DNA of 64,000 nt from assembly GCF_020026915.1 (NCBI RefSeq), contig NZ_JAINUY010000001.1, positions 1,302,001 through 1,366,000 of the forward strand. Reading direction: 5' to 3'. The translations under genes were made by a program, and so were the position numbers. Within the stretch, counting starts at the first letter, position 1; every line of letters starts with the position of its first letter. The notes below the pieces were generated by a model. That model was not told the origin of the DNA. It saw only the letters and a list, made by a program, of their open reading frames with translations, and searched no databases. This DNA is from Flavobacterium potami (lineage in GTDB: Bacteria; Bacteroidota; Bacteroidia; Flavobacteriales; Flavobacteriaceae). This document shows positions 1 through 64,000 of this stretch, piece after piece.

Positions 1-1092
1 GTCTTTCCTTTTACCAATATCAGTCTGAATAATCTAGATAATTTTTCACAACAGCCTTATGCAAGTATTACTGAGCCTGCTAATCCTAATTTACGTTGGG
101 AAAAAACAGCAATCTTGAACTTAGGAGTTGATTTTTCGATCTTAAATAATAGATTGAGCGGTACTGTAGAATATTACAAAAAGAATAGTAAAGATTTGAT
201 TGTAGAATTCCCTGTTTCTCCATTTTATGGTGTTCAAAATAATGACCTAGTACAAAATGCAGCAACATTAGATGGACATGGAGTTGATTTTAGTTTAAAC
301 GCAACTATTCTAAAGGCCAAAGATTTTTCTTGGAATTCAGGTCTTGTAGTTACTTATAATACAACAGAGGTAACCGATTCTCGTTTTAAAAATTTCAGTC
401 AGTATTTAAATGGATCAGGTGGAACCCCACCCGTTGAAGGTTATCCATTGGGCAGTGTATTTGCTTTCAGATCAGCAGGATTAGATGCAACTGGAAGAAC
501 TCAGGTATATGATAAAGCTGGTAATATTGTGAACTCTTTTACTTCTCTAAAAGACATTGAGGACATGAGATATATGGGAACAAATATCCCTGCTTACTTT
601 GGAAGTTTTAATCACACTTTTACTTATAAAAAATTGTCATTATACATTTTGGCAACATACAAATTCGATTACGTAATGTTTAAACCAACTTACGGAGGTT
701 ATGTAGACAGATCTGGCAGACTTAGCAGATACGACTTAAATACTGATATTGATCAAAGATGGAGAAATCCAGGAGATGAGGCTACTACATCTGTACCAGG
801 AATTGTGGGTTCGTCTGGAACAAGTCTTGTAAGATATTTATCTTCAGATAACCGTATTATGGAAGGAGATCATATCCGTTTTAGAGAGCTTTCGTTAAAA
901 TACGATTTAAACGACCTAATCAACAGAGGCTCAATAACAGGTGCTTCGGTAACTTTTACAGCTAGAAATATTGGTTTCTTTTGGAGAAAAAACAAAGACG
1001 GTTTAGATCCTGACTTTTTGCCTTACACAGGATCTAATATGAAATTGCCAGCAATGGCCATGTACTCAATTGGTTTTAATGTTAATTTTTAA
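1..1092 (+). CDS. SusC/RagA-family TonB-linked outer membrane protein, C-terminal part
   Basis: The reading frame is open from base 1, so this is the 3' end of a gene that starts outside the window (363 codons visible). It encodes the distal strands of a TonB-dependent beta-barrel. Near the start it has the SusC-typical stretch PANPNLRWEKT followed by a strand beginning LNLGVDFSILNNRLSG, and it ends in SIGFNVNF, with the terminal aromatic residue expected of outer-membrane barrels. SusC proteins import oligosaccharides or peptides together with a SusD lipoprotein. The next gene begins 10 bases downstream and is a SusD, so the pairing is clear. The substrate cannot be read from this fragment. 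The following thioredoxin and peptidase genes leave a peptide as possible as a glycan. Confidence 0.93.
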   Translation, partial: VFPFTNISLNNLDNFSQQPYASITEPANPNLRWEKTAILNLGVDFSILNNRLSGTVEYYKKNSKDLIVEFPVSPFYGVQNNDLVQNAATLDGHGVDFSLNATILKAKDFSWNSGLVVTYNTTEVTDSRFKNFSQYLNGSGGTPPVEGYPLGSVFAFRSAGLDATGRTQVYDKAGNIVNSFTSLKDIEDMRYMGTNIPAYFGSFNHTFTYKKLSLYILATYKFDYVMFKPTYGGYVDRSGRLSRYDLNTDIDQRWRNPGDEATTSVPGIVGSSGTSLVRYLSSDNRIMEGDHIRFRELSLKYDLNDLINRGSITGASVTFTARNIGFFWRKNKDGLDPDFLPYTGSNMKLPAMAMYSIGFNVNF

Positions 1093-1102
1093 TTTTTTGA
1101 AG

Positions 1103-2500
1103 ATGAAAAAATATTTAAAATACATCACAATAATAGCTTTAGGAGCAGTTGTATTGAGCTGTGATAATTATGTTGATATCAAAACCGAGGGTAGACTAAT
1201 ACCTGAAGAAACTCAAAACTACAGATATCTTTTAAACAATACTTATACATTAGATATAAATTATGGCGCTTTAGATGTAGCATCAGATGATATAAGTTTT
1301 CAAAACGAAGCGCAGACAACTGCGTTAAGTGCTTCAGATTACATTCGTCCATTTGTGAATCAATACAAGTGGGCAGAACAAATATACTTTGATGGGGAAG
1401 TAGATTATAATATGAATAGTATGTATACAGCGTTATACAATGTCAATATCGTAATCAATGAAGTAATGAAAAGTAAAGAAGGAACAGAAGCTGAAAAACT
1501 TGCGATAAAAGGAGAAGCACAAGTTCACCGTGCTTTTATCTTTCTGACCCTAGTAAATGCTTTTGGAAAAGCTTACGATGCTACAACTGCAGCAACAGAT
1601 TTAGGGATTGTACTTTTTACAACTCCAACAGTTTCAGACGACATCAAAAGAACATCTGTTCAAAATGCATACGATATTATTTTAAATGATTTGAATGAGG
1701 CTGTAAATTCAGGATTAAAACCAATTAATTCAGGAAACAACGTAGCATTTCCTTCTAGAGCGGCAGCTTACGCACTTTTGGCTAGAACGTATTTGTATAT
1801 GCGCAACTATCCTTTGGCTTTAGATAATGCAGAAAAAGCATTGGCTATTCAAAGTACATTAACCAATTATGAAGATTATGAGTTTAGTGCTTTTCCAACG
1901 AGAAGATTAGACAGAGAATTGATTTTATCGAAATGGAATGGATATAGTTCTCTGACTTATGCGCCTCAGATTTTATCTTTAAGCAATGAACTTATCAATA
2001 CGTTTGATACAAACGATTTGCGTTACGTATTGTTTACACAGCCAAGCAGCACTTTTAATTCTGAATATACAATAGGACGAACTTATGCAAAAGAAGGTTT
2101 AACAGGAGAAAGCCGAAATGGAGGTCCTACAGTTGCAGAAATGATGCTTATCAAAGCAGAATGTTTGGCAAGAGCTGGTTCTGGAGAACAAGCAATGACC
2201 GAAATCAATAAGCTAAGACAAAAAAGATTCAGAGCTGCGCAATATGTTGCCATGACTGCAACAGACAGCAAAGATGCCTTAATTAAAGTTTTAGCAGAAA
2301 GAAGAAGAGAATTAATGGGACATGGAAATTTTAGATGGTTTGATTTGAAACGATTAAACAAAGAACCAGAATTTGCCAGAACGATTACGCATACTTTTGC
2401 TGGACAAACATTTACACTAGCACCAAACAGCGATCGTTATCAAATGCCGTATGCTCCAATTTATTACGATTACGCGCCAAACTTACAACAGAATCCATAA
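1103..2500 (+). CDS. SusD/RagB-family nutrient-binding outer membrane lipoprotein
   Basis: This is a surface lipoprotein that lids the SusC barrel encoded just upstream and captures its substrate. I place the start at the ATG at 1103, giving a lipoprotein signal MKKYLKYITIIALGAVVLSC with the lipidated Cys at residue 20. An in-frame start 33 bases earlier would sit inside the SusC gene and spoil the signal. The 465-residue length suits the family. The TPR-like core is visible (LLARTYLYMRNYPLALDNAEKA), as is the C-terminal SusD signature around LIKAECLARAG and RRRELMGHGNFRWFDLKRLN. The gene forms a SusCD unit with the preceding receptor. Family assignment is firm and the substrate is unknown. 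Confidence 0.93.
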   Translation: MKKYLKYITIIALGAVVLSCDNYVDIKTEGRLIPEETQNYRYLLNNTYTLDINYGALDVASDDISFQNEAQTTALSASDYIRPFVNQYKWAEQIYFDGEVDYNMNSMYTALYNVNIVINEVMKSKEGTEAEKLAIKGEAQVHRAFIFLTLVNAFGKAYDATTAATDLGIVLFTTPTVSDDIKRTSVQNAYDIILNDLNEAVNSGLKPINSGNNVAFPSRAAAYALLARTYLYMRNYPLALDNAEKALAIQSTLTNYEDYEFSAFPTRRLDRELILSKWNGYSSLTYAPQILSLSNELINTFDTNDLRYVLFTQPSSTFNSEYTIGRTYAKEGLTGESRNGGPTVAEMMLIKAECLARAGSGEQAMTEINKLRQKRFRAAQYVAMTATDSKDALIKVLAERRRELMGHGNFRWFDLKRLNKEPEFARTITHTFAGQTFTLAPNSDRYQMPYAPIYYDYAPNLQQNP

Positions 2501-2516
2501 TTAGATTAATCATAAA

Positions 2517-2544
2517 AGTGCACTCAGACTTTTTTGAGTGCACT
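2517..2544 (+). terminator. Hairpin between susD and the thioredoxin gene
   Basis: A perfect 10-bp inverted repeat (AGTGCACTCA / TGAGTGCACT) with an 8-base T-rich loop lies 16 bases after the susD stop. No T-run follows the right arm. It may therefore be an mRNA-stabilising or attenuating hairpin rather than a full intrinsic terminator, leaving the downstream gene partly co-transcribed. Confidence 0.5.
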
Positions 2545-2564
2545 AAATTTCAAAAAACAAACAA

Positions 2565-4562
2565 ATGAAAAATTTCAAACTGGTACTATTCTTTTTCGGT
2601 ATCACAAGTACTTTATTGGCTCAAAGTAGCGAACAAAAGTTTCTTCTAACGCCAGAACATCCAAATGCGGGCGAAGAAATTACGATTACTTACAATGCTG
2701 CAGATACTCCATTAGAAAATGCAAAACATGTTGAAGGAGTTGTTTACACTTACGATAATTTCAGATGGCTTGCAGACGATATTACTTTAAAATCGGCTGG
2801 AGATAAAAAATGGCAGACTAAAATGAAACTTTCTGATAAAGCGGCTTTTATTACCTGCGTTTTCAAATCGGATACCATCAAAGATAATGGAGGAAAAATG
2901 ACCTATTCTTGGATTCTTGAAAAAAGTAATGGATCTTATGTAGGTTGGGGATTTTTAAGAAGTCCAGATTTACAAGATCAGGTGCCGAATATTGTGCATG
3001 ACAGCGCTTACATCAAAAAAGAGGTTTCTTTATTTTGGATCAACAACGAATTAAAATACCATCCAGAAAGCCGTACACACGTATTTTACGAAGGTTCAAA
3101 ATTAAAACAGCTTGAAACTGGTCAACCACAGCCAAAGCTAATTATGAGAGAAGTTCGTTTTGTTTTAACAGAAAAGAACTTAGACAACGCAACACAATAC
3201 AACATTCAAAAAACGATTGGTTTATTGACTCCAGAACATAAAGTTTTTGCAGATTCTGTTCAGAATGTTTTGTTGAAAAAATACCCTAATGGAGTTTGGG
3301 CTCGTGATATCGAAATCAAAAAGATATTTAATGAAGCAGATTTCAATAAAAAAGTAGCAATGTATAATGCTTTTGAGAAAAACTTTCCACAAAGTAATTT
3401 TCAAGATGTAAATACAGATACAGAAAGTTTGTTTTACGATAAAATGTTTAAAGGCATTGCTTATAATTATATCGTAAAAAACAAAGATTATAGCTATTCA
3501 ATCAATAGTGTAAAAAAGGTTTCGTATAATATTTTATTGGATTATGCATGGCATTTAATTTCTATTCCGTTTGACAGAGATCAAGAAGGAGCAGAAAAAA
3601 CATCATTAGAAACCTTGAAAAAATATGCAGAGGTAATTATTCCAGAACTAGAGGCTAGAGAAGCATTTGTGCCAAAAGAATACGTTGGAAAATTATCTTT
3701 AAAAGAATGGCAAGCACAAACGCTTCAAAACGGTGCAAGAGAATTTTTTACGTATGCAAAACTTCAAGGACTTTTTAAAAATTACGATTTAGAGAAAAAG
3801 TATTTAGAGAAAATAAAACCAATTATGGCAATTCAGAATGCTTCATACAATGAAGTATATTCTAAAATGCTTTTAAGAGAAGGAAAAACTGCCGAAGCAA
3901 AAGAATATATGGCACTTTCTGTAAAAGCAAATCAAGTAACGCCAACAATGTTAGCTTCTTTAAAAGAGATTTATTTGAAAGAAGGAAAACCAGAAGCAGG
4001 TTTTCAAGCTTATGTAGAATCTCTAAAATCTACAAGCAATATCGAAGAACACAAAAAGAAATTAATCTCAGAATTGATCAACCTTCCAATTGATGGATTT
4101 GAGATGGAAAGCAGCCGTGGCGGAAAAGTAAAATTAGCCGACCAAAAAGGTAAAATTGTAGTGCTGGATTTCTGGGCAATGTGGTGCGGACCTTGTAAAA
4201 ATGCAATGCCAGGAATGAACATGGCGGTGAATAAATACAAAGCTGATGAGAATGTAAAATTCTATTTTGTTGATACTATGGAATACATCAAAGATTTTAA
4301 AGCGCAAACTCAGGCTTTCATCAAAGAAAAAGGATTTGATTTTACGATTCTTTACGATAGCAAAAATCCGAAAACAGGAAAATTTGATGCAGTTTACGAC
4401 AAATATTCTAAAGCGTTTCATTTCTCTGGAATTCCGGAAAAAATGATTATCGACCAAAATGGAAATTTAAGATGGATGTCGAATGGTTATTTTGGAAGTC
4501 CAAGCGAATTGCTTGACGAAATTTCGATCATCGTTGACTATTTAAAAGCTGAGAAAAAATAA
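2565..4562 (+). CDS. Secreted TlpA-like thioredoxin-fold protein
   Basis: A 665-residue exported protein with an N-terminal signal (MKNFKLVLFFFGITSTLLAQ). The first ~500 residues are helical and repeat-like without an enzyme motif I recognise. The C-terminal ~150 residues form a TlpA/AhpC-type thioredoxin domain with the redox motif WCGPC (Cys541 and Cys544) in VVLDFWAMWCGPCKNAMP, and the cis-Pro region GIPEKMIIDQNG. Such proteins reduce or isomerise extracytosolic disulfides and receive electrons from DsbD-type transporters; a dsbD lies two genes downstream. In Bacteroidota, SusCD pairs are often followed by genes like this. The partner protein is not identifiable. I infer that it acts in the periplasm on substrates tied to the neighbouring importer. 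Confidence 0.85.
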   Translation: MKNFKLVLFFFGITSTLLAQSSEQKFLLTPEHPNAGEEITITYNAADTPLENAKHVEGVVYTYDNFRWLADDITLKSAGDKKWQTKMKLSDKAAFITCVFKSDTIKDNGGKMTYSWILEKSNGSYVGWGFLRSPDLQDQVPNIVHDSAYIKKEVSLFWINNELKYHPESRTHVFYEGSKLKQLETGQPQPKLIMREVRFVLTEKNLDNATQYNIQKTIGLLTPEHKVFADSVQNVLLKKYPNGVWARDIEIKKIFNEADFNKKVAMYNAFEKNFPQSNFQDVNTDTESLFYDKMFKGIAYNYIVKNKDYSYSINSVKKVSYNILLDYAWHLISIPFDRDQEGAEKTSLETLKKYAEVIIPELEAREAFVPKEYVGKLSLKEWQAQTLQNGAREFFTYAKLQGLFKNYDLEKKYLEKIKPIMAIQNASYNEVYSKMLLREGKTAEAKEYMALSVKANQVTPTMLASLKEIYLKEGKPEAGFQAYVESLKSTSNIEEHKKKLISELINLPIDGFEMESSRGGKVKLADQKGKIVVLDFWAMWCGPCKNAMPGMNMAVNKYKADENVKFYFVDTMEYIKDFKAQTQAFIKEKGFDFTILYDSKNPKTGKFDAVYDKYSKAFHFSGIPEKMIIDQNGNLRWMSNGYFGSPSELLDEISIIVDYLKAEKK

Positions 4563-4584
4563 TTTAGTTAAAAAAGGTTAAGTA

Positions 4585-5976
4585 ATGAAAATTGTTCATT
4601 TTTTATATCTCAGTATTTTAGTATTGTGCTGTCAGACTGGTTTTTCACAAACCATCTGGCAGGGGCAATACCATTCTTCCCGAATAATAGTTACGGGTGA
4701 TTTTGACAGCAAAAAAGATTCACTTTTGCTCAGTATCCCTGAAATGTCTTATGAAGGAATTAAAGTTGGAATTCGAACAGAAAAGGATAGTATTTTCTTT
4801 AAAAATGGAATGTATAATTTCGTTTTTAAAGGAAAGTACAATACCGAAAAAACGGCAATTTCTGGTGTTTTTGATAATTATTCGTTCCCAAATGCAGCCA
4901 TTGTATTGAAGAAACAAAGCAGTATTGAGCCTTTGTTCTTTTCACAGCATCCGAAGAAACCATATCCGTATCAGGTTATTGATATGACTTTTTTAGGAAA
5001 AAATACCAAACTAACTTACGGAGGAACATTGACCATTCCGCAAGGAAAAAAGAAATATCCATTAGCGATTTTAATTTCAGGAACCGGACAACACGATCGA
5101 AATTATACTTATATGGGTAGACAATCTTTTACCGTTTTGGCAGATTATTTAGCAAAAAACGGAATAGCTTCTTTGCGTGTTGACGACAGAGGAATTGGCA
5201 AAACAACAGGAGATTTTCAGAATTCCACAACAGGAGATTTTGCAGATGATATTGATGCGCAAATTGCTTATTTAAAAAGTGATAAAAATATTGATGCTTC
5301 GTACATTGGTTTAATTGGACATAGCGAAGGCGGAATGATTGCATCGATTGTAAGTTCAAGAAATAAAGACGTAAAATTCATGGTAAGTCTTTCCGGTGTT
5401 GGAGTAAGCGGATTAGAAATGTTGAATCTTCAAAATACAGCAATTTTGAAAAGCTATAATTTCTCTGATAAAGTAGTAGCCAAACAAATGGAAATGTACA
5501 ATATCATGTTCAATATTGTGTACAACACCAAAGACGGCGAATCGGCACAGCCAGCGATGGAGGTGAAGTTGAAAGAATGGATGCAAAAACAAGATTCGAC
5601 AACTTTAAAAGAAGTGCAATTATTGGACGGACGCGATCAAACTTTCTTATATCGTTATGGAAAAGATGCCGACAGAAAATGGTATCGTTATACAATTCAT
5701 TATAAACCAGAAAACTATCTTCCAAAAATTACAATTCCGGTATACATAGCAAACGGAGATAAAGACATTCAGGTTCCAGCGGTTGAGAACATTAATTCGT
5801 TCAAAAAATATCTTGGAACAAAAGATCTTACAACCAAGATTTATCCAGGTCTGAATCATATGTATCAACATTGTAAAACTTGTACGCAAAACGAAGCCAA
5901 AGAAATTGATGAAGTTTTTGCCGAAGAAGTAATGGCAGATGTTTCAAAATGGATTTGGAGTCGATATAAAAAGTAA
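4585..5976 (+). CDS. Secreted alpha/beta-hydrolase (esterase/peptidase-like)
   Basis: 463 residues with a signal sequence ending near GFSQ. An N-terminal beta-rich region (~residues 20-110) precedes an alpha/beta-hydrolase domain. The nucleophile elbow GHSEGG places Ser247. A candidate acid lies in ANGDKDIQV and the catalytic His in PGLNHMYQH, so the triad appears complete. The layout resembles the Bacteroidota group annotated as alpha/beta hydrolase or dienelactone-hydrolase-like, which includes esterases and S9-like enzymes; the actual substrate cannot be stated. It starts 22 bases after the thioredoxin gene, suggesting one transcript with it. A repeat-bearing gap follows before dsbD. Confidence 0.85.
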   Translation: MKIVHFLYLSILVLCCQTGFSQTIWQGQYHSSRIIVTGDFDSKKDSLLLSIPEMSYEGIKVGIRTEKDSIFFKNGMYNFVFKGKYNTEKTAISGVFDNYSFPNAAIVLKKQSSIEPLFFSQHPKKPYPYQVIDMTFLGKNTKLTYGGTLTIPQGKKKYPLAILISGTGQHDRNYTYMGRQSFTVLADYLAKNGIASLRVDDRGIGKTTGDFQNSTTGDFADDIDAQIAYLKSDKNIDASYIGLIGHSEGGMIASIVSSRNKDVKFMVSLSGVGVSGLEMLNLQNTAILKSYNFSDKVVAKQMEMYNIMFNIVYNTKDGESAQPAMEVKLKEWMQKQDSTTLKEVQLLDGRDQTFLYRYGKDADRKWYRYTIHYKPENYLPKITIPVYIANGDKDIQVPAVENINSFKKYLGTKDLTTKIYPGLNHMYQHCKTCTQNEAKEIDEVFAEEVMADVSKWIWSRYKK

Positions 5977-5980
5977 CAGT

Positions 5981-6105
5981 TGTCATGTTGGAGCGGGGCT
6001 TCGACCTCGCTCAGCCTGACAAATTTTACGTATTATTTATAAGAGCTACATGTGTTCCTCTTAACGAAGTCGAAGTGTCTCCCTGAGCGAAGTAGAAGGG
6101 CGCAA
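5981..6105 (+). repeat. REP-like palindromic repeats (TGAGCGAAGT family)
   Basis: The gap after the hydrolase holds two diverged copies of a flavobacterial intergenic repeat. The first runs from TGTCA (5981) to TGACA (6021), with CTTCGACCTCGCTCAGCCTG inside. The second is around 6064-6100 with CCCTGAGCGAAGTAGAAGGG. They lie on opposite strands, so the pair can fold. No promoter was recognised. Confidence 0.6.
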
Positions 6106-6143
6106 AGATTGTCAAAAACAACTTAGTATTTCATTATAAAATC

Positions 6144-8213
6144 ATGAAAAAATTATTCCTTTTTATCGCATTTTTATTTGCGGTCAGTAATCTTACTGCC
6201 CAAATTTACGATCCAGTTTCGTTTACAACATCGGTAAAAGAAATAGGAGGAAACAAATATACCCTGAGCATAATTGCCAAAATTGATAAAAGCTGGCATA
6301 TTTATTCTCAAAACGTTCCATCTGGCGGACCAGCGCCTACAAGTTTTACTTTTCCGAAGTCAAAAAACTACAAAACAATTGGTGCAGTAGTAGAACCTGC
6401 AGGACATGAAGTAGACGATCCTGTTTTTAATATGCGAATCAAATACTTTGCAGATAAAGCAGTTTTCACTCAAACAATAGAACGTAAAACTTCGGATGCT
6501 TTTTCCATCAATGCGATTGTGTTTTTTATGGTTTGCAACGATAATAGTTGTCTTCCTCCGGGAGAAAAGGAAGTGAAATTTACGTTTAAAAAATCAGAAA
6601 CTCCAGTTAAAACTGAAGATGCAACAGTGGCATTAACAGAAGAAAAAAATACAGATTTGCCTGCACAAGACGAATCAATTACTAAACAGGATACCACAAA
6701 CAACACAACAAATTCTGTTAACACTGCCAGTAAAGATGCTCCTGAAAGTTCTAAAAAGACAACAGAAACTGCTTCAGGAAAAACAGCTCCAGAAGAAAGC
6801 CTTTGGACTTTATTTTTCTTCAGCTTTTTAGGAGGTCTTGCTGCTTTGTTTACGCCGTGTGTATTCCCGATGATTCCAATGACAGTGAGTTTCTTTACCA
6901 AACAAAGTAAAACCAAAGCTGCAGGAATTAAAAATGCTATAATGTACGGTATTTTCATCATCATAATTTATGTGATTTTAGGAAGCTTGGTTACCGCAAT
7001 TTTCGGCGCAGATGCCTTAAATGCGTTAGCAACAAACGTAGTTTTCAATATTGTTTTTTTCTTGTTATTATTGGTTTTTGCCTTGTCATTTTTAGGCGCT
7101 TTTGAAATTGTTTTACCAAGTTCATGGCTGACCAAAATTGATCAGAAATCGGAAATGGGTGGTGCTTTTGGAATTTTCTTTATGGCATTGGCATTAGCCG
7201 TAGTTTCATTTTCTTGCACAGGACCAATTGTCGGGACATTATTAGTACAAGCAGCAAGTCAGGCAGGAATTGCGCCGATCGTCGGAATGTTCGGATTTTC
7301 ATTGGCTATTGCTTTACCGTTTGCCTTATTTGCCGCTTTTCCAGGCTGGATGAATTCATTGCCAAAATCAGGCGGATGGTTGAATTCGGTTAAAGTGGTT
7401 TTAGGATTTTTAGAATTGGCTTTAGCGCTTAAATTCTTAAGCAATGCCGACTTAGTTTTACAATTACATTTATTAGAAAGAGAAGTATTCCTAGCCATTT
7501 GGATTGCCATATTTACGGTATTGGCTTTTTATTTGTTTGGAAAAATCCAATTGTCACATGATTCGCCTTCTACTCCTATTTCTGTGGGGAGATTAAGTTT
7601 AGGAATTATCGTGTTGTCATTTGTGGTGTATATGATTCCGGGACTTTGGGGTGCTCCGTTGCAATACATCAGTGGGTTTCCACCAGCAAAACAATACAGT
7701 GAATCACCAAATGGCTTTGGAAATTCTGTGAGTACAAATACAGAAAAAAGCGATTTACCAGAAGGCGCAGAAAGTGGTCCAAACGGAATTCCGACTTTTC
7801 ATAATTATGATGAAGGTTTAGCTTACGCGAAAAAAGTAAACAAACCCGTAATGATTGATTTTACTGGTTATGCCTGCGTAAATTGCCGTAAAATGGAAGA
7901 ACGTGTTTGGCCAGATCCAAAAGTTTTAGCGGTTTTAAATAATGATGTCGTACTGATTTCTTTGTATGTTGATGACAAAAGACCTTTGCCGGAAAATGAA
8001 CAAGTTGTTTCTAAAATTACGGGTAAAGTCTTAAAATATACAGGACAAAAATGGAGCGAACTTCAGATTCTAAAATACAAAACCAATGCACAGCCATATT
8101 ATGTTTTAATGGATCATAACGAAAAAGATTTAAATAAACCATCGGCTTATAATCCAGATATTAACGCTTATTACAACTGGCTTCAAGAAGGAATCCGGAA
8201 TTTCAAAAAATAA
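6144..8213 (+). CDS. dsbD: Thiol:disulfide interchange protein DsbD
   Basis: Inner-membrane electron transporter that passes reducing equivalents from cytosolic thioredoxin to periplasmic thiol proteins. All three DsbD parts are visible. After the signal peptide there is an N-terminal immunoglobulin-like domain with paired cysteines Cys131 and Cys136 (CNDNSC). A Ser/Thr/Glu-rich linker (~155-220) follows. The CcdA/DsbD membrane domain of about eight segments has membrane cysteines in FTPCVFPMIPM (Cys239) and VSFSCTGPIVG (Cys358). A C-terminal thioredoxin-like domain carries CVNC (Cys578 and Cys581). At 689 residues it is full length. The TlpA-like protein two genes upstream is a plausible recipient of its electrons. 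Confidence 0.95.
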   Translation: MKKLFLFIAFLFAVSNLTAQIYDPVSFTTSVKEIGGNKYTLSIIAKIDKSWHIYSQNVPSGGPAPTSFTFPKSKNYKTIGAVVEPAGHEVDDPVFNMRIKYFADKAVFTQTIERKTSDAFSINAIVFFMVCNDNSCLPPGEKEVKFTFKKSETPVKTEDATVALTEEKNTDLPAQDESITKQDTTNNTTNSVNTASKDAPESSKKTTETASGKTAPEESLWTLFFFSFLGGLAALFTPCVFPMIPMTVSFFTKQSKTKAAGIKNAIMYGIFIIIIYVILGSLVTAIFGADALNALATNVVFNIVFFLLLLVFALSFLGAFEIVLPSSWLTKIDQKSEMGGAFGIFFMALALAVVSFSCTGPIVGTLLVQAASQAGIAPIVGMFGFSLAIALPFALFAAFPGWMNSLPKSGGWLNSVKVVLGFLELALALKFLSNADLVLQLHLLEREVFLAIWIAIFTVLAFYLFGKIQLSHDSPSTPISVGRLSLGIIVLSFVVYMIPGLWGAPLQYISGFPPAKQYSESPNGFGNSVSTNTEKSDLPEGAESGPNGIPTFHNYDEGLAYAKKVNKPVMIDFTGYACVNCRKMEERVWPDPKVLAVLNNDVVLISLYVDDKRPLPENEQVVSKITGKVLKYTGQKWSELQILKYKTNAQPYYVLMDHNEKDLNKPSAYNPDINAYYNWLQEGIRNFKK

Positions 8214-8230
8214 TAAAATATATTGTTGGG

Positions 8231-8399
8231 TTTAATTTTTAAACACATAGAATCATAGATTTTGGATTACGTAAAAGGCATTTCATTTATTTTAAAAAAA
8301 CATAGAAAAGCCTCAAAGCTATGTGTTGAGAAACGAGTTTCTCTTCAATTGACTTTTCAAAAGAAAGAAAAAACCTATGTTTCTATGTGTTTAAAAAAA
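8231..8399. repeat. Long palindromic element (AAACACATAGAAACATAGG family)
   Basis: Between dsbD and the M16 gene, AAACACATAGAATCATAG (8241-8258) is mirrored by CTATGTTTCTATGTGTTT (8375-8392) with one mismatch. The palindrome GAGAAACGAGTTTCTC (8328-8343) lies between, next to GCTATGTGTTGAG. A related element occurs in opposite orientation at 23830-23912. The right arm ends about 35 bases before the M16 start, so it probably lies in that leader. Confidence 0.7.
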
Positions 8400-8426
8400 T
8401 CTCAACATAAAAACTAAAAATCTCAA

Positions 8427-11249
8427 ATGAAAATCTTTCAATCAAAATATTGGCTTTTTGTCCTTTTAATCGGATTTAAAAGCGCCGCTCAATTTTCGAC
8501 TACAGTTCCGTTGAGCAAAGAGGTGGTTTCAGGAAAACTGAAAAACGGAATGAAATATTATGTCCTTCACAACGAATGGCCAAAGGATCGTGTCTGTTTT
8601 TATTTCGCTCAAAATGTGGGAGCTATTTTAGAAAATGACGATCAAAACGGATTGGCGCATTTTTTAGAACATATGGCTTTTAACGGAACACAAAACTTCG
8701 AAGGAAAAGGTATTATCGATATGCTGGAGAAAAAAGGAGTTAGTTTTGGAAAAGACATCAACGCTTATACTGCGCAAGATCAAACTGTTTACAATTTGAG
8801 CAATGTTCCTGCAAACGATTCAAAACTAATTGATTCTTGTTTGTTGGCATTGCACGATTGGTCGGGTTTTCTTTCTTTAAAAGACTCAGAAATCGATGCA
8901 GAACGTGGTGTAATTCGTGAAGAATGGCGTACAAGAAGAAATTCAGAATTCAGACTTCGTTTGGAAACCGATAAGGTTTTATACAAAGATTCCAAATATG
9001 CAAAACGAGATGTAATCGGCGATTTAAATCTGATTAATACTTTTGATTATCAGGTTTTAAGAGATTATTATAAAAAATGGTATCGTCCAGATTTACAAGC
9101 AGTTATTGTAGTTGGAGATATTGATCCAAAGGAGATCGAAAAGAAGATTATTGCGACTTTTTCTTCTATAGAAATGCCTAAAAATGCGGCTGAACGTTAT
9201 TATGTATCTATTCCAAAAAATAAAGGAATGAATTACGTTTTAGCTAAAGATAAAGAAGCAAACGAAACCAATGTTGTTTTATATTTTAAAAAGGAATTTG
9301 ATAAAGTAAAAAGTGACGAAACCATCAGAAGAGATTTAATCAATAATCTTTGCACTGATATGATGAACAGACGTTATCAGGAATTTATTCAAAACAATGA
9401 AACAGCAGTTTTAGGAATCGGAACTGGAACTTCAGAAGTTTCAAGATTAACAGATTCTTATTATCTGTATGTGACGCCAAAAAACAACAAAACGCTGGAA
9501 GGTTTCAAAGAAATGATGATCGAAACCGAAAGAGCAGTTCGTTACGGATTTACCCAAAAAGAGTTTGACCGTAACAAAGAAGCGGTTTTGAGTTCGTATG
9601 AAAATATGCTTCAAAATAAAGACAAATTCGAAAGTGACGGATTGTCTGAAGAATTGGTAAATTATTTTCTAAAAGCAGTTCCGTTTGAAAGTATTGAAAC
9701 ACAATATGAAAATGTAAAAAAGAGATTAGCTTCAATTACGCTTTCAGATTTAAATCAGGCAGTTAAAAAATTGCAGACCACAGATAATATTGTAATGACT
9801 GTTACGGGTCCAGATAAGAACGAGATTGCTTATCCGTCAAAAGCAGATTACGAAAAGATTATGGCAGCTGTTAAGAAAATGCCTCTTGATAAGTACAAAG
9901 AAACAGATACAGACAAACCTTTAATTACAGAAGAATTAAAAGGTTCTAAAGCAGAAAAAGAAACTCCAATTGAAGGAATTGCAGGAGCAAAAAGTTATGT
10001 TTTAGGAAACGGAGCAAAGATTGTTTTATATCCGACGACTTTAGCAAAAGATGAGGTATTGTTTTCTGCGTTTAGTTTCGGAGGAAGTTCCTTAATTAAA
10101 ACAGAAGATATTCCGTCGGCTCAAATTGCGGTAAGTTTGGTTGAAAGTTCTGGTTTAGGCGCTTTTAAAAGTACCGATTTGAAAGACAAACTAAACGGAA
10201 AAATTGTAGATATTAAACCTTATATCACCGAATTGACAGAAGGATTTAGAGGTTCAAGTAATCAGAAAGATTTTGAAACTTTATTACAATTGTTGTATTT
10301 GTATTTTGAAGAACCAAGATTTGATAAAGATTCGTACACAAGAATGATTACAGGTTTTTCAAATTCATTAGAAAATACTTTAAACACCAATCCGAAAGTT
10401 TTTCAGGATACTATTTCACAACTGAATTACAATCACAGCAAAAGAGTTCCTTTGGTAAATGAAGAATTTTTGAAACGTTTGAGTTTCGAAAAAGCATCGG
10501 AACTTTACAAACAAAGAATTCAAAATGCAGGCGATTTTACTTTTGTATTTAATGGAAATCTTCCTGACAATGCATTGGCGTTAATCGAAAAATATATTGG
10601 AAGTATATCTTCAGACACTAACAAAAAGGAAAATTTTGTAGACAATAAATTGGATCCAGCGCCAGGAGTTGCAAAGCAATTATTGGTTCGCGAAATGAAT
10701 GTGCCAAAAGCAAGTGTTTATATTCGATTTGTAAAGCAATTTCCGTACAACTACAAAAACGTATTTACGTCGCATATTTTAGCTGAATTATTGTCTAAAA
10801 AATACTTGGATTTAATTCGTGAAGAAGAAGGCGGAAGTTACGGCGTTCATGTACAATCTGGAGTAAGCCGTTTACCATCAGATGAATATACCATGACCAT
10901 CAACTTCGACAGTGATCCTGAAAAAGAAGAAAAACTGACTAAAATTGTTTACGAACAAATCGATCTAATTCAGAAAAAAGCACCAAAAGAAGAAGACGTT
11001 CAATCGGTAAAAAATACACTTTTAAAAGCCAGAGCAGAGAAAGTAATGACCAACGGATTTTGGTTGGGAAGTCTTAATAATATGATTCTGAATAATGAAA
11101 CCTTCAAAGGCGATGTGATTTACAAGCAAACCTTGAACTCAGTAACGGCAGAAGATATTAAAGCTTTTGCAAAGGAGTTTTTCGCTAAACCAAGTACGGT
11201 TGAAGTAATCATGAAATCGAAAACTAAGGTGACGGCACCAGAATATTAA
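8427..11249 (+). CDS. M16-family zinc peptidase, two-domain (pitrilysin-like)
   Basis: Exported 940-residue metallopeptidase. The inverted zinc motif HFLEH (His78, Glu81, His82) sits in LAHFLEHMAFNGTQNF, with the third ligand expected in the acidic stretch near DAERGVIREEWR. A second, inactive M16-type half occupies roughly residues 520-940 and holds the usual EEGGSYGVHVQSG element. Both halves in one chain match the PqqL/pitrilysin layout of oligopeptidases that cut peptides inside a closed chamber. The signal sequence ends near FKSAAQ, so it acts in the periplasm. Together with the SusCD, thioredoxin and DsbD genes it may process imported peptides, although repeats separate it from dsbD and it has its own terminator. 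Confidence 0.93.
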   Translation: MKIFQSKYWLFVLLIGFKSAAQFSTTVPLSKEVVSGKLKNGMKYYVLHNEWPKDRVCFYFAQNVGAILENDDQNGLAHFLEHMAFNGTQNFEGKGIIDMLEKKGVSFGKDINAYTAQDQTVYNLSNVPANDSKLIDSCLLALHDWSGFLSLKDSEIDAERGVIREEWRTRRNSEFRLRLETDKVLYKDSKYAKRDVIGDLNLINTFDYQVLRDYYKKWYRPDLQAVIVVGDIDPKEIEKKIIATFSSIEMPKNAAERYYVSIPKNKGMNYVLAKDKEANETNVVLYFKKEFDKVKSDETIRRDLINNLCTDMMNRRYQEFIQNNETAVLGIGTGTSEVSRLTDSYYLYVTPKNNKTLEGFKEMMIETERAVRYGFTQKEFDRNKEAVLSSYENMLQNKDKFESDGLSEELVNYFLKAVPFESIETQYENVKKRLASITLSDLNQAVKKLQTTDNIVMTVTGPDKNEIAYPSKADYEKIMAAVKKMPLDKYKETDTDKPLITEELKGSKAEKETPIEGIAGAKSYVLGNGAKIVLYPTTLAKDEVLFSAFSFGGSSLIKTEDIPSAQIAVSLVESSGLGAFKSTDLKDKLNGKIVDIKPYITELTEGFRGSSNQKDFETLLQLLYLYFEEPRFDKDSYTRMITGFSNSLENTLNTNPKVFQDTISQLNYNHSKRVPLVNEEFLKRLSFEKASELYKQRIQNAGDFTFVFNGNLPDNALALIEKYIGSISSDTNKKENFVDNKLDPAPGVAKQLLVREMNVPKASVYIRFVKQFPYNYKNVFTSHILAELLSKKYLDLIREEEGGSYGVHVQSGVSRLPSDEYTMTINFDSDPEKEEKLTKIVYEQIDLIQKKAPKEEDVQSVKNTLLKARAEKVMTNGFWLGSLNNMILNNETFKGDVIYKQTLNSVTAEDIKAFAKEFFAKPSTVEVIMKSKTKVTAPEY

Positions 11250-11326
11250 AAATCATTGGTTTTTCATCTATTTTTTAGAAGTATTTTGAATTAGTAAGCT
11301 TATACAACTAACTTGAAAAACCTTAT

Positions 11327-11359
11327 AAAGAGCTGTTTTTAGGAACAGCTCTTTTCTTT
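11327..11359 (+). terminator. Intrinsic terminator after the M16 peptidase
   Basis: An 11-bp stem AAAGAGCTGTT (11327-11337) / AACAGCTCTTT (11344-11354), with loop TTTAGG, runs into a T-rich tract. It ends the M16 transcript and separates it from the next gene. Confidence 0.9.
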
Positions 11360-11393
11360 TTGTATTAAAATGATATTTCTTTATGTAAGTTAA

Positions 11394-11424
11394 TTTGGAA
11401 GACTAAAATAAACTGCTATTTTTG
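11394..11424 (+). promoter_or_regulatory. Candidate Bacteroidota sigma-A promoter
   Basis: TTTG (11394-11397) is followed after exactly 19 bases by TATTTTTG (11417-11424), a full match to the Bacteroidota -33 TTTG / -7 TAnnTTTG pattern. Transcription would start near 11430. That favours translation from the ATG at 11454 over the one at 11436, which would leave almost no leader. Confidence 0.65.
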
Positions 11425-11453
11425 ATAGCGATTTAATGATTAAAGATGTCTTT

Positions 11454-12653
11454 ATGAATAAAATACTTTGGGAAAAAGTAGAGCGTTTTGAATTTGATAA
11501 CGCAACCGATCAATACGGATTTTCTACAAGATTGGCACTTGAAAATCATTGGACATCCTATTTTACTCAAAGTGCTTTATTAGAGTATAAAAAATTCATG
11601 TTTTTGGCAGCAACCAACAATGAAATGGTTTCGCCTTCTGAAATAGTTGATATTGTTTGGCATCAACATTTAATTTTTACCAATTCCTATTCTGATTTCT
11701 GTACTCTTTTAGGAAAAAGAATCGAACATATTCCGTCAACTCATAACAGATCGGAGTTTGAAAAATTTAAATCTGCCAAAGAGCGTACTAAAGAGTTATA
11801 CAAAATTAATTTTGGAGTTCAGCCAGCAGAGGTTTGGGATTACCATAATGAAATGGATTCTTTACAGCTTAAAAAAAGTAAATTTGACGTTTATAATCTG
11901 AGAAAGAAGTTTTTAATATATTCTCTATTGGCTTCTGTTCCAGTATGTATTTTGATTTTTCCTTTATTGATAAAAATTAAAAATCCATATTTTTTAATAG
12001 GATACATTTTATCATTTGCTTTATTGCTTTTGGTATTGAATTTTTACGCGAAAAGAAGTTTTTCTCTATTATATGAAAAGATTCGATCCAATCCGATTAT
12101 CCAAAATCTTTCTCCTTTAGAATTGGTTTTTCTTACGGAAGATAATTTGGAAAAAGTAGTGCATGGTGTTGTCAATAATCTGATAATGAGTAAAAAGGTT
12201 AGAATTTTAACAGACAACAGATTAGGTCTAGTCGATAATAGTTTTAGTAATAATCGATATGAAAATTGTGTAATTGAGATTATGAAAGATTCTGATCCGA
12301 TGCCTTACACACAATTATGTTATGCTGTTATACAGAAACCAATTTTTGGTCAATTGCAGAAATCAGCTAATAGAATTAAAGATAAAATTAGGGCATCTAA
12401 GGAGTTTACGATTGTGATAATTTCTTCTATGATTGCTTTAGGTTTATTTCTAGATATAATTTTAAGCAGGATTATTACAGGCATTTGGAGAGACAAACCT
12501 GTTGCGTATTTATTTATAGCAATCATTCCGTTCCTATTAACTGCATTCTATAATTTAGATCGTATTAGCAATCTTCTGTTTACTAAAGTTATTCCCACTT
12601 CATTCAAACAAGAAATAAGGAAAAATAGTCAAAATGAAAACGATTGGGAATGA
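11454..12653 (+). CDS. Glycine-rich-domain (GRDP)-like membrane protein, ended by in-frame TGA
   Basis: I prefer the ATG at 11454 (MNKILWEKVERF; 399 residues to the TGA); an in-frame ATG at 11436 would add six residues. The N-terminal ~130 residues resemble the glycine-rich-domain (GRDP, DUF1399) fold, with the typical VDIVWHQHLIFTNSYSDFC and KRIEHIPS. Two hydrophobic segments follow (~145-195). Next comes a stretch, NLSPLELVFLTEDNLEKVV, that recalls TIGR04222 membrane proteins, and then another hydrophobic pair (~315-365). Relatives usually end in a Gly/Ser/Cys-rich tail. Here that tail is present but lies after the TGA at 12651-12653 in the same frame (next entry). The gene may carry a recent nonsense mutation or a sequence error, or be read through. 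Function is unknown. Confidence 0.75.
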   Translation: MNKILWEKVERFEFDNATDQYGFSTRLALENHWTSYFTQSALLEYKKFMFLAATNNEMVSPSEIVDIVWHQHLIFTNSYSDFCTLLGKRIEHIPSTHNRSEFEKFKSAKERTKELYKINFGVQPAEVWDYHNEMDSLQLKKSKFDVYNLRKKFLIYSLLASVPVCILIFPLLIKIKNPYFLIGYILSFALLLLVLNFYAKRSFSLLYEKIRSNPIIQNLSPLELVFLTEDNLEKVVHGVVNNLIMSKKVRILTDNRLGLVDNSFSNNRYENCVIEIMKDSDPMPYTQLCYAVIQKPIFGQLQKSANRIKDKIRASKEFTIVIISSMIALGLFLDIILSRIITGIWRDKPVAYLFIAIIPFLLTAFYNLDRISNLLFTKVIPTSFKQEIRKNSQNENDWE

Positions 12654-12830
12654 AATTATTTTCTTTACGGAAGTGTAGTGCTTTCTAGTTTTTTTGTTCC
12701 ATTAACAAACTACAATTCAAATAATTCATCTTCTAGCGATTCTAGTAGTTCAAGTTCTTGTGGTTCCTCTTGCGGAAGTTCCGGTGACAGCTCTTGCGGT
12801 AGTTCTTGTGGAGGCTGTGGTGGCGATTAA
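12654..12830 (+). other. In-frame Ser/Gly/Cys-rich continuation beyond the TGA
   Basis: Translating on from 12654 in the frame of the preceding gene gives 58 codons and then TAA at 12828. The first part is hydrophobic (FLYGSVVLSSFFVPL). It is followed by Ser/Asn residues and then CGSSCGSSGDSSCG and CGGCGGD, with six cysteines. This is the low-complexity tail typical of such membrane proteins. The ATG overlapping the stop (12650) opens a different frame that closes after 12 codons, so the tail has no start of its own. It is best read as the severed C-terminus of the upstream gene. Confidence 0.7.
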
Positions 12831-12959
12831 AATTCAGGTACTTCTGTGAAACATTTTGCCCCATAACATTCTAAAACTTGCTGTTGGTCGAAATTCTATA
12901 CAACAGATTTCAAATTATACTACATTTATGCTTTATAGACTATCTAAAAGCAGACCAGT

Positions 12960-15053
12960 ATGAAAAAAATATTCCTTTCCTTATGTCTTTTTGGTGTAAT
13001 TTCTAATGTTTCGAGTCAGGAATTGGCAAATGCTCCAAAGCCTTTTGGACCGCTTCCAACGCAGAAACAAATCGATTGGCAGGAAATGGAATTTTATGCT
13101 TTTGTGCATTTTTCATTAAATACATTTACCAATAAAGAATGGGGATTTGGAGACGAGTCGCCAGAACTTTTTAATCCGTCGCAATTAGACGTTCGTCAAT
13201 GGGCGCGCGTGGTGAAAGAGGCTGGAATGAAAGGAATTATTTTAGTTGCCAAACATCATGACGGATTTTGTTTATGGCCTTCAGCATACACAGAACGTTC
13301 TGTAAAAAATTCTCCTTGGGAAAACGGAAAAGGTGATTTGGTAAAAGAATTGGCTGCAGCTTGTAAAGAATACGATTTAAAATTAGGATTATATCTTTCG
13401 CCTTGGGACAGAAATCATCCGCAGTATGGAAAACCTGAATATGTAACGTATTTCAGAAATCAGTTAAAAGAATTATTGACGAATTACGGAGATGTTTTCG
13501 AAATGTGGTTTGATGGCGCGAACGGCGGCGACGGTTATTATGGAGGCGCAAATGAAACTAGAAAAATCAATTCGCTTACCTATTACAATTGGGATGAAAC
13601 TTATAAATTAATTTACAGTATCGCACCAAAAACACTGGTTTGGGGAGTTGGACCTTCAGAAGCAAGATGGATTGGAAATGAAGAAGGACGTGCAGGAAAA
13701 ACCAATTGGTCATTATTGCGCCAGAAAGATGAATTGGCTGGAAAAGTGCATTATAGCGAATTCACATCTGGGCATGAAGACGGAGAAAAATGGGTTCCTG
13801 GCGAAGCCGATGTTTCGATCAGACCGGGATGGTTTTATCATTCGGTTGAAGATGATAAAGTGCGTTCGCTTGACGAAATGGTCGATATTTATTACGAATC
13901 GATTGGACGTAATGCGACTTTGTTATTAAATCTTCCAGTTGATACAAGAGGTTTGGTTCATGAAAATGATGAAGCAAGATTGAAAGAATTAGTTACCACA
14001 ATCAAAGCCGATTTCAAAACAGAATTATTAAAAGGAACAAAAGTTCAAGCTTCAAATACGAGAGGAAATGATTCTAATTTCGGTCCGCAAAATGTTATTG
14101 ATGGAAATAAAAATACCTATTGGGCAACAGACGATAAAGTAAAACAAGCTACAATCGAATTTACGTTTAAGAAACCAACGGCAATCAATCGAATTTTGCT
14201 TCAAGAATATATTAAGCTTGGACAACGCGTAAAAGCTTTTTCTGTTGAAGCCAATGTAAACGGACAATGGAAAACGATTGCCAATGAAACTACAATTGGT
14301 TACAAAAGAATTTTGCGTGTAGATCGCGTTTTAGCTTCTGCTATTAGAGTTAATATTCTGGATGCGAAAGCGGGATTTGTAATTAGTACAATTGAGGCTT
14401 TTAATGCGCCAACTTTCGTTAAAGAACCACAGATTTCTAGAGATAAAAATGGTTTGATTACCATTAAAACCGAAGATGGAAATGCAGTTTATTATTCGCT
14501 TGACGGAAAAAATCCTTCAGAGAAAAGTACTTTATACAAAGCTCCTTTTGTTTACAATAAAGCGGTAGAAATTAAAGCGATTTCTAGAAATTCAAAAGAG
14601 AAAATCAATAGTGCGGTGAAATCGGCTAAATATGGAATTTCTAAAGAAAAATGGAAAGTGATTTCGATTTCAAGCGGCGACAACAAATCGGTTGAAAGAA
14701 TTATTGACGGAGACGCCAATACCGATTGGGAATTTGGGAATAAAGATAATAAACTTCCTCAGTCGATAATTGTAGACATGGGCGAAGTGCGACCTATTAA
14801 AGGTTTTACTTTTACTCCAAAACAAATAGGAAGCAATTCTAATTTGATTTCGAATTATGAATTTTATGCAAGCGAAGATAACATCACTTGGACGAAACAA
14901 TCGGAGGGAGAATTCTCTAATATCAAGCACAACCCAATTGAACAAATTAAGAATTTTACTGAAGTAAAAGCAAGATTTTTAAGATTTGTAGCAACAGCTG
15001 CTGTAGGAAATGGACAAAGTGTTTCGATTGCCGAAATTGGTATTGTGGAATAA
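12960..15053 (+). CDS. GH29 alpha-L-fucosidase with two F5/8-type C domains
   Basis: Secreted exo-fucosidase of 697 residues with a signal to about residue 19. The GH29 catalytic domain (~25-345) holds FVHFSLNTFTNKEWGFG, the substrate pocket AKHHDGFCLWPS, and the predicted nucleophile Asp185 in EMWFDGANGG. It is followed by a discoidin (F5/8 C, CBM32-like) domain (~350-475), a short chitobiase-type beta domain with VYYSLDGKNPS (~490-550), and a second discoidin domain to the end. This architecture is common in the GH29 group that removes alpha-1,3/1,4-fucose from Lewis-type branches. That specificity is by analogy only. The gene opens the glycan locus and is followed by the nagB-like gene on the same strand. 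Confidence 0.92.
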   Translation: MKKIFLSLCLFGVISNVSSQELANAPKPFGPLPTQKQIDWQEMEFYAFVHFSLNTFTNKEWGFGDESPELFNPSQLDVRQWARVVKEAGMKGIILVAKHHDGFCLWPSAYTERSVKNSPWENGKGDLVKELAAACKEYDLKLGLYLSPWDRNHPQYGKPEYVTYFRNQLKELLTNYGDVFEMWFDGANGGDGYYGGANETRKINSLTYYNWDETYKLIYSIAPKTLVWGVGPSEARWIGNEEGRAGKTNWSLLRQKDELAGKVHYSEFTSGHEDGEKWVPGEADVSIRPGWFYHSVEDDKVRSLDEMVDIYYESIGRNATLLLNLPVDTRGLVHENDEARLKELVTTIKADFKTELLKGTKVQASNTRGNDSNFGPQNVIDGNKNTYWATDDKVKQATIEFTFKKPTAINRILLQEYIKLGQRVKAFSVEANVNGQWKTIANETTIGYKRILRVDRVLASAIRVNILDAKAGFVISTIEAFNAPTFVKEPQISRDKNGLITIKTEDGNAVYYSLDGKNPSEKSTLYKAPFVYNKAVEIKAISRNSKEKINSAVKSAKYGISKEKWKVISISSGDNKSVERIIDGDANTDWEFGNKDNKLPQSIIVDMGEVRPIKGFTFTPKQIGSNSNLISNYEFYASEDNITWTKQSEGEFSNIKHNPIEQIKNFTEVKARFLRFVATAAVGNGQSVSIAEIGIVE

Positions 15054-15195
15054 TTTTCGTTTTTAAATGTTTTAAAAATAGCTCAACATCCTTATTTTGT
15101 CTTTTGCCGAAGCGCAATCGTTATTAGTCGAAAATTTAATAAGAACGGATAATTTAATTCTACTTTTATCTTACTAATTAAATGACAAGCGGCAA

Positions 15196-17109
15196 ATGAT
15201 TAAAGAAGATATAGGTTTTAGAGAAGCAGGAAAATTTGAAGAAACTCGTTTCGAGAAAATTCATAATGTTATTTTCGAATCGTCTCAGGAAGCTTCTTTA
15301 ATGGTAGCTCGCGAAATTGCCAATTTAATTCAGAGAAAAAATGAGCTGAACGAACCTTGTGTTTTAGGTTTGGCTACGGGTTCTTCGCCAATCAAAGTGT
15401 ACGAAGAATTAGTACGAATGCATAAAGAAGAAAGGCTGAGTTTTGCAAACGTGGTTACTTTCAATTTAGATGAATACTATCCGATGGATGAAAATGATAT
15501 TCAGAGTTATTATCATTTTATGCACGAACATTTATTTCATCATGTTGACATTCATCCAGAAAATATAAATATTCCAAACGGGCAGGTAAGTGCCGAGGAA
15601 TTACAGCAATATTGTATCGATTACGAAATGAAAATCAAATCGTACGGCGGTTTGGATTTTCAGCTTTTAGGAATCGGTAGAACAGGTCATATTGGTTTTA
15701 ATGAACCAGGTTCGCACGTAAATTCTGGAACCAGAAGTATTACTTTGGATCATTTGACCCGTATCGATGCGGCTTCTTCTTTTTTAGGAATTGACAACGT
15801 TCCGAGAAAAGCCATTACAATGGGAATTGGAACCGTAAGAAATGCAAAAAGAATCGTTTTACTAGGTTGGGGAATCAGTAAAGCGGGAATCATAAAAAAG
15901 ACAATCGAAGGCGAGGTTTCTTCGCAAGTGCCAGCTACGTATTTACAAGAGCATCACAACACAACATTTGTTCTGGATACAGAGGCTTCGTCAGAATTAA
16001 CGCGAGTAAAAACACCGTGGTTGGTTAAATCTTGTGTTTGGACAGACGAATTAAAGCTAAAAGCGGTCGCTTGGTTAAGTGAGTTAACGAAGAAACCTTT
16101 CCTAAAACTAACGGATAAAGATTATAACGACAACGGAATGTCGAGTCTTTTGACGGAAGAAGGAACTGCATACGATTTGAACATTAAGATGTTTAATAAA
16201 ATGCAGCAAACCATCACGGGTTGGCCGGGTGGAAAACCAAATGCTGACGATACGTACAGACCAGAACGTTCTACACCAGAAAAGAAAAGAATTATCATTT
16301 TCAGTCCGCACCCAGACGATGATGTGATTTCGATGGGAGGAACATTTGACCGTTTGGTAGAACAAGGACATGAAGTTCATGTTGCCTATCAGACTTCTGG
16401 AAACATTGCAGTTTCTAATGAAGAAGCTTTGAAATTTGCAGAGATTTCTAGAGCGTTAAATCCCGATTCTAAAGTTTCTCAGGAGATTATAAATTTCCTA
16501 AAAAACAGAACGGGTACAGAAATCGATTCGCCTGAAGTTAGAAAATTAAAAGGATTGATTAGAAGAAGTGAATCTTTTGGAGCAACACGTTACATCGGTT
16601 TGTCAGATTCTAATGTGCACTTTTTAGATCTTCCGTTTTACGAAACAGGAACGGTTAAAAAGAATAATCTTTCGGATGCAGATGTCGACATTATGTGCGA
16701 CATTATTGAAAGTATAAAACCGCATCAAATTTATGCCGCTGGAGATTTAGCAGATCCGCACGGAACTCATAAAGTCTGTTTAGACAGTTTGTTTGAAGCT
16801 TTAAAAAGATTGAAACAAAAAGACTTTATGAACGATTGCTGGGTTTGGTTATATCGAGGCGCATGGCATGAATGGGAATCGTACCAAATTGACATGGCAG
16901 TACCGATGAGTCCTGACCAGGTTTTAAAGAAACGGCATGCCATTTTTTATCATCAGTCTCAAAAAGACGGAGTAATGTTCCAAGGTGATGATAGCAGGGA
17001 GTTTTGGGTACGAGTTGAAGACAGAAATAGATTGACTGCAGAAAAATATCACAGCTTAGGATTGGCAGATTATTCGGCTATCGAAGCGTTTAAGAGATAT
17101 CACTTTTAG
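15196..17109 (+). CDS. NagB-like glucosamine-6-phosphate deaminase fused to PIG-L/LmbE domain
   Basis: Cytosolic 637-residue fusion with no signal sequence. Residues ~20-285 are a NagB/sugar-isomerase domain with FNLDEYYPM (Asp92) and GIGRTGHIGFNEPG (His165, Glu170). Residues ~365-637 form a PIG-L/LmbE deacetylase-like domain with the metal motif PHPDDD (371-376). NagB converts GlcN6P to fructose-6-phosphate plus ammonia, the final step of GlcNAc use, so it fits a locus that releases GlcNAc. In E. coli NagB the loop reads GNDGH, where the Asp belongs to the catalytic dyad. Here it reads GRTGH, so that Asp is replaced by Thr. Bacteroidota long-form NagB homologues are often annotated as deaminases, but deaminase activity should not be assumed from the name. 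Confidence 0.85.
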   Translation: MIKEDIGFREAGKFEETRFEKIHNVIFESSQEASLMVAREIANLIQRKNELNEPCVLGLATGSSPIKVYEELVRMHKEERLSFANVVTFNLDEYYPMDENDIQSYYHFMHEHLFHHVDIHPENINIPNGQVSAEELQQYCIDYEMKIKSYGGLDFQLLGIGRTGHIGFNEPGSHVNSGTRSITLDHLTRIDAASSFLGIDNVPRKAITMGIGTVRNAKRIVLLGWGISKAGIIKKTIEGEVSSQVPATYLQEHHNTTFVLDTEASSELTRVKTPWLVKSCVWTDELKLKAVAWLSELTKKPFLKLTDKDYNDNGMSSLLTEEGTAYDLNIKMFNKMQQTITGWPGGKPNADDTYRPERSTPEKKRIIIFSPHPDDDVISMGGTFDRLVEQGHEVHVAYQTSGNIAVSNEEALKFAEISRALNPDSKVSQEIINFLKNRTGTEIDSPEVRKLKGLIRRSESFGATRYIGLSDSNVHFLDLPFYETGTVKKNNLSDADVDIMCDIIESIKPHQIYAAGDLADPHGTHKVCLDSLFEALKRLKQKDFMNDCWVWLYRGAWHEWESYQIDMAVPMSPDQVLKKRHAIFYHQSQKDGVMFQGDDSREFWVRVEDRNRLTAEKYHSLGLADYSAIEAFKRYHF

Positions 17110-17177
17110 TGGTTTTGCAGCAATAAAGATAATAGACTATTTCATGGTTTATTTTGGTTAGTTACCTATAATTGAGG

Positions 17178-17206
17178 AAAAAGCAGTCTGGAGAGACTGC
17201 TTTTTT
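17178..17206 (+). terminator. Intrinsic terminator of the nagB-like gene
   Basis: The stem GCAGTCT (17183-17189) / AGACTGC (17194-17200) has a GGAG loop, flanked by a run of A and a run of T that lengthen the stem and supply the T tract. It lies about 70 bases after the stop. Confidence 0.92.
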
Positions 17207-17210
17207 GTTT

Positions 17211-17659
17211 TTTTAAACCGCAAAGTTTTTTACCGCAAAGAGCGCTAAGATTTACGCAAAGTTCGCTAAGGTTTTTTACACAGAGTTCGCTAAGATTTAT
17301 TTTTTTTCTGAGAATTGAGAATAAAAAAGTTCGCAAAGCTTTTGGAAAATTTTTTTTCGAACTCTAAATAAAACATAGCCCAAGGTTTCAACCTTGGGTA
17401 CACAAAGATTGGAACACGATACGTACCCAAGGTTGAAACCTTGGGCTATGTTCTGAATAAATTGTGAAATGCTTATATAAAAAGTTAGCCACAGATTAAA
17501 AAGATTTGCAGAGAATTTTAAAATCCTATTAATCTTTTAATCTGTGGCTAAAATAAACTTCTGCGAGGTTTGTTGCCTTTTTTAGCATCGACACAAAATA
17601 AACTTTGCGAACTTTGCGTAAATCTTAGCGCTCTTTGCGGTAAAAAAATGCGGTTTAAA
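17211..17659. repeat. Nested inverted-repeat island (three concentric or adjacent pairs)
   Basis: A gene-free stretch between two convergent genes. The outer pair is a perfect 35-bp inverted repeat at 17232-17266 and 17607-17641 (arm begins ACCGCAAAGAGCGCTAAG), extended on both sides by imperfect AAACCGC. Inside is a perfect 29-bp inverted repeat at 17373-17401 and 17423-17451 (ACATAGCCCAAGG...), each arm itself palindromic. A third pair, TTAGCCACAGATTAAAAAG (17485 on) and its complement (17531-17551), follows. Extra copies of TTCGCTAAG lie at 17262-17270 and 17286-17294. No coding frame or RNA gene was recognised. Confidence 0.85.
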
Positions 17660-17660
17660 T

Positions 17661-18374
17661 CTATATAGAAGAATTCAAAATCTTCTGTTTTACTTCGTCG
17701 ATATAAGATCTTCCGATAACGTATCTAAGTCCTTCAATTTCAATGCTGTTTCCTTCAACAGCATCGATTTTGTCAATGGCAATGGTGTAGGATCTATGGA
17801 TTCTTATAAAATCTCTTTCTGGTAATAAACTCGTAAAATCTGATAAAGTGCTATGAATGATAAACTTTCCAGAAGTGGTGCTGATTTTTAGATAATCTTT
17901 CAAACTTTCAATTACCAAAATTTCGTTCAAGAAAATCTTTTTCATTTTTTTCTTGTCGATTTTTACAAAAATAAAAGGATTCTCCTTACTGTTTTCCTGT
18001 GGAGTTTTAGTGGTATTATTAAGACGTTTGTTAATCTTATTTACCGCTTTCATCAATCTCGGAAACTCAATTGGTTTTACTAAATAATCCAAAACGTCAA
18101 GTTCGTACGTTTCAATCGCAAACTGATCGTAAGCGCTTGTAATAATTAATAAAGGTGGGTTTTCTAAACTTTTGATAAAATTAATACCGTCCAAAACAGG
18201 CATATTGATGTCTAGAAAAATTACATCTATCGTATTGTTCTTTAAGAAATTTAATCCTTCAATAGAATTACTGAAAGTGTTTACCAATTCTAAATCTTCA
18301 ATCTGTTCAATATAATTCTTAATAACGTTTATTGCCAATGGCTCATCATCGATAATTAAACACTTTATTTTCAT
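17661..18374 (-). CDS. LytTR-family response regulator
   Basis: 237 residues from the ATG at 18374; an upstream TTG at 18380 is a less likely start. The receiver domain (~1-120) has the acidic pair DDE and the phospho-acceptor Asp55 in VIFLDINMPVLDG. A LytTR DNA-binding domain (~135-237) contains FVKIDKKKMKKIFLNEIL and RIHRSYTIAIDKID. LytTR regulators bind paired direct repeats. The sensor kinase gene lies 66 bases upstream on the same strand, so the two form an operon. Its position inside the glycan locus, divergent from a GH92 gene, suggests local control of mannosidase and transporter expression. Confidence 0.94.
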   Translation of the reverse strand: MKIKCLIIDDEPLAINVIKNYIEQIEDLELVNTFSNSIEGLNFLKNNTIDVIFLDINMPVLDGINFIKSLENPPLLIITSAYDQFAIETYELDVLDYLVKPIEFPRLMKAVNKINKRLNNTTKTPQENSKENPFIFVKIDKKKMKKIFLNEILVIESLKDYLKISTTSGKFIIHSTLSDFTSLLPERDFIRIHRSYTIAIDKIDAVEGNSIEIEGLRYVIGRSYIDEVKQKILNSSI

Positions 18375-18446
18375 TTGCAAAATATTATTTTAGGCCTGTA
18401 TGTGGTTTTTTGTAGGTATAGTTTTCTAAACTATTAAAAGTGTGGG

Positions 18447-19505
18447 CTATGTGACTTTTATAACTAGTTTAACGACAAAAATATTCTTTTTATTTTTAAA
18501 TGAAAGCTTATAGTCATTTTTATTATATCCTAATTCCAGTCTTTTTTTGACGTTTTCAATACCTATACCACTTGACTTGTTAAAATTATCTTTATGTACG
18601 GTAATTTCAGGCATTGGGTTTGAAATAATGAAATACAGACAATCTCCTTTTACTTTGAAGTTAATATCAATAACCACATTTCCAGTATTTTTGTTTACTC
18701 CGTGTTTAAAAGCATTTTCTACGAAAGTCAGAAGTAAAACCGGAGAGATTTCTTTATCATGAATATCTCCCGAAATATACATGTTGACTTCAAGTCGTTC
18801 TCCGTTTCGAATTCTTTCCAAATCGAGATAATTCTGAATGCACATAATCTCGTTTTCCAAAGTCTGTTTTTTACCTTTTGTTTCATAAAGCATATAACGC
18901 ATTAATTCAGAAAGCTTTAGAACGATTTTTGGAGTTTTATTTGATTTTTCTACAGAAAGCGAATAGATATTATTTAAGGTATTGAAGAAAAAGTGCGGAG
19001 AAATCTGTGATTTCAAAAACAACAATTCTGTTTCTAATTGCGATTTTTCAAGATCGGTTACACGTCTTTGCTCTTGGAGAAAGTCAAATGTTATTTTTAT
19101 GGCCGTGACAAAAGTCATAACATATAATTCACCCATCATCATATCAATTGTATAATTTAGCGTGAGATTGTTTATGGTTTGAGGTCCCTCTGGCCAAACA
19201 TCGTGTGTAATGAACAGATAAGTCAAATTAAATTTTATGACAACCATGACAAAAATGGCAGAAAGTACACTTATTATATATAGGAAGTATTTCTTGCGAT
19301 AAACCAAATGTGGCATCAAGACCAATATATTAAGGTAACATAAAGTCATGTGAATTGGAAAACCGAGAAGAGTAGTTTTTAAGGAGTAAACGTAGTCGTT
19401 AAAATAGCTTCCCCAGCGGAATGTATTAAATACAAAATACGTCAGCCAGAAGTAAGCATGAAAGCGAATTGGTACTCTGTAAAGCTTGCTTGAGTTAAAA
19501 ATCAT
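18447..19505 (-). CDS. LytS/YehU-type sensor histidine kinase
   Basis: 352-residue membrane kinase. About four hydrophobic segments occupy residues ~15-140 with little extracytoplasmic sequence, so any ligand is probably sensed in the membrane. The His_kinase domain follows, with the phospho-accepting His171 in QISPHFFFNTLNNIYSL and the ATP-binding N-box LTFVENAFKHG. The catalytic domain continues to the end with GIGIENVKKRLELGY. It is the partner of the LytTR regulator encoded downstream. It is transcribed divergently from the GH92 gene with a 130-base gap between their start codons. Confidence 0.94.
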   Translation of the reverse strand: MIFNSSKLYRVPIRFHAYFWLTYFVFNTFRWGSYFNDYVYSLKTTLLGFPIHMTLCYLNILVLMPHLVYRKKYFLYIISVLSAIFVMVVIKFNLTYLFITHDVWPEGPQTINNLTLNYTIDMMMGELYVMTFVTAIKITFDFLQEQRRVTDLEKSQLETELLFLKSQISPHFFFNTLNNIYSLSVEKSNKTPKIVLKLSELMRYMLYETKGKKQTLENEIMCIQNYLDLERIRNGERLEVNMYISGDIHDKEISPVLLLTFVENAFKHGVNKNTGNVVIDINFKVKGDCLYFIISNPMPEITVHKDNFNKSSGIGIENVKKRLELGYNKNDYKLSFKNKKNIFVVKLVIKVT

Positions 19506-19588
19506 ATTGGTAATTTATAATGTCGTTTGTTACTTTTTTTTGATGTTTAGAGCCGTTTAAATGTCGTCCGTCTAAAATTATTTTGGTA

Positions 19589-19621
19589 AAAGTTGAATTT
19601 ATCTAAATTTAAAGTTAAATT
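19589..19621 (+). promoter_or_regulatory. Candidate LytTR-type direct-repeat operator
   Basis: Two 11-base direct repeats, AAAGTTGAATT (19589-19599) and AAAGTTAAATT (19611-19621), share 10 of 11 bases and start 22 bases apart. LytTR regulators such as AgrA and AlgR recognise 9-bp repeats with GTT cores separated by 12-13 bp, the spacing seen here. The site lies between the divergent kinase gene and the GH92 start at 19636. It sits close to the GH92 ATG, so it might repress rather than activate. Confidence 0.45.
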
Positions 19622-19635
19622 AATATTGTTTTGAT

Positions 19636-21873
19636 ATGAAGAAAATTACTCTGCTATCTCTTACGGTAATTTTTATTGCAAGTTGCAAAATAAAAGTTGA
19701 TAAAAATCAACATCCACAAAGTTTTGCAACAAATTATGTAGATCCTTTTATAGGTACTGGAGGTCACGGACATACGTATCCTGGCGCAACAGTTCCGTTT
19801 GGGATGTTGCAGGTGAGTCCAGATAATGGAATTTCGAGTTGGGACTGGTGTTCTGGCTATCATTATTCTGACTCTATAGTTTCTGGGTTCAGTCATTTAC
19901 ACTTAAGCGGGACAGGAATCGGTGATTTGGCAGATATTTTATTTATGCCGACAAACAAAAAATTAGACTTAACCGCCAAAGCCGCTTCACGCGATTTCCT
20001 ACCGTATAAATCAAAATACAATCATGTTAACGAAAAAGCAGTACCGGGTTATTACCAAGTTTTTCTTGAAGATCCTAAAATCAATGTAGAATTAACGTCT
20101 ACACAAAGAACCGCATACCATAAGTACACCTATAATAATAACGAAACACAATCTGTTGTGGTCGATTTAGGTTTTGCCATCAATTGGGACAAAGCAACAA
20201 AAACGGCTATTACGGTTGAAGACGCCAATACTATCAGCGGTTACCGTTTCAGTACAGGTTGGGCAAAAAATCAGAAAGTATTTTTTGTAGCGAAGTTTTC
20301 TAAACCAATTACAGAATCTATTATTACTGCTGATAAAAAAGTAGTTTCTGGTAAAAATGCTGAAGGTGAAAACACAGCTCTTCAATTATTCTTCGATGCT
20401 AAAAACTCTAAAGAATTAGGAGTAAAAGTGGCACTTTCTTCTGTTAGTATCGCTAATGCGAAAGATAATCTGGAAGAAAAAAAGGAATTTGAAAAAGTAA
20501 AAACAGATGCTTCTGCTGATTGGAACAAAGCTTTAAGCAAAATTACAGTTGAAACTCCAGTTGATTCTCTAAAAACAATTTTCTACACGGCTTTATACCA
20601 CGCTCAAGTTGCTCCAGTTACTTATAGCGATAAAAACGGACAATTTAGAACGGAAGACGATAAAATTGTTACTTCTAAAAATTATACAGCATATTCTACT
20701 TTATCACTTTGGGATACCTTTAGAGCTGAAAATCCGTTGCTTACAATCTTAGATCCGAATAAAGTTTCAGATATGGTCAATTCGATGTTGGCGTATTATG
20801 AAACTAAAAAAATACTTCCGGTTTGGACATTATATGCCAATGAAACCAATACAATGACAGGATATCATTCGATTCCAGTTATTGCAGATGCTTATTTAAA
20901 AGGTATTAAAGGTTTTGATGCCGAGAAAGCTTTTGAAGCAATGAAAGCAACCATGATGCAAGACGAACGCGGACTAAACTTCTACAAAAAATACGGATAC
21001 ATTCCTTATAACTTATTAGATGAATCGGTTACCATCACTTTAGAATATGCTTACGATGATTGGTGCGTGGCGCAAATGGCGAAAGCTTTAGGAAAACAAG
21101 CTGATTATGAATTTTTCTCTAAACGTGCCAAAGCTTACGAATATTTATTTGATGCCAAATCTGGTTTCATGAGAGGAAAATCAGAAAATGGAAAGTCTTG
21201 GAACGAACCTTTCGATCCAAAACATTCCAACCATAGGGAGCATACCGACTATACCGAAGGAAATGCTTGGCAACACAGTTGGTTTGTACCTCATAATGTA
21301 GACAATTTGATTTCGCTTCACGGTGGAAATGAGATTTTTACCAAACGTTTAGAACAATTATTTACAGAGAGTTCTGAGATTACAGGAGACAATGTTTCAG
21401 CAGATATTTCTGGTCTAATCGGACAATATGCGCACGGAAACGAGCCAAGTCACCACATTACCTATATGTTTAATCACGCTGGTCAGCCTTGGAGAACACA
21501 ATATTGGGTTCGTCATATTTTGGATACACAATATAATACAACAGCAAACGGTCTTAGTGGAAACGAAGATTGCGGACAAATGTCGGCTTGGTATGTATTC
21601 AGTTCAATGGGATTGTACCCAATGAATCCAGCTTCTGGAGAATACGAAATTGGAAGTCCGATTTTCAATAAATCAACTTTAAATCTTCCAAACGGAAAAA
21701 CTTTTGTGATTGAAGCAGAAAATGTTTCTGAGAAGAATTTCTATATCCAATCGGCTACTTTAAACGGAAAAGCATTTAATAAAACAGCCATTTCTCACCA
21801 AGAAATGCTTAAAGGTGGTGTGCTTCATTTTGTAATGGGAGCACAGCCAAACAAAAACTGGGGTCAGAACTAA
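19636..21873 (+). CDS. GH92 alpha-mannosidase lipoprotein
   Basis: 745-residue exo-alpha-mannosidase of the calcium-dependent, inverting GH92 family, which trims mannose from N-glycans. A lipoprotein signal (MKKITLLSLTVIFIASC) anchors it to a membrane. The N-terminal beta domain begins with YVDPFIGTGGHGHTYPGA. The catalytic (alpha/alpha)6 domain has YTEGNAWQHSWFVPH (Glu541, predicted acid) and GNEDCGQMSAWYVFSSMG (Asp645, predicted base); those roles follow from the characterised B. theta enzyme family. It is followed 22 bases later by an SSS transporter, making a trim-and-import pair. Linkage specificity cannot be read off reliably. Confidence 0.94.
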   Translation: MKKITLLSLTVIFIASCKIKVDKNQHPQSFATNYVDPFIGTGGHGHTYPGATVPFGMLQVSPDNGISSWDWCSGYHYSDSIVSGFSHLHLSGTGIGDLADILFMPTNKKLDLTAKAASRDFLPYKSKYNHVNEKAVPGYYQVFLEDPKINVELTSTQRTAYHKYTYNNNETQSVVVDLGFAINWDKATKTAITVEDANTISGYRFSTGWAKNQKVFFVAKFSKPITESIITADKKVVSGKNAEGENTALQLFFDAKNSKELGVKVALSSVSIANAKDNLEEKKEFEKVKTDASADWNKALSKITVETPVDSLKTIFYTALYHAQVAPVTYSDKNGQFRTEDDKIVTSKNYTAYSTLSLWDTFRAENPLLTILDPNKVSDMVNSMLAYYETKKILPVWTLYANETNTMTGYHSIPVIADAYLKGIKGFDAEKAFEAMKATMMQDERGLNFYKKYGYIPYNLLDESVTITLEYAYDDWCVAQMAKALGKQADYEFFSKRAKAYEYLFDAKSGFMRGKSENGKSWNEPFDPKHSNHREHTDYTEGNAWQHSWFVPHNVDNLISLHGGNEIFTKRLEQLFTESSEITGDNVSADISGLIGQYAHGNEPSHHITYMFNHAGQPWRTQYWVRHILDTQYNTTANGLSGNEDCGQMSAWYVFSSMGLYPMNPASGEYEIGSPIFNKSTLNLPNGKTFVIEAENVSEKNFYIQSATLNGKAFNKTAISHQEMLKGGVLHFVMGAQPNKNWGQN

Positions 21874-21895
21874 CTAATTCAAAATAAATAATTTA

Positions 21896-23773
21896 ATGAA
21901 CATTATTGACGTATCAATCATTTTAATCTATATCGTAATGTCGGTCGGTATAGGAATCTGGATTTCAAGAAAAGCATCAAAAGGACTTGATGATTATTTC
22001 CTTGGCGGGAAATCGATCAAATGGTACTTCTTAGGATTGAGCAACGGCTCAGGAATGTTTGATGTTTCAGGAACTTCCTGGATGATTGGAGTTTTATTTT
22101 TATATGGAGTAAAAAGCTTCATGTTTATGTGGCTTTGGCCGATTTGGAATCAGATTTTCGTCATGATGTTCCTCGCAGTTTGGATCAGAAGATCGAAAGT
22201 AATGACCGGTTCTGAATGGATTCTAACTCGTTTTGGAAGTGATAAGGCAGGAAAAGCATCACATATTATTGTAGCGATTTTTGCGATTATTTCGACAATT
22301 GGTTTCATCGCTTATTTCTTCGTTGGAATCGGAAAATTTGTAACCATTATTCTTCCTTGGGATTTGACAGTTCACATTAATGGAAGTGTTTTCTTAACTT
22401 CAGAACAAGCTTATGCTTTGTTAATCATTTTCTTAACGACAATTTACACGGTCAAAGGAGGAATGTTTTCTGTAGTTGCGACAGAAGTTGTACAATATAT
22501 TATTATGATTGTGGCTGGTGTTTTAATCGCGGGTTACGCTTTCATTAATTATACTGATATTCAAATCAATTCGGTTATTACGCCAGAATGGAAAAATGTT
22601 TTCTTCGGATGGGAATTTGAAACGCAATGGAGCGATAAATTCGAAACTTTCAACAGATTAATTGATACAGAAGGTTACAAAATGTTTGGCGCTTTCATTG
22701 GAATGACACTTTTCAAAGGTTTCTTCGCGAGTGTTGCGGGTCCAACTCCAAGTTACGATTTACAACGTGTTCTTTCTACAAAATCAGTAAAAGAAGCAGC
22801 TTATATGAGTGGTTTCACGAACTTGATTTTATTCATTCCTAGATATTTATTAATTACAGGAATTGTGGTTATTGCTTTAGTAAATTTAGCTCCAGAATTA
22901 AATGCAAATGTAAATCTAACAGGTGCCGATTTAGAATTATTGATGCCAAAAGTGGTAAATCTGTATATTCCAGTTGGAATTAAAGGAATTCTTCTAGCAG
23001 GTTTGTTAGCTGCTTTCATGTCTGGATTCTCAGCTTTCGTAAATGCAGGACCAGCGTATATTGTAAATGACATTTATAAAAAATATTTCAAACCAGTTGC
23101 TTCAAATAAGCATTATATTAAAGTAAGTCAGATTTCTTCTTTCTTGGTGGTTGGTCTTGGAGTTTTCATGGGATTCTTTGCAGATTCTATCAACTCATTG
23201 ACACTTTGGATTACAAGTGCTTTGTACGGAGGTTACGTTGCAGCCAACTTCTTAAAATGGATTTGGTGGCGTTTTAACGGATGGGGTTATTTCTGGGGAA
23301 TGGTCGGCGGATTAATCGCAGCTTCTCTTCAATTCGTTTTAGATCAAAACAAAGGAAATTTAACAGCTGGAACATTCTTACATGATCTTTCTCAAGTGCC
23401 ATCTATTTACTTGTTCCCATTAATTTTCGGAATGTCAATTCTAGGTTGTCTTTTAGGAACTTACTTAAGCAAACCAACTGATATGGAAGTTTTAAAATCT
23501 TTCTACAGTAATGTAAGACCTTGGGGATTCTGGAATCCAGTTTTCAAACAATTAAAAGCAGAAGATCAATCTTTCCAAAAAAATAATGATTTCTACTTAG
23601 ATATGATGAATTGTGTAATCGGAATTATTTGGCAGTCAAGTATGATTTTGCTTCCGATTTATTTTATTATCAGAGATTATCCAAAAGCGGGAGTGGCATT
23701 AACGGTTTTCTTGATAACAACTACAGTACTGAAATTTACTTGGTTGGATAGAGTTAGGAAGATTGAAGAGTAG
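21896..23773 (+). CDS. Sodium:solute symporter (SSS family)
   Basis: 625-residue inner-membrane protein with about 14 transmembrane segments, no cleavable signal and the SSS layout: SKGLDDYFLGGKSIKWYFLGL near the N-terminus and the later signature ILLAGLLAAFMSGFSAFVNAGP. Members couple sodium to uptake of sugars, amino acids or similar solutes. It shares an operon with the GH92 gene and precedes a cytosolic GH130 phosphorylase. The best inference is that it carries the small mannosyl-GlcNAc product, or a monosaccharide, into the cell. The substrate itself is not encoded in any motif I can see. Confidence 0.93.
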   Translation: MNIIDVSIILIYIVMSVGIGIWISRKASKGLDDYFLGGKSIKWYFLGLSNGSGMFDVSGTSWMIGVLFLYGVKSFMFMWLWPIWNQIFVMMFLAVWIRRSKVMTGSEWILTRFGSDKAGKASHIIVAIFAIISTIGFIAYFFVGIGKFVTIILPWDLTVHINGSVFLTSEQAYALLIIFLTTIYTVKGGMFSVVATEVVQYIIMIVAGVLIAGYAFINYTDIQINSVITPEWKNVFFGWEFETQWSDKFETFNRLIDTEGYKMFGAFIGMTLFKGFFASVAGPTPSYDLQRVLSTKSVKEAAYMSGFTNLILFIPRYLLITGIVVIALVNLAPELNANVNLTGADLELLMPKVVNLYIPVGIKGILLAGLLAAFMSGFSAFVNAGPAYIVNDIYKKYFKPVASNKHYIKVSQISSFLVVGLGVFMGFFADSINSLTLWITSALYGGYVAANFLKWIWWRFNGWGYFWGMVGGLIAASLQFVLDQNKGNLTAGTFLHDLSQVPSIYLFPLIFGMSILGCLLGTYLSKPTDMEVLKSFYSNVRPWGFWNPVFKQLKAEDQSFQKNNDFYLDMMNCVIGIIWQSSMILLPIYFIIRDYPKAGVALTVFLITTTVLKFTWLDRVRKIEE

Positions 23774-24096
23774 ATTTTAGACTAGGAAGATTTTAGAAGC
23801 AAGAAGAAAGATTTCTTGAATTGAGATAAAAATTAAACACATAGAAACATAGGTTTTCTTTTGCTTGAAAAGGAAATAAAAAGAAACTAGTTTCTAACAC
23901 ATAGAGCTTTGAACATAGCCCATAGTTTCAACTATGGGAACGCATAGAAGCTCTACAAAGATTGGCGAATAACGTGGTGGAGCTTCTTATGGAGATTTCT
24001 CCTTCGTCGAAATGACAAAACTGAGTGTGTATTCTAATAGAATAAGCACTCAACAAAAAACAAGCATAAAAAACTAATAAATAAAAAAACAAAAAA
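23774..24096. repeat. Repeat-filled gap before the GH130 gene
   Basis: This 323-base gene-free stretch joins parts of several repeat families. AAACACATAGAAACATAGG starts near 23834. AGAAACTAGTTTCT is followed by AACACATAGAGC (23882 on). The hairpin CCCATAGTTTCAACTATGGG lies within 23919-23938, and GATTTCTCCTTCGTCGAAAT within 23994-24017. The last ~60 bases before the GH130 ATG are A-rich. No clear promoter was recognised, but separate transcription of the next operon would have to start here. Confidence 0.7.
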
Positions 24097-25062
24097 ATGA
24101 GTACTATTCCTTGGCAAGACAGACCCGAAAACAGTAAAGATGTAATGTGGAGATATTCTGAGAATCCAATTATCGACAGATATTCGATTCCTTCATCAAA
24201 CAGTATATTCAATAGTGCAGTTGTACCTTTTGGAGACGGATATGCTGGGGTTTTCAGATGCGATAACAAAGCGGTTCAAATGAATATTTTTGCTGGTTTC
24301 AGTAAAGATGGTATCAATTGGGACATCAATCATGAACCAATCGAGATGAAATCTGGTAACACAGAAATGATCGAATCGGCTTATAAATACGATCCTCGTG
24401 TGGTTTGGATTGAAGACCGTTATTGGATTACTTGGTGTAATGGTTACAACGGACCAACTATCGGAATTGGTTATACTTTCGATTTTAAAGAATTTTTCCA
24501 ATGCGAAAATGCCTTTTTACCATTCAACAGAAATGGAGTTTTATTCCCTCAAAAAATTAACGGTAAATACGCTATGTTAAGCCGTCCAAGTGATAATGGA
24601 CACACGCCATTTGGAGATATCTGGATTAGCTATAGCCCAGATATGAAATATTGGGGAGAACACAGATTGGTTATGAAACCGTCTCCGTTTGAGCAAAGTG
24701 CTTGGCAATGTACGAAAGTGGGAGCAGGACCAATCCCTATTTTAACTAACGAAGGATGGTTAATGATTTACCACGGAGTAATCAATACTTGCAACGGTTT
24801 CCGTTATGCAATGGGTTCAGCGCTTCTAGATGTTGATTCGCCAGATCAAGTAAAATACAGAACACAACCTTATTTATTAGGACCAGCAGAAACTTATGAA
24901 ATGGTTGGAGACGTTCCAAATGTAGTTTTCCCTTGTGCAGCTTTACACGATACTGAAGAAGATAAATTAGCAGTTTATTACGGTGCAGCAGATACTCACG
25001 TAGCAATTGCTTTCGGAAAATTAAGTGAAGTAATTCAGTTTACAAAAGATAATAGTTTATAA
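24097..25062 (+). CDS. GH130 family mannoside phosphorylase (probably Man-GlcNAc phosphorylase)
   Basis: 321-residue five-bladed beta-propeller enzyme without a signal peptide, so cytosolic. GH130 features include [20 protein letters not shown], then [13 protein letters not shown], and the catalytic Asp region [20 protein letters not shown] (Asp99 predicted as proton donor). Near the C-terminus is [21 protein letters not shown]. Many GH130 members phosphorolyse beta-mannosides. One characterised branch splits mannosyl-beta-1,4-GlcNAc from N-glycan cores into mannose-1-phosphate and GlcNAc. The surrounding GH92, GH20, glycosylasparaginase and NagB-like genes make that reaction the most likely here. 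Some GH130 members are hydrolases, so activity remains an inference. Confidence 0.85.
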
Positions 25063-25069
25063 TATAAAG

Positions 25070-26137
25070 ATGCATAGTAGAAGTAATTTATTGTCCCTTG
25101 CCGTTTTTTTTGTTGGTTTGATGACTTATGCGCAATCTGAAAAAGAGGTTACACCAAAAAGTTATATTGCCTATAAGACTTCAAAAGAAATTGTTATTGA
25201 CGGAGACGGAGCAGATAAAGCTTGGGAAAAAGCAGCTTGGACAACCCCTTTTGTCGACATAGAAGGCGTTGAAACTCCAAAATACAAAACCCAAGTCAAA
25301 ATGCTTTGGGACGATAAATACTACTATATCTTGGCAAAAATGGAGGAGCCTCACGTTTGGGCAAATCTAAGACAACGCGATACGATTATTTTTTATAATA
25401 ATGATTTTGAAGTTTTTATCGATCCAGATAATGATACCCATAATTATTATGAATTGGAAATTAATGCGTTGAATACTGCTTGGGATTTATTCATCAATAA
25501 ACCTTACAGAGAAAAAAACACTGTTTTAAACGACTGGAATATCGACGGATTAAAATCGGCTGTAAAGATTGACGGAACTTTAAATAATGCTTCAGATACT
25601 GATAAAGGCTGGACACTAGAAATCGCTATTCCGTGGTCGGTTTATAAAACCTCTTATTTCGATGATATTGTTCCAAAAGATAAATTTTGGAAAGTCAATT
25701 TCTCACGTGTAAATTGGCAACATGATATTGTTGATGGAAAATACGAACGTAAGAAAGATAAAGAAGGAAAATTTCTCCCAGAATACAATTGGGTTTGGTC
25801 GCCTATGGGAGTGATAAATATGCATGAGCCCGAAAAATGGGCTTATGTATACTTCTCTTCAAAAGAAAGCGACGATAAATTTACAATTCCGCAGGAAGAA
25901 AAAGTAAAATGGGAGTTGTACACCTTGTACAGAGCTCAAAAAAGATATTTCGATAAGAATAAATCTTGGGCAAAGTCACTGCAAAGTATCAGTAAAAAAA
26001 ATATAGTGGTGGATGGAAAGACTTTAAAACCAGTTTTAGAAAATCATTCATCAGGATTTAATATCTTGGTAAAAAGTCCTTTTTCAAACAAAACCTTAAT
26101 AATTAAAGAAGATGGTAAAATTATTACGAACGAATAA
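25070..26137 (+). CDS. Secreted CBM9-like carbohydrate-binding protein
   Basis: 355 residues with a signal sequence ending near TYAQ. Residues ~30-260 match the family-9-like carbohydrate-binding fold: IVIDGDGADKAWEKAAWTTPF, then MLWDDKYYYILAKMEEPHVWA, and the NDFEVFIDPDNDTHNYYELE stretch that usually forms the metal/ligand face. The C-terminal ~90 residues are not recognised. Such proteins in Bacteroidota loci are annotated as carbohydrate-binding family 9-like, and few have been characterised. It starts 7 bases after the GH130 stop and its 3' end overlaps the next gene by 26 bases, so the three are translationally linked. It may bind or present glycans at the cell surface or in the periplasm. 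Confidence 0.82.
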   Translation: MHSRSNLLSLAVFFVGLMTYAQSEKEVTPKSYIAYKTSKEIVIDGDGADKAWEKAAWTTPFVDIEGVETPKYKTQVKMLWDDKYYYILAKMEEPHVWANLRQRDTIIFYNNDFEVFIDPDNDTHNYYELEINALNTAWDLFINKPYREKNTVLNDWNIDGLKSAVKIDGTLNNASDTDKGWTLEIAIPWSVYKTSYFDDIVPKDKFWKVNFSRVNWQHDIVDGKYERKKDKEGKFLPEYNWVWSPMGVINMHEPEKWAYVYFSSKESDDKFTIPQEEKVKWELYTLYRAQKRYFDKNKSWAKSLQSISKKNIVVDGKTLKPVLENHSSGFNILVKSPFSNKTLIIKEDGKIITNE

Positions 26138-27230
26138 GTTACAGAACTTTTCAAAGATTATAGTTCTCGCGCTTTCGCTGAGTTTATTCTCGTGCGGACA
26201 AAAAGATGCTAAAACAGAAGAAAATGGTAAATTCACTTTTGGTGTTTGGACGACCGCTGATGCTAAAAAATCAGATGCAGATTATTCTAAAGAATTCAAA
26301 AAATACAAAGACGGCGGAATTGACGAAGTGTTGATTAACACGCAAACTGACCCAAAACTATTAGCAAGATTAGTTCCGCTTGCAACAAAAGAAGGACTAA
26401 AAGTTCACGCTTGGATTATGGCCATGAACCGCCCAAATGATTCAATTGCGTTACAACATCCAGATTGGTATCAAGTTAGTAAAGAAGGAAAATCTTGTTT
26501 TGATAACCGTCCGTATGTAGATTATTACCAATGGCTTTGCCCAACCAAAGAAGAATCTAGAAACCACGTTTTAGGTTTAGTGGAAGGTTTAGCAAAAGTA
26601 GAAGGAATCGAAAGTGTACACTTAGATTACATTCGTTTCCCGGATATTTTCTTGCCAATTAGTTTGTTACCAAAATACAACTTGGTTCAAGATGTAGAAT
26701 TGCCTCAATTTGACTTCTGCTATTGTGATGCTTGCGTTAGCAAATTCGAAAAAGAACATCATAAAAATCCAAAAGAAAGCCACAATACTTCAATTGATAT
26801 GGAATGGAAAAATTTCAGATTAAATGCAGTAAAAGCGGTAGTTGACGATGCGTATAAAATTGCTCATAAACACAATAAAAAATTAACAGCAGCAGTATTT
26901 CCTTATCCAGAAATGGCTGATCACATGGTGCGTCAGCGTTGGGATAAATGGAATATTGATGAAGTTTACCCAATGATTTATCACAGTTTTTATGACGAAG
27001 AAATTGACTGGGTGGGTTACGCAACAAAACAAGGCGTGGCAGATTTGGAAGGAAAACCAACGAAAGTAAACACAGGAATTTACATTCCAGGTTTAAAATC
27101 GGATGCAGAATTGAAAGAAGCAATTTTAGAAGCTAAGAAAAATGGCGCGACAGGAGTTTCATTTTTTGACGGAAATGCTTTATCAGAAAGTAATTTAAAG
27201 ACGATTAAACAGGTAAAATCGTCGTTGTAG
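26112..27230 (+). CDS. GHL10-like (DUF187-related) putative glycoside hydrolase lipoprotein
   Basis: 372 residues starting inside the preceding gene, with a lipoprotein signal LALSLSLFSC (Cys28). It reads as a TIM barrel: GVWTTADAKKSDADYSKEFK, HAWIMAMNRPND and SVHLDYIRFPD (Asp172), the last being the hallmark of the GHL10 hypothetical glycosyl hydrolases. A cysteine cluster DFCYCDAC (203-208) follows the barrel core. The barrel closes with EVYPMIYHSFYDEEIDWVGY. No substrate is established for this subgroup as far as I know. Its position between CBM9-like and glycosylasparaginase genes in an N-glycan locus makes it a candidate for an uncharacterised activity, perhaps an endo-acting step for which no GH18 or GH85 is seen here. 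Confidence 0.75.
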   Translation: MVKLLRTNKLQNFSKIIVLALSLSLFSCGQKDAKTEENGKFTFGVWTTADAKKSDADYSKEFKKYKDGGIDEVLINTQTDPKLLARLVPLATKEGLKVHAWIMAMNRPNDSIALQHPDWYQVSKEGKSCFDNRPYVDYYQWLCPTKEESRNHVLGLVEGLAKVEGIESVHLDYIRFPDIFLPISLLPKYNLVQDVELPQFDFCYCDACVSKFEKEHHKNPKESHNTSIDMEWKNFRLNAVKAVVDDAYKIAHKHNKKLTAAVFPYPEMADHMVRQRWDKWNIDEVYPMIYHSFYDEEIDWVGYATKQGVADLEGKPTKVNTGIYIPGLKSDAELKEAILEAKKNGATGVSFFDGNALSESNLKTIKQVKSSL

Positions 27231-27325
27231 TCGATTTTACTCGGATTAAAAATTTTTACGAAGTAAATTGCAGCATTAAGAATAATTTGATTTCTAAATG
27301 TTGAACCAAAAAAACAAAAAACCAC

Positions 27326-28348
27326 ATGTCAAATAGAAGAGATTTTATCAAGAAAACTGCTTTAGGCACATTAGCCGTAAGTTCTGTTTTGGGTGTAAGC
27401 GGGTTTGCTGCAAATCATGAAAATGAACCAGAAGTTGAATCTAAAGAAAAAAAGCAGATTAAACCGATTATCATCTCGACATGGAATCACGGTTTACCTG
27501 CAAATAAAGAATCTTGGAAAAACCTAAAAGAAGGAAAATCAGCTTTAGACGCTATTGAAGCTGGAATGAAAATACCTGAAGCAGATCCGAACGTTCGTAG
27601 CGTTGGTTACGGCGGATATCCGGATCGTGAAGGGAAAGTAACTCTGGACGCTTGTATCATGGATCACAACAGTAATTGTGGATCAGTTTGTTTCTTAGAA
27701 GGAATCAAACACCCGATTTCTGTTGCCAAAAGGGTGCTTCAAAATACGCCTCATGTTATGTTAGCGGGACAAGGTGCAAAACAATTTGCTTTATCAGAAG
27801 GATTTAAAGAAGAAAATCTTTTAACTCCTGAATCTGAAAAAGATTGGAAAAAATGGCTGGAAGAGTCTAAATACAAACCAGTTATCAATATAGAAAATCA
27901 CGATACCATAAGCATGCTAATGTTAGACCAAGATGGCAACCTTTCTGGCGGATGTACCACGAGCGGTGCGGCTTGGAAAATGCACGGACGCGTCGGTGAC
28001 TCCCCAATAATCGGCGCAGGTCTTTTCTTGGACAATGAAGTAGGAGCGGCGGCTGCAACCGGTTTAGGCGAAGCGGTTATCAGAACTGCTGGAAGCGCGA
28101 TGGTCGTAGAATTAATGCGTCAGGGAAAATCGCCTTATGATGCTTGTAAAGAAATTACAGAACGTATTTACAACAAACATAAAAACCACAAAGACATGGA
28201 ATACCTGCAAGTTGGTTTTATTGCTTTGAACAAAAACGGTGAATACGCAGGTTACAGCCTAAGATCAGGATTTAATTACGCGGTTTCTGACGATGTAAAA
28301 GGTCACAGAATGGAAGACGCGAAATTTAAAATGTCTTGGGATAAATAA
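27326..28348 (+). CDS. N4-(beta-N-acetylglucosaminyl)-L-asparaginase (glycosylasparaginase)
   Basis: 340-residue Ntn-hydrolase that cleaves the amide bond between GlcNAc and asparagine in N-linked glycoasparagines. The precursor self-cleaves at NHD/TISML, leaving Thr194 as the N-terminal nucleophile of the small subunit. The early motif STWNHGLPAN, the VGYGGYPDREG stretch, DACIMDHNSNCGSVCFLEG, and RVGDSPIIGAGLFLDN with AAAATGLGE are all as in the well-studied flavobacterial enzyme. The N-terminus MSNRRDFIKKTALG is a twin-arginine signal, so it is exported folded. Its presence is strong evidence that the locus targets N-glycans attached to Asn, including the final GlcNAc. Confidence 0.95.
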   Translation: MSNRRDFIKKTALGTLAVSSVLGVSGFAANHENEPEVESKEKKQIKPIIISTWNHGLPANKESWKNLKEGKSALDAIEAGMKIPEADPNVRSVGYGGYPDREGKVTLDACIMDHNSNCGSVCFLEGIKHPISVAKRVLQNTPHVMLAGQGAKQFALSEGFKEENLLTPESEKDWKKWLEESKYKPVINIENHDTISMLMLDQDGNLSGGCTTSGAAWKMHGRVGDSPIIGAGLFLDNEVGAAAATGLGEAVIRTAGSAMVVELMRQGKSPYDACKEITERIYNKHKNHKDMEYLQVGFIALNKNGEYAGYSLRSGFNYAVSDDVKGHRMEDAKFKMSWDK

Positions 28349-28380
28349 ATATAACGTTTAACTAGATTAAACGTAATATT

Positions 28381-28482
28381 TGTCATTTCGACTGAAAGGA
28401 GAAATCACACTAGATATTCTACAAAGTATATCTCCAATCTATGTCGATTTACTTGTGCGATTTCTCCTTCGTCGAAATGACA
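28381..28482. repeat. TGTCATTTCGAC palindromic element
   Basis: The left arm (28381-28406, beginning TGTCATTTCGACTGAAAGG) is mirrored by the right arm (28459-28482, ending TCGTCGAAATGACA), enclosing about 50 bases. Related arms occur at 23994-24017 and at 56798-56811/56845-56858. It lies between the glycosylasparaginase and GH20 genes and could end or stabilise the upstream transcript. Confidence 0.75.
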
Positions 28483-28552
28483 AACTAAACTAAAAAAACT
28501 ATCTCTCTACTTCTTTCAATAGAAATCAAATAGAGAAACCAAAAAACAAAGA

Positions 28553-30865
28553 ATGAAAAAATTACTATTCCTATTAACCGTAATCACTTCAGTTTTCTCA
28601 GCTAATGCACAGAAAATTTACACGGAGAATGATATTCGTATCATTCCAAAACCGAGTCAGACTTTTATTAAAACAGGTGTTTTTGAATTTACAAAAGATA
28701 CAAAGTTTGTCGTAAACGGAGATTTCCAGAAAGAGGCTGCAAATGCTTTGGCTTCTAAATTTGAAGTGGCTGCAGGATGGAAACCAGAAACGACAACTAA
28801 AGCGCCAGTGAGCAATTTTGTTCAGTTTAAAGTAGATCCGAACTTGAAGAATGAAGCTTACGTTTTAGATGTAAATCCGACGAATATTGTGATTTCAGCT
28901 AAAGGAAATGTTGGATTTTTATATGGTTTAGAAAGTGTTAGACAATTACTTCCTGAAGCAATTGAAAGCAAATATGCGATCACTTCAGCAAAATGGGAAA
29001 TTCCAATTTTGACGATTACTGACGAACCTCGCTTCAAATGGAGAGGTTTAATGTTGGATTTATCTCGTCATTTCTTCGATAAAAATTATGTTTTGGCAAC
29101 AATCGATCGTTTGGCTATGCACAAAATGAACGTTTTGCATTTGCACTTGGTTGATGATCAAGGTTGGAGAATTGAAATTAAAAAATATCCAAAATTAACG
29201 GAAGTTGGTGCTTGGAGAGTAGATCAAGAAAACTTATCATGGAATGCAAGGCTTCCGGTTACAGCAGATCAAAAAGGAACTTATGGTGGTTTCTTTACAC
29301 AAGATGAATTAAGAGAAATCGTAAAATATGCTTCGACAAAAGGAATCGAAATCATTCCTGAAATTGAAATGCCAGCACACGTCAGCAGTGCGATTGCAGC
29401 ATATCCAGAATTAGCATGTTTTGATCAGAAAATTGGTGTTCCTTCAGGTGGCGTTTGGCCTTTAACGGATATCTATTGTGCAGGAAAAGAAACGACTTTT
29501 GAATTTTTACAAAACGTAATTGATGAAGTAATCACGATTTTCCCTTCAAAATATATTCATATTGGTGGCGATGAAGCGACTAAAACCAATTGGGCAAAAT
29601 GTCCGCATTGTCAAAAAAGAATCAAAGACCAGCATTTAAAAAGTGTTGACGAATTACAAAGTTATTTTGTAAAACGTATGGAAAAATACATCAACTCAAA
29701 AGGTAAAAGAGTGATCGGTTGGGATGAAATTTTAGAAGGTGGTTTGGCTCCAGATGCAACCGTAATGAGTTGGAGAGGAATGAAAGGCGGAATCGAAGCT
29801 GCAGATCAAGGTCATGACGTGATTATGACGCCAGAATCTCCTTGTTATTTCAACTTTTATCAAGGACCTCAAAACGAAGAACCGTTAGCATTTGATGCTT
29901 ACAATCCGTTAAGCGAAGTGTACAAATTTGATCCTGTAGTTTCAACAATGACACCTCAGGAAGCTGCGCATGTTTTAGGTGGACAAGCCAATTTATGGGC
30001 AGAACATTTAGCATTGCCAAAAGATTCTGAATACATGATTTTTCCAAGATTGGCAGCATTATCAGAAACCCTATGGAGTCCAAAAGAAAAACGCAATTGG
30101 AATGACTTTACAACGAGATTGTTTTCTTTATTCAAACGTTACGATTATTTGGGAATCAATTATGCGAAAAGTGCTTATTTGGTAACGGCTTCTCCAACAG
30201 CTGATTTGGCTAATAAACAAATTAAAGTTGAATTGAAAAATGAATTTCCTAATCCAGATATTCGTTATGTTTTAGGAGATAAAAATATCGATCATCATGC
30301 TGCAAAATATATTGCTCCAATTGAGATTAAGGAAACAACAGTTCTAAAAGCTTCTTTGTTTCAAGATGACAAACCAGTTGGAAAAACGTATACTGATACT
30401 ATAGTTTTCCATAAAGCATTTGCAAAAAAAGTGAAATACTTAACGCCTTTTAATTCAAATTATAAAGGAGATGCTAATACTATGGTGAACACCATTCGCG
30501 GAAGCAAAAATTTCCACGACGGGCAATGGCAAGCTTGGCTGGTTAACGATATGGAATTGGTAATCGATCTTGAGAAATTAGAAAGCATTGAACAAGTAAA
30601 AGTTGGAGCTTTAGAAAGTCAAGGAGCAGGAGTAAATTTTCCAGTCCAAGTTAAAGTTTTGATTTCTACAGATGGAGTTAAATACACTCAGGTAGGAAAA
30701 ATTATGCGTCCGTATGCGGTAAATGCAGTTCCAGAATTGAAAGATTTCAAAATCAATTTCCAAAAACAAAATGCACGTTTTGTAAAAGTAATTGCAGGCA
30801 ATTTAAAGAAAAGTCCAAAAGGAGAAAGCTCTTGGTTGTTTGTCGACGAAATTTTAATTGATTAA
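28553..30865 (+). CDS. GH20 beta-N-acetylhexosaminidase
   Basis: 770-residue secreted exo-hexosaminidase (signal MKKLLFLLTVITSVFSANAQ) that removes terminal beta-GlcNAc/GalNAc by substrate-assisted catalysis. A GH20b domain (~30-160) is followed by the TIM barrel with FKWRGLMLDLSRHFF, HLHLVDDQGWRIE and the catalytic pair Asp340-Glu341 in HIGGDEATKTNW. A chitobiase-type C-terminal beta domain and a discoidin-like domain (~630-770) complete it. The family is certain. In this locus it would strip antennary or core GlcNAc. It leads a tight five-gene run (GH20-GH35-GH29-GH92-GH3) with gaps of 11-57 bases. Confidence 0.95.
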   Translation: MKKLLFLLTVITSVFSANAQKIYTENDIRIIPKPSQTFIKTGVFEFTKDTKFVVNGDFQKEAANALASKFEVAAGWKPETTTKAPVSNFVQFKVDPNLKNEAYVLDVNPTNIVISAKGNVGFLYGLESVRQLLPEAIESKYAITSAKWEIPILTITDEPRFKWRGLMLDLSRHFFDKNYVLATIDRLAMHKMNVLHLHLVDDQGWRIEIKKYPKLTEVGAWRVDQENLSWNARLPVTADQKGTYGGFFTQDELREIVKYASTKGIEIIPEIEMPAHVSSAIAAYPELACFDQKIGVPSGGVWPLTDIYCAGKETTFEFLQNVIDEVITIFPSKYIHIGGDEATKTNWAKCPHCQKRIKDQHLKSVDELQSYFVKRMEKYINSKGKRVIGWDEILEGGLAPDATVMSWRGMKGGIEAADQGHDVIMTPESPCYFNFYQGPQNEEPLAFDAYNPLSEVYKFDPVVSTMTPQEAAHVLGGQANLWAEHLALPKDSEYMIFPRLAALSETLWSPKEKRNWNDFTTRLFSLFKRYDYLGINYAKSAYLVTASPTADLANKQIKVELKNEFPNPDIRYVLGDKNIDHHAAKYIAPIEIKETTVLKASLFQDDKPVGKTYTDTIVFHKAFAKKVKYLTPFNSNYKGDANTMVNTIRGSKNFHDGQWQAWLVNDMELVIDLEKLESIEQVKVGALESQGAGVNFPVQVKVLISTDGVKYTQVGKIMRPYAVNAVPELKDFKINFQKQNARFVKVIAGNLKKSPKGESSWLFVDEILID

Positions 30866-30877
30866 TTATTAAAAAAA

Positions 30878-32728
30878 ATGAATAAGATACTATTTAAGCT
30901 CGGAATATTATTGATTTGTTTGATGCCTTTTTTTAGCACAGCACAAACAAAAGGATTTTCTATATCTAATGGAGAATTTCGTCAAGATGGGAAAATTGTA
31001 AAAATACATTCAGGAGAAATGCACTATGAGCGTATTCCAAAAGAATATTGGAAACATAGATTGCAAATGATTAAAGCTATGGGACTGAATACAGTAGCAA
31101 CTTATGTATTTTGGAATTATCACGAAATAGCGCCAGGTGTATGGGATTTTAAAACAGGAAATAAAAATTTAGGAGAGTTTATCCGTCTTGCTAAAAGCGA
31201 AGGATTGTATGTAATTCTTAGACCGGGTCCATATGCGTGTGGAGAATGGGAATTTGGAGGTTATCCTTGGTGGCTGCAAAATAATCCAGATTTAGTGATT
31301 CGTACCAATAACAAAGCATTTTTGGATGCTTGTAAAACGTATATGGAACATTTGTATGCAGAAGTAAAAGGACTTTTCGCTAATCAAGGAGGGCCAATTA
31401 TTATGCTTCAAGCTGAAAATGAATTTGGTTCTTATGTTTCTCAAAGAACAGATATTAAAGCTGAGGATCATAAAGCATACAAAACTGCAATTTATAATAT
31501 GCTTAAGCAAACTGGTTTTCCAGAACCTTTTTTTACTTCTGATGGTACTTGGCTGTTTGAAGGTGGTAGCGTTGAAGGCGTTTTGCCAACTGCAAACGGG
31601 GAATCAAATATTGATAATTTAAAGAAGCAAGTTGATAAATTCCATAAAGGACAAGGACCTTACATGGTGGCAGAATTTTATTCTGGCTGGTTGGATCATT
31701 GGGCAGAACCCTTTATTAGAATTGGATCTGAAGAGATTGCAAGTCAAACTAAAAAGTATCTTGATGCAGGCGTTTCTTTCAATTATTATATGGTACATGG
31801 AGGTACTAATTTCGGATTTACTTCTGGAGCAAATTATAATGAAGAAATGGATATTCAGCCTGATATTACAAGCTATGATTATGATGCGCCTATTAGCGAA
31901 GCGGGTTGGGCAACACCAAAATACATGGCAATACGTGAAGTAATGCAAAAGTTTTCTAAAACAAAATTAGCGCCGATTCCAGAGAAAATTCCAGTTACAA
32001 AATATCCTAATCAGCTTATCAAATCCAATATGGATGTTTTAAGTTGGATAAAAAAAGAAAAGCCTGTTGTAAGTGATCAGCCTTTAACGTTTGAAAAATT
32101 AGGTCAAGGACATGGATATGTTTTATATAGAAAAAGATTTACGCAACCTATTTCTGGTAAATTAAAAATTGAAGGATTGAGAGACTTTGCTACAGTTTAT
32201 GTAAACGGAGTTAAAGCGGGTGAGTTGAATAGAGTTTTCAAAAATTACGAGTTGGATGTTACGATTCCTTTTAACGGTATTTTGGAAATCCTAGTTGAAA
32301 ATATGGGACGCATTAATTACGGTGCAGAAATAGTACATAATACTAAAGGAATTATTTCTCCAGTATTTTTGAATGAATTTGAAATCAGTGGTGGATGGGA
32401 AATGTACAAAATGCCGATGAATGAAGTTCCAGTTATTAAAAATGAAACAGTAAAATCTGGACGTCCAGTTTTATATGAAGCTACAGTAAACATAGATAAA
32501 CCAGCTGATACTTTTCTTGATATGACAACTTGGGGAAAAGGAATTGTATTTGTTAACGGACACAATCTTGGACGTTACTGGAAAGTTGGACCACAACAAA
32601 CACTTTACGTGCCAGGTTGTTGGTTGAAAGCAGGTGAAAATAAGTTTGTTGTATTGGAACAACTTAATGAAAATAAGCAAACAGAATTAACTTTTACAGA
32701 TCAGCCGATACTTGAAAAGTTAAATTAA
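30878..32728 (+). CDS. GH35 beta-galactosidase
   Basis: 616-residue secreted retaining beta-galactosidase. The barrel carries the GH35 signature GGPIIMLQAENEFGSY with the predicted acid/base Glu182, and the nucleophile Glu266 in VAEFYSGWLDHW. The N-terminal strand GKIVKIHSGEMHYERIP is typical. C-terminal jelly-roll domains show DFATVYVNGVKAGELNR and TWGKGIVFVNGHNLGRYW. GH35 enzymes remove terminal beta-linked galactose, often beta-1,3, from glycoprotein antennae. In combination with the GH29 genes this would suit Lewis-type branches. It starts 12 bases after the GH20 stop. Confidence 0.95.
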   Translation: MNKILFKLGILLICLMPFFSTAQTKGFSISNGEFRQDGKIVKIHSGEMHYERIPKEYWKHRLQMIKAMGLNTVATYVFWNYHEIAPGVWDFKTGNKNLGEFIRLAKSEGLYVILRPGPYACGEWEFGGYPWWLQNNPDLVIRTNNKAFLDACKTYMEHLYAEVKGLFANQGGPIIMLQAENEFGSYVSQRTDIKAEDHKAYKTAIYNMLKQTGFPEPFFTSDGTWLFEGGSVEGVLPTANGESNIDNLKKQVDKFHKGQGPYMVAEFYSGWLDHWAEPFIRIGSEEIASQTKKYLDAGVSFNYYMVHGGTNFGFTSGANYNEEMDIQPDITSYDYDAPISEAGWATPKYMAIREVMQKFSKTKLAPIPEKIPVTKYPNQLIKSNMDVLSWIKKEKPVVSDQPLTFEKLGQGHGYVLYRKRFTQPISGKLKIEGLRDFATVYVNGVKAGELNRVFKNYELDVTIPFNGILEILVENMGRINYGAEIVHNTKGIISPVFLNEFEISGGWEMYKMPMNEVPVIKNETVKSGRPVLYEATVNIDKPADTFLDMTTWGKGIVFVNGHNLGRYWKVGPQQTLYVPGCWLKAGENKFVVLEQLNENKQTELTFTDQPILEKLN

Positions 32729-32785
32729 GAATACCTATTAAACAAAAAACAAAAGAATAAACAAAACCTAATAAATAGATTAAAG

Positions 32786-34270
32786 ATGAAAAGAGGAATA
32801 TTCATTATCGCCCTTTTATTTTCAGCTCAGATATTCGCGCAGGCGATATATGAAGATGAAAGATACGTACCAGAAACAGATCCGTTAGTATTAAAAAACC
32901 TAGACGAATGGCAAGGCAAAAAATTTGGTTTGCTAATGCACTGGGGAACTTACAGCCAGTGGGGTATTGTAGAATCTTGGTCTATTTGTCCAGAAGATTA
33001 CGGATGGTGTGAGCGTAAAAAAGGAAGTAATCCATCTAATTATAACGATTATATAAAAGATTATGAAGGATTAAGAAAAACTTTTAATCCAGTAAAATTC
33101 GATCCTGCAAAATGGGCTAAAGCCGCTAAATATGCGGGAATGAAATACATGGTTTTCACTACAAAACACCATGACGGATTTAATATGTACGATACTAAAT
33201 ATTCTGATTATAAAATTACGAGTAAAGACGTTCCATTTCATACAAATCCAAAAGCGGATGTTTTAAAAGAAATTTTCAACTCTTTTAGAGGTGAAGGAAT
33301 TTCAACTGGTGCTTATTTCTCTAAGCCAGACTGGCATAACGAGAATTACTGGGATCCTTACTTTCCACCATTCGACAGAAACGTAAACTACGATCCTGCT
33401 TTATACCCAGAAAAATGGCAGAAATATGTTGATTTTACTCATAACCAAATCTTAGAAATCTTAACAAATTACGGAAAAGTAGATATTTTATGGCTTGATG
33501 GAGGATGGGTTAGAAAAAGAGATTTAGTAAACATTAAAGAAAACTACGATGAGAAATTTACAGAAAACGAATCTAAAAACGGTTTCATTAAACACAGAGT
33601 GGTAGATCAAGATCCGAAAATGGATGAATTGGTTGCAAAAGCGCGTGCTAAACAACCAGGTTTAATTGTTGTAGATAGAGCGGTTCATGGTAAAAACCAA
33701 AACTACTTAACTCCAGAAGGACGTGTTCCTGCTAAAACTTTGCCTTATCCTTGGGAATCTTGTATTCCAGCTGGTGGCGGATGGTCTTATTCTCCAGGTG
33801 CAGAATATATGACTGGAAGACAAGGTATTCATATGTTGATTGATATTGTTGCAAAAGGTGGAAACTTATTATTAAACGTGGCTCCAAGTCCAGAAGGAGA
33901 ATGGGATAAAGGTGCTTACGATTTATTGCAAGCTTACGGAGATTGGATGAAAGTAAACAGCACAGCGATTTACAACACAAAACCAATTGAGCCTTACAAA
34001 GAAGAAAACATTTGTTTTACACAGAATAAAGCGGGTAATGTATTTGCATTTTATTTGGCTAAAGAAGGAGAAGATAAAATTCCTGCTGAAGTTACAGTAA
34101 AATCTATCAGCCCTAAGAAAGGAACAAAAATTACGATGTTAGGTTCTAAAACTTCTTTAAAATGGACAAAAGAAGGAAACGGATTTAAAGTAGTTATTCC
34201 AGAAAGTTTAAGAAACAATCTTCCTGCAAAAGAAGCTTGGACTTTAAAAATAGACGCTATCAACAGATAA
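32786..34270 (+). CDS. GH29 alpha-L-fucosidase (compact form)
   Basis: 494-residue secreted fucosidase, signal ending near IFAQ. The catalytic domain contains FGLLMHWGTYSQWGIVESW, the TTKHHDGFNMYDT pocket and the predicted nucleophile Asp238 in VDILWLDGGWV. A C-terminal beta-sandwich (~400-494) follows, with no carbohydrate-binding modules. It is clearly distinct from the 697-residue GH29 at the start of the locus, so the two probably take different fucose linkages, for example core versus antennary. It lies between GH35 and GH92, only 11 bases before the latter. Confidence 0.95.
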   Translation: MKRGIFIIALLFSAQIFAQAIYEDERYVPETDPLVLKNLDEWQGKKFGLLMHWGTYSQWGIVESWSICPEDYGWCERKKGSNPSNYNDYIKDYEGLRKTFNPVKFDPAKWAKAAKYAGMKYMVFTTKHHDGFNMYDTKYSDYKITSKDVPFHTNPKADVLKEIFNSFRGEGISTGAYFSKPDWHNENYWDPYFPPFDRNVNYDPALYPEKWQKYVDFTHNQILEILTNYGKVDILWLDGGWVRKRDLVNIKENYDEKFTENESKNGFIKHRVVDQDPKMDELVAKARAKQPGLIVVDRAVHGKNQNYLTPEGRVPAKTLPYPWESCIPAGGGWSYSPGAEYMTGRQGIHMLIDIVAKGGNLLLNVAPSPEGEWDKGAYDLLQAYGDWMKVNSTAIYNTKPIEPYKEENICFTQNKAGNVFAFYLAKEGEDKIPAEVTVKSISPKKGTKITMLGSKTSLKWTKEGNGFKVVIPESLRNNLPAKEAWTLKIDAINR

Positions 34271-34281
34271 GAAGAAAGCCT

Positions 34282-36525
34282 ATGGTTTTAAATAATAAAA
34301 ACAAATTCAAAACAGCATGTATTTTGTACATGCTGTTTTTTAGCATCAGTATTTTTGCGCAAGAACCTGTCGATTTTGTGAATCCGTTAATTGGAACTTC
34401 AAATTATGGAGCAGCATTTCCTGGGCCGATTGCACCTCGCGGAATGGCAAGTATTAGTCCGTTTAATGTGGCTGGAGTAAAAAATACTCCTATGGAAAAA
34501 GACAGTCAGTGGCTTTCTAATCCGTATGTGAATGAAAATACTTTTTTGACTGGGTTTTCTCAAGTCAATTTAAGCGGCGTTGGCTGTCCAGAATTAGGCG
34601 TTATTTTATTAATGCCAACGACTGGAAAGGTAGAAATCGATCATTTAAAATACGGTTCGACTTATTCTAATGAAGTTGCAAAAGCGGCTTATTACAGTGT
34701 AAACATCGACAAGTACAAAGTAAAAGGCGAATTCACGGCTTCAAAACGAGTTGGGATTAGCAGATTCACTTTCCCGAAAGGGCAGTCAAATATTTTATTA
34801 AATCTTGGTTTAGGTTTGACAAATGAAGAAGGTGCAATGATAAAAGTAGTGTCACCGACAGAAATTGAAGGAATGCGTTCGGTTGGTTCGTTTTGTTACA
34901 ACAGCCCAGAAGATGCTTATCCAGTTTATTTTGTGGCTCAATTTTCTAAACCTGCCGATAAATTCGGAGTTTGGAAAAAGCCTGCCAAATACAACGGTGT
35001 TGAAGCGCAATGGATGGGGTACAACGGAAAAGCCAGAATGATGGATAATACCATTAAGACCGTTGTAGGGGATAGTATTGGAAGTTATTTTACGTATAAA
35101 TTCGAAAAACAAGAAACGGTTGAAGTGAAGATCGGAATTTCGTACGTAAGTATCGAAAATGCCCGTGAAAACTTAGCAAAAGAAGTAGGTAACAGATCTT
35201 TTGACGCAATTTACAAAGAAACCTACAACGAATGGAACGAAGAATTATCTAAAATTTTGGTTGAAGGTGGTTCAAAAGATGACAATACGATTTTCTACAC
35301 GGCTTTGTATCATACACTAATCCATCCAAACACTTTAAATGATATTAACGGAGAATATCCAGTAATCAAAAGAAGTAAAATTGGTAAAACCAAAGATACT
35401 CGTTATACCGTATTTTCTTTATGGGATACGTATAGAAATGTACATCCGTTGATGTCTTTGGTTTATCCAAAACAGCAATCTGATATGGTAAAAAGTATGT
35501 TGGATATGTTTGATGAAAACGGTTGGTTACCAAAATGGGAATTGAATTCGACTGAAACTTTTACTATGGTTGGTGATCCTGCAAGTATTGTAATTACGGA
35601 TACTTACATGAGAGGAGTTCGTGATTATGATGTTAATAAAGCCTACTATGCGATGTTAAAAGGAGCAGATAATACTGAAAATAATCCGCTTCGTCCGGGA
35701 TTGAAAGATTATATCAAAAAAGGATATTTGACAACCGACAATAAAGGTCCCGTTTCTACGACTCAGGAATACAATATTTCAGATTATGCTATCTCAATTA
35801 TGGCCAATGAATTCGGAGACAAAGCGAATGTAAAACGTTTTAAAGACCGTTCATTATCCTACAGAAAATTATTCGATAAAGATCTGAATTTACTTCGTCC
35901 AAGAACTGCAAACGGAGATTGGTACGAACCTTTTGATCCTGCTTCTGGAGCTAATTTTGAAGAAAATGTTGGTTTTATCGAAGGAAATGCTTGGCAGTAT
36001 AATTTTATGGTACCGCACGACATCAAAGGATTAATGAAATTGATGGGCGGCGAAAAACCTTTTTCGGCTCAATTACAGAAAATCTTCGATATCAAACAAT
36101 TTGATATGGCAAATGAACCCGACATTGCCAATCCGTATTTATTTAATTATGTGAAAGGCGACGAGTACAAAGCTCAGGAACATGTAAAAAGACTGGTTCA
36201 GGAATATTTCAAAAATGAACCAAAAGGATTGCCAGGAAATGATGATACAGGAACCATGTCGGCTTGGCTTGTCTATTCGATGATGGGAATTTATCCGATT
36301 TCTCCGGGAGATCCAATCTACACCATTACAGCGCCAATGTTTCACAGAGTGACAATCAAATTAGATCCAAGATATTATAAAAAAGAAAGCATTGTAATTG
36401 AAAGACAACTCAATAATGGTGGAAAAATCAATTCGATTGAGTTCAACGGAAAAACACTTAACAGCTTTTTTATTTCGCACGATGATTTTGTGAATGGAAC
36501 AAAGCTTAAAGTGATTCAAAACTAA
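34282..36525 (+). CDS. GH92 alpha-mannosidase (second copy)
   Basis: 747 residues from the ATG at 34282, which has a purine-rich GAAGAAAG upstream and gives a proper signal sequence ending SIFAQ. An earlier in-frame start would overlap the fucosidase. N-terminal domain: FVNPLIGTSNYGAAFPGPI. Catalytic domain: FIEGNAWQYNFMVPHD (Glu567, predicted acid) and GNDDTGTMSAWLVYSMMG (Asp655, predicted base). Unlike the first GH92 it is not a lipoprotein and it has GNDD instead of GNED, so the two likely differ in location and linkage preference (alpha-1,2, -1,3 or -1,6). It is part of the five-gene hydrolase run. Confidence 0.93.
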   Translation: MVLNNKNKFKTACILYMLFFSISIFAQEPVDFVNPLIGTSNYGAAFPGPIAPRGMASISPFNVAGVKNTPMEKDSQWLSNPYVNENTFLTGFSQVNLSGVGCPELGVILLMPTTGKVEIDHLKYGSTYSNEVAKAAYYSVNIDKYKVKGEFTASKRVGISRFTFPKGQSNILLNLGLGLTNEEGAMIKVVSPTEIEGMRSVGSFCYNSPEDAYPVYFVAQFSKPADKFGVWKKPAKYNGVEAQWMGYNGKARMMDNTIKTVVGDSIGSYFTYKFEKQETVEVKIGISYVSIENARENLAKEVGNRSFDAIYKETYNEWNEELSKILVEGGSKDDNTIFYTALYHTLIHPNTLNDINGEYPVIKRSKIGKTKDTRYTVFSLWDTYRNVHPLMSLVYPKQQSDMVKSMLDMFDENGWLPKWELNSTETFTMVGDPASIVITDTYMRGVRDYDVNKAYYAMLKGADNTENNPLRPGLKDYIKKGYLTTDNKGPVSTTQEYNISDYAISIMANEFGDKANVKRFKDRSLSYRKLFDKDLNLLRPRTANGDWYEPFDPASGANFEENVGFIEGNAWQYNFMVPHDIKGLMKLMGGEKPFSAQLQKIFDIKQFDMANEPDIANPYLFNYVKGDEYKAQEHVKRLVQEYFKNEPKGLPGNDDTGTMSAWLVYSMMGIYPISPGDPIYTITAPMFHRVTIKLDPRYYKKESIVIERQLNNGGKINSIEFNGKTLNSFFISHDDFVNGTKLKVIQN

Positions 36526-36537
36526 ACACACACAACT

Positions 36538-39198
36538 ATGTTACAATTAAGAATGAGAAAAACAGCCATTATTTTTGTAATGGCTGTTGGTTTTTTAAAC
36601 CACGTACACGCCCAGAAAAAGTATCTGTATCAAGATGCAAAAGCACCTGTTGAAGACAGAGTAAAAGACTTGTTAAGCCATATGACACTTGAAGAAAAAG
36701 TGCGTCAGATGGATATGTATAGAGGAGATTTCTTTAAAGAAAAAGAAGATTTTGCTAAAGGTAAATCGGCTGAAAAAATAGGGAAATTAGGAATTGGAGC
36801 GATTCATGATTTGTATCCGCGTTCAGCGAAAATGATCAACGATCTTCAAACCAATGTAATCAAAGGAAACCGTTGGGGAATTCCAGCGCTGATTATGTGT
36901 GAAATGCTTCACGGATATCTGGACGAAGGAAGTACAACTTTTCCAATGAATATCGGACTTGGAGCAACTTGGGATACTTCTGTTTTAGATAAAGTAGGTA
37001 AAGTAATTGGTATGGAAGCAAGAGCGCATGGCGTTCATTTTGGCTTTGGACCGAACTTAGATTTAGGACGCGAGCCAAGATGGGGAAGAGTTGCTGAAAC
37101 TTTTGGAGAAGATGCTTTCTTAAACAGTGAAATCGGTTTGGCATTCATTAAAGGATTGCAAGGAGACGATTTAAAATCAGATCGTTCTATTATTGCTGAG
37201 CCTAAACACTTTGCAGTTCACGGTATTCCACAGGCGGGAGGAAATTCTTCTCCTATTTTGGTTGGAGAACGTTCTGCGAGAGAAGATCACTTGCCATCTT
37301 TCCAAAAAGCATTTACAAAAGGCGGTGCTTTAGGGACGATGTGTGCGTATTCTGAATTAGACGGAATTCCTTGTGCTGCAAATCATTGGTTATTGACTGA
37401 TGTTTTAAGAAACGAATGGGGTTTCAAAGGACTTGTGGTATCCGATTTGGGAGCTATTAAATACATTCAAACCACTCACAAAGTTGCTGATTCTCCAAAA
37501 GAAAGTATTAGAGAAGCAGTTTCTGCAGGTGTTGATATGCAGTTTTATGATTTTTCTAATGAATTCTGGCAAAACACGATTATTGAATTGGTAAACGAAA
37601 AGAAATTGACAATGGAAAACATCGACCGTGCAGCGGGAGCGGTTTTACGTTTGAAATTCTTATTAGGATTATTTGAAAATCCGTACACAGATAAAAACTT
37701 GATTAAAGAGCGTTTTCATACTAAAGAAAACCAAACAGTTGCTTTAGAAGCGGCTCAAAAATCAATGGTTTTATTGAAAAATGACAATAATATTTTACCA
37801 TTAAGCAAAAATCTTAAAAACATTGCGGTTATCGGACCAAATGCAAATGCTTCAAGATTGGGAGGTTATTCTCCTAAAAATAGTGTTGGAGTAACAGTTT
37901 TTGAAGGTGTTCAGCAAGTAATGGGAAAAACGGCGAATGTAGTTTATGAAGAAGGTGTGCCGCTGATTGTAAAAGGTCAGGCTATTCCATCTAAATATTT
38001 ATTCACTTCAGACGGATCTCAAAATGGATTAAAAGGAGAATATTTCAATAACAGAAATTTAGAAGGAACTCCAGCTTTAACTCGTATTGACAACCAATTA
38101 GAGTTTGACTGGCCTTGGGCTCCTGGAGATGGAGTTAACGTTGATGATTTTTCTATTCGTTGGACAGGGTATATTCAATCAGACAAATCATTTGATGGTT
38201 GGTTAGGTTTAAGTTCTGATGACGGAATCAGAATGTGGATTGACGATCAATTGGTTATCGACAACTGGACAAAAGGAGCGACAAGTATTGTAACTACTCC
38301 AAAAAATATCGAAGCAGGAAAGAAATACAAAGTCCGCATTGAAATGTGGGAAGGAGGCTGGGGAGCCAGAGCTCACTTGCGTTGGAATTTAGAAAAAGTA
38401 AACATGCAGCCAGCAATCGATGCCGCTAAAAAAGCAGATGTTGCCATTGTAGTTTTAGGAGAATCAAACGAATTAGTTGAAGAAAACAGAGACGTTGCTG
38501 ATTTGAATCTACATGGAATACAGCAAGAATTAATTGAAGCAATTCAGAAAACAGGAACTCCAGTAGTTTGCGTGTTGTTAAATGGTCGTCCGCTTTCTAC
38601 AAATTGGATTGCAGATAATATCCCAGCAGTTTTAGAAGGATGGTTCCCAGGAGAGTTTGGAGGAAGAGCTGTTGCCGATGTTTTATTTGGAGATTATAAT
38701 CCGGGTGGAAGATTGCCGATTACAGTTCCAAAATCAGTTGGGCAGTTACCTATATATTATAACCAAAAACCATCTGCAATTCATAAATATGTTGCAGAGA
38801 GCGAAAATCCATTGTATACTTTCGGTTACGGGTTGAGTTACACGAAGTTTGAATATTCAAATTTAAAGATCAGTTCAAACGAAATTAAACCAAATGGTGA
38901 ATTAAAAGTTTCTGTTGATGTAAAAAACATTGGGAATTTGGATGGAGATGAAGTTGTTCAATTATATGTAAATGATGTTTACAGTTCTGTTACAACTCCA
39001 GAAAAGACTTTAAGAGGTTTCAAAAGATTGAATATTAAAAAAGGAGAAACAAAAAATGTCGAATTTACACTTACTAAAGACGAGTTAGGTCTTTACAACA
39101 GAGAGATGAAGTTTGTTGTAGAGCCGGGTGACTTTGAGGTAATGGTTGGAGGAAATTCTACTGATTTGCTAAAAAGTAAATTCAAGGTTTCTAACTAA
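36538..39198 (+). CDS. GH3 beta-glycosidase with inserted PA14 domain
   Basis: 886-residue secreted enzyme; translation may also begin at 36553 (MRKTAIIF). The GH3 N-terminal barrel includes GFGPNLDLGREPRWGRVAETF and the predicted nucleophile Asp303 in LVVSDLGAIKYIQ. The second domain is interrupted by a PA14 module (~495-615, GLKGEYFNNRNLEG to GGWGARAHLRW), which often shapes the active site. A fibronectin-III-like domain ends the protein. GH3 includes beta-glucosidases, beta-xylosidases and beta-GlcNAcases. In this N-glycan setting a beta-1,2-xylosidase acting on plant core xylose is an attractive but unproven reading. It is the last gene of the run and is followed by a terminator. Confidence 0.92.
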   Translation: MLQLRMRKTAIIFVMAVGFLNHVHAQKKYLYQDAKAPVEDRVKDLLSHMTLEEKVRQMDMYRGDFFKEKEDFAKGKSAEKIGKLGIGAIHDLYPRSAKMINDLQTNVIKGNRWGIPALIMCEMLHGYLDEGSTTFPMNIGLGATWDTSVLDKVGKVIGMEARAHGVHFGFGPNLDLGREPRWGRVAETFGEDAFLNSEIGLAFIKGLQGDDLKSDRSIIAEPKHFAVHGIPQAGGNSSPILVGERSAREDHLPSFQKAFTKGGALGTMCAYSELDGIPCAANHWLLTDVLRNEWGFKGLVVSDLGAIKYIQTTHKVADSPKESIREAVSAGVDMQFYDFSNEFWQNTIIELVNEKKLTMENIDRAAGAVLRLKFLLGLFENPYTDKNLIKERFHTKENQTVALEAAQKSMVLLKNDNNILPLSKNLKNIAVIGPNANASRLGGYSPKNSVGVTVFEGVQQVMGKTANVVYEEGVPLIVKGQAIPSKYLFTSDGSQNGLKGEYFNNRNLEGTPALTRIDNQLEFDWPWAPGDGVNVDDFSIRWTGYIQSDKSFDGWLGLSSDDGIRMWIDDQLVIDNWTKGATSIVTTPKNIEAGKKYKVRIEMWEGGWGARAHLRWNLEKVNMQPAIDAAKKADVAIVVLGESNELVEENRDVADLNLHGIQQELIEAIQKTGTPVVCVLLNGRPLSTNWIADNIPAVLEGWFPGEFGGRAVADVLFGDYNPGGRLPITVPKSVGQLPIYYNQKPSAIHKYVAESENPLYTFGYGLSYTKFEYSNLKISSNEIKPNGELKVSVDVKNIGNLDGDEVVQLYVNDVYSSVTTPEKTLRGFKRLNIKKGETKNVEFTLTKDELGLYNREMKFVVEPGDFEVMVGGNSTDLLKSKFKVSN

Positions 39199-39256
39199 AA
39201 TCGCTTAAACACAGAATAATTTTAAGTGTTTTTTCGATAAAAAAATGAATATAATT

Positions 39257-39300
39257 AAAAAAGGCCAAAATCTATTAGATTAATAGAGTTTTGGCCTTTT
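39257..39300 (+). terminator. Strong intrinsic terminator after GH3
   Basis: A long stem with arms AAGGCCAAAATCTATTA (39261-39277) and TAATAGAGTTTTGGCCTTTT (39281-39300), 3-base loop and one bulged G, ending in T. It closes the GH20-GH35-GH29-GH92-GH3 transcript. Confidence 0.92.
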
Positions 39301-39461
39301 AAATAAGGAAGAGTTGGATTACAAATGAAAACGTTTTCTTTCAATTTTCGGGCAAACTTTTACCAACACCTTTTAAAAAATGTCATTTGTCGAAATAATG
39401 TATTGTTAACAAAACGTATTCTTAAATTTAACATGTTATTAACTCTAAAAAAACAACTAAT

Positions 39462-42400
39462 ATGATTAAAAACGTACTAAAATTACTGTTGGTCATCTGC
39501 CTTTTCGGGTTCCAAAGCCTACAAGCGCAGACCACAGTAAAAGGAACGATAACAGATGCTGCTAGCGGAATACCGATTCCTGGAGCAAATATTATTGTTA
39601 AAGGAACTAAAACAAGTGCTTCATCAGATTTTGATGGTAAATACAGCATTAGTGTTCCAAATCAATCAGCAGTTTTAGTTTTCACCTATGTAGGATCTGC
39701 TACAAAAGAAGTTGCTGTTGGATCTCAAACTACAATCAACGTAGCTTTAGGTGCAGATACGCAACAATTAGGAGAAGTAGTTGTTACCGCTCTTGGTATT
39801 AAAAGAGAGAAAAAAGCAATTACGTATTCTGCACAAAACGTTTCAGTAGACGAATTATCAGAAGCTAGATCATTAAACGTTGCCAACTCACTTTCTGGTA
39901 AAGTTGCGGGTCTTAACTTCTCTACTACTTCTAATGGTGTTGGTTCTTCTTCTAGAATTACTTTAAGAGGTAACAGATCTCTTAATGGTAACAACCAGCC
40001 TCTTTATGTTGTAGATGGTGTGCCAATTAGTAACGGAACAACAACATCTAATCCTGATATTGATACAGGAGGAACTACACAACCTGATGGTATCTCTAAC
40101 ATTAACCCAGAAGATATTGCTTCGATGACTGTTCTTAAAGGACCTTCTGCAGCAGCTCTTTATGGATCTAGAGCATCAAATGGTGTAATCGTAATTACAA
40201 CTAAATCTGGTAAATCAGGAAAAACTTCAGTTTCGTTATCATCTAACTTTATGGCTTCTTCTGCTTATAACTTGATGAATTTACAAAACGAGTATGGTCA
40301 AGGTACAAACGGAAACTATGTTTCTAACTCAAGTTCAAGCTGGGGTGCACCTTTAGACGGACGTCAGGTTTCTGCGTGGCAATTGGTTCGTAATCCAAAT
40401 TATGCTGGACCAGCTACACAAAGCTATACTGCACAGCCAAACAACGTTATTGATTTCTACAAAACAGGTTATAACTTAGCAAACACTTTGACAGTTACAA
40501 CTGGTAACGAAAAAGCACAAGGTTATTTCTCTTATACAAACACACGTGCTGAAGGTATTGTTGGAGGAAACCAAATGGACAGACATAATCTTAACTTAAG
40601 ATTGACAAGTAAAATTTCAGATAAGTTATCTTTGGATGTAAAAACAAACTACATCGTTCAGGATATCGATAACTTATTGAGAACAGGGGAAGAATCTATC
40701 GGAACGTCAGCTTATTTATTGCCTCGTAGTATTGCTTACAACGATTATAAAGATTTCGAATATTTTGATGCTGCAGGACAAAGACAAGTAAACTATTTTC
40801 TTGACGAAACTGGAGCTCCAGGTGGAAACCCATTCTGGTCTGCTTTAAGAGATGATGCTCGTACAGACAAAAGAAACAGATTTATTGGTTTAGCGTCTCT
40901 TAAATATGAGATCACAAAAACATTAAGCTTACAAGGTAGAGCTGGTTTAGACCAAATGACTAATAAAAACGTGAGAAACAGATATGCAACAAATGCATTC
41001 AATAGTAATATGGGGTCATACAGTGAATCTTATGAAACTGTTAGCGAATTAAACGTTGATGCTTTACTTTCTTACAATGAAAAATTCGGAGATTTTTCTG
41101 TTGGACTTAATGCCGGTGCCAATGCATTGCAACAAAATAGTTCAGCTTTAAATTCTGGTGGTGTATTAAGTAAAAGAAACTTCTTTGCATTGTCTAACGT
41201 TCAGACAGTTCAATCAACATCTACGGCTTCAGAGAAAAGAATCAACTCTGTTTACGGTTTTGGTCAATTGGGTTTCAGAAACTACTTATTCTTAGATGTA
41301 ACAGCTAGAAATGACTGGTCTTCTACATTACCAACAGATTATTTCTACCCATCTTTCGGTTTATCTGCTGTTCTTTCTGATATGTTTACATTACCAGAAG
41401 CAATCAGTTTTGCAAAACTTAGAGCTTCTTATGCAGAAGTTGGTAACGATACAGATCCTTATCAAACACAACAGAGATTTTCATACATCGGAGGAAATGG
41501 TGGTATGTTATACGGACAAAGTACAAAAGCTAATCCAAACTTAAAACCAGAGATTTCTTCTTCTACAGAGTTTGGTGCAGATATTAGATTCTTCAACAAC
41601 CGTTTAGGATTAGATTTTACTTATTTCAATTCATTAACTAAAAACCAAATTTTCTACATCAATACACCTGAGTCTTCAGGATTCTCTAGAGCTGTTGTAA
41701 ATGGTGGAGATATTGAAAATAAAGGTATCGAGTTAACGCTTACAGCAACTCCAATTCAAACAGAAAACTTTACTTGGGATATTACAGCGAACTACGCTTC
41801 TTACAAATCAAAAGTAAAATCTATCTATGATGGAAGAGATGAGTTAGTTCTTGGAGAAGGACGTTTAGTTAGAAGTAAAGTGGTTCAAGGTGGTGAGTAT
41901 GGAGATTTATACATTAAAGGTTTCCAAAGAGGTCTTGATGTAAACACTGGCGAAATGAAAATTCTTGTAAATAGTGCAGGTATTCCTTTGGCAACAAACG
42001 GATTTGATTTCCGCGCTGGAAACTTTAATCCAGATTGGACAGCAGGTTTCAAAAACAACTTCAAATACAAAGATTTCTCTTTAAGCTTCTTGGTTGATTT
42101 CAGAATTGGTGGTGAAGTTATTTCATACACACAAGCGAGACAAGCTGGTTTAGGGGTAAGTGATGTTACTTTAGCAGGAAGAAATGGCGGAATCGTTGTT
42201 GATGCTTGGGTTGAAACTCCTACTGGATTTACTCAAAATACAACAAGTATTACTGCTGAGCAATATTGGACAGCTATTGGACAAAGAACTCCAGTTGCAG
42301 AACCATTTATTTATGATGCTACAAACATCAGATTAAGAGAACTTGTTTTTGGTTATTCATTACCAAAACGTGTATTAGCTAATTCAGGATTTACAAGTAT

Positions 42401-42560
42401 TGACTTCTCTTTAGTGGGTAGAAACTTATTCTTCTTCTTAAACAAAGCTAAATATTTTGATCCAGAAGCAGGAGCAGGAACAGGTAACTTACAAGGTATT
42501 GAATCTTTCAACATTCCTTCAACAAGAGATTACGGAGTAAATGTTAAATTTGGATTTTAA
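39462..42560 (+). CDS. SusC/RagA-family TonB-linked outer membrane receptor
   Basis: Complete 1032-residue importer. After the signal (ending SLQAQ) comes a carboxypeptidase-regulatory-like domain (~24-100, GTITDAASGIPIPGANIIVK). The plug follows with LYVVDGVPISNGTT and MTVLKGPSAAALYGSRASNG, then the 22-strand barrel ending NVKFGF. It works with the SusD lipoprotein encoded 16 bases downstream, powered by TonB. Position after the glycosidase run points to oligosaccharide import from N-glycans. TAAATTTA at 39423-39430 with TTG 17 bases upstream could be a weak -7/-33 pair. Confidence 0.95.
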   Translation: MIKNVLKLLLVICLFGFQSLQAQTTVKGTITDAASGIPIPGANIIVKGTKTSASSDFDGKYSISVPNQSAVLVFTYVGSATKEVAVGSQTTINVALGADTQQLGEVVVTALGIKREKKAITYSAQNVSVDELSEARSLNVANSLSGKVAGLNFSTTSNGVGSSSRITLRGNRSLNGNNQPLYVVDGVPISNGTTTSNPDIDTGGTTQPDGISNINPEDIASMTVLKGPSAAALYGSRASNGVIVITTKSGKSGKTSVSLSSNFMASSAYNLMNLQNEYGQGTNGNYVSNSSSSWGAPLDGRQVSAWQLVRNPNYAGPATQSYTAQPNNVIDFYKTGYNLANTLTVTTGNEKAQGYFSYTNTRAEGIVGGNQMDRHNLNLRLTSKISDKLSLDVKTNYIVQDIDNLLRTGEESIGTSAYLLPRSIAYNDYKDFEYFDAAGQRQVNYFLDETGAPGGNPFWSALRDDARTDKRNRFIGLASLKYEITKTLSLQGRAGLDQMTNKNVRNRYATNAFNSNMGSYSESYETVSELNVDALLSYNEKFGDFSVGLNAGANALQQNSSALNSGGVLSKRNFFALSNVQTVQSTSTASEKRINSVYGFGQLGFRNYLFLDVTARNDWSSTLPTDYFYPSFGLSAVLSDMFTLPEAISFAKLRASYAEVGNDTDPYQTQQRFSYIGGNGGMLYGQSTKANPNLKPEISSSTEFGADIRFFNNRLGLDFTYFNSLTKNQIFYINTPESSGFSRAVVNGGDIENKGIELTLTATPIQTENFTWDITANYASYKSKVKSIYDGRDELVLGEGRLVRSKVVQGGEYGDLYIKGFQRGLDVNTGEMKILVNSAGIPLATNGFDFRAGNFNPDWTAGFKNNFKYKDFSLSFLVDFRIGGEVISYTQARQAGLGVSDVTLAGRNGGIVVDAWVETPTGFTQNTTSITAEQYWTAIGQRTPVAEPFIYDATNIRLRELVFGYSLPKRVLANSGFTSIDFSLVGRNLFFFLNKAKYFDPEAGAGTGNLQGIESFNIPSTRDYGVNVKFGF

Positions 42561-42576
42561 TTAAAAAAGAGACATC

Positions 42577-44169
42577 ATGAAATATAGTTTTAAAATAAAA
42601 ACATTAGGAGTTGCATTAATGGCAGTTTCGATTTTATCAAGCTGTACGGGCGACTTTGATGAAATAAACAAAGATCCTAATTCGTTGACTGAAGATCAGT
42701 TGGATGCTACATTAGCTGGTCCTGCATTTGCATCTGCATTGTACGCGGGTATTCACAACGGGTCTTACTCATCTCCAGGAGTAGACGATCAAGGTACATG
42801 GGGTATTGCAACAGGTATCTTATCTTCAACTTTTATCCATTACTTAAACTGTGGATATGGAACGGAAAGAAATGCTTTCGTTAACGGATATGAAGGTAGA
42901 GGATGGTTAAGATTTTACACCGTTGCTGCACCAGCTTTGATAAATGCTGTTAAAGCATCTGAAGGAAATGCAGAAGCATTGGCAATACTTAAAATCTGGA
43001 AAGTTTTCATGTACAACCAAATGGTTGATGCTTACGGGCCAATTCCTTACACTGAGGCAGGAAATGGTAAAGAAAGCGTTCCTTACGATAGCGTAGAATT
43101 TATTTACGAAGATTTCTTCAAATTGTTAGATGAGGCTAATGCAACATTGTCTTCAGCTTCTGTAGCTACAGTTGCTTCTCTTTCTCCAAACGATAGAGTG
43201 TATGCAGGAAGTGTTGACAAATGGAGAGTTTTTGGAAACAGTATGAGATTGCGTTTGGCAATGAGAATTTCTGATAAAGATCCTGCAAAAGCAAAAACTC
43301 AAGCGGAAGCTGCTGTAGCTGCAGGAGTGATGCAGACAAACGATCAAAACGCATTCTTTAAAGCAAGTAACATTACTCCAAACAATTTAAACATGATTGT
43401 AAACAGCTGGGGTTATGTAATGACTGCTTCTATGGAGAGTATCTTAGTAGGATACCAAGATCCACGTTTGTCAAAATGGTTTGCACCTATTAGTACAGGA
43501 ACTGGAGTATACAGAGGAAATCCAGTTGGAGGTTTAGAAGATCAATTTGGAACTACTGAATTCTCTAAATTTAATAATGATATCATGGGTAATGGTCCAG
43601 CTAATAATGTTAGCGAAACTAAAAACATCGAAATCTTTATGGCTTCTGAAAACTATTTAACTAGAGCAGAAGGAGCTTTGAATGGATGGAACATGGGCGG
43701 AGATGCTAAAACTTTGTACGAAACAGGTATTAGATTATCTCTTGCACAATGGGGAATCACAGAGGCTGCTACAGTTAATGCTTATATCAATGGGGTAACG
43801 TTACCAACACTACCAAACATTTTAACAGTATATCCAACTTTAGATTTGCAAGATATTCCAGTTAAATTACCTGTTGCTTGGTCTTCATCTGTTGCTAACC
43901 AACGTACACAAATTGCAGTTCAAAAATACTTAGCAATTTTCCCAGAATCTTGGGAAGCTTGGTCAGATTTACGTAGAAGTGATGCTAAAGTAATCTATCC
44001 AATATTAAACACAGACAACCCAGAAGCTGGTGTTGGTAAATCTCTAATGAAGAGAATCATTTATACTACAAATGAGTACTCATCAAACGAAGCAGCTGTT
44101 AAAGACGGTATCGTAAAATTAGGCGGTCCTGATTCAGGTGGAACTAGACTTTGGTGGGACACAAAATAA
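42577..44169 (+). CDS. SusD-like lipoprotein (SusD_like_2 group)
   Basis: 530-residue surface lipoprotein; the signal ends AVSILSSC with the lipidated Cys. DEINKDPNSLTEDQLDATL at the start is typical of the second SusD subgroup (SusD and RagB-like with DP.....). The helical core shows ILKIWKVFMYNQMVDAYGPIPYTEA, and ENYLTRAEGALNGWNMGG near the C-terminus. It captures the glycan for the SusC partner. It differs in subgroup from the SusD at 1103-2500, so the two receptors in this window serve different substrates. Confidence 0.93.
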   Translation: MKYSFKIKTLGVALMAVSILSSCTGDFDEINKDPNSLTEDQLDATLAGPAFASALYAGIHNGSYSSPGVDDQGTWGIATGILSSTFIHYLNCGYGTERNAFVNGYEGRGWLRFYTVAAPALINAVKASEGNAEALAILKIWKVFMYNQMVDAYGPIPYTEAGNGKESVPYDSVEFIYEDFFKLLDEANATLSSASVATVASLSPNDRVYAGSVDKWRVFGNSMRLRLAMRISDKDPAKAKTQAEAAVAAGVMQTNDQNAFFKASNITPNNLNMIVNSWGYVMTASMESILVGYQDPRLSKWFAPISTGTGVYRGNPVGGLEDQFGTTEFSKFNNDIMGNGPANNVSETKNIEIFMASENYLTRAEGALNGWNMGGDAKTLYETGIRLSLAQWGITEAATVNAYINGVTLPTLPNILTVYPTLDLQDIPVKLPVAWSSSVANQRTQIAVQKYLAIFPESWEAWSDLRRSDAKVIYPILNTDNPEAGVGKSLMKRIIYTTNEYSSNEAAVKDGIVKLGGPDSGGTRLWWDTK

Positions 44170-44214
44170 TTAATTTGGTAAAGTAAAAAATCAAACGATT
44201 GGTTACTTGAGCAG

Positions 44215-44241
44215 AAGGAGAGGTAACTCTCCTTTTGTTTT
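44215..44241 (+). terminator. Terminator between susD and the MFS permease gene
   Basis: Perfect 8-bp stem AAGGAGAG (44215-44222) / CTCTCCTT (44227-44234), loop GTAA, then TTGTTTT. It separates the susCD transcript from the permease gene, whose ATG at 44338 lies about 100 bases further on. Confidence 0.85.
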
Positions 44242-44337
44242 ATAAATATGTCAGTAATTGACATCCAAAAAAATCTATTAACAAAGATGATGTACTCCAA
44301 TTCAATCATCAAACCGAAAAAAAAACACAAAATAAAA

Positions 44338-45669
44338 ATGGTTGATACAAATACCACTAACTCCTCACAAACCAAACCAACCTTAATTCCAATATTAATT
44401 ATAGCAAGCTTGTTCTTTATTTTTGGTTTTGTTACCTGGATCAATGGCGCATTGATTCCGTTTATGAAAACTATAAATGAATTAACTTCTGCACAATCAT
44501 TATTGGTTGCATCAGCTTCTTATATTTCATTTGTTGTAATGGCGCTTCCTGCTTCTTATATTTTAGCTAAAATTGGTTATAAAAAAGGAATGTCTTTAGG
44601 ATTATTTATAATGGGATTTGGAGCTTTAATTTTTATTCCCGCAGCCGAAGCCAGAACATATTGGATGTTTCTTACTGGAATTTTTATTCAAGGTGCTGGA
44701 ATGACTTTATTGCAAACAGCATCAAATCCATATATTACGATCTTAGGTCCTATTGAAAGTGCCGCAAAACGAATTTCGATTATGGGAATTTGTAATAAAA
44801 TTGCGGGCGCATTAGGCTCACTTATCTTTGGTTCTATTTTACTCTCAGGAATTGATGAAATTCAAGAAAAACTAAGCAAAGTAAGTATTTCCGAAAAGAA
44901 TAATTTATTAGATAATATGGCAGATAGTGTAGTAGTTCCTTATATCTCAATGGCAGTTGTTTTATTTGTTTTGGGAATTTTGATTCTTAAAGCACCGCTC
45001 CCTAATGTTGAAGCCGCACCGATTGAAGAAGCACAAGAAGGTAAAACAGCCAAAACAAGCATTTTTCAGTTTCCACACCTTTGGCTTGGTGTATTAACGT
45101 TGTTTATGTATGTTGGAGTTGAAGTAATTGCAGGTGACACCATTATTGCATACGGAATTGCATTGGGATTTCCTGCTGCAGATGCCAAATTTTTTACCAC
45201 TTTTACTTTATTAGCGATGGTTGTTACGTATGCCTTAGGAGCCTTTTTGATCCCTAAATATATTACACAGGCTTTAGCTTTAAGAGTAAGTGCGGTTTTA
45301 GGAATTCTATTGTCTTTGTGTATTGTATTTTCTACAGGATTTACTTCTGTTTTATTTGTGGCTGGCTTAGGAATTGCAAATGCTTTGGTATGGCCGGCTG
45401 TATGGCCTCTTACGCTTAACGGCTTAGGAAAATTTACCAAAACAGGTGCAGCATTATTGGTAATGGCAATTTCTGGTGGAGCAGTAATTCCGCCCTTGTA
45501 TGGAAAGTTTGTTGACGGTACAAAAGCAGATCTTATTGCACAGGGAATTAATGAAGCAAACGCAACAGCTTCTGCCTCAACAAAAGGGTATTGGATTTTA
45601 CTTCCGTGTTATATCTTCATCTTATATTACGCAATTGCAGGACATAAAGTAGGATTGAAGAAGAATTAG
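44338..45669 (+). CDS. Sugar MFS permease (FucP/NagP-like)
   Basis: 443 residues from the ATG at 44338, which follows an A-rich leader. An in-frame ATG at 44248 would add 30 mostly polar residues and begins only a few bases after a terminator. Twelve membrane segments are expected. The first, LFFIFGFVTWINGALIPFMK, and the loop GAGMTLLQTASNPYITILGP are characteristic of the FHS (fucose, GlcNAc, galactose/glucose) proton-symporter group. In this locus it would import a freed monosaccharide, GlcNAc or L-fucose being most likely. No fucose-catabolic genes are in the window, which slightly favours GlcNAc. Confidence 0.92.
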   Translation: MVDTNTTNSSQTKPTLIPILIIASLFFIFGFVTWINGALIPFMKTINELTSAQSLLVASASYISFVVMALPASYILAKIGYKKGMSLGLFIMGFGALIFIPAAEARTYWMFLTGIFIQGAGMTLLQTASNPYITILGPIESAAKRISIMGICNKIAGALGSLIFGSILLSGIDEIQEKLSKVSISEKNNLLDNMADSVVVPYISMAVVLFVLGILILKAPLPNVEAAPIEEAQEGKTAKTSIFQFPHLWLGVLTLFMYVGVEVIAGDTIIAYGIALGFPAADAKFFTTFTLLAMVVTYALGAFLIPKYITQALALRVSAVLGILLSLCIVFSTGFTSVLFVAGLGIANALVWPAVWPLTLNGLGKFTKTGAALLVMAISGGAVIPPLYGKFVDGTKADLIAQGINEANATASASTKGYWILLPCYIFILYYAIAGHKVGLKKN

Positions 45670-45777
45670 ATGAAAGATGAAAGATGAAAGAAAATAGAAA
45701 ATAGAGGATAGACTTTAGTCTTTAAGATGTATTTAGAAATTAAAAATTTATTTTCTCTCCTCTATTTTCTTTCCTCT
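45668..45777. repeat. GATGAAA tandem tract and inverted A/G-rich repeat
   Basis: Three tandem GATGAAA units start just after the permease stop. AAAATAGAGGA (45698-45708 region) is mirrored by TCTCCTCTATTTTCTTTCC (45755-45773), enclosing a small AGACTTTAGTCT hairpin (45710-45721). It could form a terminator-like fold before the BNR gene. Confidence 0.5.
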
Positions 45778-45802
45778 TATAAAAAAACAAAAAAAGAATA
45801 AA

Positions 45803-46849
45803 ATGATTTTAAAAACAAAATATACTGTTACGGCTGTACTAGCTATTTTTCTATTCTCTAATGGAATAAAAGCGCAGACCAAAGCGGTAAATATAGAAAG
45901 CAGTTATATTGCAGATCCGCCTGTGACAACAAATAGTCATGCATCTACTTTAGTAGAACATAAACCAAATGAGATTTTGGCAGCTTGGTTTGGTGGTAAG
46001 TATGAAGGAGCAAAAGATGTTGGAATTTATATTGCAGCTTATAAAGATAAAAAGTGGTCAAATCCAAAAGAATTGATTCAACCTTTAATCAAAAACGGAG
46101 ATACACTTCCATGTTGGAATCCAGTACTTTTTAAAAGTAAAAGCAACAATTTGTATTTGTTTTATAAAATTGGAAAAAATCCGAGAGAATGGTTTGGCGC
46201 TATGATTGTTTCAAAAGACAATGGAACAACCTGGGGAGAAACAAAATATCTTCCAGACGGAATTTTAGGTCCAATTCGAAATAAACCAATTGAAACTAAG
46301 CCAGGTATAATTTTATGCGGAAGCAGTACAGAAAGTGTAAATACAGATGAATGGAGAGTACATGTAGAAGAATATAATGAAGCAACAGATTCTTGGAACA
46401 AAATTGCGGTAGAAAACAACAAAAATTTTGATGTAATACAGCCAACATTCTTAGTGCATAGTGCCAGCGATATTCAGATGTTGTCTCGAAGCAAGCATAA
46501 CAGAATTGTTTCCAGCTGGTCAGGAGATAATGGAAAAAGCTGGATTAGAACCAATACTATAAACGTGGTCAATTCGAATTCTGGTATTGATGCTTTAACA
46601 ATCAATAAAAATCTTTTTTTACTCGTAAACAATCCGCTTCCAATTGGAAAAGACTGGTTTAACGGACGAAATATTTTAGATGTTGAATATTCTAAAGATG
46701 GTTTAAGCTGGACTAAATTATTCGATCTGGAAAAAGAGGAAAAAGGAGAATTCAGCTATCCTGCCATCATTCAAACGACAGATAAAAAAATACATGTTTT
46801 ATATACTTACGATCGAAAATATATTAAACACACGTCATTTGATTTATAA
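45803..46849 (+). CDS. BNR_2 (sialidase-like) beta-propeller protein
   Basis: 348-residue secreted propeller with a signal to ~residue 24. Asp-box repeats are visible at SKDNGTTW (137-144) and SGDNGKSW (240-247). The conserved blocks HASTLVEHKPNEILAAWFGG, CWNPVLFK, GPIRNKP, IQPT and NSNSGIDAL are those of the BNR_2 family found in bacteria and plants and commonly annotated as sialidase. The GH33 hallmark FRIP motif near the N-terminus is absent, so sialidase activity is doubtful. Being placed at the end of the glycan locus it probably acts on a glycan, but the reaction is unknown. Confidence 0.8.
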   Translation: MILKTKYTVTAVLAIFLFSNGIKAQTKAVNIESSYIADPPVTTNSHASTLVEHKPNEILAAWFGGKYEGAKDVGIYIAAYKDKKWSNPKELIQPLIKNGDTLPCWNPVLFKSKSNNLYLFYKIGKNPREWFGAMIVSKDNGTTWGETKYLPDGILGPIRNKPIETKPGIILCGSSTESVNTDEWRVHVEEYNEATDSWNKIAVENNKNFDVIQPTFLVHSASDIQMLSRSKHNRIVSSWSGDNGKSWIRTNTINVVNSNSGIDALTINKNLFLLVNNPLPIGKDWFNGRNILDVEYSKDGLSWTKLFDLEKEEKGEFSYPAIIQTTDKKIHVLYTYDRKYIKHTSFDL

Positions 46850-46859
46850 TCTTTGAGAA

Positions 46860-46993
46860 ATGGTACGCGGATGATACGGATTCACTTCGTGAAAACGCTT
46901 ATTTGCACGGATTTTATTTTAAAAAAAAAGTAAAAAAAGAATCCGTGTTTATCCGCGTCTTTGCAAAGCAAATCTGTGTTATCAGCGTACCAT
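46860..46993. repeat. Nested palindromic element (ATCCGCGT family)
   Basis: Outer arms ATGGTACGC (46860-46868) and GCGTACCAT (46985-46993) are perfect complements. Inside, ACGCGGATGATACGGATTC (46865-46883) pairs imperfectly with GAATCCGTGTTTATCCGCGT (46939-46958). The element fills most of the gap between the BNR_2 and M28 genes. Confidence 0.75.
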
Positions 46994-47022
46994 TATGCGT
47001 CCCATTCTATTGACAACTTATT

Positions 47023-47976
47023 ATGAAATTAAAACTCTTCATTGCAACTATTTTCTTTTGCTGCACTTTCGTGAATGCACAAATGGCGCAGACCTTTTAT
47101 AAACATGACAAATATCTTTCGTCAGATAAACTAGAAGGCCGTTTTCCAGGAACAAAAGGGAATAATGAAGCGGCGGCTTACATTCAGAAGTATTTTAAAA
47201 AATATGGTTTAAAAGAATTCGGAAAATCGTACTATCAGCCTTTCATGCTTTTTGTAAAAGAAGGAATCAATAAAATGAAACCTGATTCTGTTGCAACACA
47301 GAATGTTGTGGGGTATATCGAAGGTTCAGATTCAAATCTAAAGAACGAATATATCGTAATCGGAGCACATTACGATCATTGGGGCTGGGGCGGACAAGGT
47401 TCTGGAAGTAAAAAGAAAGAAGCTTTTGCTATTCATAACGGAGCAGATGATAATGCTTCTGGTGTGTCGGCTTTGTTGTGCATTTTGGAAGAAGTTTCAA
47501 AAATGAAAGTTAAACCAAAAAGAAGCATAATCTTTATTTCGTTCAGCGGAGAAGAGGAAGGATTATTAGGTTCTAAATATTTCATAAATCATCTTCCAGT
47601 TCCAAAAGAGGCTGTAAAAGTGATGTTGAACATGGATATGGTCGGAAGATTAAATGACAAAAAAGAACTTTATATGGGTGGAGCGGGAACTTTCCCAAAC
47701 GGAGTAGAACTGATGAAAAAACTGCAAGAAAACAGCGGTTTAAATCCTGTTATTCACGCAGGCGATGTTGGCGGTTCAGATCACGTTTCTTTCTACAAAG
47801 AATCTATTTCTGCGGTTGGTTTTCATACCGGCGGACATCCGCAATACCACACGCCAGAAGACGATTTTGAATTGATTAATTCAGAAGGAGGAGCACTGGT
47901 TGCAAAATATATTTTTAATGCCCTCACACAAATAGCCAATTATAAAGAAGCTTTGGTTTTTATTAAACAAAATTAA
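47023..47976 (+). CDS. Secreted M28-family zinc aminopeptidase
   Basis: 317-residue exopeptidase with a signal ending near VNAQ. All M28 metal and catalytic residues are visible: His116 in GAHYDHW, Asp142 in NGADDNASG, Glu177/Glu178 in SFSGEEEG, Asp205 in LNMDMVGR and His276 in QYHTPEDD. It removes N-terminal residues from peptides. After glycans are stripped from glycopeptides, such an enzyme could help degrade the peptide, which would tie it to the preceding locus, but repeats separate it from the BNR gene and it may be independent. Confidence 0.93.
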   Translation: MKLKLFIATIFFCCTFVNAQMAQTFYKHDKYLSSDKLEGRFPGTKGNNEAAAYIQKYFKKYGLKEFGKSYYQPFMLFVKEGINKMKPDSVATQNVVGYIEGSDSNLKNEYIVIGAHYDHWGWGGQGSGSKKKEAFAIHNGADDNASGVSALLCILEEVSKMKVKPKRSIIFISFSGEEEGLLGSKYFINHLPVPKEAVKVMLNMDMVGRLNDKKELYMGGAGTFPNGVELMKKLQENSGLNPVIHAGDVGGSDHVSFYKESISAVGFHTGGHPQYHTPEDDFELINSEGGALVAKYIFNALTQIANYKEALVFIKQN

Positions 47977-48040
47977 AACAAAGCTATTTTCAATAAAGAA
48001 TAAATTAGTTTAGAACAATAAAAAGATCAAAAATTGCCGA

Positions 48041-48078
48041 ATGGCGCCAACTAAATACGGTTGGCGCCATTTTTATTT
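48041..48078 (+). terminator. Intrinsic terminator after the M28 peptidase
   Basis: Perfect 11-bp stem ATGGCGCCAAC (48041-48051) / GTTGGCGCCAT (48060-48070), 8-base loop, followed by TTTTTATTT. Confidence 0.95.
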
Positions 48079-48320
48079 ACTTTATGTCAGTCTTAAATCT
48101 TAGATTAAATTGCAAGAGTTGGGAAGATTTTTTTAAGGGTTTATTTTTTATACTTTGTCTTTAACTATTTCAAAATAAGCATAGAGTACGACAGCGTTAC
48201 TATTTATAACAATACCACTTTTAGCACTTGGTGAAATATTTTTAAAAATTTAGAGAAAATATTCTATACTTTTTTAAGCTTTCCTATTTAAATTCTAAAT
48301 TGCGCCTAAGTTAAAAAACT
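48079..48320. other. Gene-free leader of the AraC-type regulator
   Basis: AT-rich, about 240 bases after the terminator. TACTTTTT at 48267-48274 resembles a -7 element with one mismatch, but I see no convincing TTTG at the right distance. No repeat family or RNA gene was recognised. Confidence 0.5.
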
Positions 48321-49457
48321 ATGGACAAATACAGCTTTTTGGAAATAGCAGCACTTATAGGAATATTTTTGGTGCTGTTTCTTGCCTTATTTTTGTTTAC
48401 CGTTAAAACAAAATATAAATTAGCAAATCGCCTTCTTGCTTTCTTTCTTTTTGCTAATGCCGTAGATGCATTAAAATTTTTGATGCGTGATTTCCCTGTT
48501 AATTTCATCAATCTCGAAGCATTTCGTTGGAGTATTAACTATTTGGTTTCAGCATCGTTTTATCTCTATGTATTGTCGATTTGTTTTTCCAACTTTCGCT
48601 TAAAACCGAAACATTTATTACACGCGATTCCGTTTGTTGCTTTCAATTTGTATTTAATGTCTGGGATATATTTTGACGATAGGGCTGCGAAAATAAGTTT
48701 TATAAATGCTATGAGTCAGACGTTTACTATGCAGTTTTTTTATTTTCTCTTTGAATTTTTATTCCAAATTTACTTTATCGCTTCATTTTTAGTGATTAGA
48801 AAATCTAAAACCATCTATCTCGAGAATTATACAAATGCAGATATCTCTTTGCTTGGCGCGCTTTATAAAATTACAATTCTATATTATGTTTTGCATTTTA
48901 TTGTGCTTTTGAGGTGGCTGGTTACTTTTATCTTTGGTTGGGGAGAAATAAGAGCTTGGATCGTAACCCTTGATGGGTTTGCGTTTTTATTTTGTACCTG
49001 TTGGTATCTTTTTGTTGCGTTAAATAACCCAGAGTTTTTTAGAGGTATCAATTCTCAATTTAAATCGATTACAGATGTTGCCCCAAAACAAAAATTGTCT
49101 CCTGTAATTGATGACGAAAAAAATAAGCAAATAGAATCTCTAAAAGATTTTATGATTAAAAACGAACCTTATCTAGACTGTTCATTAACGATTCAGGATT
49201 TGGCAGAACAATTAAAAATGCCCGTTAAAGATTTATCTACGTTAATTAACCTGTATATGAATAAGCACTTTTTTGATTTCGTAAATGAATATAGAATCGA
49301 AAAAGCTAAAGAAATGCTTAAAGATCCTTTGCAAAAAGAACTTACCATTCAAGAAATTCTCTATAAGGTTGGTTTCAATTCCAAATCGTCGTTTAGTGCT
49401 TCTTTTAAAAAATATACTGGAAAAACTCCAAGTGATTTTAGAAAGCCTTCAAATTAA
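48321..49457 (+). CDS. Membrane-anchored AraC-family regulator
   Basis: 378 residues. The first ~235 are largely hydrophobic, with about seven probable membrane segments (for example FLEIAALIGIFLVLFLALFLF). The C-terminal ~100 residues are an AraC-type double helix-turn-helix (SLTIQDLAEQLKMPVKDLSTLI, and QEILYKVGFNSKSSFSASFKKYTGKTPSDFRK). This multi-pass-plus-HTH layout is common in Bacteroidota, where the regulator senses in or across the membrane. The neighbouring serine-hydrolase gene, 125 bases downstream on the same strand, is the nearest candidate target. Confidence 0.92.
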   Translation: MDKYSFLEIAALIGIFLVLFLALFLFTVKTKYKLANRLLAFFLFANAVDALKFLMRDFPVNFINLEAFRWSINYLVSASFYLYVLSICFSNFRLKPKHLLHAIPFVAFNLYLMSGIYFDDRAAKISFINAMSQTFTMQFFYFLFEFLFQIYFIASFLVIRKSKTIYLENYTNADISLLGALYKITILYYVLHFIVLLRWLVTFIFGWGEIRAWIVTLDGFAFLFCTCWYLFVALNNPEFFRGINSQFKSITDVAPKQKLSPVIDDEKNKQIESLKDFMIKNEPYLDCSLTIQDLAEQLKMPVKDLSTLINLYMNKHFFDFVNEYRIEKAKEMLKDPLQKELTIQEILYKVGFNSKSSFSASFKKYTGKTPSDFRKPSN

Positions 49458-49582
49458 TTCATTTTTTCTTAGAAAAGGGTTCGACTTTTTTTAGTCGGTC
49501 GTTTATTGAGATGTTTTAAAGCATATTTGTAGCAAGTTTTAGACAATCAATCAAATTCTATCTCCGAAAAAATTAATTAAAA

Positions 49583-51019
49583 ATGAAGATCAAATTTTTA
49601 TTAGTAGCAGTAATTTTATTTACAAATGCGCTTTCTGCCCAAAAAATAAATAATTTAAAAGAAGCAGAGAAAACACGTCAAAATTCGACTAAACAGAAAT
49701 TAGCTAATATCAACCAAATTGATTCTTTAATGGCAACGTGCTATGAAAGGGGTTTATTTAATGGAAATGTCCTAATCGTTAAAAATGATAAAATCATTTA
49801 CCAAAAATCATTTGGTTTTACCGATGAAACGAAGCAAACTGCTTTAAGCAATAATTCAATATTTAATATTGGCTCTATTGCAAAGGAATTTAATGCGGTT
49901 TCAATAATGATTTTGGCTGAACGTGGCCTTCTCAATCTGGATGACAAAATATCCAAATTTAATTTAGGGTTGCCCAAATGGTCAGAAAAAATTACAATAA
50001 GACATCTTATCAATTATGCTAGTGGCATTCCTAGAATTGACCCACTTGTGCCTAAAAATGATGAGGAAGCTTGGAAAATCTTAAAAAACGACGATAGTTT
50101 GTTGTTTGAACCTGGAACTGCCTATAGGTATGACAATAGTAATGTTTTTTTGCAAAGAAGGATTATTGAAAAGGTATCTGGAATGTCATATGAGGAATTT
50201 GTTACTAAAAATATAATTAAACCATTAAAAATGACAAATTCGGTATTTGAGCCAAAATTTGGCTATAAAAATCGAACGTCTTGTTATGATTTTGATAATT
50301 TGAAATGCCCAGAATTGGAATTTATTAGCGGATGGCTTTGGGTAGATATAAATGATCTCTATAAATGGATTAAGGCGATGAATAATAATCGTTTAATATC
50401 AAAAGAGTCCTTCTATACGTTGCTGCAAAATCCATATGCAATTGACGAAGGTGGATCACTTGGCAGATACTTTGAAAAAGATGAACTGCAGAGACACAAT
50501 GGAGTATCGTATAAATTTGAATCCATTTTTATAAACGATTTTAAAAACAAGATCACGATAATTCTATTGTCCAATAATCTAAATAGAGTTTGGGATCTAG
50601 GGCATATTATTCACAACTTAATGTTAGGAAAAGAATACGAAATCCCGAAAAAATCTATTTATCGAGCGATAAGAAAAGAAGCGCTTAATGATGTAGATAA
50701 AGGTATTGAAACATACTATTTACTCAAAAAAAATTCTGAGAAAGAATACAGCTTTACGAACCCAAACGAACTGAATACATTAGGATATGAACTATTAAGG
50801 GCTGGCAAAAATATTGAGTCAATAGAAATATTTAAATTGGCAACAAAAGAATTTTCTACAAATGCAAATCTCTTTGATAGTTTAGGGGAAGCCTATTACA
50901 CAAATAAACAATACGATTTAGCATTAAACAGCTACGAAAAAGCAATGAAATTTGGTGGAACAAACGGGAATGCAGAAAAAATGATAGATAAAATTAAGAA
51001 GATAACGGGAAGTAATTAG
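49583..51019 (+). CDS. Beta-lactamase-fold serine hydrolase with C-terminal TPRs
   Basis: 478 residues, exported (signal ending ALSAQ). The class C/penicillin-binding-like domain carries SIAK (Ser98, Lys101) in FNIGSIAKEFNAVSIM and the Tyr-Asn motif in YRYDNSNVFLQ. The usual third motif (KTG or HxG) may be HNG in LQRHNGVSYKFES. After ~residue 370 there are TPR-like helices (ANLFDSLGEAYYTNKQYDLALNSYEKAMKF). Such proteins are mostly esterases or peptidases rather than antibiotic-resistance enzymes. No substrate can be named. Confidence 0.88.
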   Translation: MKIKFLLVAVILFTNALSAQKINNLKEAEKTRQNSTKQKLANINQIDSLMATCYERGLFNGNVLIVKNDKIIYQKSFGFTDETKQTALSNNSIFNIGSIAKEFNAVSIMILAERGLLNLDDKISKFNLGLPKWSEKITIRHLINYASGIPRIDPLVPKNDEEAWKILKNDDSLLFEPGTAYRYDNSNVFLQRRIIEKVSGMSYEEFVTKNIIKPLKMTNSVFEPKFGYKNRTSCYDFDNLKCPELEFISGWLWVDINDLYKWIKAMNNNRLISKESFYTLLQNPYAIDEGGSLGRYFEKDELQRHNGVSYKFESIFINDFKNKITIILLSNNLNRVWDLGHIIHNLMLGKEYEIPKKSIYRAIRKEALNDVDKGIETYYLLKKNSEKEYSFTNPNELNTLGYELLRAGKNIESIEIFKLATKEFSTNANLFDSLGEAYYTNKQYDLALNSYEKAMKFGGTNGNAEKMIDKIKKITGSN

Positions 51020-51029
51020 GCGTAAAAGC

Positions 51030-51055
51030 GGTGTCTATTCTATAGTATAGACGCC
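51030..51055 (+). terminator. Hairpin at the convergent end of the serine hydrolase and hxlR-type genes
   Basis: GGTGTCTAT (51030-51038) pairs with ATAGACGCC (51047-51055) with one G-T pair and is followed by the T-rich GTCTTTCATTTT. It overlaps the 3' coding end of the HxlR gene, so the two convergent genes appear to share this space. Confidence 0.45.
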
Positions 51056-51403
51056 GTCTTTCATTTTAAAAGCCCACGAAGCCATGGCATCAATTACAGG
51101 CATTAAACCTGCTCCTGCGTTACTTAATCTATACGTTACAAATGGCGGAACAACAGGTTTTGCTTCACGAATAACCAATCCGTCAGCTTCTAGTTGTTTT
51201 AAATGCTGAATAAGCATCTTTTCTGTCACAGCCGGAATTGCTCTTTTTAATTCGCTGTATCGTTTATCTCCAGAAGATAGATGATATAAAATTATCGGTT
51301 TCCAATAGCCTCCAATTTTCTCCATAACAAAAGTCACTGGACATTTTTCTAAAGCATATTGCTTGTTTTGCTGAATAGTAGAAGATTCTTTAATTGCTGT
51401 CAT
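51035..51403 (-). CDS. HxlR-family winged-helix regulator
   Basis: 122 residues from the ATG at 51403; a longer open frame upstream has no credible start and overlaps the operator region. The HxlR signature CPVTFVMEKIGGYWKPIILYHLS includes the conserved N-terminal Cys21, which in some relatives senses electrophiles or redox change. RYSELKRAIPAVTEKMLIQHLKQLE is the recognition helix region. It is divergent from the NmrA-like oxidoreductase, with an 81-base gap that contains palindromes, so it probably controls that gene and itself. Confidence 0.93.
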   Translation of the reverse strand: MTAIKESSTIQQNKQYALEKCPVTFVMEKIGGYWKPIILYHLSSGDKRYSELKRAIPAVTEKMLIQHLKQLEADGLVIREAKPVVPPFVTYRLSNAGAGLMPVIDAMASWAFKMKDGVYTIE

Positions 51404-51422
51404 GATACATACTTTAGGGTAA

Positions 51423-51458
51423 GTACTTGTATAAAAGTAAGTACAAAGATATCTTTGT
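51423..51458. promoter_or_regulatory. Palindromic operator between hxlR-type and NmrA-like genes
   Basis: The divergent gap holds GTACTT (51423-51428) inverted as AAGTAC (51439-51444), with AGTAC occurring twice at a regular spacing. It is immediately followed by the perfect 16-bp palindrome ACAAAGATATCTTTGT (51443-51458). Inverted sites of this kind are usual HxlR targets. The site lies 27-62 bases before the NmrA-like ATG. Confidence 0.6.
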
Positions 51459-51484
51459 CTTGTCAAATAAAAAAACATTTTAAG

Positions 51485-52360
51485 ATGAAAATTATAATTT
51501 CAGGTTCATTAGGAAATATCGGAAAGCCATTAGCGGCTCAATTAGTAAAATCGGGACACGATGTAACGGTAATTAGCAGCAATGCAGATCGTAAAGAAGC
51601 AATTGAAAACTTAGGTGCAAAAGCGGCAATTGGATCAGTTAGCGATGCTGACTTTCTTTTAAAAACTTTTGAAAATGCAGATGCCCTTTTTGCTATGACT
51701 CCTCCAAATATGGGTGGTGTAAATATCGTTAAGAATACGACTGATGCAGGTAGCGCTTTCGCGAAAGCAATCCAACAAGCCAACATTAAGAGAGTAGTGA
51801 TGTTAAGCAGTATTGGTGCTCATTTACCAACAGGAAACGGACCAATTGCAGGTTTGTATAATATTGAAAAGATTTACGAGAAATTAGACGCTTCTATTAC
51901 ATTTTTAAGAGCGGGATATTTCTATATTAATTTCTTCAATGATATTCCGATGATAAAAGGAGCGGGGATTATGGGGGCTAATTTCCCGGCATCAAACCGT
52001 ATTCCGTTAGTGCATCCAGAAGATATCGCTTTTGCGACGGCAGAAGAATTACAAAAAAATCAAGAAGGTAAAAACATTCGTTACATCATTAGCGATGTAA
52101 AAACACCTTCAGAAATTGTAGAAGCATTTGGTGCAGCAATTGGAAAACCAGAACTTCCTTGGGTTGAGTTTACAGATGAACAATATCTAGGTGGAATGAC
52201 CCAAGCTGGAGTTCCAGAAGAAATGGCTGGTTTATATACCGAAATGGGAACCGGATTAAGAAATGAAACCATTGCATCCGATTTTTTAAATAATGATGGA
52301 AAAGTAGAGGGCAAAATCAAATTGGAAGATTTTGCAAAAGAATTTGCTTTAAAATTTTAA
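51485..52360 (+). CDS. NmrA-like NAD(P)-binding oxidoreductase
   Basis: 291 residues from the ATG at 51485, which follows a TTTTAAG leader. A 42-residue in-frame extension upstream would run through the operator and is rejected. The Rossmann dinucleotide loop ISGSLGNIGKPLA and VVMLSSIGAHLP show the extended (atypical) SDR/NmrA fold. The usual YxxxK is modified around YNIEKIYEKLD. Relatives act as NAD(P)H-dependent quinone reductases or redox sensors, which fits control by an HxlR regulator. The substrate is not known. Confidence 0.9.
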   Translation: MKIIISGSLGNIGKPLAAQLVKSGHDVTVISSNADRKEAIENLGAKAAIGSVSDADFLLKTFENADALFAMTPPNMGGVNIVKNTTDAGSAFAKAIQQANIKRVVMLSSIGAHLPTGNGPIAGLYNIEKIYEKLDASITFLRAGYFYINFFNDIPMIKGAGIMGANFPASNRIPLVHPEDIAFATAEELQKNQEGKNIRYIISDVKTPSEIVEAFGAAIGKPELPWVEFTDEQYLGGMTQAGVPEEMAGLYTEMGTGLRNETIASDFLNNDGKVEGKIKLEDFAKEFALKF

Positions 52361-52364
52361 ACCT

Positions 52365-52403
52365 AAAAAAACATTCCGCTTACTATAAATAGAAGCGGAA
52401 TGT
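52365..52403 (-). terminator. Minus-strand terminator of the DUF4374 operon
   Basis: ACATTCCGCTT (52371-52381) pairs with AAGCGGAATGT (52393-52403). On the minus strand the hairpin is followed by a run of seven T (complement of 52365-52371). It ends transcripts arriving from the DUF4374 gene. Confidence 0.88.
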
Positions 52404-52437
52404 CCAATTAAAAAAAAACTCAAGTTGAATGAATCTT

Positions 52438-52465
52438 TACAGCTGTTTTACAGCTGTATTTTTTT
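52438..52465 (+). terminator. Plus-strand terminator of the NmrA-like gene
   Basis: TACAGCTGT (52438-52446) pairs with ACAGCTGTA (52450-52458) around a TTT loop, followed by TTTTTTT (52459-52465). It overlaps the stop of the convergent DUF4374 gene. The two terminators are thus crossed, each lying beyond the other. Confidence 0.85.
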
Positions 52466-53798
52466 AGAATACCCCAATGTAGTGGTTTCCTGCTTTGTTT
52501 ATTAGTTTTGCACCTTTAGTAACTCTTCCAGTAGGAATATCAATTACGTAAATGTTACCATCTTTTCCAACTGGAGTAACAGCGATGTAGAATTCATTTC
52601 CGTCTACAACAAAACCTTGATATTGACCAAAGTTCAAGTCAGCATCATAATCAATACCTTCTACTCTTGTAGCTGTTTTTGCATTCAAATCAAGTCTTGC
52701 TAAGTAACCTTGTTCAGTTCCTTCGTAAGTATAAACAGCATAAGCAATTCCGTTTCCAGCATATCTCCAAGCATCGATATAACTTCCTTTAATTCCTAGA
52801 GCTGTATCTAAACTGAATACATAAGAATTGTCGTATTCGTTACTTTGGTTGATTTTAAGGATGTAAGAACCTTTTTTAGCATCTCTTTGAGTTGCTTGAT
52901 AGATGTTTCCGTCGTTTGCTACGAAGCTGTTAAAACTTCTGTATCCACTTGTGTCTCCAAATCCAACAGTAGAAGTAATTACTTTCGGATTTTGTAATGA
53001 AGGATAATCAACAACAACAGATTTTGAACCTAAACGATCAAAAGAAGGCTCATTTGCACCTGTTAGCGGATTTGTTTTACGCATCCAAGTTCCGATAATT
53101 AACTTATCTCCAGCTTTGTTTAAAGTTGGTGCATCCAAACGGAAAATATGGTGTCCTTGACTTTCTTCTGCAGTCGTCAACGGAATTTCATATTGTCTGT
53201 AATCTGAAATCAAAGATTTTTGTAAATCTAGACTTAAAACAGTAGAAGAACCTCTTGTATACTTGTATGTTTTTCCGTCTGCTTCTGTTACAACAACTGG
53301 TGCAGTTACGTTTACAGCAACTCCGGTTTTATCACCATCAAATAATTTTACCCATCTTGGAGATGTTCCTGCATATTGAGAAATATTGGCAGTAATATCA
53401 GATTTTACAAAGTTTTTTGCTCCATTAACTTTGTAAGTCATGAATTCACCTCCGTTTGTACCAGTGTAAGTAATATTGAAAAGTGTATTTCCGTCTACAG
53501 AAGATTGTAAACGAGCTGTTCTGTTAGATTGTACACCTTCACCATTGTCAAAAACATTAACCGAAATGTTTGGGTTTATAGCATCTTCTTTAGAAATAGA
53601 GTAAATTCTAGTTCCACCATTTCCATCTCCAGGATCTGTTTGCATTAAAGCTCCAGCTACTGTAATCCAACGTCCTTCTGTTATAGGGTTTACAGGTTCT
53701 GCTTCTTTATTATTATCATCACTGCTGCAGCTTGTAGTAAGTGCAAATGTGGTCAAGACTAGTCCACATGCAAGTAATTTAAAAGTACCTTTTTTCAT
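52464..53798 (-). CDS. DUF4374 lipoprotein (siderophore-locus associated)
   Basis: 444 residues. A lipoprotein signal leads to TSCSSDDN (Cys24). The rest reads as a beta-propeller-like protein with repeated VNVTAPVVV-type strands and GSKSVVVDYPSLQNPKVITS. It matches the DUF4374 family, which typically accompanies TonB-dependent siderophore receptors in Bacteroidota. It starts 33 bases after the stop of such a receptor and is probably co-transcribed with it. It likely helps bind or hand over an iron chelate at the outer membrane. The biochemical role is not established to my knowledge. Confidence 0.85.
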   Translation of the reverse strand: MKKGTFKLLACGLVLTTFALTTSCSSDDNNKEAEPVNPITEGRWITVAGALMQTDPGDGNGGTRIYSISKEDAINPNISVNVFDNGEGVQSNRTARLQSSVDGNTLFNITYTGTNGGEFMTYKVNGAKNFVKSDITANISQYAGTSPRWVKLFDGDKTGVAVNVTAPVVVTEADGKTYKYTRGSSTVLSLDLQKSLISDYRQYEIPLTTAEESQGHHIFRLDAPTLNKAGDKLIIGTWMRKTNPLTGANEPSFDRLGSKSVVVDYPSLQNPKVITSTVGFGDTSGYRSFNSFVANDGNIYQATQRDAKKGSYILKINQSNEYDNSYVFSLDTALGIKGSYIDAWRYAGNGIAYAVYTYEGTEQGYLARLDLNAKTATRVEGIDYDADLNFGQYQGFVVDGNEFYIAVTPVGKDGNIYVIDIPTGRVTKGAKLINKAGNHYIGVF

Positions 53799-53831
53799 AG
53801 TTATATTTATTAAAAATTAATTAATCAGTTA

Positions 53832-56225
53832 CTAAAATTTATTAAGTGTGTAGTTTATTTTCAAAAAGAAAGCTCTTCCAGGTTTTTGAACCGCAAAATT
53901 GTCGTAGACCTGCTGGTTTGTAATGTTTTTAGCATCAAAACTGGCAATAAACTTTCTGTTAGGGAAAGTATAACTCAACCCTAAATCGTGCGGAAACTGC
54001 ACTGGTGTTCTATCGTCTTCATTATTCAGCCAGTTGGTGTAAAAAGCTCCGACATATCCAAAATTGTAAAAGAGACTTAATTGAGAGTTTTTCTGCAATA
54101 CATCTTTAAAATTATATTGAGCATTACCATTTACAGTAAAAAAGGGTTCATTTGGAAATTGTTTGTTGTAATTATCCAATTGTACTCCGTTTTTATCATA
54201 TTGATCTTTAGAACGAGATGTAAACTGCGACATATTCATAGATAGAAACAATCTGTTTTTATGAGAATATTCTGCAGAGGCTTCGTAACCAAGAGATTGT
54301 GCTTTTCCTAAATTAACGGAAGGTGCAACTTCTAATGCTTCATTTAAACGAACACTAAACTGTCGTGCAATTTTATCTTTTGTATTTCTCCAAAAACCAG
54401 ATCCGTTAAAACTAAATTTGTGATTATTGATGATGTAAGGACCAAATCGTAAACCAACATTTAAATTATTACTCTGCTCAGGTTTTAATGAACTATTACT
54501 GCTTTGATTTTCTCCTGGATTTCCAAATATTTCAATTTCAGAAGGAAGTCGGATTGCCTTTTCTGCAGAAAGAGAAAACATTAATTTTGAAGTTATAAAG
54601 TAAGAAGTTGCCAAACCATAACCATAAAAAGTAGTATTGTTACTTTCTAATTTTTCCTCAACAGTTGTGTTGCCATTTGTAAGTACGGGTGTTCTTTGTT
54701 CTGTTTTTTGATTGTAACGTTTTCCGAAGAGGTTCGTTCTTAGTCGAGAATTAAGAGCTTCTAATTCGTATGCAAATGACAAAATATTTTTTTGAAGTTC
54801 TCTTTTTTGTTGAAAATCTCTTTCCAATTGCGATTTCATTTCATCATAATCATCCCTGTCAAATGAATATAACATACTGCTGAAAACAAATCGATGATTT
54901 TCATTTAACGTATAATTTAAGCCGCTTCTAGTACTGAATATTTTGTTATTCAAATGAAGAATTGTCGGTTGTCCTTGCTGCGCTCCATTAGGAGTTAGTA
55001 TAGGTTCACCGCGAAGACCAATTACCTTTTCTCCAAACCAATTGTAATTCCATTTAACGGTGTCATTTACAACTTCTCCTCTTTGACTAAAAACAGAATT
55101 CACTGTAAATTCAAGACCTTTTACGATGAAGTCTTTTTTAGCATAATTAATACTTACAACCTGTGCATCAGATTCTGTAAATCGACCTTTATAGGGTCTA
55201 GACATCGATTGACCGTGTTGGATTTCTTTATAGTCGTCAGAAGCATTAAAACCTATTAAAAAGCTGTCTGCCCAGTTTACGTTTGTAAAACCGGCTTCAA
55301 TTCTTCCGCCAAATGAACGGTAAGCGTCTTCAAAACGTTTCGCTTTGATAAAAACTTTTTGCCCGTTTGGAAGAATATTATAAGCAAATTTACCCCAGAT
55401 TTCATAATCATTATCCGAATAATTATAGAAACCAGAACCTTTCAAAGTAAAGCCCGATTTATCTCTGTAAGTCGTATTAAAATTAGATTGAAATGTATTA
55501 AACGAACCATAAGAAGCAGAAGCGCTTAAAGTGTTTTTTGCACCTTTTTTCAGTATTACATTAATCGCTCCCCCTAAGGCATCGTCAGCTAGATGTGCTG
55601 GTACTACTCCTTTGTAAACTTCTATTCTATCTATTAATGCTGGAGGAATACTATTTAAGTTAAAAGAAGAACCGTAAGTTGAAATCGGAATTCCATCTAT
55701 AAATATTCTAATAGCATTGCCGGTCATTCCATTTAAGTTGTAAGAGACATTTGAGCCCAATCCACCGTTTTGTCTGATTCTAACACCAACAGATTGTCCC
55801 AATAATTCATTGGTCTGAATGTTTCTTTTAGCAGCTTCCTGTGTATCTATAACGTTGACTGAAAACCCTTTTTCTAGAATTTCTTTCTTAACGGTTTTCT
55901 TTTGAAGTACAACTTCTTTTAATGACCTAGCATCATTTCTTTCGATAGAAATATTGAACTCTATATTTGGTTGGTTGATTTTAACTTTTGTAGTTCTGGT
56001 TTGGCCTTCCATAGAAGAAGTCTCCAAAATGTACTCTCCATATTTTAAGTCTTTAAATTCGTAACGACCATAATCGTTAACAACGGCATATTTTTGAGTT
56101 CCTTTGATAGTAACTGATGAACCATAAGCTAATTCATCTTTTCCAAAAGTCACTTTTCCCGTTAGATTTCCAGTTTGCGACCAGGCTGAAATAGTAAATA
56201 AAAATAATAGTAAAATTGTTCTCAT
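53832..56225 (-). CDS. TonB-dependent receptor, probably ferric siderophore
   Basis: 797-residue outer-membrane receptor. After the signal (ending SAWSQ) there is a carboxypeptidase-regulatory-like domain (~20-95), then a plug with LGQSVGVRIRQNGGLGSNVS, IRIFIDGIPISTYGSS and RIEVYKGVVPAHLADDALGG. The barrel ends KINYTLNKF with the terminal Phe. It lacks a SusD partner and is shorter than SusC proteins, as expected for metal-chelate receptors. DUF4374, PepSY reductase and ApbE neighbours support iron uptake. A -7 element and a palindromic candidate operator lie directly upstream. Confidence 0.92.
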   Translation of the reverse strand: MRTILLLFLFTISAWSQTGNLTGKVTFGKDELAYGSSVTIKGTQKYAVVNDYGRYEFKDLKYGEYILETSSMEGQTRTTKVKINQPNIEFNISIERNDARSLKEVVLQKKTVKKEILEKGFSVNVIDTQEAAKRNIQTNELLGQSVGVRIRQNGGLGSNVSYNLNGMTGNAIRIFIDGIPISTYGSSFNLNSIPPALIDRIEVYKGVVPAHLADDALGGAINVILKKGAKNTLSASASYGSFNTFQSNFNTTYRDKSGFTLKGSGFYNYSDNDYEIWGKFAYNILPNGQKVFIKAKRFEDAYRSFGGRIEAGFTNVNWADSFLIGFNASDDYKEIQHGQSMSRPYKGRFTESDAQVVSINYAKKDFIVKGLEFTVNSVFSQRGEVVNDTVKWNYNWFGEKVIGLRGEPILTPNGAQQGQPTILHLNNKIFSTRSGLNYTLNENHRFVFSSMLYSFDRDDYDEMKSQLERDFQQKRELQKNILSFAYELEALNSRLRTNLFGKRYNQKTEQRTPVLTNGNTTVEEKLESNNTTFYGYGLATSYFITSKLMFSLSAEKAIRLPSEIEIFGNPGENQSSNSSLKPEQSNNLNVGLRFGPYIINNHKFSFNGSGFWRNTKDKIARQFSVRLNEALEVAPSVNLGKAQSLGYEASAEYSHKNRLFLSMNMSQFTSRSKDQYDKNGVQLDNYNKQFPNEPFFTVNGNAQYNFKDVLQKNSQLSLFYNFGYVGAFYTNWLNNEDDRTPVQFPHDLGLSYTFPNRKFIASFDAKNITNQQVYDNFAVQKPGRAFFLKINYTLNKF

Positions 56226-56250
56226 GTTGAGTCTGCGTGTAAAAGTGGTG

Positions 56251-56284
56251 CAAACTTATATGATAATTTAAATTTAATCTAAAT
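56251..56284 (-). promoter_or_regulatory. Promoter and candidate metalloregulator box of the TonB receptor gene
   Basis: On the minus strand TAAGTTTG (complement of 56251-56258) is an exact TAnnTTTG -7 element, about 25 bases before the ATG. Just upstream is the imperfect 19-bp palindrome ATTTAAATTTAATCTAAAT (56266-56284), with one mismatched pair between its half-sites, where an iron-responsive repressor could block the promoter. No TTTG was found at the ideal -33 distance. Confidence 0.45.
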
Positions 56285-56995
56285 AAAGCAATTAGAAGAT
56301 TATTAGAATTGCGAAGAGCGTTCTAATGTTATTTTAATGTAAATTATTAATTGTGAATAATTGTTAATTGTTAATTATGAATGGTGAATTGGGAAACGTA
56401 AAATGCGAATCTATGTTTTACTTTCGGCTCTTTTTGTCGTACTGAGCGTCCCGAAGTTTCGGGAGAAGGATATGCGCAAAGATTTTTTTCTAATGAAAAT
56501 GAAATAATCTCGCAAAGTCGCATGGTCGCAAAGTTTTTATGAATTGCCTCCAGCTTTAGCTGATGGTTATTTTGTAGCACAAATAAAAAAGGCTTTAGCC
56601 GAAAAGCAGTTCGGCTAAAGCCTTGACATAGCTTTATTTTACACCTCCATCTAAAGCTGGAGGCAATTCAAAAAAAGCATATCAAACATAGCCCAAGGTT
56701 TCAACCTTGGGAACGCAAAGGAATTAACAATATGTTGCCATAAAAACGTTTCCCAAGGTTAAAACCTTGGGCTATATTTTAATTTTTACGTCTTTTTTGT
56801 CATTTCGACGAATCTTTGTCGAATTATTAGTGTGATTTCTCCTTTCGTCGAAATGACAAACGTTATGATAAAAACGTCAAGTAAAATAAAATAAAACTCT
56901 GCGCCTTAGCGACTTTGCGAGATAAAAAAAAGGATTGTATGACTTTGCTCAGAAAAGACAAAGAATGGCATAATTAACAATTCACCATTAACAAC
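56285..56995. repeat. Large repeat island upstream of the TonB receptor gene
   Basis: The gene-free stretch 56226-56995 is mostly inverted repeats. CCCGAAGTTTCGGG lies at 56450-56463. A 19-bp perfect pair begins at GAATTGCCTCCAGC (56541-56559) and is mirrored at 56651-56669. Between its arms is a 15-bp stem hairpin (56589-56603/56610-56624, GGCTTTAGCCGAA). ACATAGCCCAAGGTTTCAAC (56686 on) is mirrored at 56747-56777, and TGTCATTTCGACGA (56798-56811) at 56845-56858. TCGCAAAGTCGC (56510-56521) faces GCGACTTTGCGA (56909-56920 region). A short minus-strand open frame at 56371-56580 has no family resemblance and I do not call it. Confidence 0.8.
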
Positions 56996-57988
56996 TTATA
57001 ATTTATAAGAGAAGTTTTTAGACTTAACCACTTTCCCTTTATCCGTAATCATCAAACAGCTATATTCAGGGAATTTTTGAAGTAATAGTAAACCTTCTTT
57101 CTGACCTAAAACCATCATTGAAGTACTTAATCCATTGGCAGTTTCGGCATTTGGACCAAAAACCGTGACACTGCACAAACCAGTTGCAGGATATCCAGTT
57201 GCAGGATTTATAATGTGTGAATATCGTTTTCCATCAAAAACAACAAATTTTTCATAATTGCCGGAGGTGGTTACAGCACCTTGTTTTAAAGGAACAGTTG
57301 CTATCAATTTTTCAGGATTAAACGGATTAGTAATTCCGATTTTCCAGTCATTTCCATTAGGTTGTTTCCCCCAAGTGCTCATGTCTCCGGAACCATTTAT
57401 AATTCCGGCCTGAATGCCTTTTTCAAGCATCATTTTTCGACATTTATCAGTAGCGTAGCCTTCGCCCAAAGCGCCAAAACCGATTTTCATACCTTTTAAT
57501 TTTAGAAAAATTGTCGATTCGGTACTATCTAAAATGATGTTTTTATAGCCCACTTTTTCTACAGATTTTTTTATGGCTTCCGCCGAAGGCATTTCGGTCA
57601 TCGAGCCGTCAAATTTCCAAACACGATCTAAAGCCGCAAAACTAACGTCGAATCCGCCATTGGTAATTTCAGAAAATTTAATTGCTCTTTGGGCTAATTC
57701 AAAAACTTCACGATCCACTTTTATTGGTTTTATCCCTGCATTCTGATTGACTTCAGAAACTTGAGAATCAGGTTTCCAGTCTGAAATTAAACTTTCAATT
57801 CGACTAATTTCTTCAATAACAAGATTAATATTTTGTTCTGCCGAAAGCGAATCTTTATCCACAATACTAATGTCAAATCTTCCCCCCATAAGAAGCGTTG
57901 TTCTTTTTCTTAAAACTTGCGAATGCATTGAAAAACAGCAAGTAATTAAGAGAAAAAAAAGAATTTTATGTGATGATAATTTTAGCAT
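56996..57988 (-). CDS. apbE: FAD:protein FMN transferase ApbE
   Basis: 330-residue exported enzyme that attaches FMN from FAD to Ser/Thr of extracytosolic proteins. Family blocks are clear: LLMGGRFDISI, ESLISDWKPDSQVSEVNQNAG, GFDVSFAALDRVWKFDG, GMKIGFGALGEGYATDKC, GIINGSGDMSTWG and HIINPATGYPATG near residues 250-265. The signal contains two cysteines (ITCCFS), so lipid anchoring is possible. It sits downstream of the PepSY reductase and DUF2271 genes on the same strand. The DUF2271 protein contains a TGAS motif that fits as its target. Confidence 0.95.
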   Translation of the reverse strand: MLKLSSHKILFFLLITCCFSMHSQVLRKRTTLLMGGRFDISIVDKDSLSAEQNINLVIEEISRIESLISDWKPDSQVSEVNQNAGIKPIKVDREVFELAQRAIKFSEITNGGFDVSFAALDRVWKFDGSMTEMPSAEAIKKSVEKVGYKNIILDSTESTIFLKLKGMKIGFGALGEGYATDKCRKMMLEKGIQAGIINGSGDMSTWGKQPNGNDWKIGITNPFNPEKLIATVPLKQGAVTTSGNYEKFVVFDGKRYSHIINPATGYPATGLCSVTVFGPNAETANGLSTSMMVLGQKEGLLLLQKFPEYSCLMITDKGKVVKSKNFSYKL

Positions 57989-58124
57989 TAAAATTAGAAT
58001 ATTTTAGTTTTAGCTCCAGCGGAGCATAATATTTATAGAACTAGATTTATGTTTATGAATAAAGCTCCAAAGGAGCGACACATCAACCACCAACAATCAA
58101 CCACCAACCATCAACCATTAACAA
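57989..58124. repeat. GCTCC/GGAGC hairpins and CAACCA-rich tract
   Basis: The gap between apbE and the PepSY reductase gene has two small hairpins, GCTCCAGCGGAGC (58012-58025 region) and GCTCCAAAGGAGC (58065-58078 region). A CAACCA-rich stretch (58083-58120) ends it. It separates apbE slightly from the upstream genes but all remain on one strand. Confidence 0.5.
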
Positions 58125-60308
58125 TTAATAACAATCCGTTAAAAATTGTTTATTAGCCTTATATTCTTCCAGTGTTTTTAATCCTTTTTCTAAAAGCAAT
58201 TCACTCAAAATGGCTTCAACATCTTTTTGCATTGCAAGTGAACCACAAATCATAATAACTCCGTCTCTTTTCAATAAAGTAGCAAAAAACAGCACATCTC
58301 TTTTAATTAAATCCATGACATAAATATGTTCATTTTCGCGAGATAGTGCCATATGGAAATTATCCAGATGCTCTTTTTGAATCATAATTGCAGCGAACTT
58401 TTTATATGCCATTAAAGTTGGAGTTTCCATTCTAAATCCGCTGTACAAATGAAGTTCCTGCTTTTGGTTATTTTGTTCGATCATTCCTAAGAAAGGTGCA
58501 ATTCCTGTTCCGTTGGAAATGAATGCTACTTTTGAAGCTTTCTTTGGAAGATGAAAAGTTGGATTTTTAATAATTCTCGCTTTGATTGTATTTCCAGGCT
58601 CCAAATTATTCAAATAAGAAGAACCTAATCCGTTTGGATGCAGTTTTACGACCAATTGAATATTACCAGAATGATTTCCGATAGAGTAGAGGCGCTCTCT
58701 AGAATCATTAGCAGGATAAATCGCTAGTAAATCACCAGAACTGAATTTTGTTCTTGCATTAGCTCTTAAAGTCAAAATAAAAGTATGTTCTGTTTCCGAA
58801 ATTGGCGTTTTATCCAAAACCATTAATTTCTGTAAACCTTTCGGAACATGATTGTATAAAGATGGTGTTGTTGCTAAAGGAATTCCCGTTTTTGCACTCC
58901 ATAATTTTACCCATTGAACAAATTCAATTGCCGATTTATCATTTACGGTCTGCAAATCCAAATAACGTTCTGTCCAATTTTGATTTTCTAAAAGCTGATC
59001 AATTTCAATGGCAAATCCGCAAAAATCCGGATATGATTTCGAGCCAAATCCAACCACAGAAAAATTGATTTTTTGCTTCTGATTTTGTCTTTCCAATAAA
59101 GTTTTGAATTGCGTTCCGTTTGAAGGTGCATCTCCCAAACCATGCGTAGAAGAAAAAACGATAATATGCTCTGCTTTCGGATAAGCTGTGAACTTATTCA
59201 ATTCACTAATAAAAACCTTGTGTCCGTGCGTAATCAATTGTTTCTGAATCGCATTGGCAAATCGGAAAGAACTTCCGTTTTCAGAACCGACCAAAAGGAT
59301 AATCGTACTTTCATTTGCCTTAAATTTATTTTTCATTCGACTTGCTCTTCTTTTTAAAGTAATGGCAAAACCAGAATAAATGAAAAATAAAATGTTGATA
59401 CAAGCAATGGCTAAAATGACCGCCCAGATTCCATTAATTCTTCCCGTATGAAGATCAAGACTCAAAGCAGCATATTGCGCTGTCATTGGCGATAGCTTTT
59501 CAGAAATTACGGCACCAGTAACCTGATTTACTTCAACTTCGCGATCTTTTAGCTCAATGATATAGTATTCTTCTGGATCATCGGTAAAAGGAAATTCTAT
59601 TTTTTTTACATCAGATAATAAAGTCGTGTTAAAGATGGAAGCTGTTTTGGCTTTTGCCGAAATTTCTGTTTTTACAGGTTTTGCTTTTTCTTCACCCATA
59701 AAAAAGTTAAACCTTTCTAGTGATAGATAAGTTCCGGTAAGCGAAATAATCAAAATCGGAATTAAAGCCAGTCTTCCTAAAAGCACATGATAATATTGTG
59801 CAAAGTATTCTTTGATTATTTTAGAAAAGAAATTTCGGATGCCGCGTTGTCTTTTTAAAACAAGCACGAAACCCGAAATTGATATCATTAGTAAACAAAA
59901 AGAAATGACGCCTACAAAAAAACGTCCTGCCTCATGAAGAAACAGCGAACGGTGCAAACTCGTAATCCATTTGATGAATTCCGATTTTTTTACAGGAGTT
60001 CCTAATGCTTTTCCAGTTTTTGGATCAATATAAGCGTTAATATCATTTCCGTCTGCATCAATTGCCTGAAGCGTTACAAACTGGTTGTAGTCTACACTCA
60101 ATTCAGTAATTTCCGAATACTCTTTTTTAAGGATCGGCAGCGTTTCGCCTAAAGTTATTTTATTGAAATTCTCAGCTTTATACGGAAGTGTTTTTTCCTG
60201 AACTGCATCAACCGCCAGAATAATTCCGGTAACCGAAGCCAAAAGCAAAAAAATAGAAGAAAATAAGGCCAAAGCCAAGTGTGCGTAACGCCAAAAAGAA
60301 AGAGTCAT
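58125..60308 (-). CDS. PepSY-associated membrane flavoreductase (flavodoxin-FNR fusion)
   Basis: 727-residue inner-membrane protein that likely moves electrons from cytosolic NAD(P)H across the membrane. Residues ~1-325 form a PepSY_TM module with four main membrane segments (LALALFSSIFLLLASVTGII at the start) and extracytosolic PepSY domains. A flavodoxin domain (~333-470) has VGSENGSSFRFANAIQ and the loop STHGLGDAPSNG. A ferredoxin-NADP-reductase domain (~495-727) has RLYSIGN for FAD and FISNGTGIAPFLG for the nucleotide. Such proteins are usually annotated as sulfite reductase flavoprotein or PiuB-like, but iron-locus context suggests ferric-siderophore reduction. It starts 27 bases after DUF2271. 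Confidence 0.9.
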   Translation of the reverse strand: MTLSFWRYAHLALALFSSIFLLLASVTGIILAVDAVQEKTLPYKAENFNKITLGETLPILKKEYSEITELSVDYNQFVTLQAIDADGNDINAYIDPKTGKALGTPVKKSEFIKWITSLHRSLFLHEAGRFFVGVISFCLLMISISGFVLVLKRQRGIRNFFSKIIKEYFAQYYHVLLGRLALIPILIISLTGTYLSLERFNFFMGEEKAKPVKTEISAKAKTASIFNTTLLSDVKKIEFPFTDDPEEYYIIELKDREVEVNQVTGAVISEKLSPMTAQYAALSLDLHTGRINGIWAVILAIACINILFFIYSGFAITLKRRASRMKNKFKANESTIILLVGSENGSSFRFANAIQKQLITHGHKVFISELNKFTAYPKAEHIIVFSSTHGLGDAPSNGTQFKTLLERQNQKQKINFSVVGFGSKSYPDFCGFAIEIDQLLENQNWTERYLDLQTVNDKSAIEFVQWVKLWSAKTGIPLATTPSLYNHVPKGLQKLMVLDKTPISETEHTFILTLRANARTKFSSGDLLAIYPANDSRERLYSIGNHSGNIQLVVKLHPNGLGSSYLNNLEPGNTIKARIIKNPTFHLPKKASKVAFISNGTGIAPFLGMIEQNNQKQELHLYSGFRMETPTLMAYKKFAAIMIQKEHLDNFHMALSRENEHIYVMDLIKRDVLFFATLLKRDGVIMICGSLAMQKDVEAILSELLLEKGLKTLEEYKANKQFLTDCY

Positions 60309-60335
60309 TGAATGTATTCTAGAAATGTAATCGTA

Positions 60336-60818
60336 TTATATTTTGCTTAATCTTACGTATTTGATGTAACCTTTTCCATCCGTTTTATCTGCAAGACCTT
60401 CTGTTGTAAGCGGAATTTCAAGATCGCTCACATAATATTTCTGATCTTCAACGGCAGACTCAAAACGCAGTTTGTATCCTTTATTAATTTTAGAATTTTC
60501 AATTTCAATAGTTGTCACACTACGATCTCCGCCCGTTACAGAAGCACCAGTTTTTGCACTGATATCGTCTGATTTTGCAGTATGAAATTTATTCCATTCT
60601 TTTAAAGATTTGTACCATTTCTTGTCATCACCCATTACATAAAGCGTTTTTTCGTATTCGCCAGAAGAATTAATTAACGAAACTACGATATAAGCACCTT
60701 CTCCCATATAATTATTCATCTGCAACATAATCTTGTATTTGCTTGATTGTGCCTGAGTTTGGAAAGATGCTAAAAAAATAAAAGCGCTTGTAAGAGCAAT
60801 TTTTAATATTGATTTCAT
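60336..60818 (-). CDS. DUF2271 protein with candidate flavinylation site
   Basis: 160 residues from the ATG at 60818, which gives a clean signal (MKSILKIALTSAFIFLASFQ). A longer frame to 60869 is unlikely. The body matches DUF2271: YMGEGAYIVVSLINSSGEYEKTLYVMGDDKKWYKSL. The segment SAKTGASVTGGDRS contains TGAS (90-93), which fits the [S/T]GA[S/T] pattern that ApbE modifies with FMN; Ser93 is the likeliest attachment site, with Thr95 as an alternative. With ApbE and the PepSY reductase next door, it is probably a periplasmic flavin electron carrier. Flavinylation is inferred from the motif and context. Confidence 0.85.
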   Translation of the reverse strand: MKSILKIALTSAFIFLASFQTQAQSSKYKIMLQMNNYMGEGAYIVVSLINSSGEYEKTLYVMGDDKKWYKSLKEWNKFHTAKSDDISAKTGASVTGGDRSVTTIEIENSKINKGYKLRFESAVEDQKYYVSDLEIPLTTEGLADKTDGKGYIKYVRLSKI

Positions 60819-60841
60819 AAAATTTATTTGTATTGATTGGT

Positions 60842-60906
60842 AATTTGAATTCCAAAATTCAAATTCCAAATCCCAAAAATAGAGTTTGGAATTTGGAATT
60901 TCAAAT
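60842..60906. repeat. TTTGGAATTTGGAATTT inverted repeat
   Basis: Two or three copies of AATTCCAAA-type units (60842-60875) face GTTTGGAATTTGGAATTTCAA (60884-60904) on the other side of a short loop. It lies between the ankyrin and DUF2271 genes and could attenuate transcription between them. Confidence 0.6.
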
Positions 60907-60927
60907 ATTGATTATTAATTAATTGTA

Positions 60928-62418
60928 TTATTTTAAAAATTCAACAGAAACGTTGTTTTTGGTAAGTAAGTCATTTTCTTTAGCCAAAGCATAAGCTGTT
61001 TCGTCAAATTCTGTATGAATGTCTTTTTTGGCTCCAACAGAAACAAGATATTTTAAGATTGAGTCATCTTTAGAAGTCATTGCAGCTCTGTGTAAAGCAG
61101 TTAAACCATCTTTGTTTTTAGCATTGACATCTACTTTCAAATCTGTGATTTTTTTAAGAAGAGAAACATCATTTTTTGTAATCGCTAAATGATATAAAGT
61201 ATTCCCGTCTTTTTGAGCTGTTGCTAAGTTCAATCCTTTATCCTGAAGTAATTTAGCTTTTGCATCAAACGGATCAACAGCTACTTTTTCTCTTCCAGCT
61301 GGACGGTAAGATTGTACTAGATAAACACCTAGATTATTTCCATCTTTATCTTTTACATTAACATCGGCACCTTTTGCTAGAAGTAAACTTACGGCTTCTG
61401 GAGTTCCGTATCTAACAGCACTTGTTAAAGCAGATTCTCCTTTTACATTTTGAGCGTTAATGTTTTTTGCTGTCGGAAGAAGTAATTCTAAAACAGCAGT
61501 TTCTCTTGCTGAAGCTGCAGCCATTAAAGGTGTATTTCCTTCTTTATCAGCTTTGTTCGCATCAACTCCTTTGGCCAAGAAATATTTAATGATTTCAGTC
61601 TGATTTGGTTTTCCAGCCAAAATATGCAATACATTTTGTCCTGCTTTGTTTTGAGCTGTAGCTTTAACTTTTGCTTCTTCAACCAAATACTTATACGTTT
61701 CTAAAGTGTTTGTTTCTCTACGACTTCCTTGCGCCGCAATTAAAAGTGCAGTGTCAGTTGGCTTAATTCCTTTTTCTAAAAGTTTTTTCAAAAGGGCAAT
61801 ATTTCCAGATCTTGCTGCATAAGAAAAAGCAGTATTTCCGTCATTATCAACATCTTTTAACGACATTCCTTTAGTAGAAAAATACTCAGCAGCTTTTAAA
61901 TCTTTATCTGAGGCAATTGCCAAAAGTAAAAGATTGGCACCGTTAGCGTATTTTTTTGTCGGATTTACTCCAGCTTTAAAAAATGCATCGTACATCGCTG
62001 GATTTGACTGTCCGTTTGAAGCTGCAAAATCTGCAGGCGCAGTTCCGTGGCTGTCTTCAAAATTTACATCAGAACCTTTACCTATAAGGTATTGAACTAA
62101 TTCAGTATTTCCTCTGTAAGCCGCCCAGTGTAAGTAAATACGGTTATCGTGGGTTAGTTTTGTAATTGAATTTCCAGGTTGTTCTACTAAAAATTTGATG
62201 GTTGTAAATGGAGCATCGTTATTAATTGCTAAAGTAGTAACATCAAACGCGTTTGCATTAGCTTCTGCCGGATTATTTCCTTTAGTGATTTCTGCCTGAA
62301 CCGTTTCAACAGTTGGAGAAGTTTTCCAAAAAGCAGCATCTAACAACGAGTTTTTTTGCTGTGCATTTACAAATAAAGTCGCAGCAAATGCAAAAGAAAC
62401 GAAAAGATTCTTTTTCAT
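60928..62418 (-). CDS. Exported ankyrin-repeat protein
   Basis: 496 residues from the ATG at 62418, giving the signal MKKNLFVSFAFAATLFVNAQ. The rest is a solenoid of roughly a dozen ankyrin repeats of ~33 residues, for example NRIYLHWAAYRGNTELVQYL, NTAFSYAARSGNIALLKKLL, GNTPLMAAASARETAVLELL and GLTALHRAAMTS. Being secreted, it probably binds proteins in the periplasm. It is the first gene of the minus-strand run ankyrin, DUF2271, PepSY reductase, ApbE. Similar ankyrin genes recur next to flavinylation or iron-reduction genes in flavobacteria by my recollection. Its precise partner is unknown. Confidence 0.92.
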   Translation of the reverse strand: MKKNLFVSFAFAATLFVNAQQKNSLLDAAFWKTSPTVETVQAEITKGNNPAEANANAFDVTTLAINNDAPFTTIKFLVEQPGNSITKLTHDNRIYLHWAAYRGNTELVQYLIGKGSDVNFEDSHGTAPADFAASNGQSNPAMYDAFFKAGVNPTKKYANGANLLLLAIASDKDLKAAEYFSTKGMSLKDVDNDGNTAFSYAARSGNIALLKKLLEKGIKPTDTALLIAAQGSRRETNTLETYKYLVEEAKVKATAQNKAGQNVLHILAGKPNQTEIIKYFLAKGVDANKADKEGNTPLMAAASARETAVLELLLPTAKNINAQNVKGESALTSAVRYGTPEAVSLLLAKGADVNVKDKDGNNLGVYLVQSYRPAGREKVAVDPFDAKAKLLQDKGLNLATAQKDGNTLYHLAITKNDVSLLKKITDLKVDVNAKNKDGLTALHRAAMTSKDDSILKYLVSVGAKKDIHTEFDETAYALAKENDLLTKNNVSVEFLK

Positions 62419-62666
62419 ATTTCGATAATTTATGGTTATTGAATTGTACAAGATTAATTTAATTTTTGAGGGAAATATTTTTATCTATTTAGAATAAATA
62501 AAAATAAAGCAAATGTAAAAATTAATATTTTTAAATCAAGTATAATTTGCTGTAAAAAGGGATTTTTAGTGCAGTTTTTGTAAAAATTAAGGATTGCTTA
62601 AGCTAATTTTAATTTAGTTTTAATTGAATACCTTTTTTTAGAAGCCATTTTATATGAAAGAGAGTC
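62419..62666. other. Gene-free region upstream of the ankyrin operon
   Basis: About 250 very AT-rich bases. ATTTAGAATAAAT (62487-62499) is a small palindrome whose ATTTAGA half resembles one half-site of the box near the TonB receptor gene. No exact TAnnTTTG promoter or terminator was recognised. Confidence 0.4.
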
Positions 62667-64000
62667 TTAACCGAAACGGCCAAAAAGAGCTTTATAGTTG
62701 TCTCCAAGTTCTTTTTTGAGTTTTATTTTTAGTTCTTTTACACACTCATTCGTAATTTCCATTAATTCGGCAATTTCATGGTTGCTGAAATCAAGTCTTT
62801 GGAGCATTAATATTCTTTCGGTAGAAGAAGTAATCTCTGGAAAATTTTGATGCAATAAGGCGTAGAATTTTGGACATCCTTTTTGAAATTCTTTTGTAAA
62901 AGCCGTCCATTCCTGATCTGTCATTAAGTGTGACTGGAGTAGGGTGTTTAATTTTCCTTTACTTTTTTCTAAATAATTAAAAGATGATTTCTGGATATTT
63001 TCAATCTCAGTTTTGAGATTTTTTATCTGGACGCTTTTCTCTTTCAGGTAATCTATTTGAGATTTAAGATTTTGATGATCTTTCTGATCTATTTTTGCTT
63101 TTTCAGATTCAAAGGCAGCTACTTTTTGCTCGTATTGGATATTTCTGTCTCTGTATTTTTTTATAAAATAAACCAACACCAGTAAAATGATACTGGACAG
63201 CATGGTTACTATAATAAAGTAGAATTTTTTTAAGATGGTTTCGTACTTATTTTTTTCTTCATTAATACGCAATTGGTAATTGTTCTTTTCAATAATCCAG
63301 TTGGCCTGATTGATAGCAGTATCACCATCTTCACTTTGGAGTGAATCTTCAATAGCGGCCATTCGTCGTCTCAAATTCAATTCACTTTCTGTTGAGTTTT
63401 GTAGTTTTAAGATCTGCAGTTTTAATTTGATAATCTGTAATTCAGATTTTTTAAAATAAGATTTTGTTACCGCAATATCTTCCGCTTTTTGCAAATATTC
63501 CATGGCCGCTTCCGGGCGATTGTTCTTAAAAAATAATTCTGCCAGTAAAATAGAAGCATACATGGTGTTCTGGTCACTTTTGTTTTGTTCCGAAATTTGA
63601 ATGTCCTTTTTTAGGAAAGAAATAGCAGTTGCAAAATCGCCCTTTTGTTGACTGACCATTGCCAAGTCGCCCAATGCTTTTGCATATCGTACATCATCAT
63701 GAATTTGGCTGGATATTTTTGCAGTTTCATTTAAGTAATGCGAAGCCATTTTATAATCTTGAATACGCAGATAGTTTAACCCAATAGAATTAATAATAGA
63801 GGCATATTCAGAAGTATTTTTTTTTGCTTGTTTTTCGGCAAGTTTTAAATAATGCAATGATTTGTTATAATCGCCAAATGTGTTTAGAATCCATCCAATT
63901 CTTTTATAGGTTTCGTCTGCATTTATAATTTGTTCAGCTCGAAGTGGTTCAAGATTTTCCATTATTTCTAATAGAAAAGGAGTCAGTTTGATATAATCTC
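62667..64000 (-). CDS. TPR-containing regulator with C-terminal helix-turn-helix, 5' end outside window
   Basis: The frame stays open through the right edge (the codons before the Met at 63962 read LTPFLLEI), so the true start lies beyond the window. Several TPR units are visible (ETYKRIGWILNTFGDYNKSLHYLKLA, and NRPEAAMEYLQKAEDIAVTK). They are followed by a single membrane segment (FYFIIVTMLSSIILLVLVYFI) and a long coiled coil. The C-terminal domain resembles LuxR-type DNA binding (LDFSNHEIAELMEITNECVKELKIKLKKEL). This TPR-TM-coil-HTH plan is common in Flavobacteriaceae. It may control the ankyrin operon that follows on the same strand. Confidence 0.88.
   Translation of the reverse strand, partial: DYIKLTPFLLEIMENLEPLRAEQIINADETYKRIGWILNTFGDYNKSLHYLKLAEKQAKKNTSEYASIINSIGLNYLRIQDYKMASHYLNETAKISSQIHDDVRYAKALGDLAMVSQQKGDFATAISFLKKDIQISEQNKSDQNTMYASILLAELFFKNNRPEAAMEYLQKAEDIAVTKSYFKKSELQIIKLKLQILKLQNSTESELNLRRRMAAIEDSLQSEDGDTAINQANWIIEKNNYQLRINEEKNKYETILKKFYFIIVTMLSSIILLVLVYFIKKYRDRNIQYEQKVAAFESEKAKIDQKDHQNLKSQIDYLKEKSVQIKNLKTEIENIQKSSFNYLEKSKGKLNTLLQSHLMTDQEWTAFTKEFQKGCPKFYALLHQNFPEITSSTERILMLQRLDFSNHEIAELMEITNECVKELKIKLKKELGDNYKALFGRFG

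Follow-up and report, generated by a model that had tools for sequence, protein, structure and literature searches.

Which glycan is degraded by the block of carbohydrate-active enzyme genes in the 5.69-Mb genome of Flavobacterium potami, and how is that glycan released from its protein? The block lies within the window, the 64,000-nucleotide stretch of DNA that was analysed, and a sequence-only reading had assigned it to plant-type N-glycans with release from the asparagine side. We favor, with reasonable though far from complete confidence, a single-locus N-glycan system whose most likely targets are plant-type N-glycans that bear xylose and core alpha1,3-fucose.

Gene content of the locus

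The block is bounded by the open reading frames 12960..15053 and 45803..46849, exactly as the sequence-only reading had it. Each enzyme that this reading named was located at its position by open reading frame and Pfam analysis, namely two GH29, two GH92, GH20, GH35, GH3 with PA14, GH130 and Asparaginase_2 proteins and a NagB domain fused to PIG-L, along with SusC, SusD, SSS and MFS transporters. Its inventory was correct for these families but omitted the CBM9_1, GHL and BNR_2 proteins, a LytTR/LytS two-component regulator and an adjoining M28 peptidase. The SusC/SusD pair, the clustered CAZymes and the regulator identify the block as a PUL by Pfam content. The LytTR response regulator (17661..18380) and the LytS-type sensor kinase (18447..19505) are encoded on the minus strand, and 14 of 20 relatives have them close to the block; the other genes of the block and the M28 gene are on the plus strand.

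Four proteins would serve uptake. The SusC-like TonB-dependent transporter (39462..42560) and the SusD-like lipoprotein (42577..44169) are adjacent. The SSS-family symporter (21896..23773), a predicted importer of the trimmed core oligosaccharide, accompanies GH130 in 19 of 20 relatives. The MFS transporter (44248..45669) belongs to the NagP/FucP/GluP group and scores 401 bits with the NagP model, below its cut-off, and 272 bits with the gluP model, above its cut-off. The fusion protein at 15196..17109 is a NagB-like glucosamine-6-phosphate deaminase joined to a PIG-L deacetylase domain (PRK02122, 1057 bits) and carries no signal peptide by pattern script. Here and below, signal peptides and lipoboxes were called with a simple pattern script, not a trained predictor. 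GH20 (28553..30865) is a beta-N-acetylhexosaminidase.

Core enzymes of N-glycan degradation

GH130 (24097..25062), a predicted Man-beta1,4-GlcNAc(2) phosphorylase without a signal peptide by pattern script, matches 4udg (Uhgb_MP) with 511 bits over residues 4-320, its full length, in a search of solved structures. Uhgb_MP acts on Man-beta1,4-chitobiose (PMC8950772). A GH130 of this type by sequence is a mark of an N-glycan locus. The Asparaginase_2 protein, AGA (27326..28348), has a Tat-like N-terminus and scores 420 bits with 3ljq/1p4k (Elizabethkingia type) versus 118 bits with the best isoaspartyl peptidase. Its Thr194 aligns with beta-chain residue 1 and is the point at which alignments to chains starting with the beta subunit begin. 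AGA is thus a glycosylasparaginase (Ntn hydrolase) that is nearer to AGA enzymes than to isoaspartyl peptidases and has its Thr nucleophile at the autocleavage site. It was not seen in 6 of the 20 relative loci.

The assignment of the block to N-glycan degradation, already made in the sequence-only reading, is strongly supported by the likeness of GH130 to Uhgb_MP and of AGA to its Elizabethkingia counterpart, and by the PNGase F, GH18, GH85 or GH163 genes found in or near syntenic loci. It is highly improbable that the genes cluster by chance or serve a polysaccharide, such as xyloglucan or mucilage, that has nothing to do with protein glycans. GH3, GH35, GH29 and GH20 are also found in other kinds of locus, but we know of no role for AGA or a Uhgb_MP-type GH130 in xyloglucan- or mucilage-type loci; the gene order is kept across genera, and the linkage with PNGase F, GH18, GH85 and GH163 strongly disfavors such a reading. 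A chitin or mucin locus was rejected, as the block lacks GH18 and as AGA and GH130 would be left unexplained, and so was a yeast alpha-mannan locus, given that GH76 and GH99 are absent from the Pfam scans of the block.

The last gene of the block encodes a BNR_2 protein (45803..46849), present in 66 of the best 80 of 131 GH3 loci. A search of its sequence against solved structures returned nothing below E 0.1, and its predicted structure forms a full sialidase fold (Z 32.3 to NanI, 308 residues, rmsd 2.7). The FRIP motif, which holds the first Arg of the triad and was searched as [FYW]R[IVL]P, occurs in 0 of 30 aligned BNR_2 homologues, the window's own included. BNR_2 is therefore not assigned to GH33, the earlier statement that no GH33 with FRIP is present is literally true, and the protein was rejected as a sign of sialylated glycans.

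Release enzymes in the source genome and its relatives

How is the glycan detached in this organism? PNGase F, PNGase A, GH85 and GH163 have no match in the whole source genome, and PNGase A was found in none of the 26 genomes in which it was sought. GH18 is represented by three proteins, all outside the block: a lone gene for 364 aa, a GH18-CBM6-T9SS protein of 544 aa and a 1578 aa protein. The earlier observation that GH18 and GH85 are missing therefore holds for the block and, genome-wide, for GH85, but not for GH18.

One of the two smaller GH18 proteins could release the N-glycan from a distance and make an asparagine-side route unneeded, and the 364 aa protein is 35% identical to the locus GH18 of a Flavobacterium relative, G127. 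We regard this as unlikely. The roughly 4 kb read around the 364 aa and 544 aa genes holds no N-glycan genes among open reading frames of at least 150 aa, the third protein contains two GH18 stretches, and the locus-type GH18 adjoins GHL in all six Flavobacterium genomes that have both genes.

The surroundings of GHL were compared in 30 genomes of 67 matching relatives, hand-picked over the identity range and not random. Exclusion of G252 and nine distant genomes, which lack the block around GHL, left 20 syntenic relatives; the fetched stretches span 20 kb on each side or run to the contig end, and later genes may be missed. BLAST matches covering under 20-25% of the query were dropped. In 10 of the 20 relatives GH18 lies between CBM9 and GHL, and an 11th has it at another position in the locus. 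PNGase F above 150 bits, the threshold for a strong match, is found within about 25 kb of GHL in 9/20, GH163 within 26 kb in 7/20, GH85 inside the locus in 1/20 and GH125 inside the locus in 3/20. GHL itself occurs in 37 of 199 Flavobacterium genomes (38 if G348, with 37% identity over 67 residues, is counted). Nine of the 199 combine GHL with a strong PNGase F, and in eight of these nine both genes are on one contig within 42 kb. PNGase F above the family cut-off is present in 16 of 21 locus genomes and 102 of the 199 Flavobacterium genomes; the source genome has none.

Relatives thus keep a constant core around which the release enzymes are exchanged. The sequence-only reading had taken the lack of GH18 and GH85 as agreeing with a plant glycan and asparagine-side release, an argument that is unsupported as made. 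G127, of the same genus as the source, has both GH18 and PNGase F-II in the same locus, and therefore the absence is a lineage difference rather than a sign of the substrate; the gain and loss of release enzymes among relatives with an unchanged core weakens the argument further. In the source genome, release is probably the work of exo-trimming enzymes, peptidases and AGA or, alternatively, of the conserved CBM9-GHL pair.

Predicted linkage-specific enzymes and the probable plant-type target

Does the block act on plant-type N-glycans in particular? The Flavobacterium potami genome has exactly two PF01120 (GH29) matches, both inside the block. The first (12960..15053) is an alpha-L-fucosidase of the GH29-B type with galactose-binding-like and C-terminal F5/8C (CBM32-like) domains. 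Its top match is 5k9h, and it aligns with 8ayr (AmGH29D) over residues 27-696, the full length. AmGH29D is a fucosidase that acts on Lewis a and x (PMC10067855), and the block enzyme is likewise predicted to be a Lewis a/x alpha1,3/4-fucosidase. The second GH29 (32786..34270) is not of the GH29-B type, and its closest solved relative is a weak match (6gn6, 181 bits). It is predicted to target core alpha1,3-fucose.

GH92a (19636..21873), which has a lipobox-like signal, is a predicted alpha1,3-mannosidase. It is slightly closer to 6f8z (666 bits) than to 7zgm (649 bits), the latter being a plant-N-glycan alpha1,3-mannosidase. Of the residues in the 7ZGM +1 subsite, GH92a retains H530 and E532, which 6f8z lacks; by our count, four of the six named +1-subsite positions are identical, with W in place of Y72 and H in place of S533. 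However, the 7ZGM-like Glu does not track with GH3 across loci. It cannot be diagnostic of xylose because it is also present in loci without GH3 and is replaced by Lys in G159, which has GH3.

GH3 (36538..39198), which contains a PA14 insert, has beta-xylosidases as its nearest solved relatives (607 and 603 bits versus 497 for the next) and is predicted to be a beta-xylosidase, although these matches do not tell a beta1,2-xylosidase from other GH3 enzymes. The betaxyl_Flavo and bglX family models give no decision, at 591 and 581 bits, each under its own cut-off. In the best 80 of 131 GH3 loci, GH92b is directly upstream of GH3 in 73 and the second type of GH29 (GH29-A) lies within the flanks in 75. 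Neither was seen in L160, L161 and L169; L167 and L168 lack GH92b, and L130, at a contig end, and L172 lack GH29-A. The GH92b alpha-mannosidase of the window is listed as 34237..36525, with a likely start at the ATG near 34282; uncut orthologues have 735-756 aa. GH35 (30878..32728), a beta-galactosidase predicted to act on antennary beta1,3-Gal, and GH2 are mutually exclusive among these best 80 loci (36 versus 34, both together in 0). In Bacteroides massiliensis, a GH2 beta1,3-galactosidase is located beside the GH3 (PMC9522356). PNGase F-II, a type reported to accept core alpha1,3-fucose (PMC9522356), is encoded downstream of GH3 and SusCD in 8 of the best 80 loci, and 65 of the 80 are from records titled Flavobacterium, several of them named after plants or roots.

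These features would also have to be weighed against a general or animal, insect or fungal N-glycan locus, in which GH3 removes another beta-linked cap (e.g. beta-Glc) or is a broad beta-xylosidase. We consider this reading less likely than a plant-type one. Of the 20 syntenic relatives, only 4 show a close GH3 and 1 a close GH35 within the fetched sequence, which reached at most 20 kb to either side; the core can therefore do without xylose removal, as the other 16 show no close GH3 there. Core alpha1,3-fucose is also borne by insect glycans (PMC9522356), the GH3 family models fail to discriminate, and some GH3 loci belong to genera whose species names, in the record titles, sound marine. On the other hand, the tight association of GH3 with GH92b and GH29-A, the solved beta-xylosidases that are clearly the top matches of GH3, the fit of a Lewis a/x-type GH29-B and GH35 to plant antennae and the lack of GH76, GH99 and a FRIP sialidase in the block argue against it. 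A plant-type target with xylose, core alpha1,3-fucose and Lewis a, as the sequence-only reading proposed, is thus likely but unproven, with the PNGase F-II neighbors, the AmGH29D match, the likeness of GH92a to 7ZGM and the beta-xylosidase-like GH3 in its favor.

The CBM9-GHL pair

What is the role of the pair that the core retains? A CBM9_1-like protein with a signal-like N-terminus (25070..26137) is followed by GHL, a GHL10/DUF4015-like TIM-barrel protein with a lipobox-like signal (26112..27230), whose open reading frame overlaps that of CBM9 by 26 nt. A search of the GHL sequence against solved structures gave nothing below E 0.1. PF02638 scores 31.2 bits on the window's GHL and 33.3 bits on that of G127 (cut-off 27.9), and DUF4015 scores higher, at 35.0 over 27. 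In the fold search, the Cwp19 GHL10 domain ranks best (Z 24.9), followed by GH42 (24.8) and PgaB (23.3); because many TIM barrels are close in Z, the fold alone cannot fix the family. W46, R107, D172, Y173, Y290 and G322, which we mapped as equivalents of Cwp19 site residues (PMC5765458), are invariant in 29 sequences. The PF02638 score and these conserved pocket residues place GHL in GHL10. The Cwp19 GHL10 domain is a lytic transglycosylase of peptidoglycan (PMC6016235). GHL shares its fold and plausible pocket residues, whereas Cwp19 has a peptidoglycan substrate and cell-wall-binding repeats, and the two are 18-19% identical in the structural alignment.

GHL and its CBM9 partner might themselves release the N-glycan by acting at the chitobiose core, which would make them a new type of release enzyme next to GH18, GH85 and PNGase. 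All 20 syntenic relatives retain both (for GHL this follows from how the set was chosen), whereas on the GHL tree GH18 and PNGase F show at least five changes each, and the Cwp19 match, the invariant pocket and the lipobox-like signal are consistent with such a role. We nevertheless consider it doubtful, since 14 of 21 genomes combine GHL with GH18, PNGase F or GH85, CBM9-GHL pairs of about 40% identity occur without N-glycan genes in five fetched genomes, the GH42 and PgaB folds trail Cwp19 by no more than about 1.6 Z, and strand 7 of GHL is not directly followed by a conserved acidic residue. We know of no activity for GHL. Similarly improbable, in our estimate, is the specific proposal that this pair, rather than the release enzyme, forms the invariable part of N-glycan loci in Flavobacteriaceae and is a new non-GH18, non-GH85 enzyme for the GlcNAc-GlcNAc core or the GlcNAc-Asn stub, co-opted from a peptidoglycan-type glycosidase. 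If true, it would let strains without a locus GH18, PNGase F or GH85 live on plant N-glycans.

Proposed pathway

For the favored single-locus, plant-type system, we propose a pathway that draws on the family assignments, the GH130 and AGA similarities, the absent release families and the locus conservation; every linkage specificity, the order of action, location, transport roles and induction are what we infer from them. Glycopeptides would enter via SusCD and be trimmed from the outside in by periplasmic and lipoprotein enzymes. GH29-B would remove Lewis a fucose, GH35 beta1,3-Gal and GH20 GlcNAc, after which GH92a may take off alpha1,3-Man, GH3 beta1,2-Xyl, the second GH29 core fucose, and GH92b or the GH125 of the genome alpha1,6-Man. 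With PNGase F, PNGase A, GH85 and GH163 missing from the genome and GH18 from the locus, the glycan would be freed last: M28-like peptidases would trim the peptide to Asn, and glycosylasparaginase would then cut GlcNAc-Asn. One possible trimmer is the M28 peptidase just outside the block (47023..47976), found in 51 of the best 80 of 131 GH3 loci, whose flanks of at most 10 kb undercount AGA, GHL and M28, all far from GH3. Help at the GlcNAc-GlcNAc core may come from the CBM9-GHL pair. Man-GlcNAc(2) would be imported by the SSS porter and split by GH130 phosphorolysis, while GlcNAc and fucose would enter through the MFS porter and NagB would feed glycolysis.

Relation to known systems

Plant N-glycan degradation is already known from Bacteroides massiliensis and Xanthomonas, and the block is therefore a variant of a known pathway. 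The B. massiliensis pathway (B035DRAFT loci; PMC9522356) shares the GH92 alpha1,3-mannosidase, GH3, GH29, beta-galactosidase and SusCD, but it is encoded at several separate loci and uses a group 2 PNGase for release (PMC9522356). The Flavobacterium system, in contrast, is one block with AGA, the CBM9-GHL pair and a LytS/LytTR regulator, in a genome without PNGase F. The B. massiliensis GH3 is B035DRAFT_00995 and its GH29 B035DRAFT_02132. GH130 is among the neighbors of group 2 PNGases in other Bacteroides (PMC9522356). According to PMC10154615, Xanthomonas campestris also has a GH92 that acts on the core alpha1,3-mannose of plant N-glycans, and the title cited there speaks of a single cluster. 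Elizabethkingia meningoseptica (PNGase F, F-II, Endo F, AGA, cFase I) has the AGA family in common, and its PNGase F-II is shared with G127, but it releases glycans with PNGases and Endo F, whereas the source genome lacks PNGase F, PNGase A, GH85 and GH163. In the Lactobacillus casei 6'FN-Asn pathway (PMC6960285), a glycosylasparaginase acts on GlcNAc-Asn after fucose removal, as proposed here; however, that pathway is intracellular and handles the stub only, and AsnA2 is 28% identical to the Elizabethkingia enzyme (PMC6960285). A search of titles and abstract openings in the open-access literature found no comparable Flavobacterium N-glycan locus.

The comparison points to one uncharacterized pair, CBM9-GHL, that is directly testable. 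If the favored reading is right, allergenic plant glycans might be trimmed with candidate enzymes from the block, namely a beta1,2-xylosidase, a core fucosidase and a mannosidase that tolerates xylose, and some flavobacteria would digest plant N-glycans with one compact locus.

Composition of the N-glycan locus

On the genomic evidence, the block at 12960-46849 of the window (C26:1302001-1366000 in the 5.69 Mb genome) is close to certain to serve N-glycan utilization. Open reading frames and Pfam domains bear out the sequence-only reading in that every enzyme it named is present at the block. Both GH29 genes lie there, and the genome contains no others. Pfam also revealed genes absent from that reading: a minus-strand pair of LytTR regulator and LytS-type kinase (17661-19505), a CBM9_1 protein (25070-26137), a GHL10/DUF4015-like protein, GHL (26112-27230), a BNR_2 protein (45803-46849) and, just beyond the block, an M28 peptidase (47023-47976). 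Alongside the block, the minus strand at 52464-56225 encodes a TonB-plug protein (53832) and a 444 aa protein with zero Pfam matches (52464).

The GH130 protein matches Uhgb_MP over its full length (511 bits), and Uhgb_MP is described as active on Man-beta1,4-chitobiose (PMC8950772). The asparaginase (AGA, 27326..28348, plus strand) is, by its sequence, of the glycosylasparaginase type; it scores 420 bits to the Elizabethkingia glycosylasparaginase, the best isoaspartyl peptidase reaching 118 bits, and Thr194 is the residue at which beta chains begin in the alignment. Residues 27 to 696 of the GH29 protein at 12960 (GH29-B) align with 8ayr, which we take to be AmGH29D. Lewis a and x are reported substrates of AmGH29D (PMC10067855). 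The closest solved structure to the second GH29 protein (GH29-A, 32786..34270) is 6gn6, at 181 bits.

GH92a, the first of two GH92 proteins (19636..21873), is closest to 6f8z (666 bits) and then to 7zgm (649 bits), the latter described as a Bacteroides massiliensis alpha1,3-mannosidase for plant N-glycans (PMC9522356). On 7ZGM numbering, obtained with an offset of 29 counted by hand on the printed alignment, GH92a retains W178, W209, H530 and E532 and carries W for Y72 and H for S533; 6f8z lacks the H530 and E532 residues that GH92a retains. This glutamate was ruled out as a xylose marker because it also occurs in loci without GH3 and is replaced by Lys in a GH3-bearing relative, G159. The closest solved structure to GH92b (34237..36525) is 7zgm, at 364 bits. 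For the GH3 protein with a PA14 insert (36538..39198), the two closest solved structures are beta-xylosidases (607 and 603 bits), the third match reaching 497 bits; 7ZB3 is listed as Thermotoga maritima in a published table (PMC11071339). The NCBIfam models betaxyl_Flavo (591) and bglX (581) both score below cut-off and do not decide between the two assignments.

The BNR_2 structure model (30 sequences, mean pLDDT 83.0) is a sialidase-fold propeller that matches NanI with a Z score of 32.3 and an rmsd of 2.7 over 308 aligned residues. The FRIP motif occurs in none of the 30 aligned sequences, and despite the fold, the label of sialidase is not warranted.

A constant core with an exchanged release step

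Of 299 family genomes, 68 encode GHL, counting that of the window. Its surroundings (up to 40 kb) were compared in 30 of the 67 relatives, chosen across the identity range, and 20 of these 30 share the block. CBM9 is present in all 20, GH130 and the SSS transporter in 19, GH20 in 18, and GH92b and a close GH92a in 17 each. The kinase-regulator pair and AGA each occur in 14, a close GH29-A in nine, GH29-B and NagB in four each, a close GH3 in four (G127, G159, G228 and G250) and GH35 in one. The gene order of the window is mostly retained in G127, of the same genus, and in G159, which has a GH2 and lacks GH35, and G228, which lacks NagB. The G133 locus (L054) has tandem copies, two each, of the CBM9 and GH130 genes. 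A gene block of DUF1501, PSCyt1/DUF1549/DUF1553 and DUF2231/PSCyt1 lies in or beside the N-glycan locus of eight relatives (for example, L050:5158-12964 and L061:8409-16324); such planctomycete-type cytochrome genes are odd company for a glycan locus.

How is the glycan released from its protein? A GH18 gene, a candidate endoglycosidase that an EndoS barrel model matched just below cut-off, lies between CBM9 and GHL in 10 of the 20 block-sharing relatives, and an 11th, G133, has a copy elsewhere in the locus; the window's own reading frames for CBM9 and GHL overlap by 26 nt. Nine of the 20 have a strong PNGase F match (>150 bits), in each case no more than about 25 kb from GHL, and seven others have weaker PNGase F-like matches elsewhere; the G127 match includes a PNGase_F-II_N domain. 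GH163, one member of which is described in a review as an endo-enzyme cleaving antennae (PMC10154615), is encoded no more than 26 kb from GHL in seven of the 20. The G248 locus includes GH85, and GH125 is found in the locus of three relatives and outside the locus in the genome of the window. Locus GH18, strong PNGase F and GH85 are all missing in seven of 21 genomes, including that of the window and G203, which has GH163.

Within Flavobacterium, GHL occurs in 37 of 199 genomes (G348 left out), of which nine have a strong PNGase F, six a locus-type GH18 and 25 neither. The GH18 adjoins GHL in all six, and the PNGase F is on the GHL contig, at most 42 kb away, in eight of the nine. Uncorrected for kinship, GH18 is commoner with GHL (6/37 versus 1/162, p 0.0002) and PNGase F is rather rarer (9/37 versus 71/162, p 0.04). 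On the GHL tree, the minimum number of changes is five each for GH18 and PNGase F, four each for GH163 and GH3, and three for AGA. The release step is swapped among GH18, PNGase F, GH85 and none around a constant core. The sequence-only reading took the lack of GH18 and GH85 as agreeing with a plant glycan; that absence instead reflects this exchange between relatives and not the kind of glycan.

Release in the genome of the window

An Asn-side release route is plausible in this genome because AGA is present and the known release families are missing: PNGase F, GH85, GH163 and PNGase A gave zero matches across the genome. The AGA substrate is reported to require a single amino acid (PMC6960285), which would give the M28 peptidase a natural place. 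Alternatively, release may be performed by an off-locus GH18 or by GHL itself. Three proteins with GH18 domains are encoded outside the locus: one of 364 aa from a lone gene at C26:345157, one of 544 aa that also carries CBM6, and one of 1578 aa.

The GHL structure model (29 sequences, mean pLDDT 81.6) matches Cwp19 (Z 24.9, rmsd 3.1, 279 aligned), GH42 (Z 24.8, rmsd 2.8, 294 aligned) and PgaB (Z 23.3, rmsd 3.6, 301 aligned). Cwp19 is described as a lytic transglycosylase (PMC6016235) with a pocket comprising Asp196, Tyr197, Arg132, Tyr297, Gly328 and Trp36 (PMC5765458). D172, Y173, R107, Y290, G322 and W46 of GHL are invariant in the 29 sequences and, mapped by strand position, are plausible equivalents of these residues. 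However, a core role of the CBM9-GHL pair is disfavored by pairs of about 40% identity that stand without N-glycan genes in five genomes (G004, G131, G077, G154 and G196). In G077, G154 and G196 (L077-L082), the pair lies between genes resembling those of tryptophan synthesis (the trp operon), a neighborhood that hints at a housekeeping role.

GH3-centred loci and the glycan substrate

Named genomes scanned with an alignment of GH3 sequences gave 131 loci; the best 80 were retained, and 65 of these come from records with Flavobacterium in the title. Flavobacterium johnsoniae strain CI04 also carries the locus (L109). Among these 80, GH92b, GH29-A and GH20 each flank GH3 in 75, with GH92b directly upstream in 73, and a BNR_2 gene is found in 66, SusC in 65, AGA in 55 and M28 in 51. 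GH35 occurs in 36 and GH2 (counted at >40% identity) in 34, never together, and 10 loci have neither; this mutual exclusivity fits one shared role, that of acting on antennary galactose.

PNGase F-II lies downstream of SusCD in eight of the best 80 loci, seven of which have a different SusCD pair and one of which (L130) ends at a contig end; another PNGase F is found in two further loci. Since F-II or group 2 PNGases are described as tolerating core alpha1,3-fucose (PMC9522356), these eight loci would suggest glycans of plants or insects. Specificity for plant-type glycans is the likeliest reading, and we consider reasonably probable the account as a whole, that of a single-locus N-glycan system most likely directed at xylosylated, core alpha1,3-fucosylated plant-type glycans.
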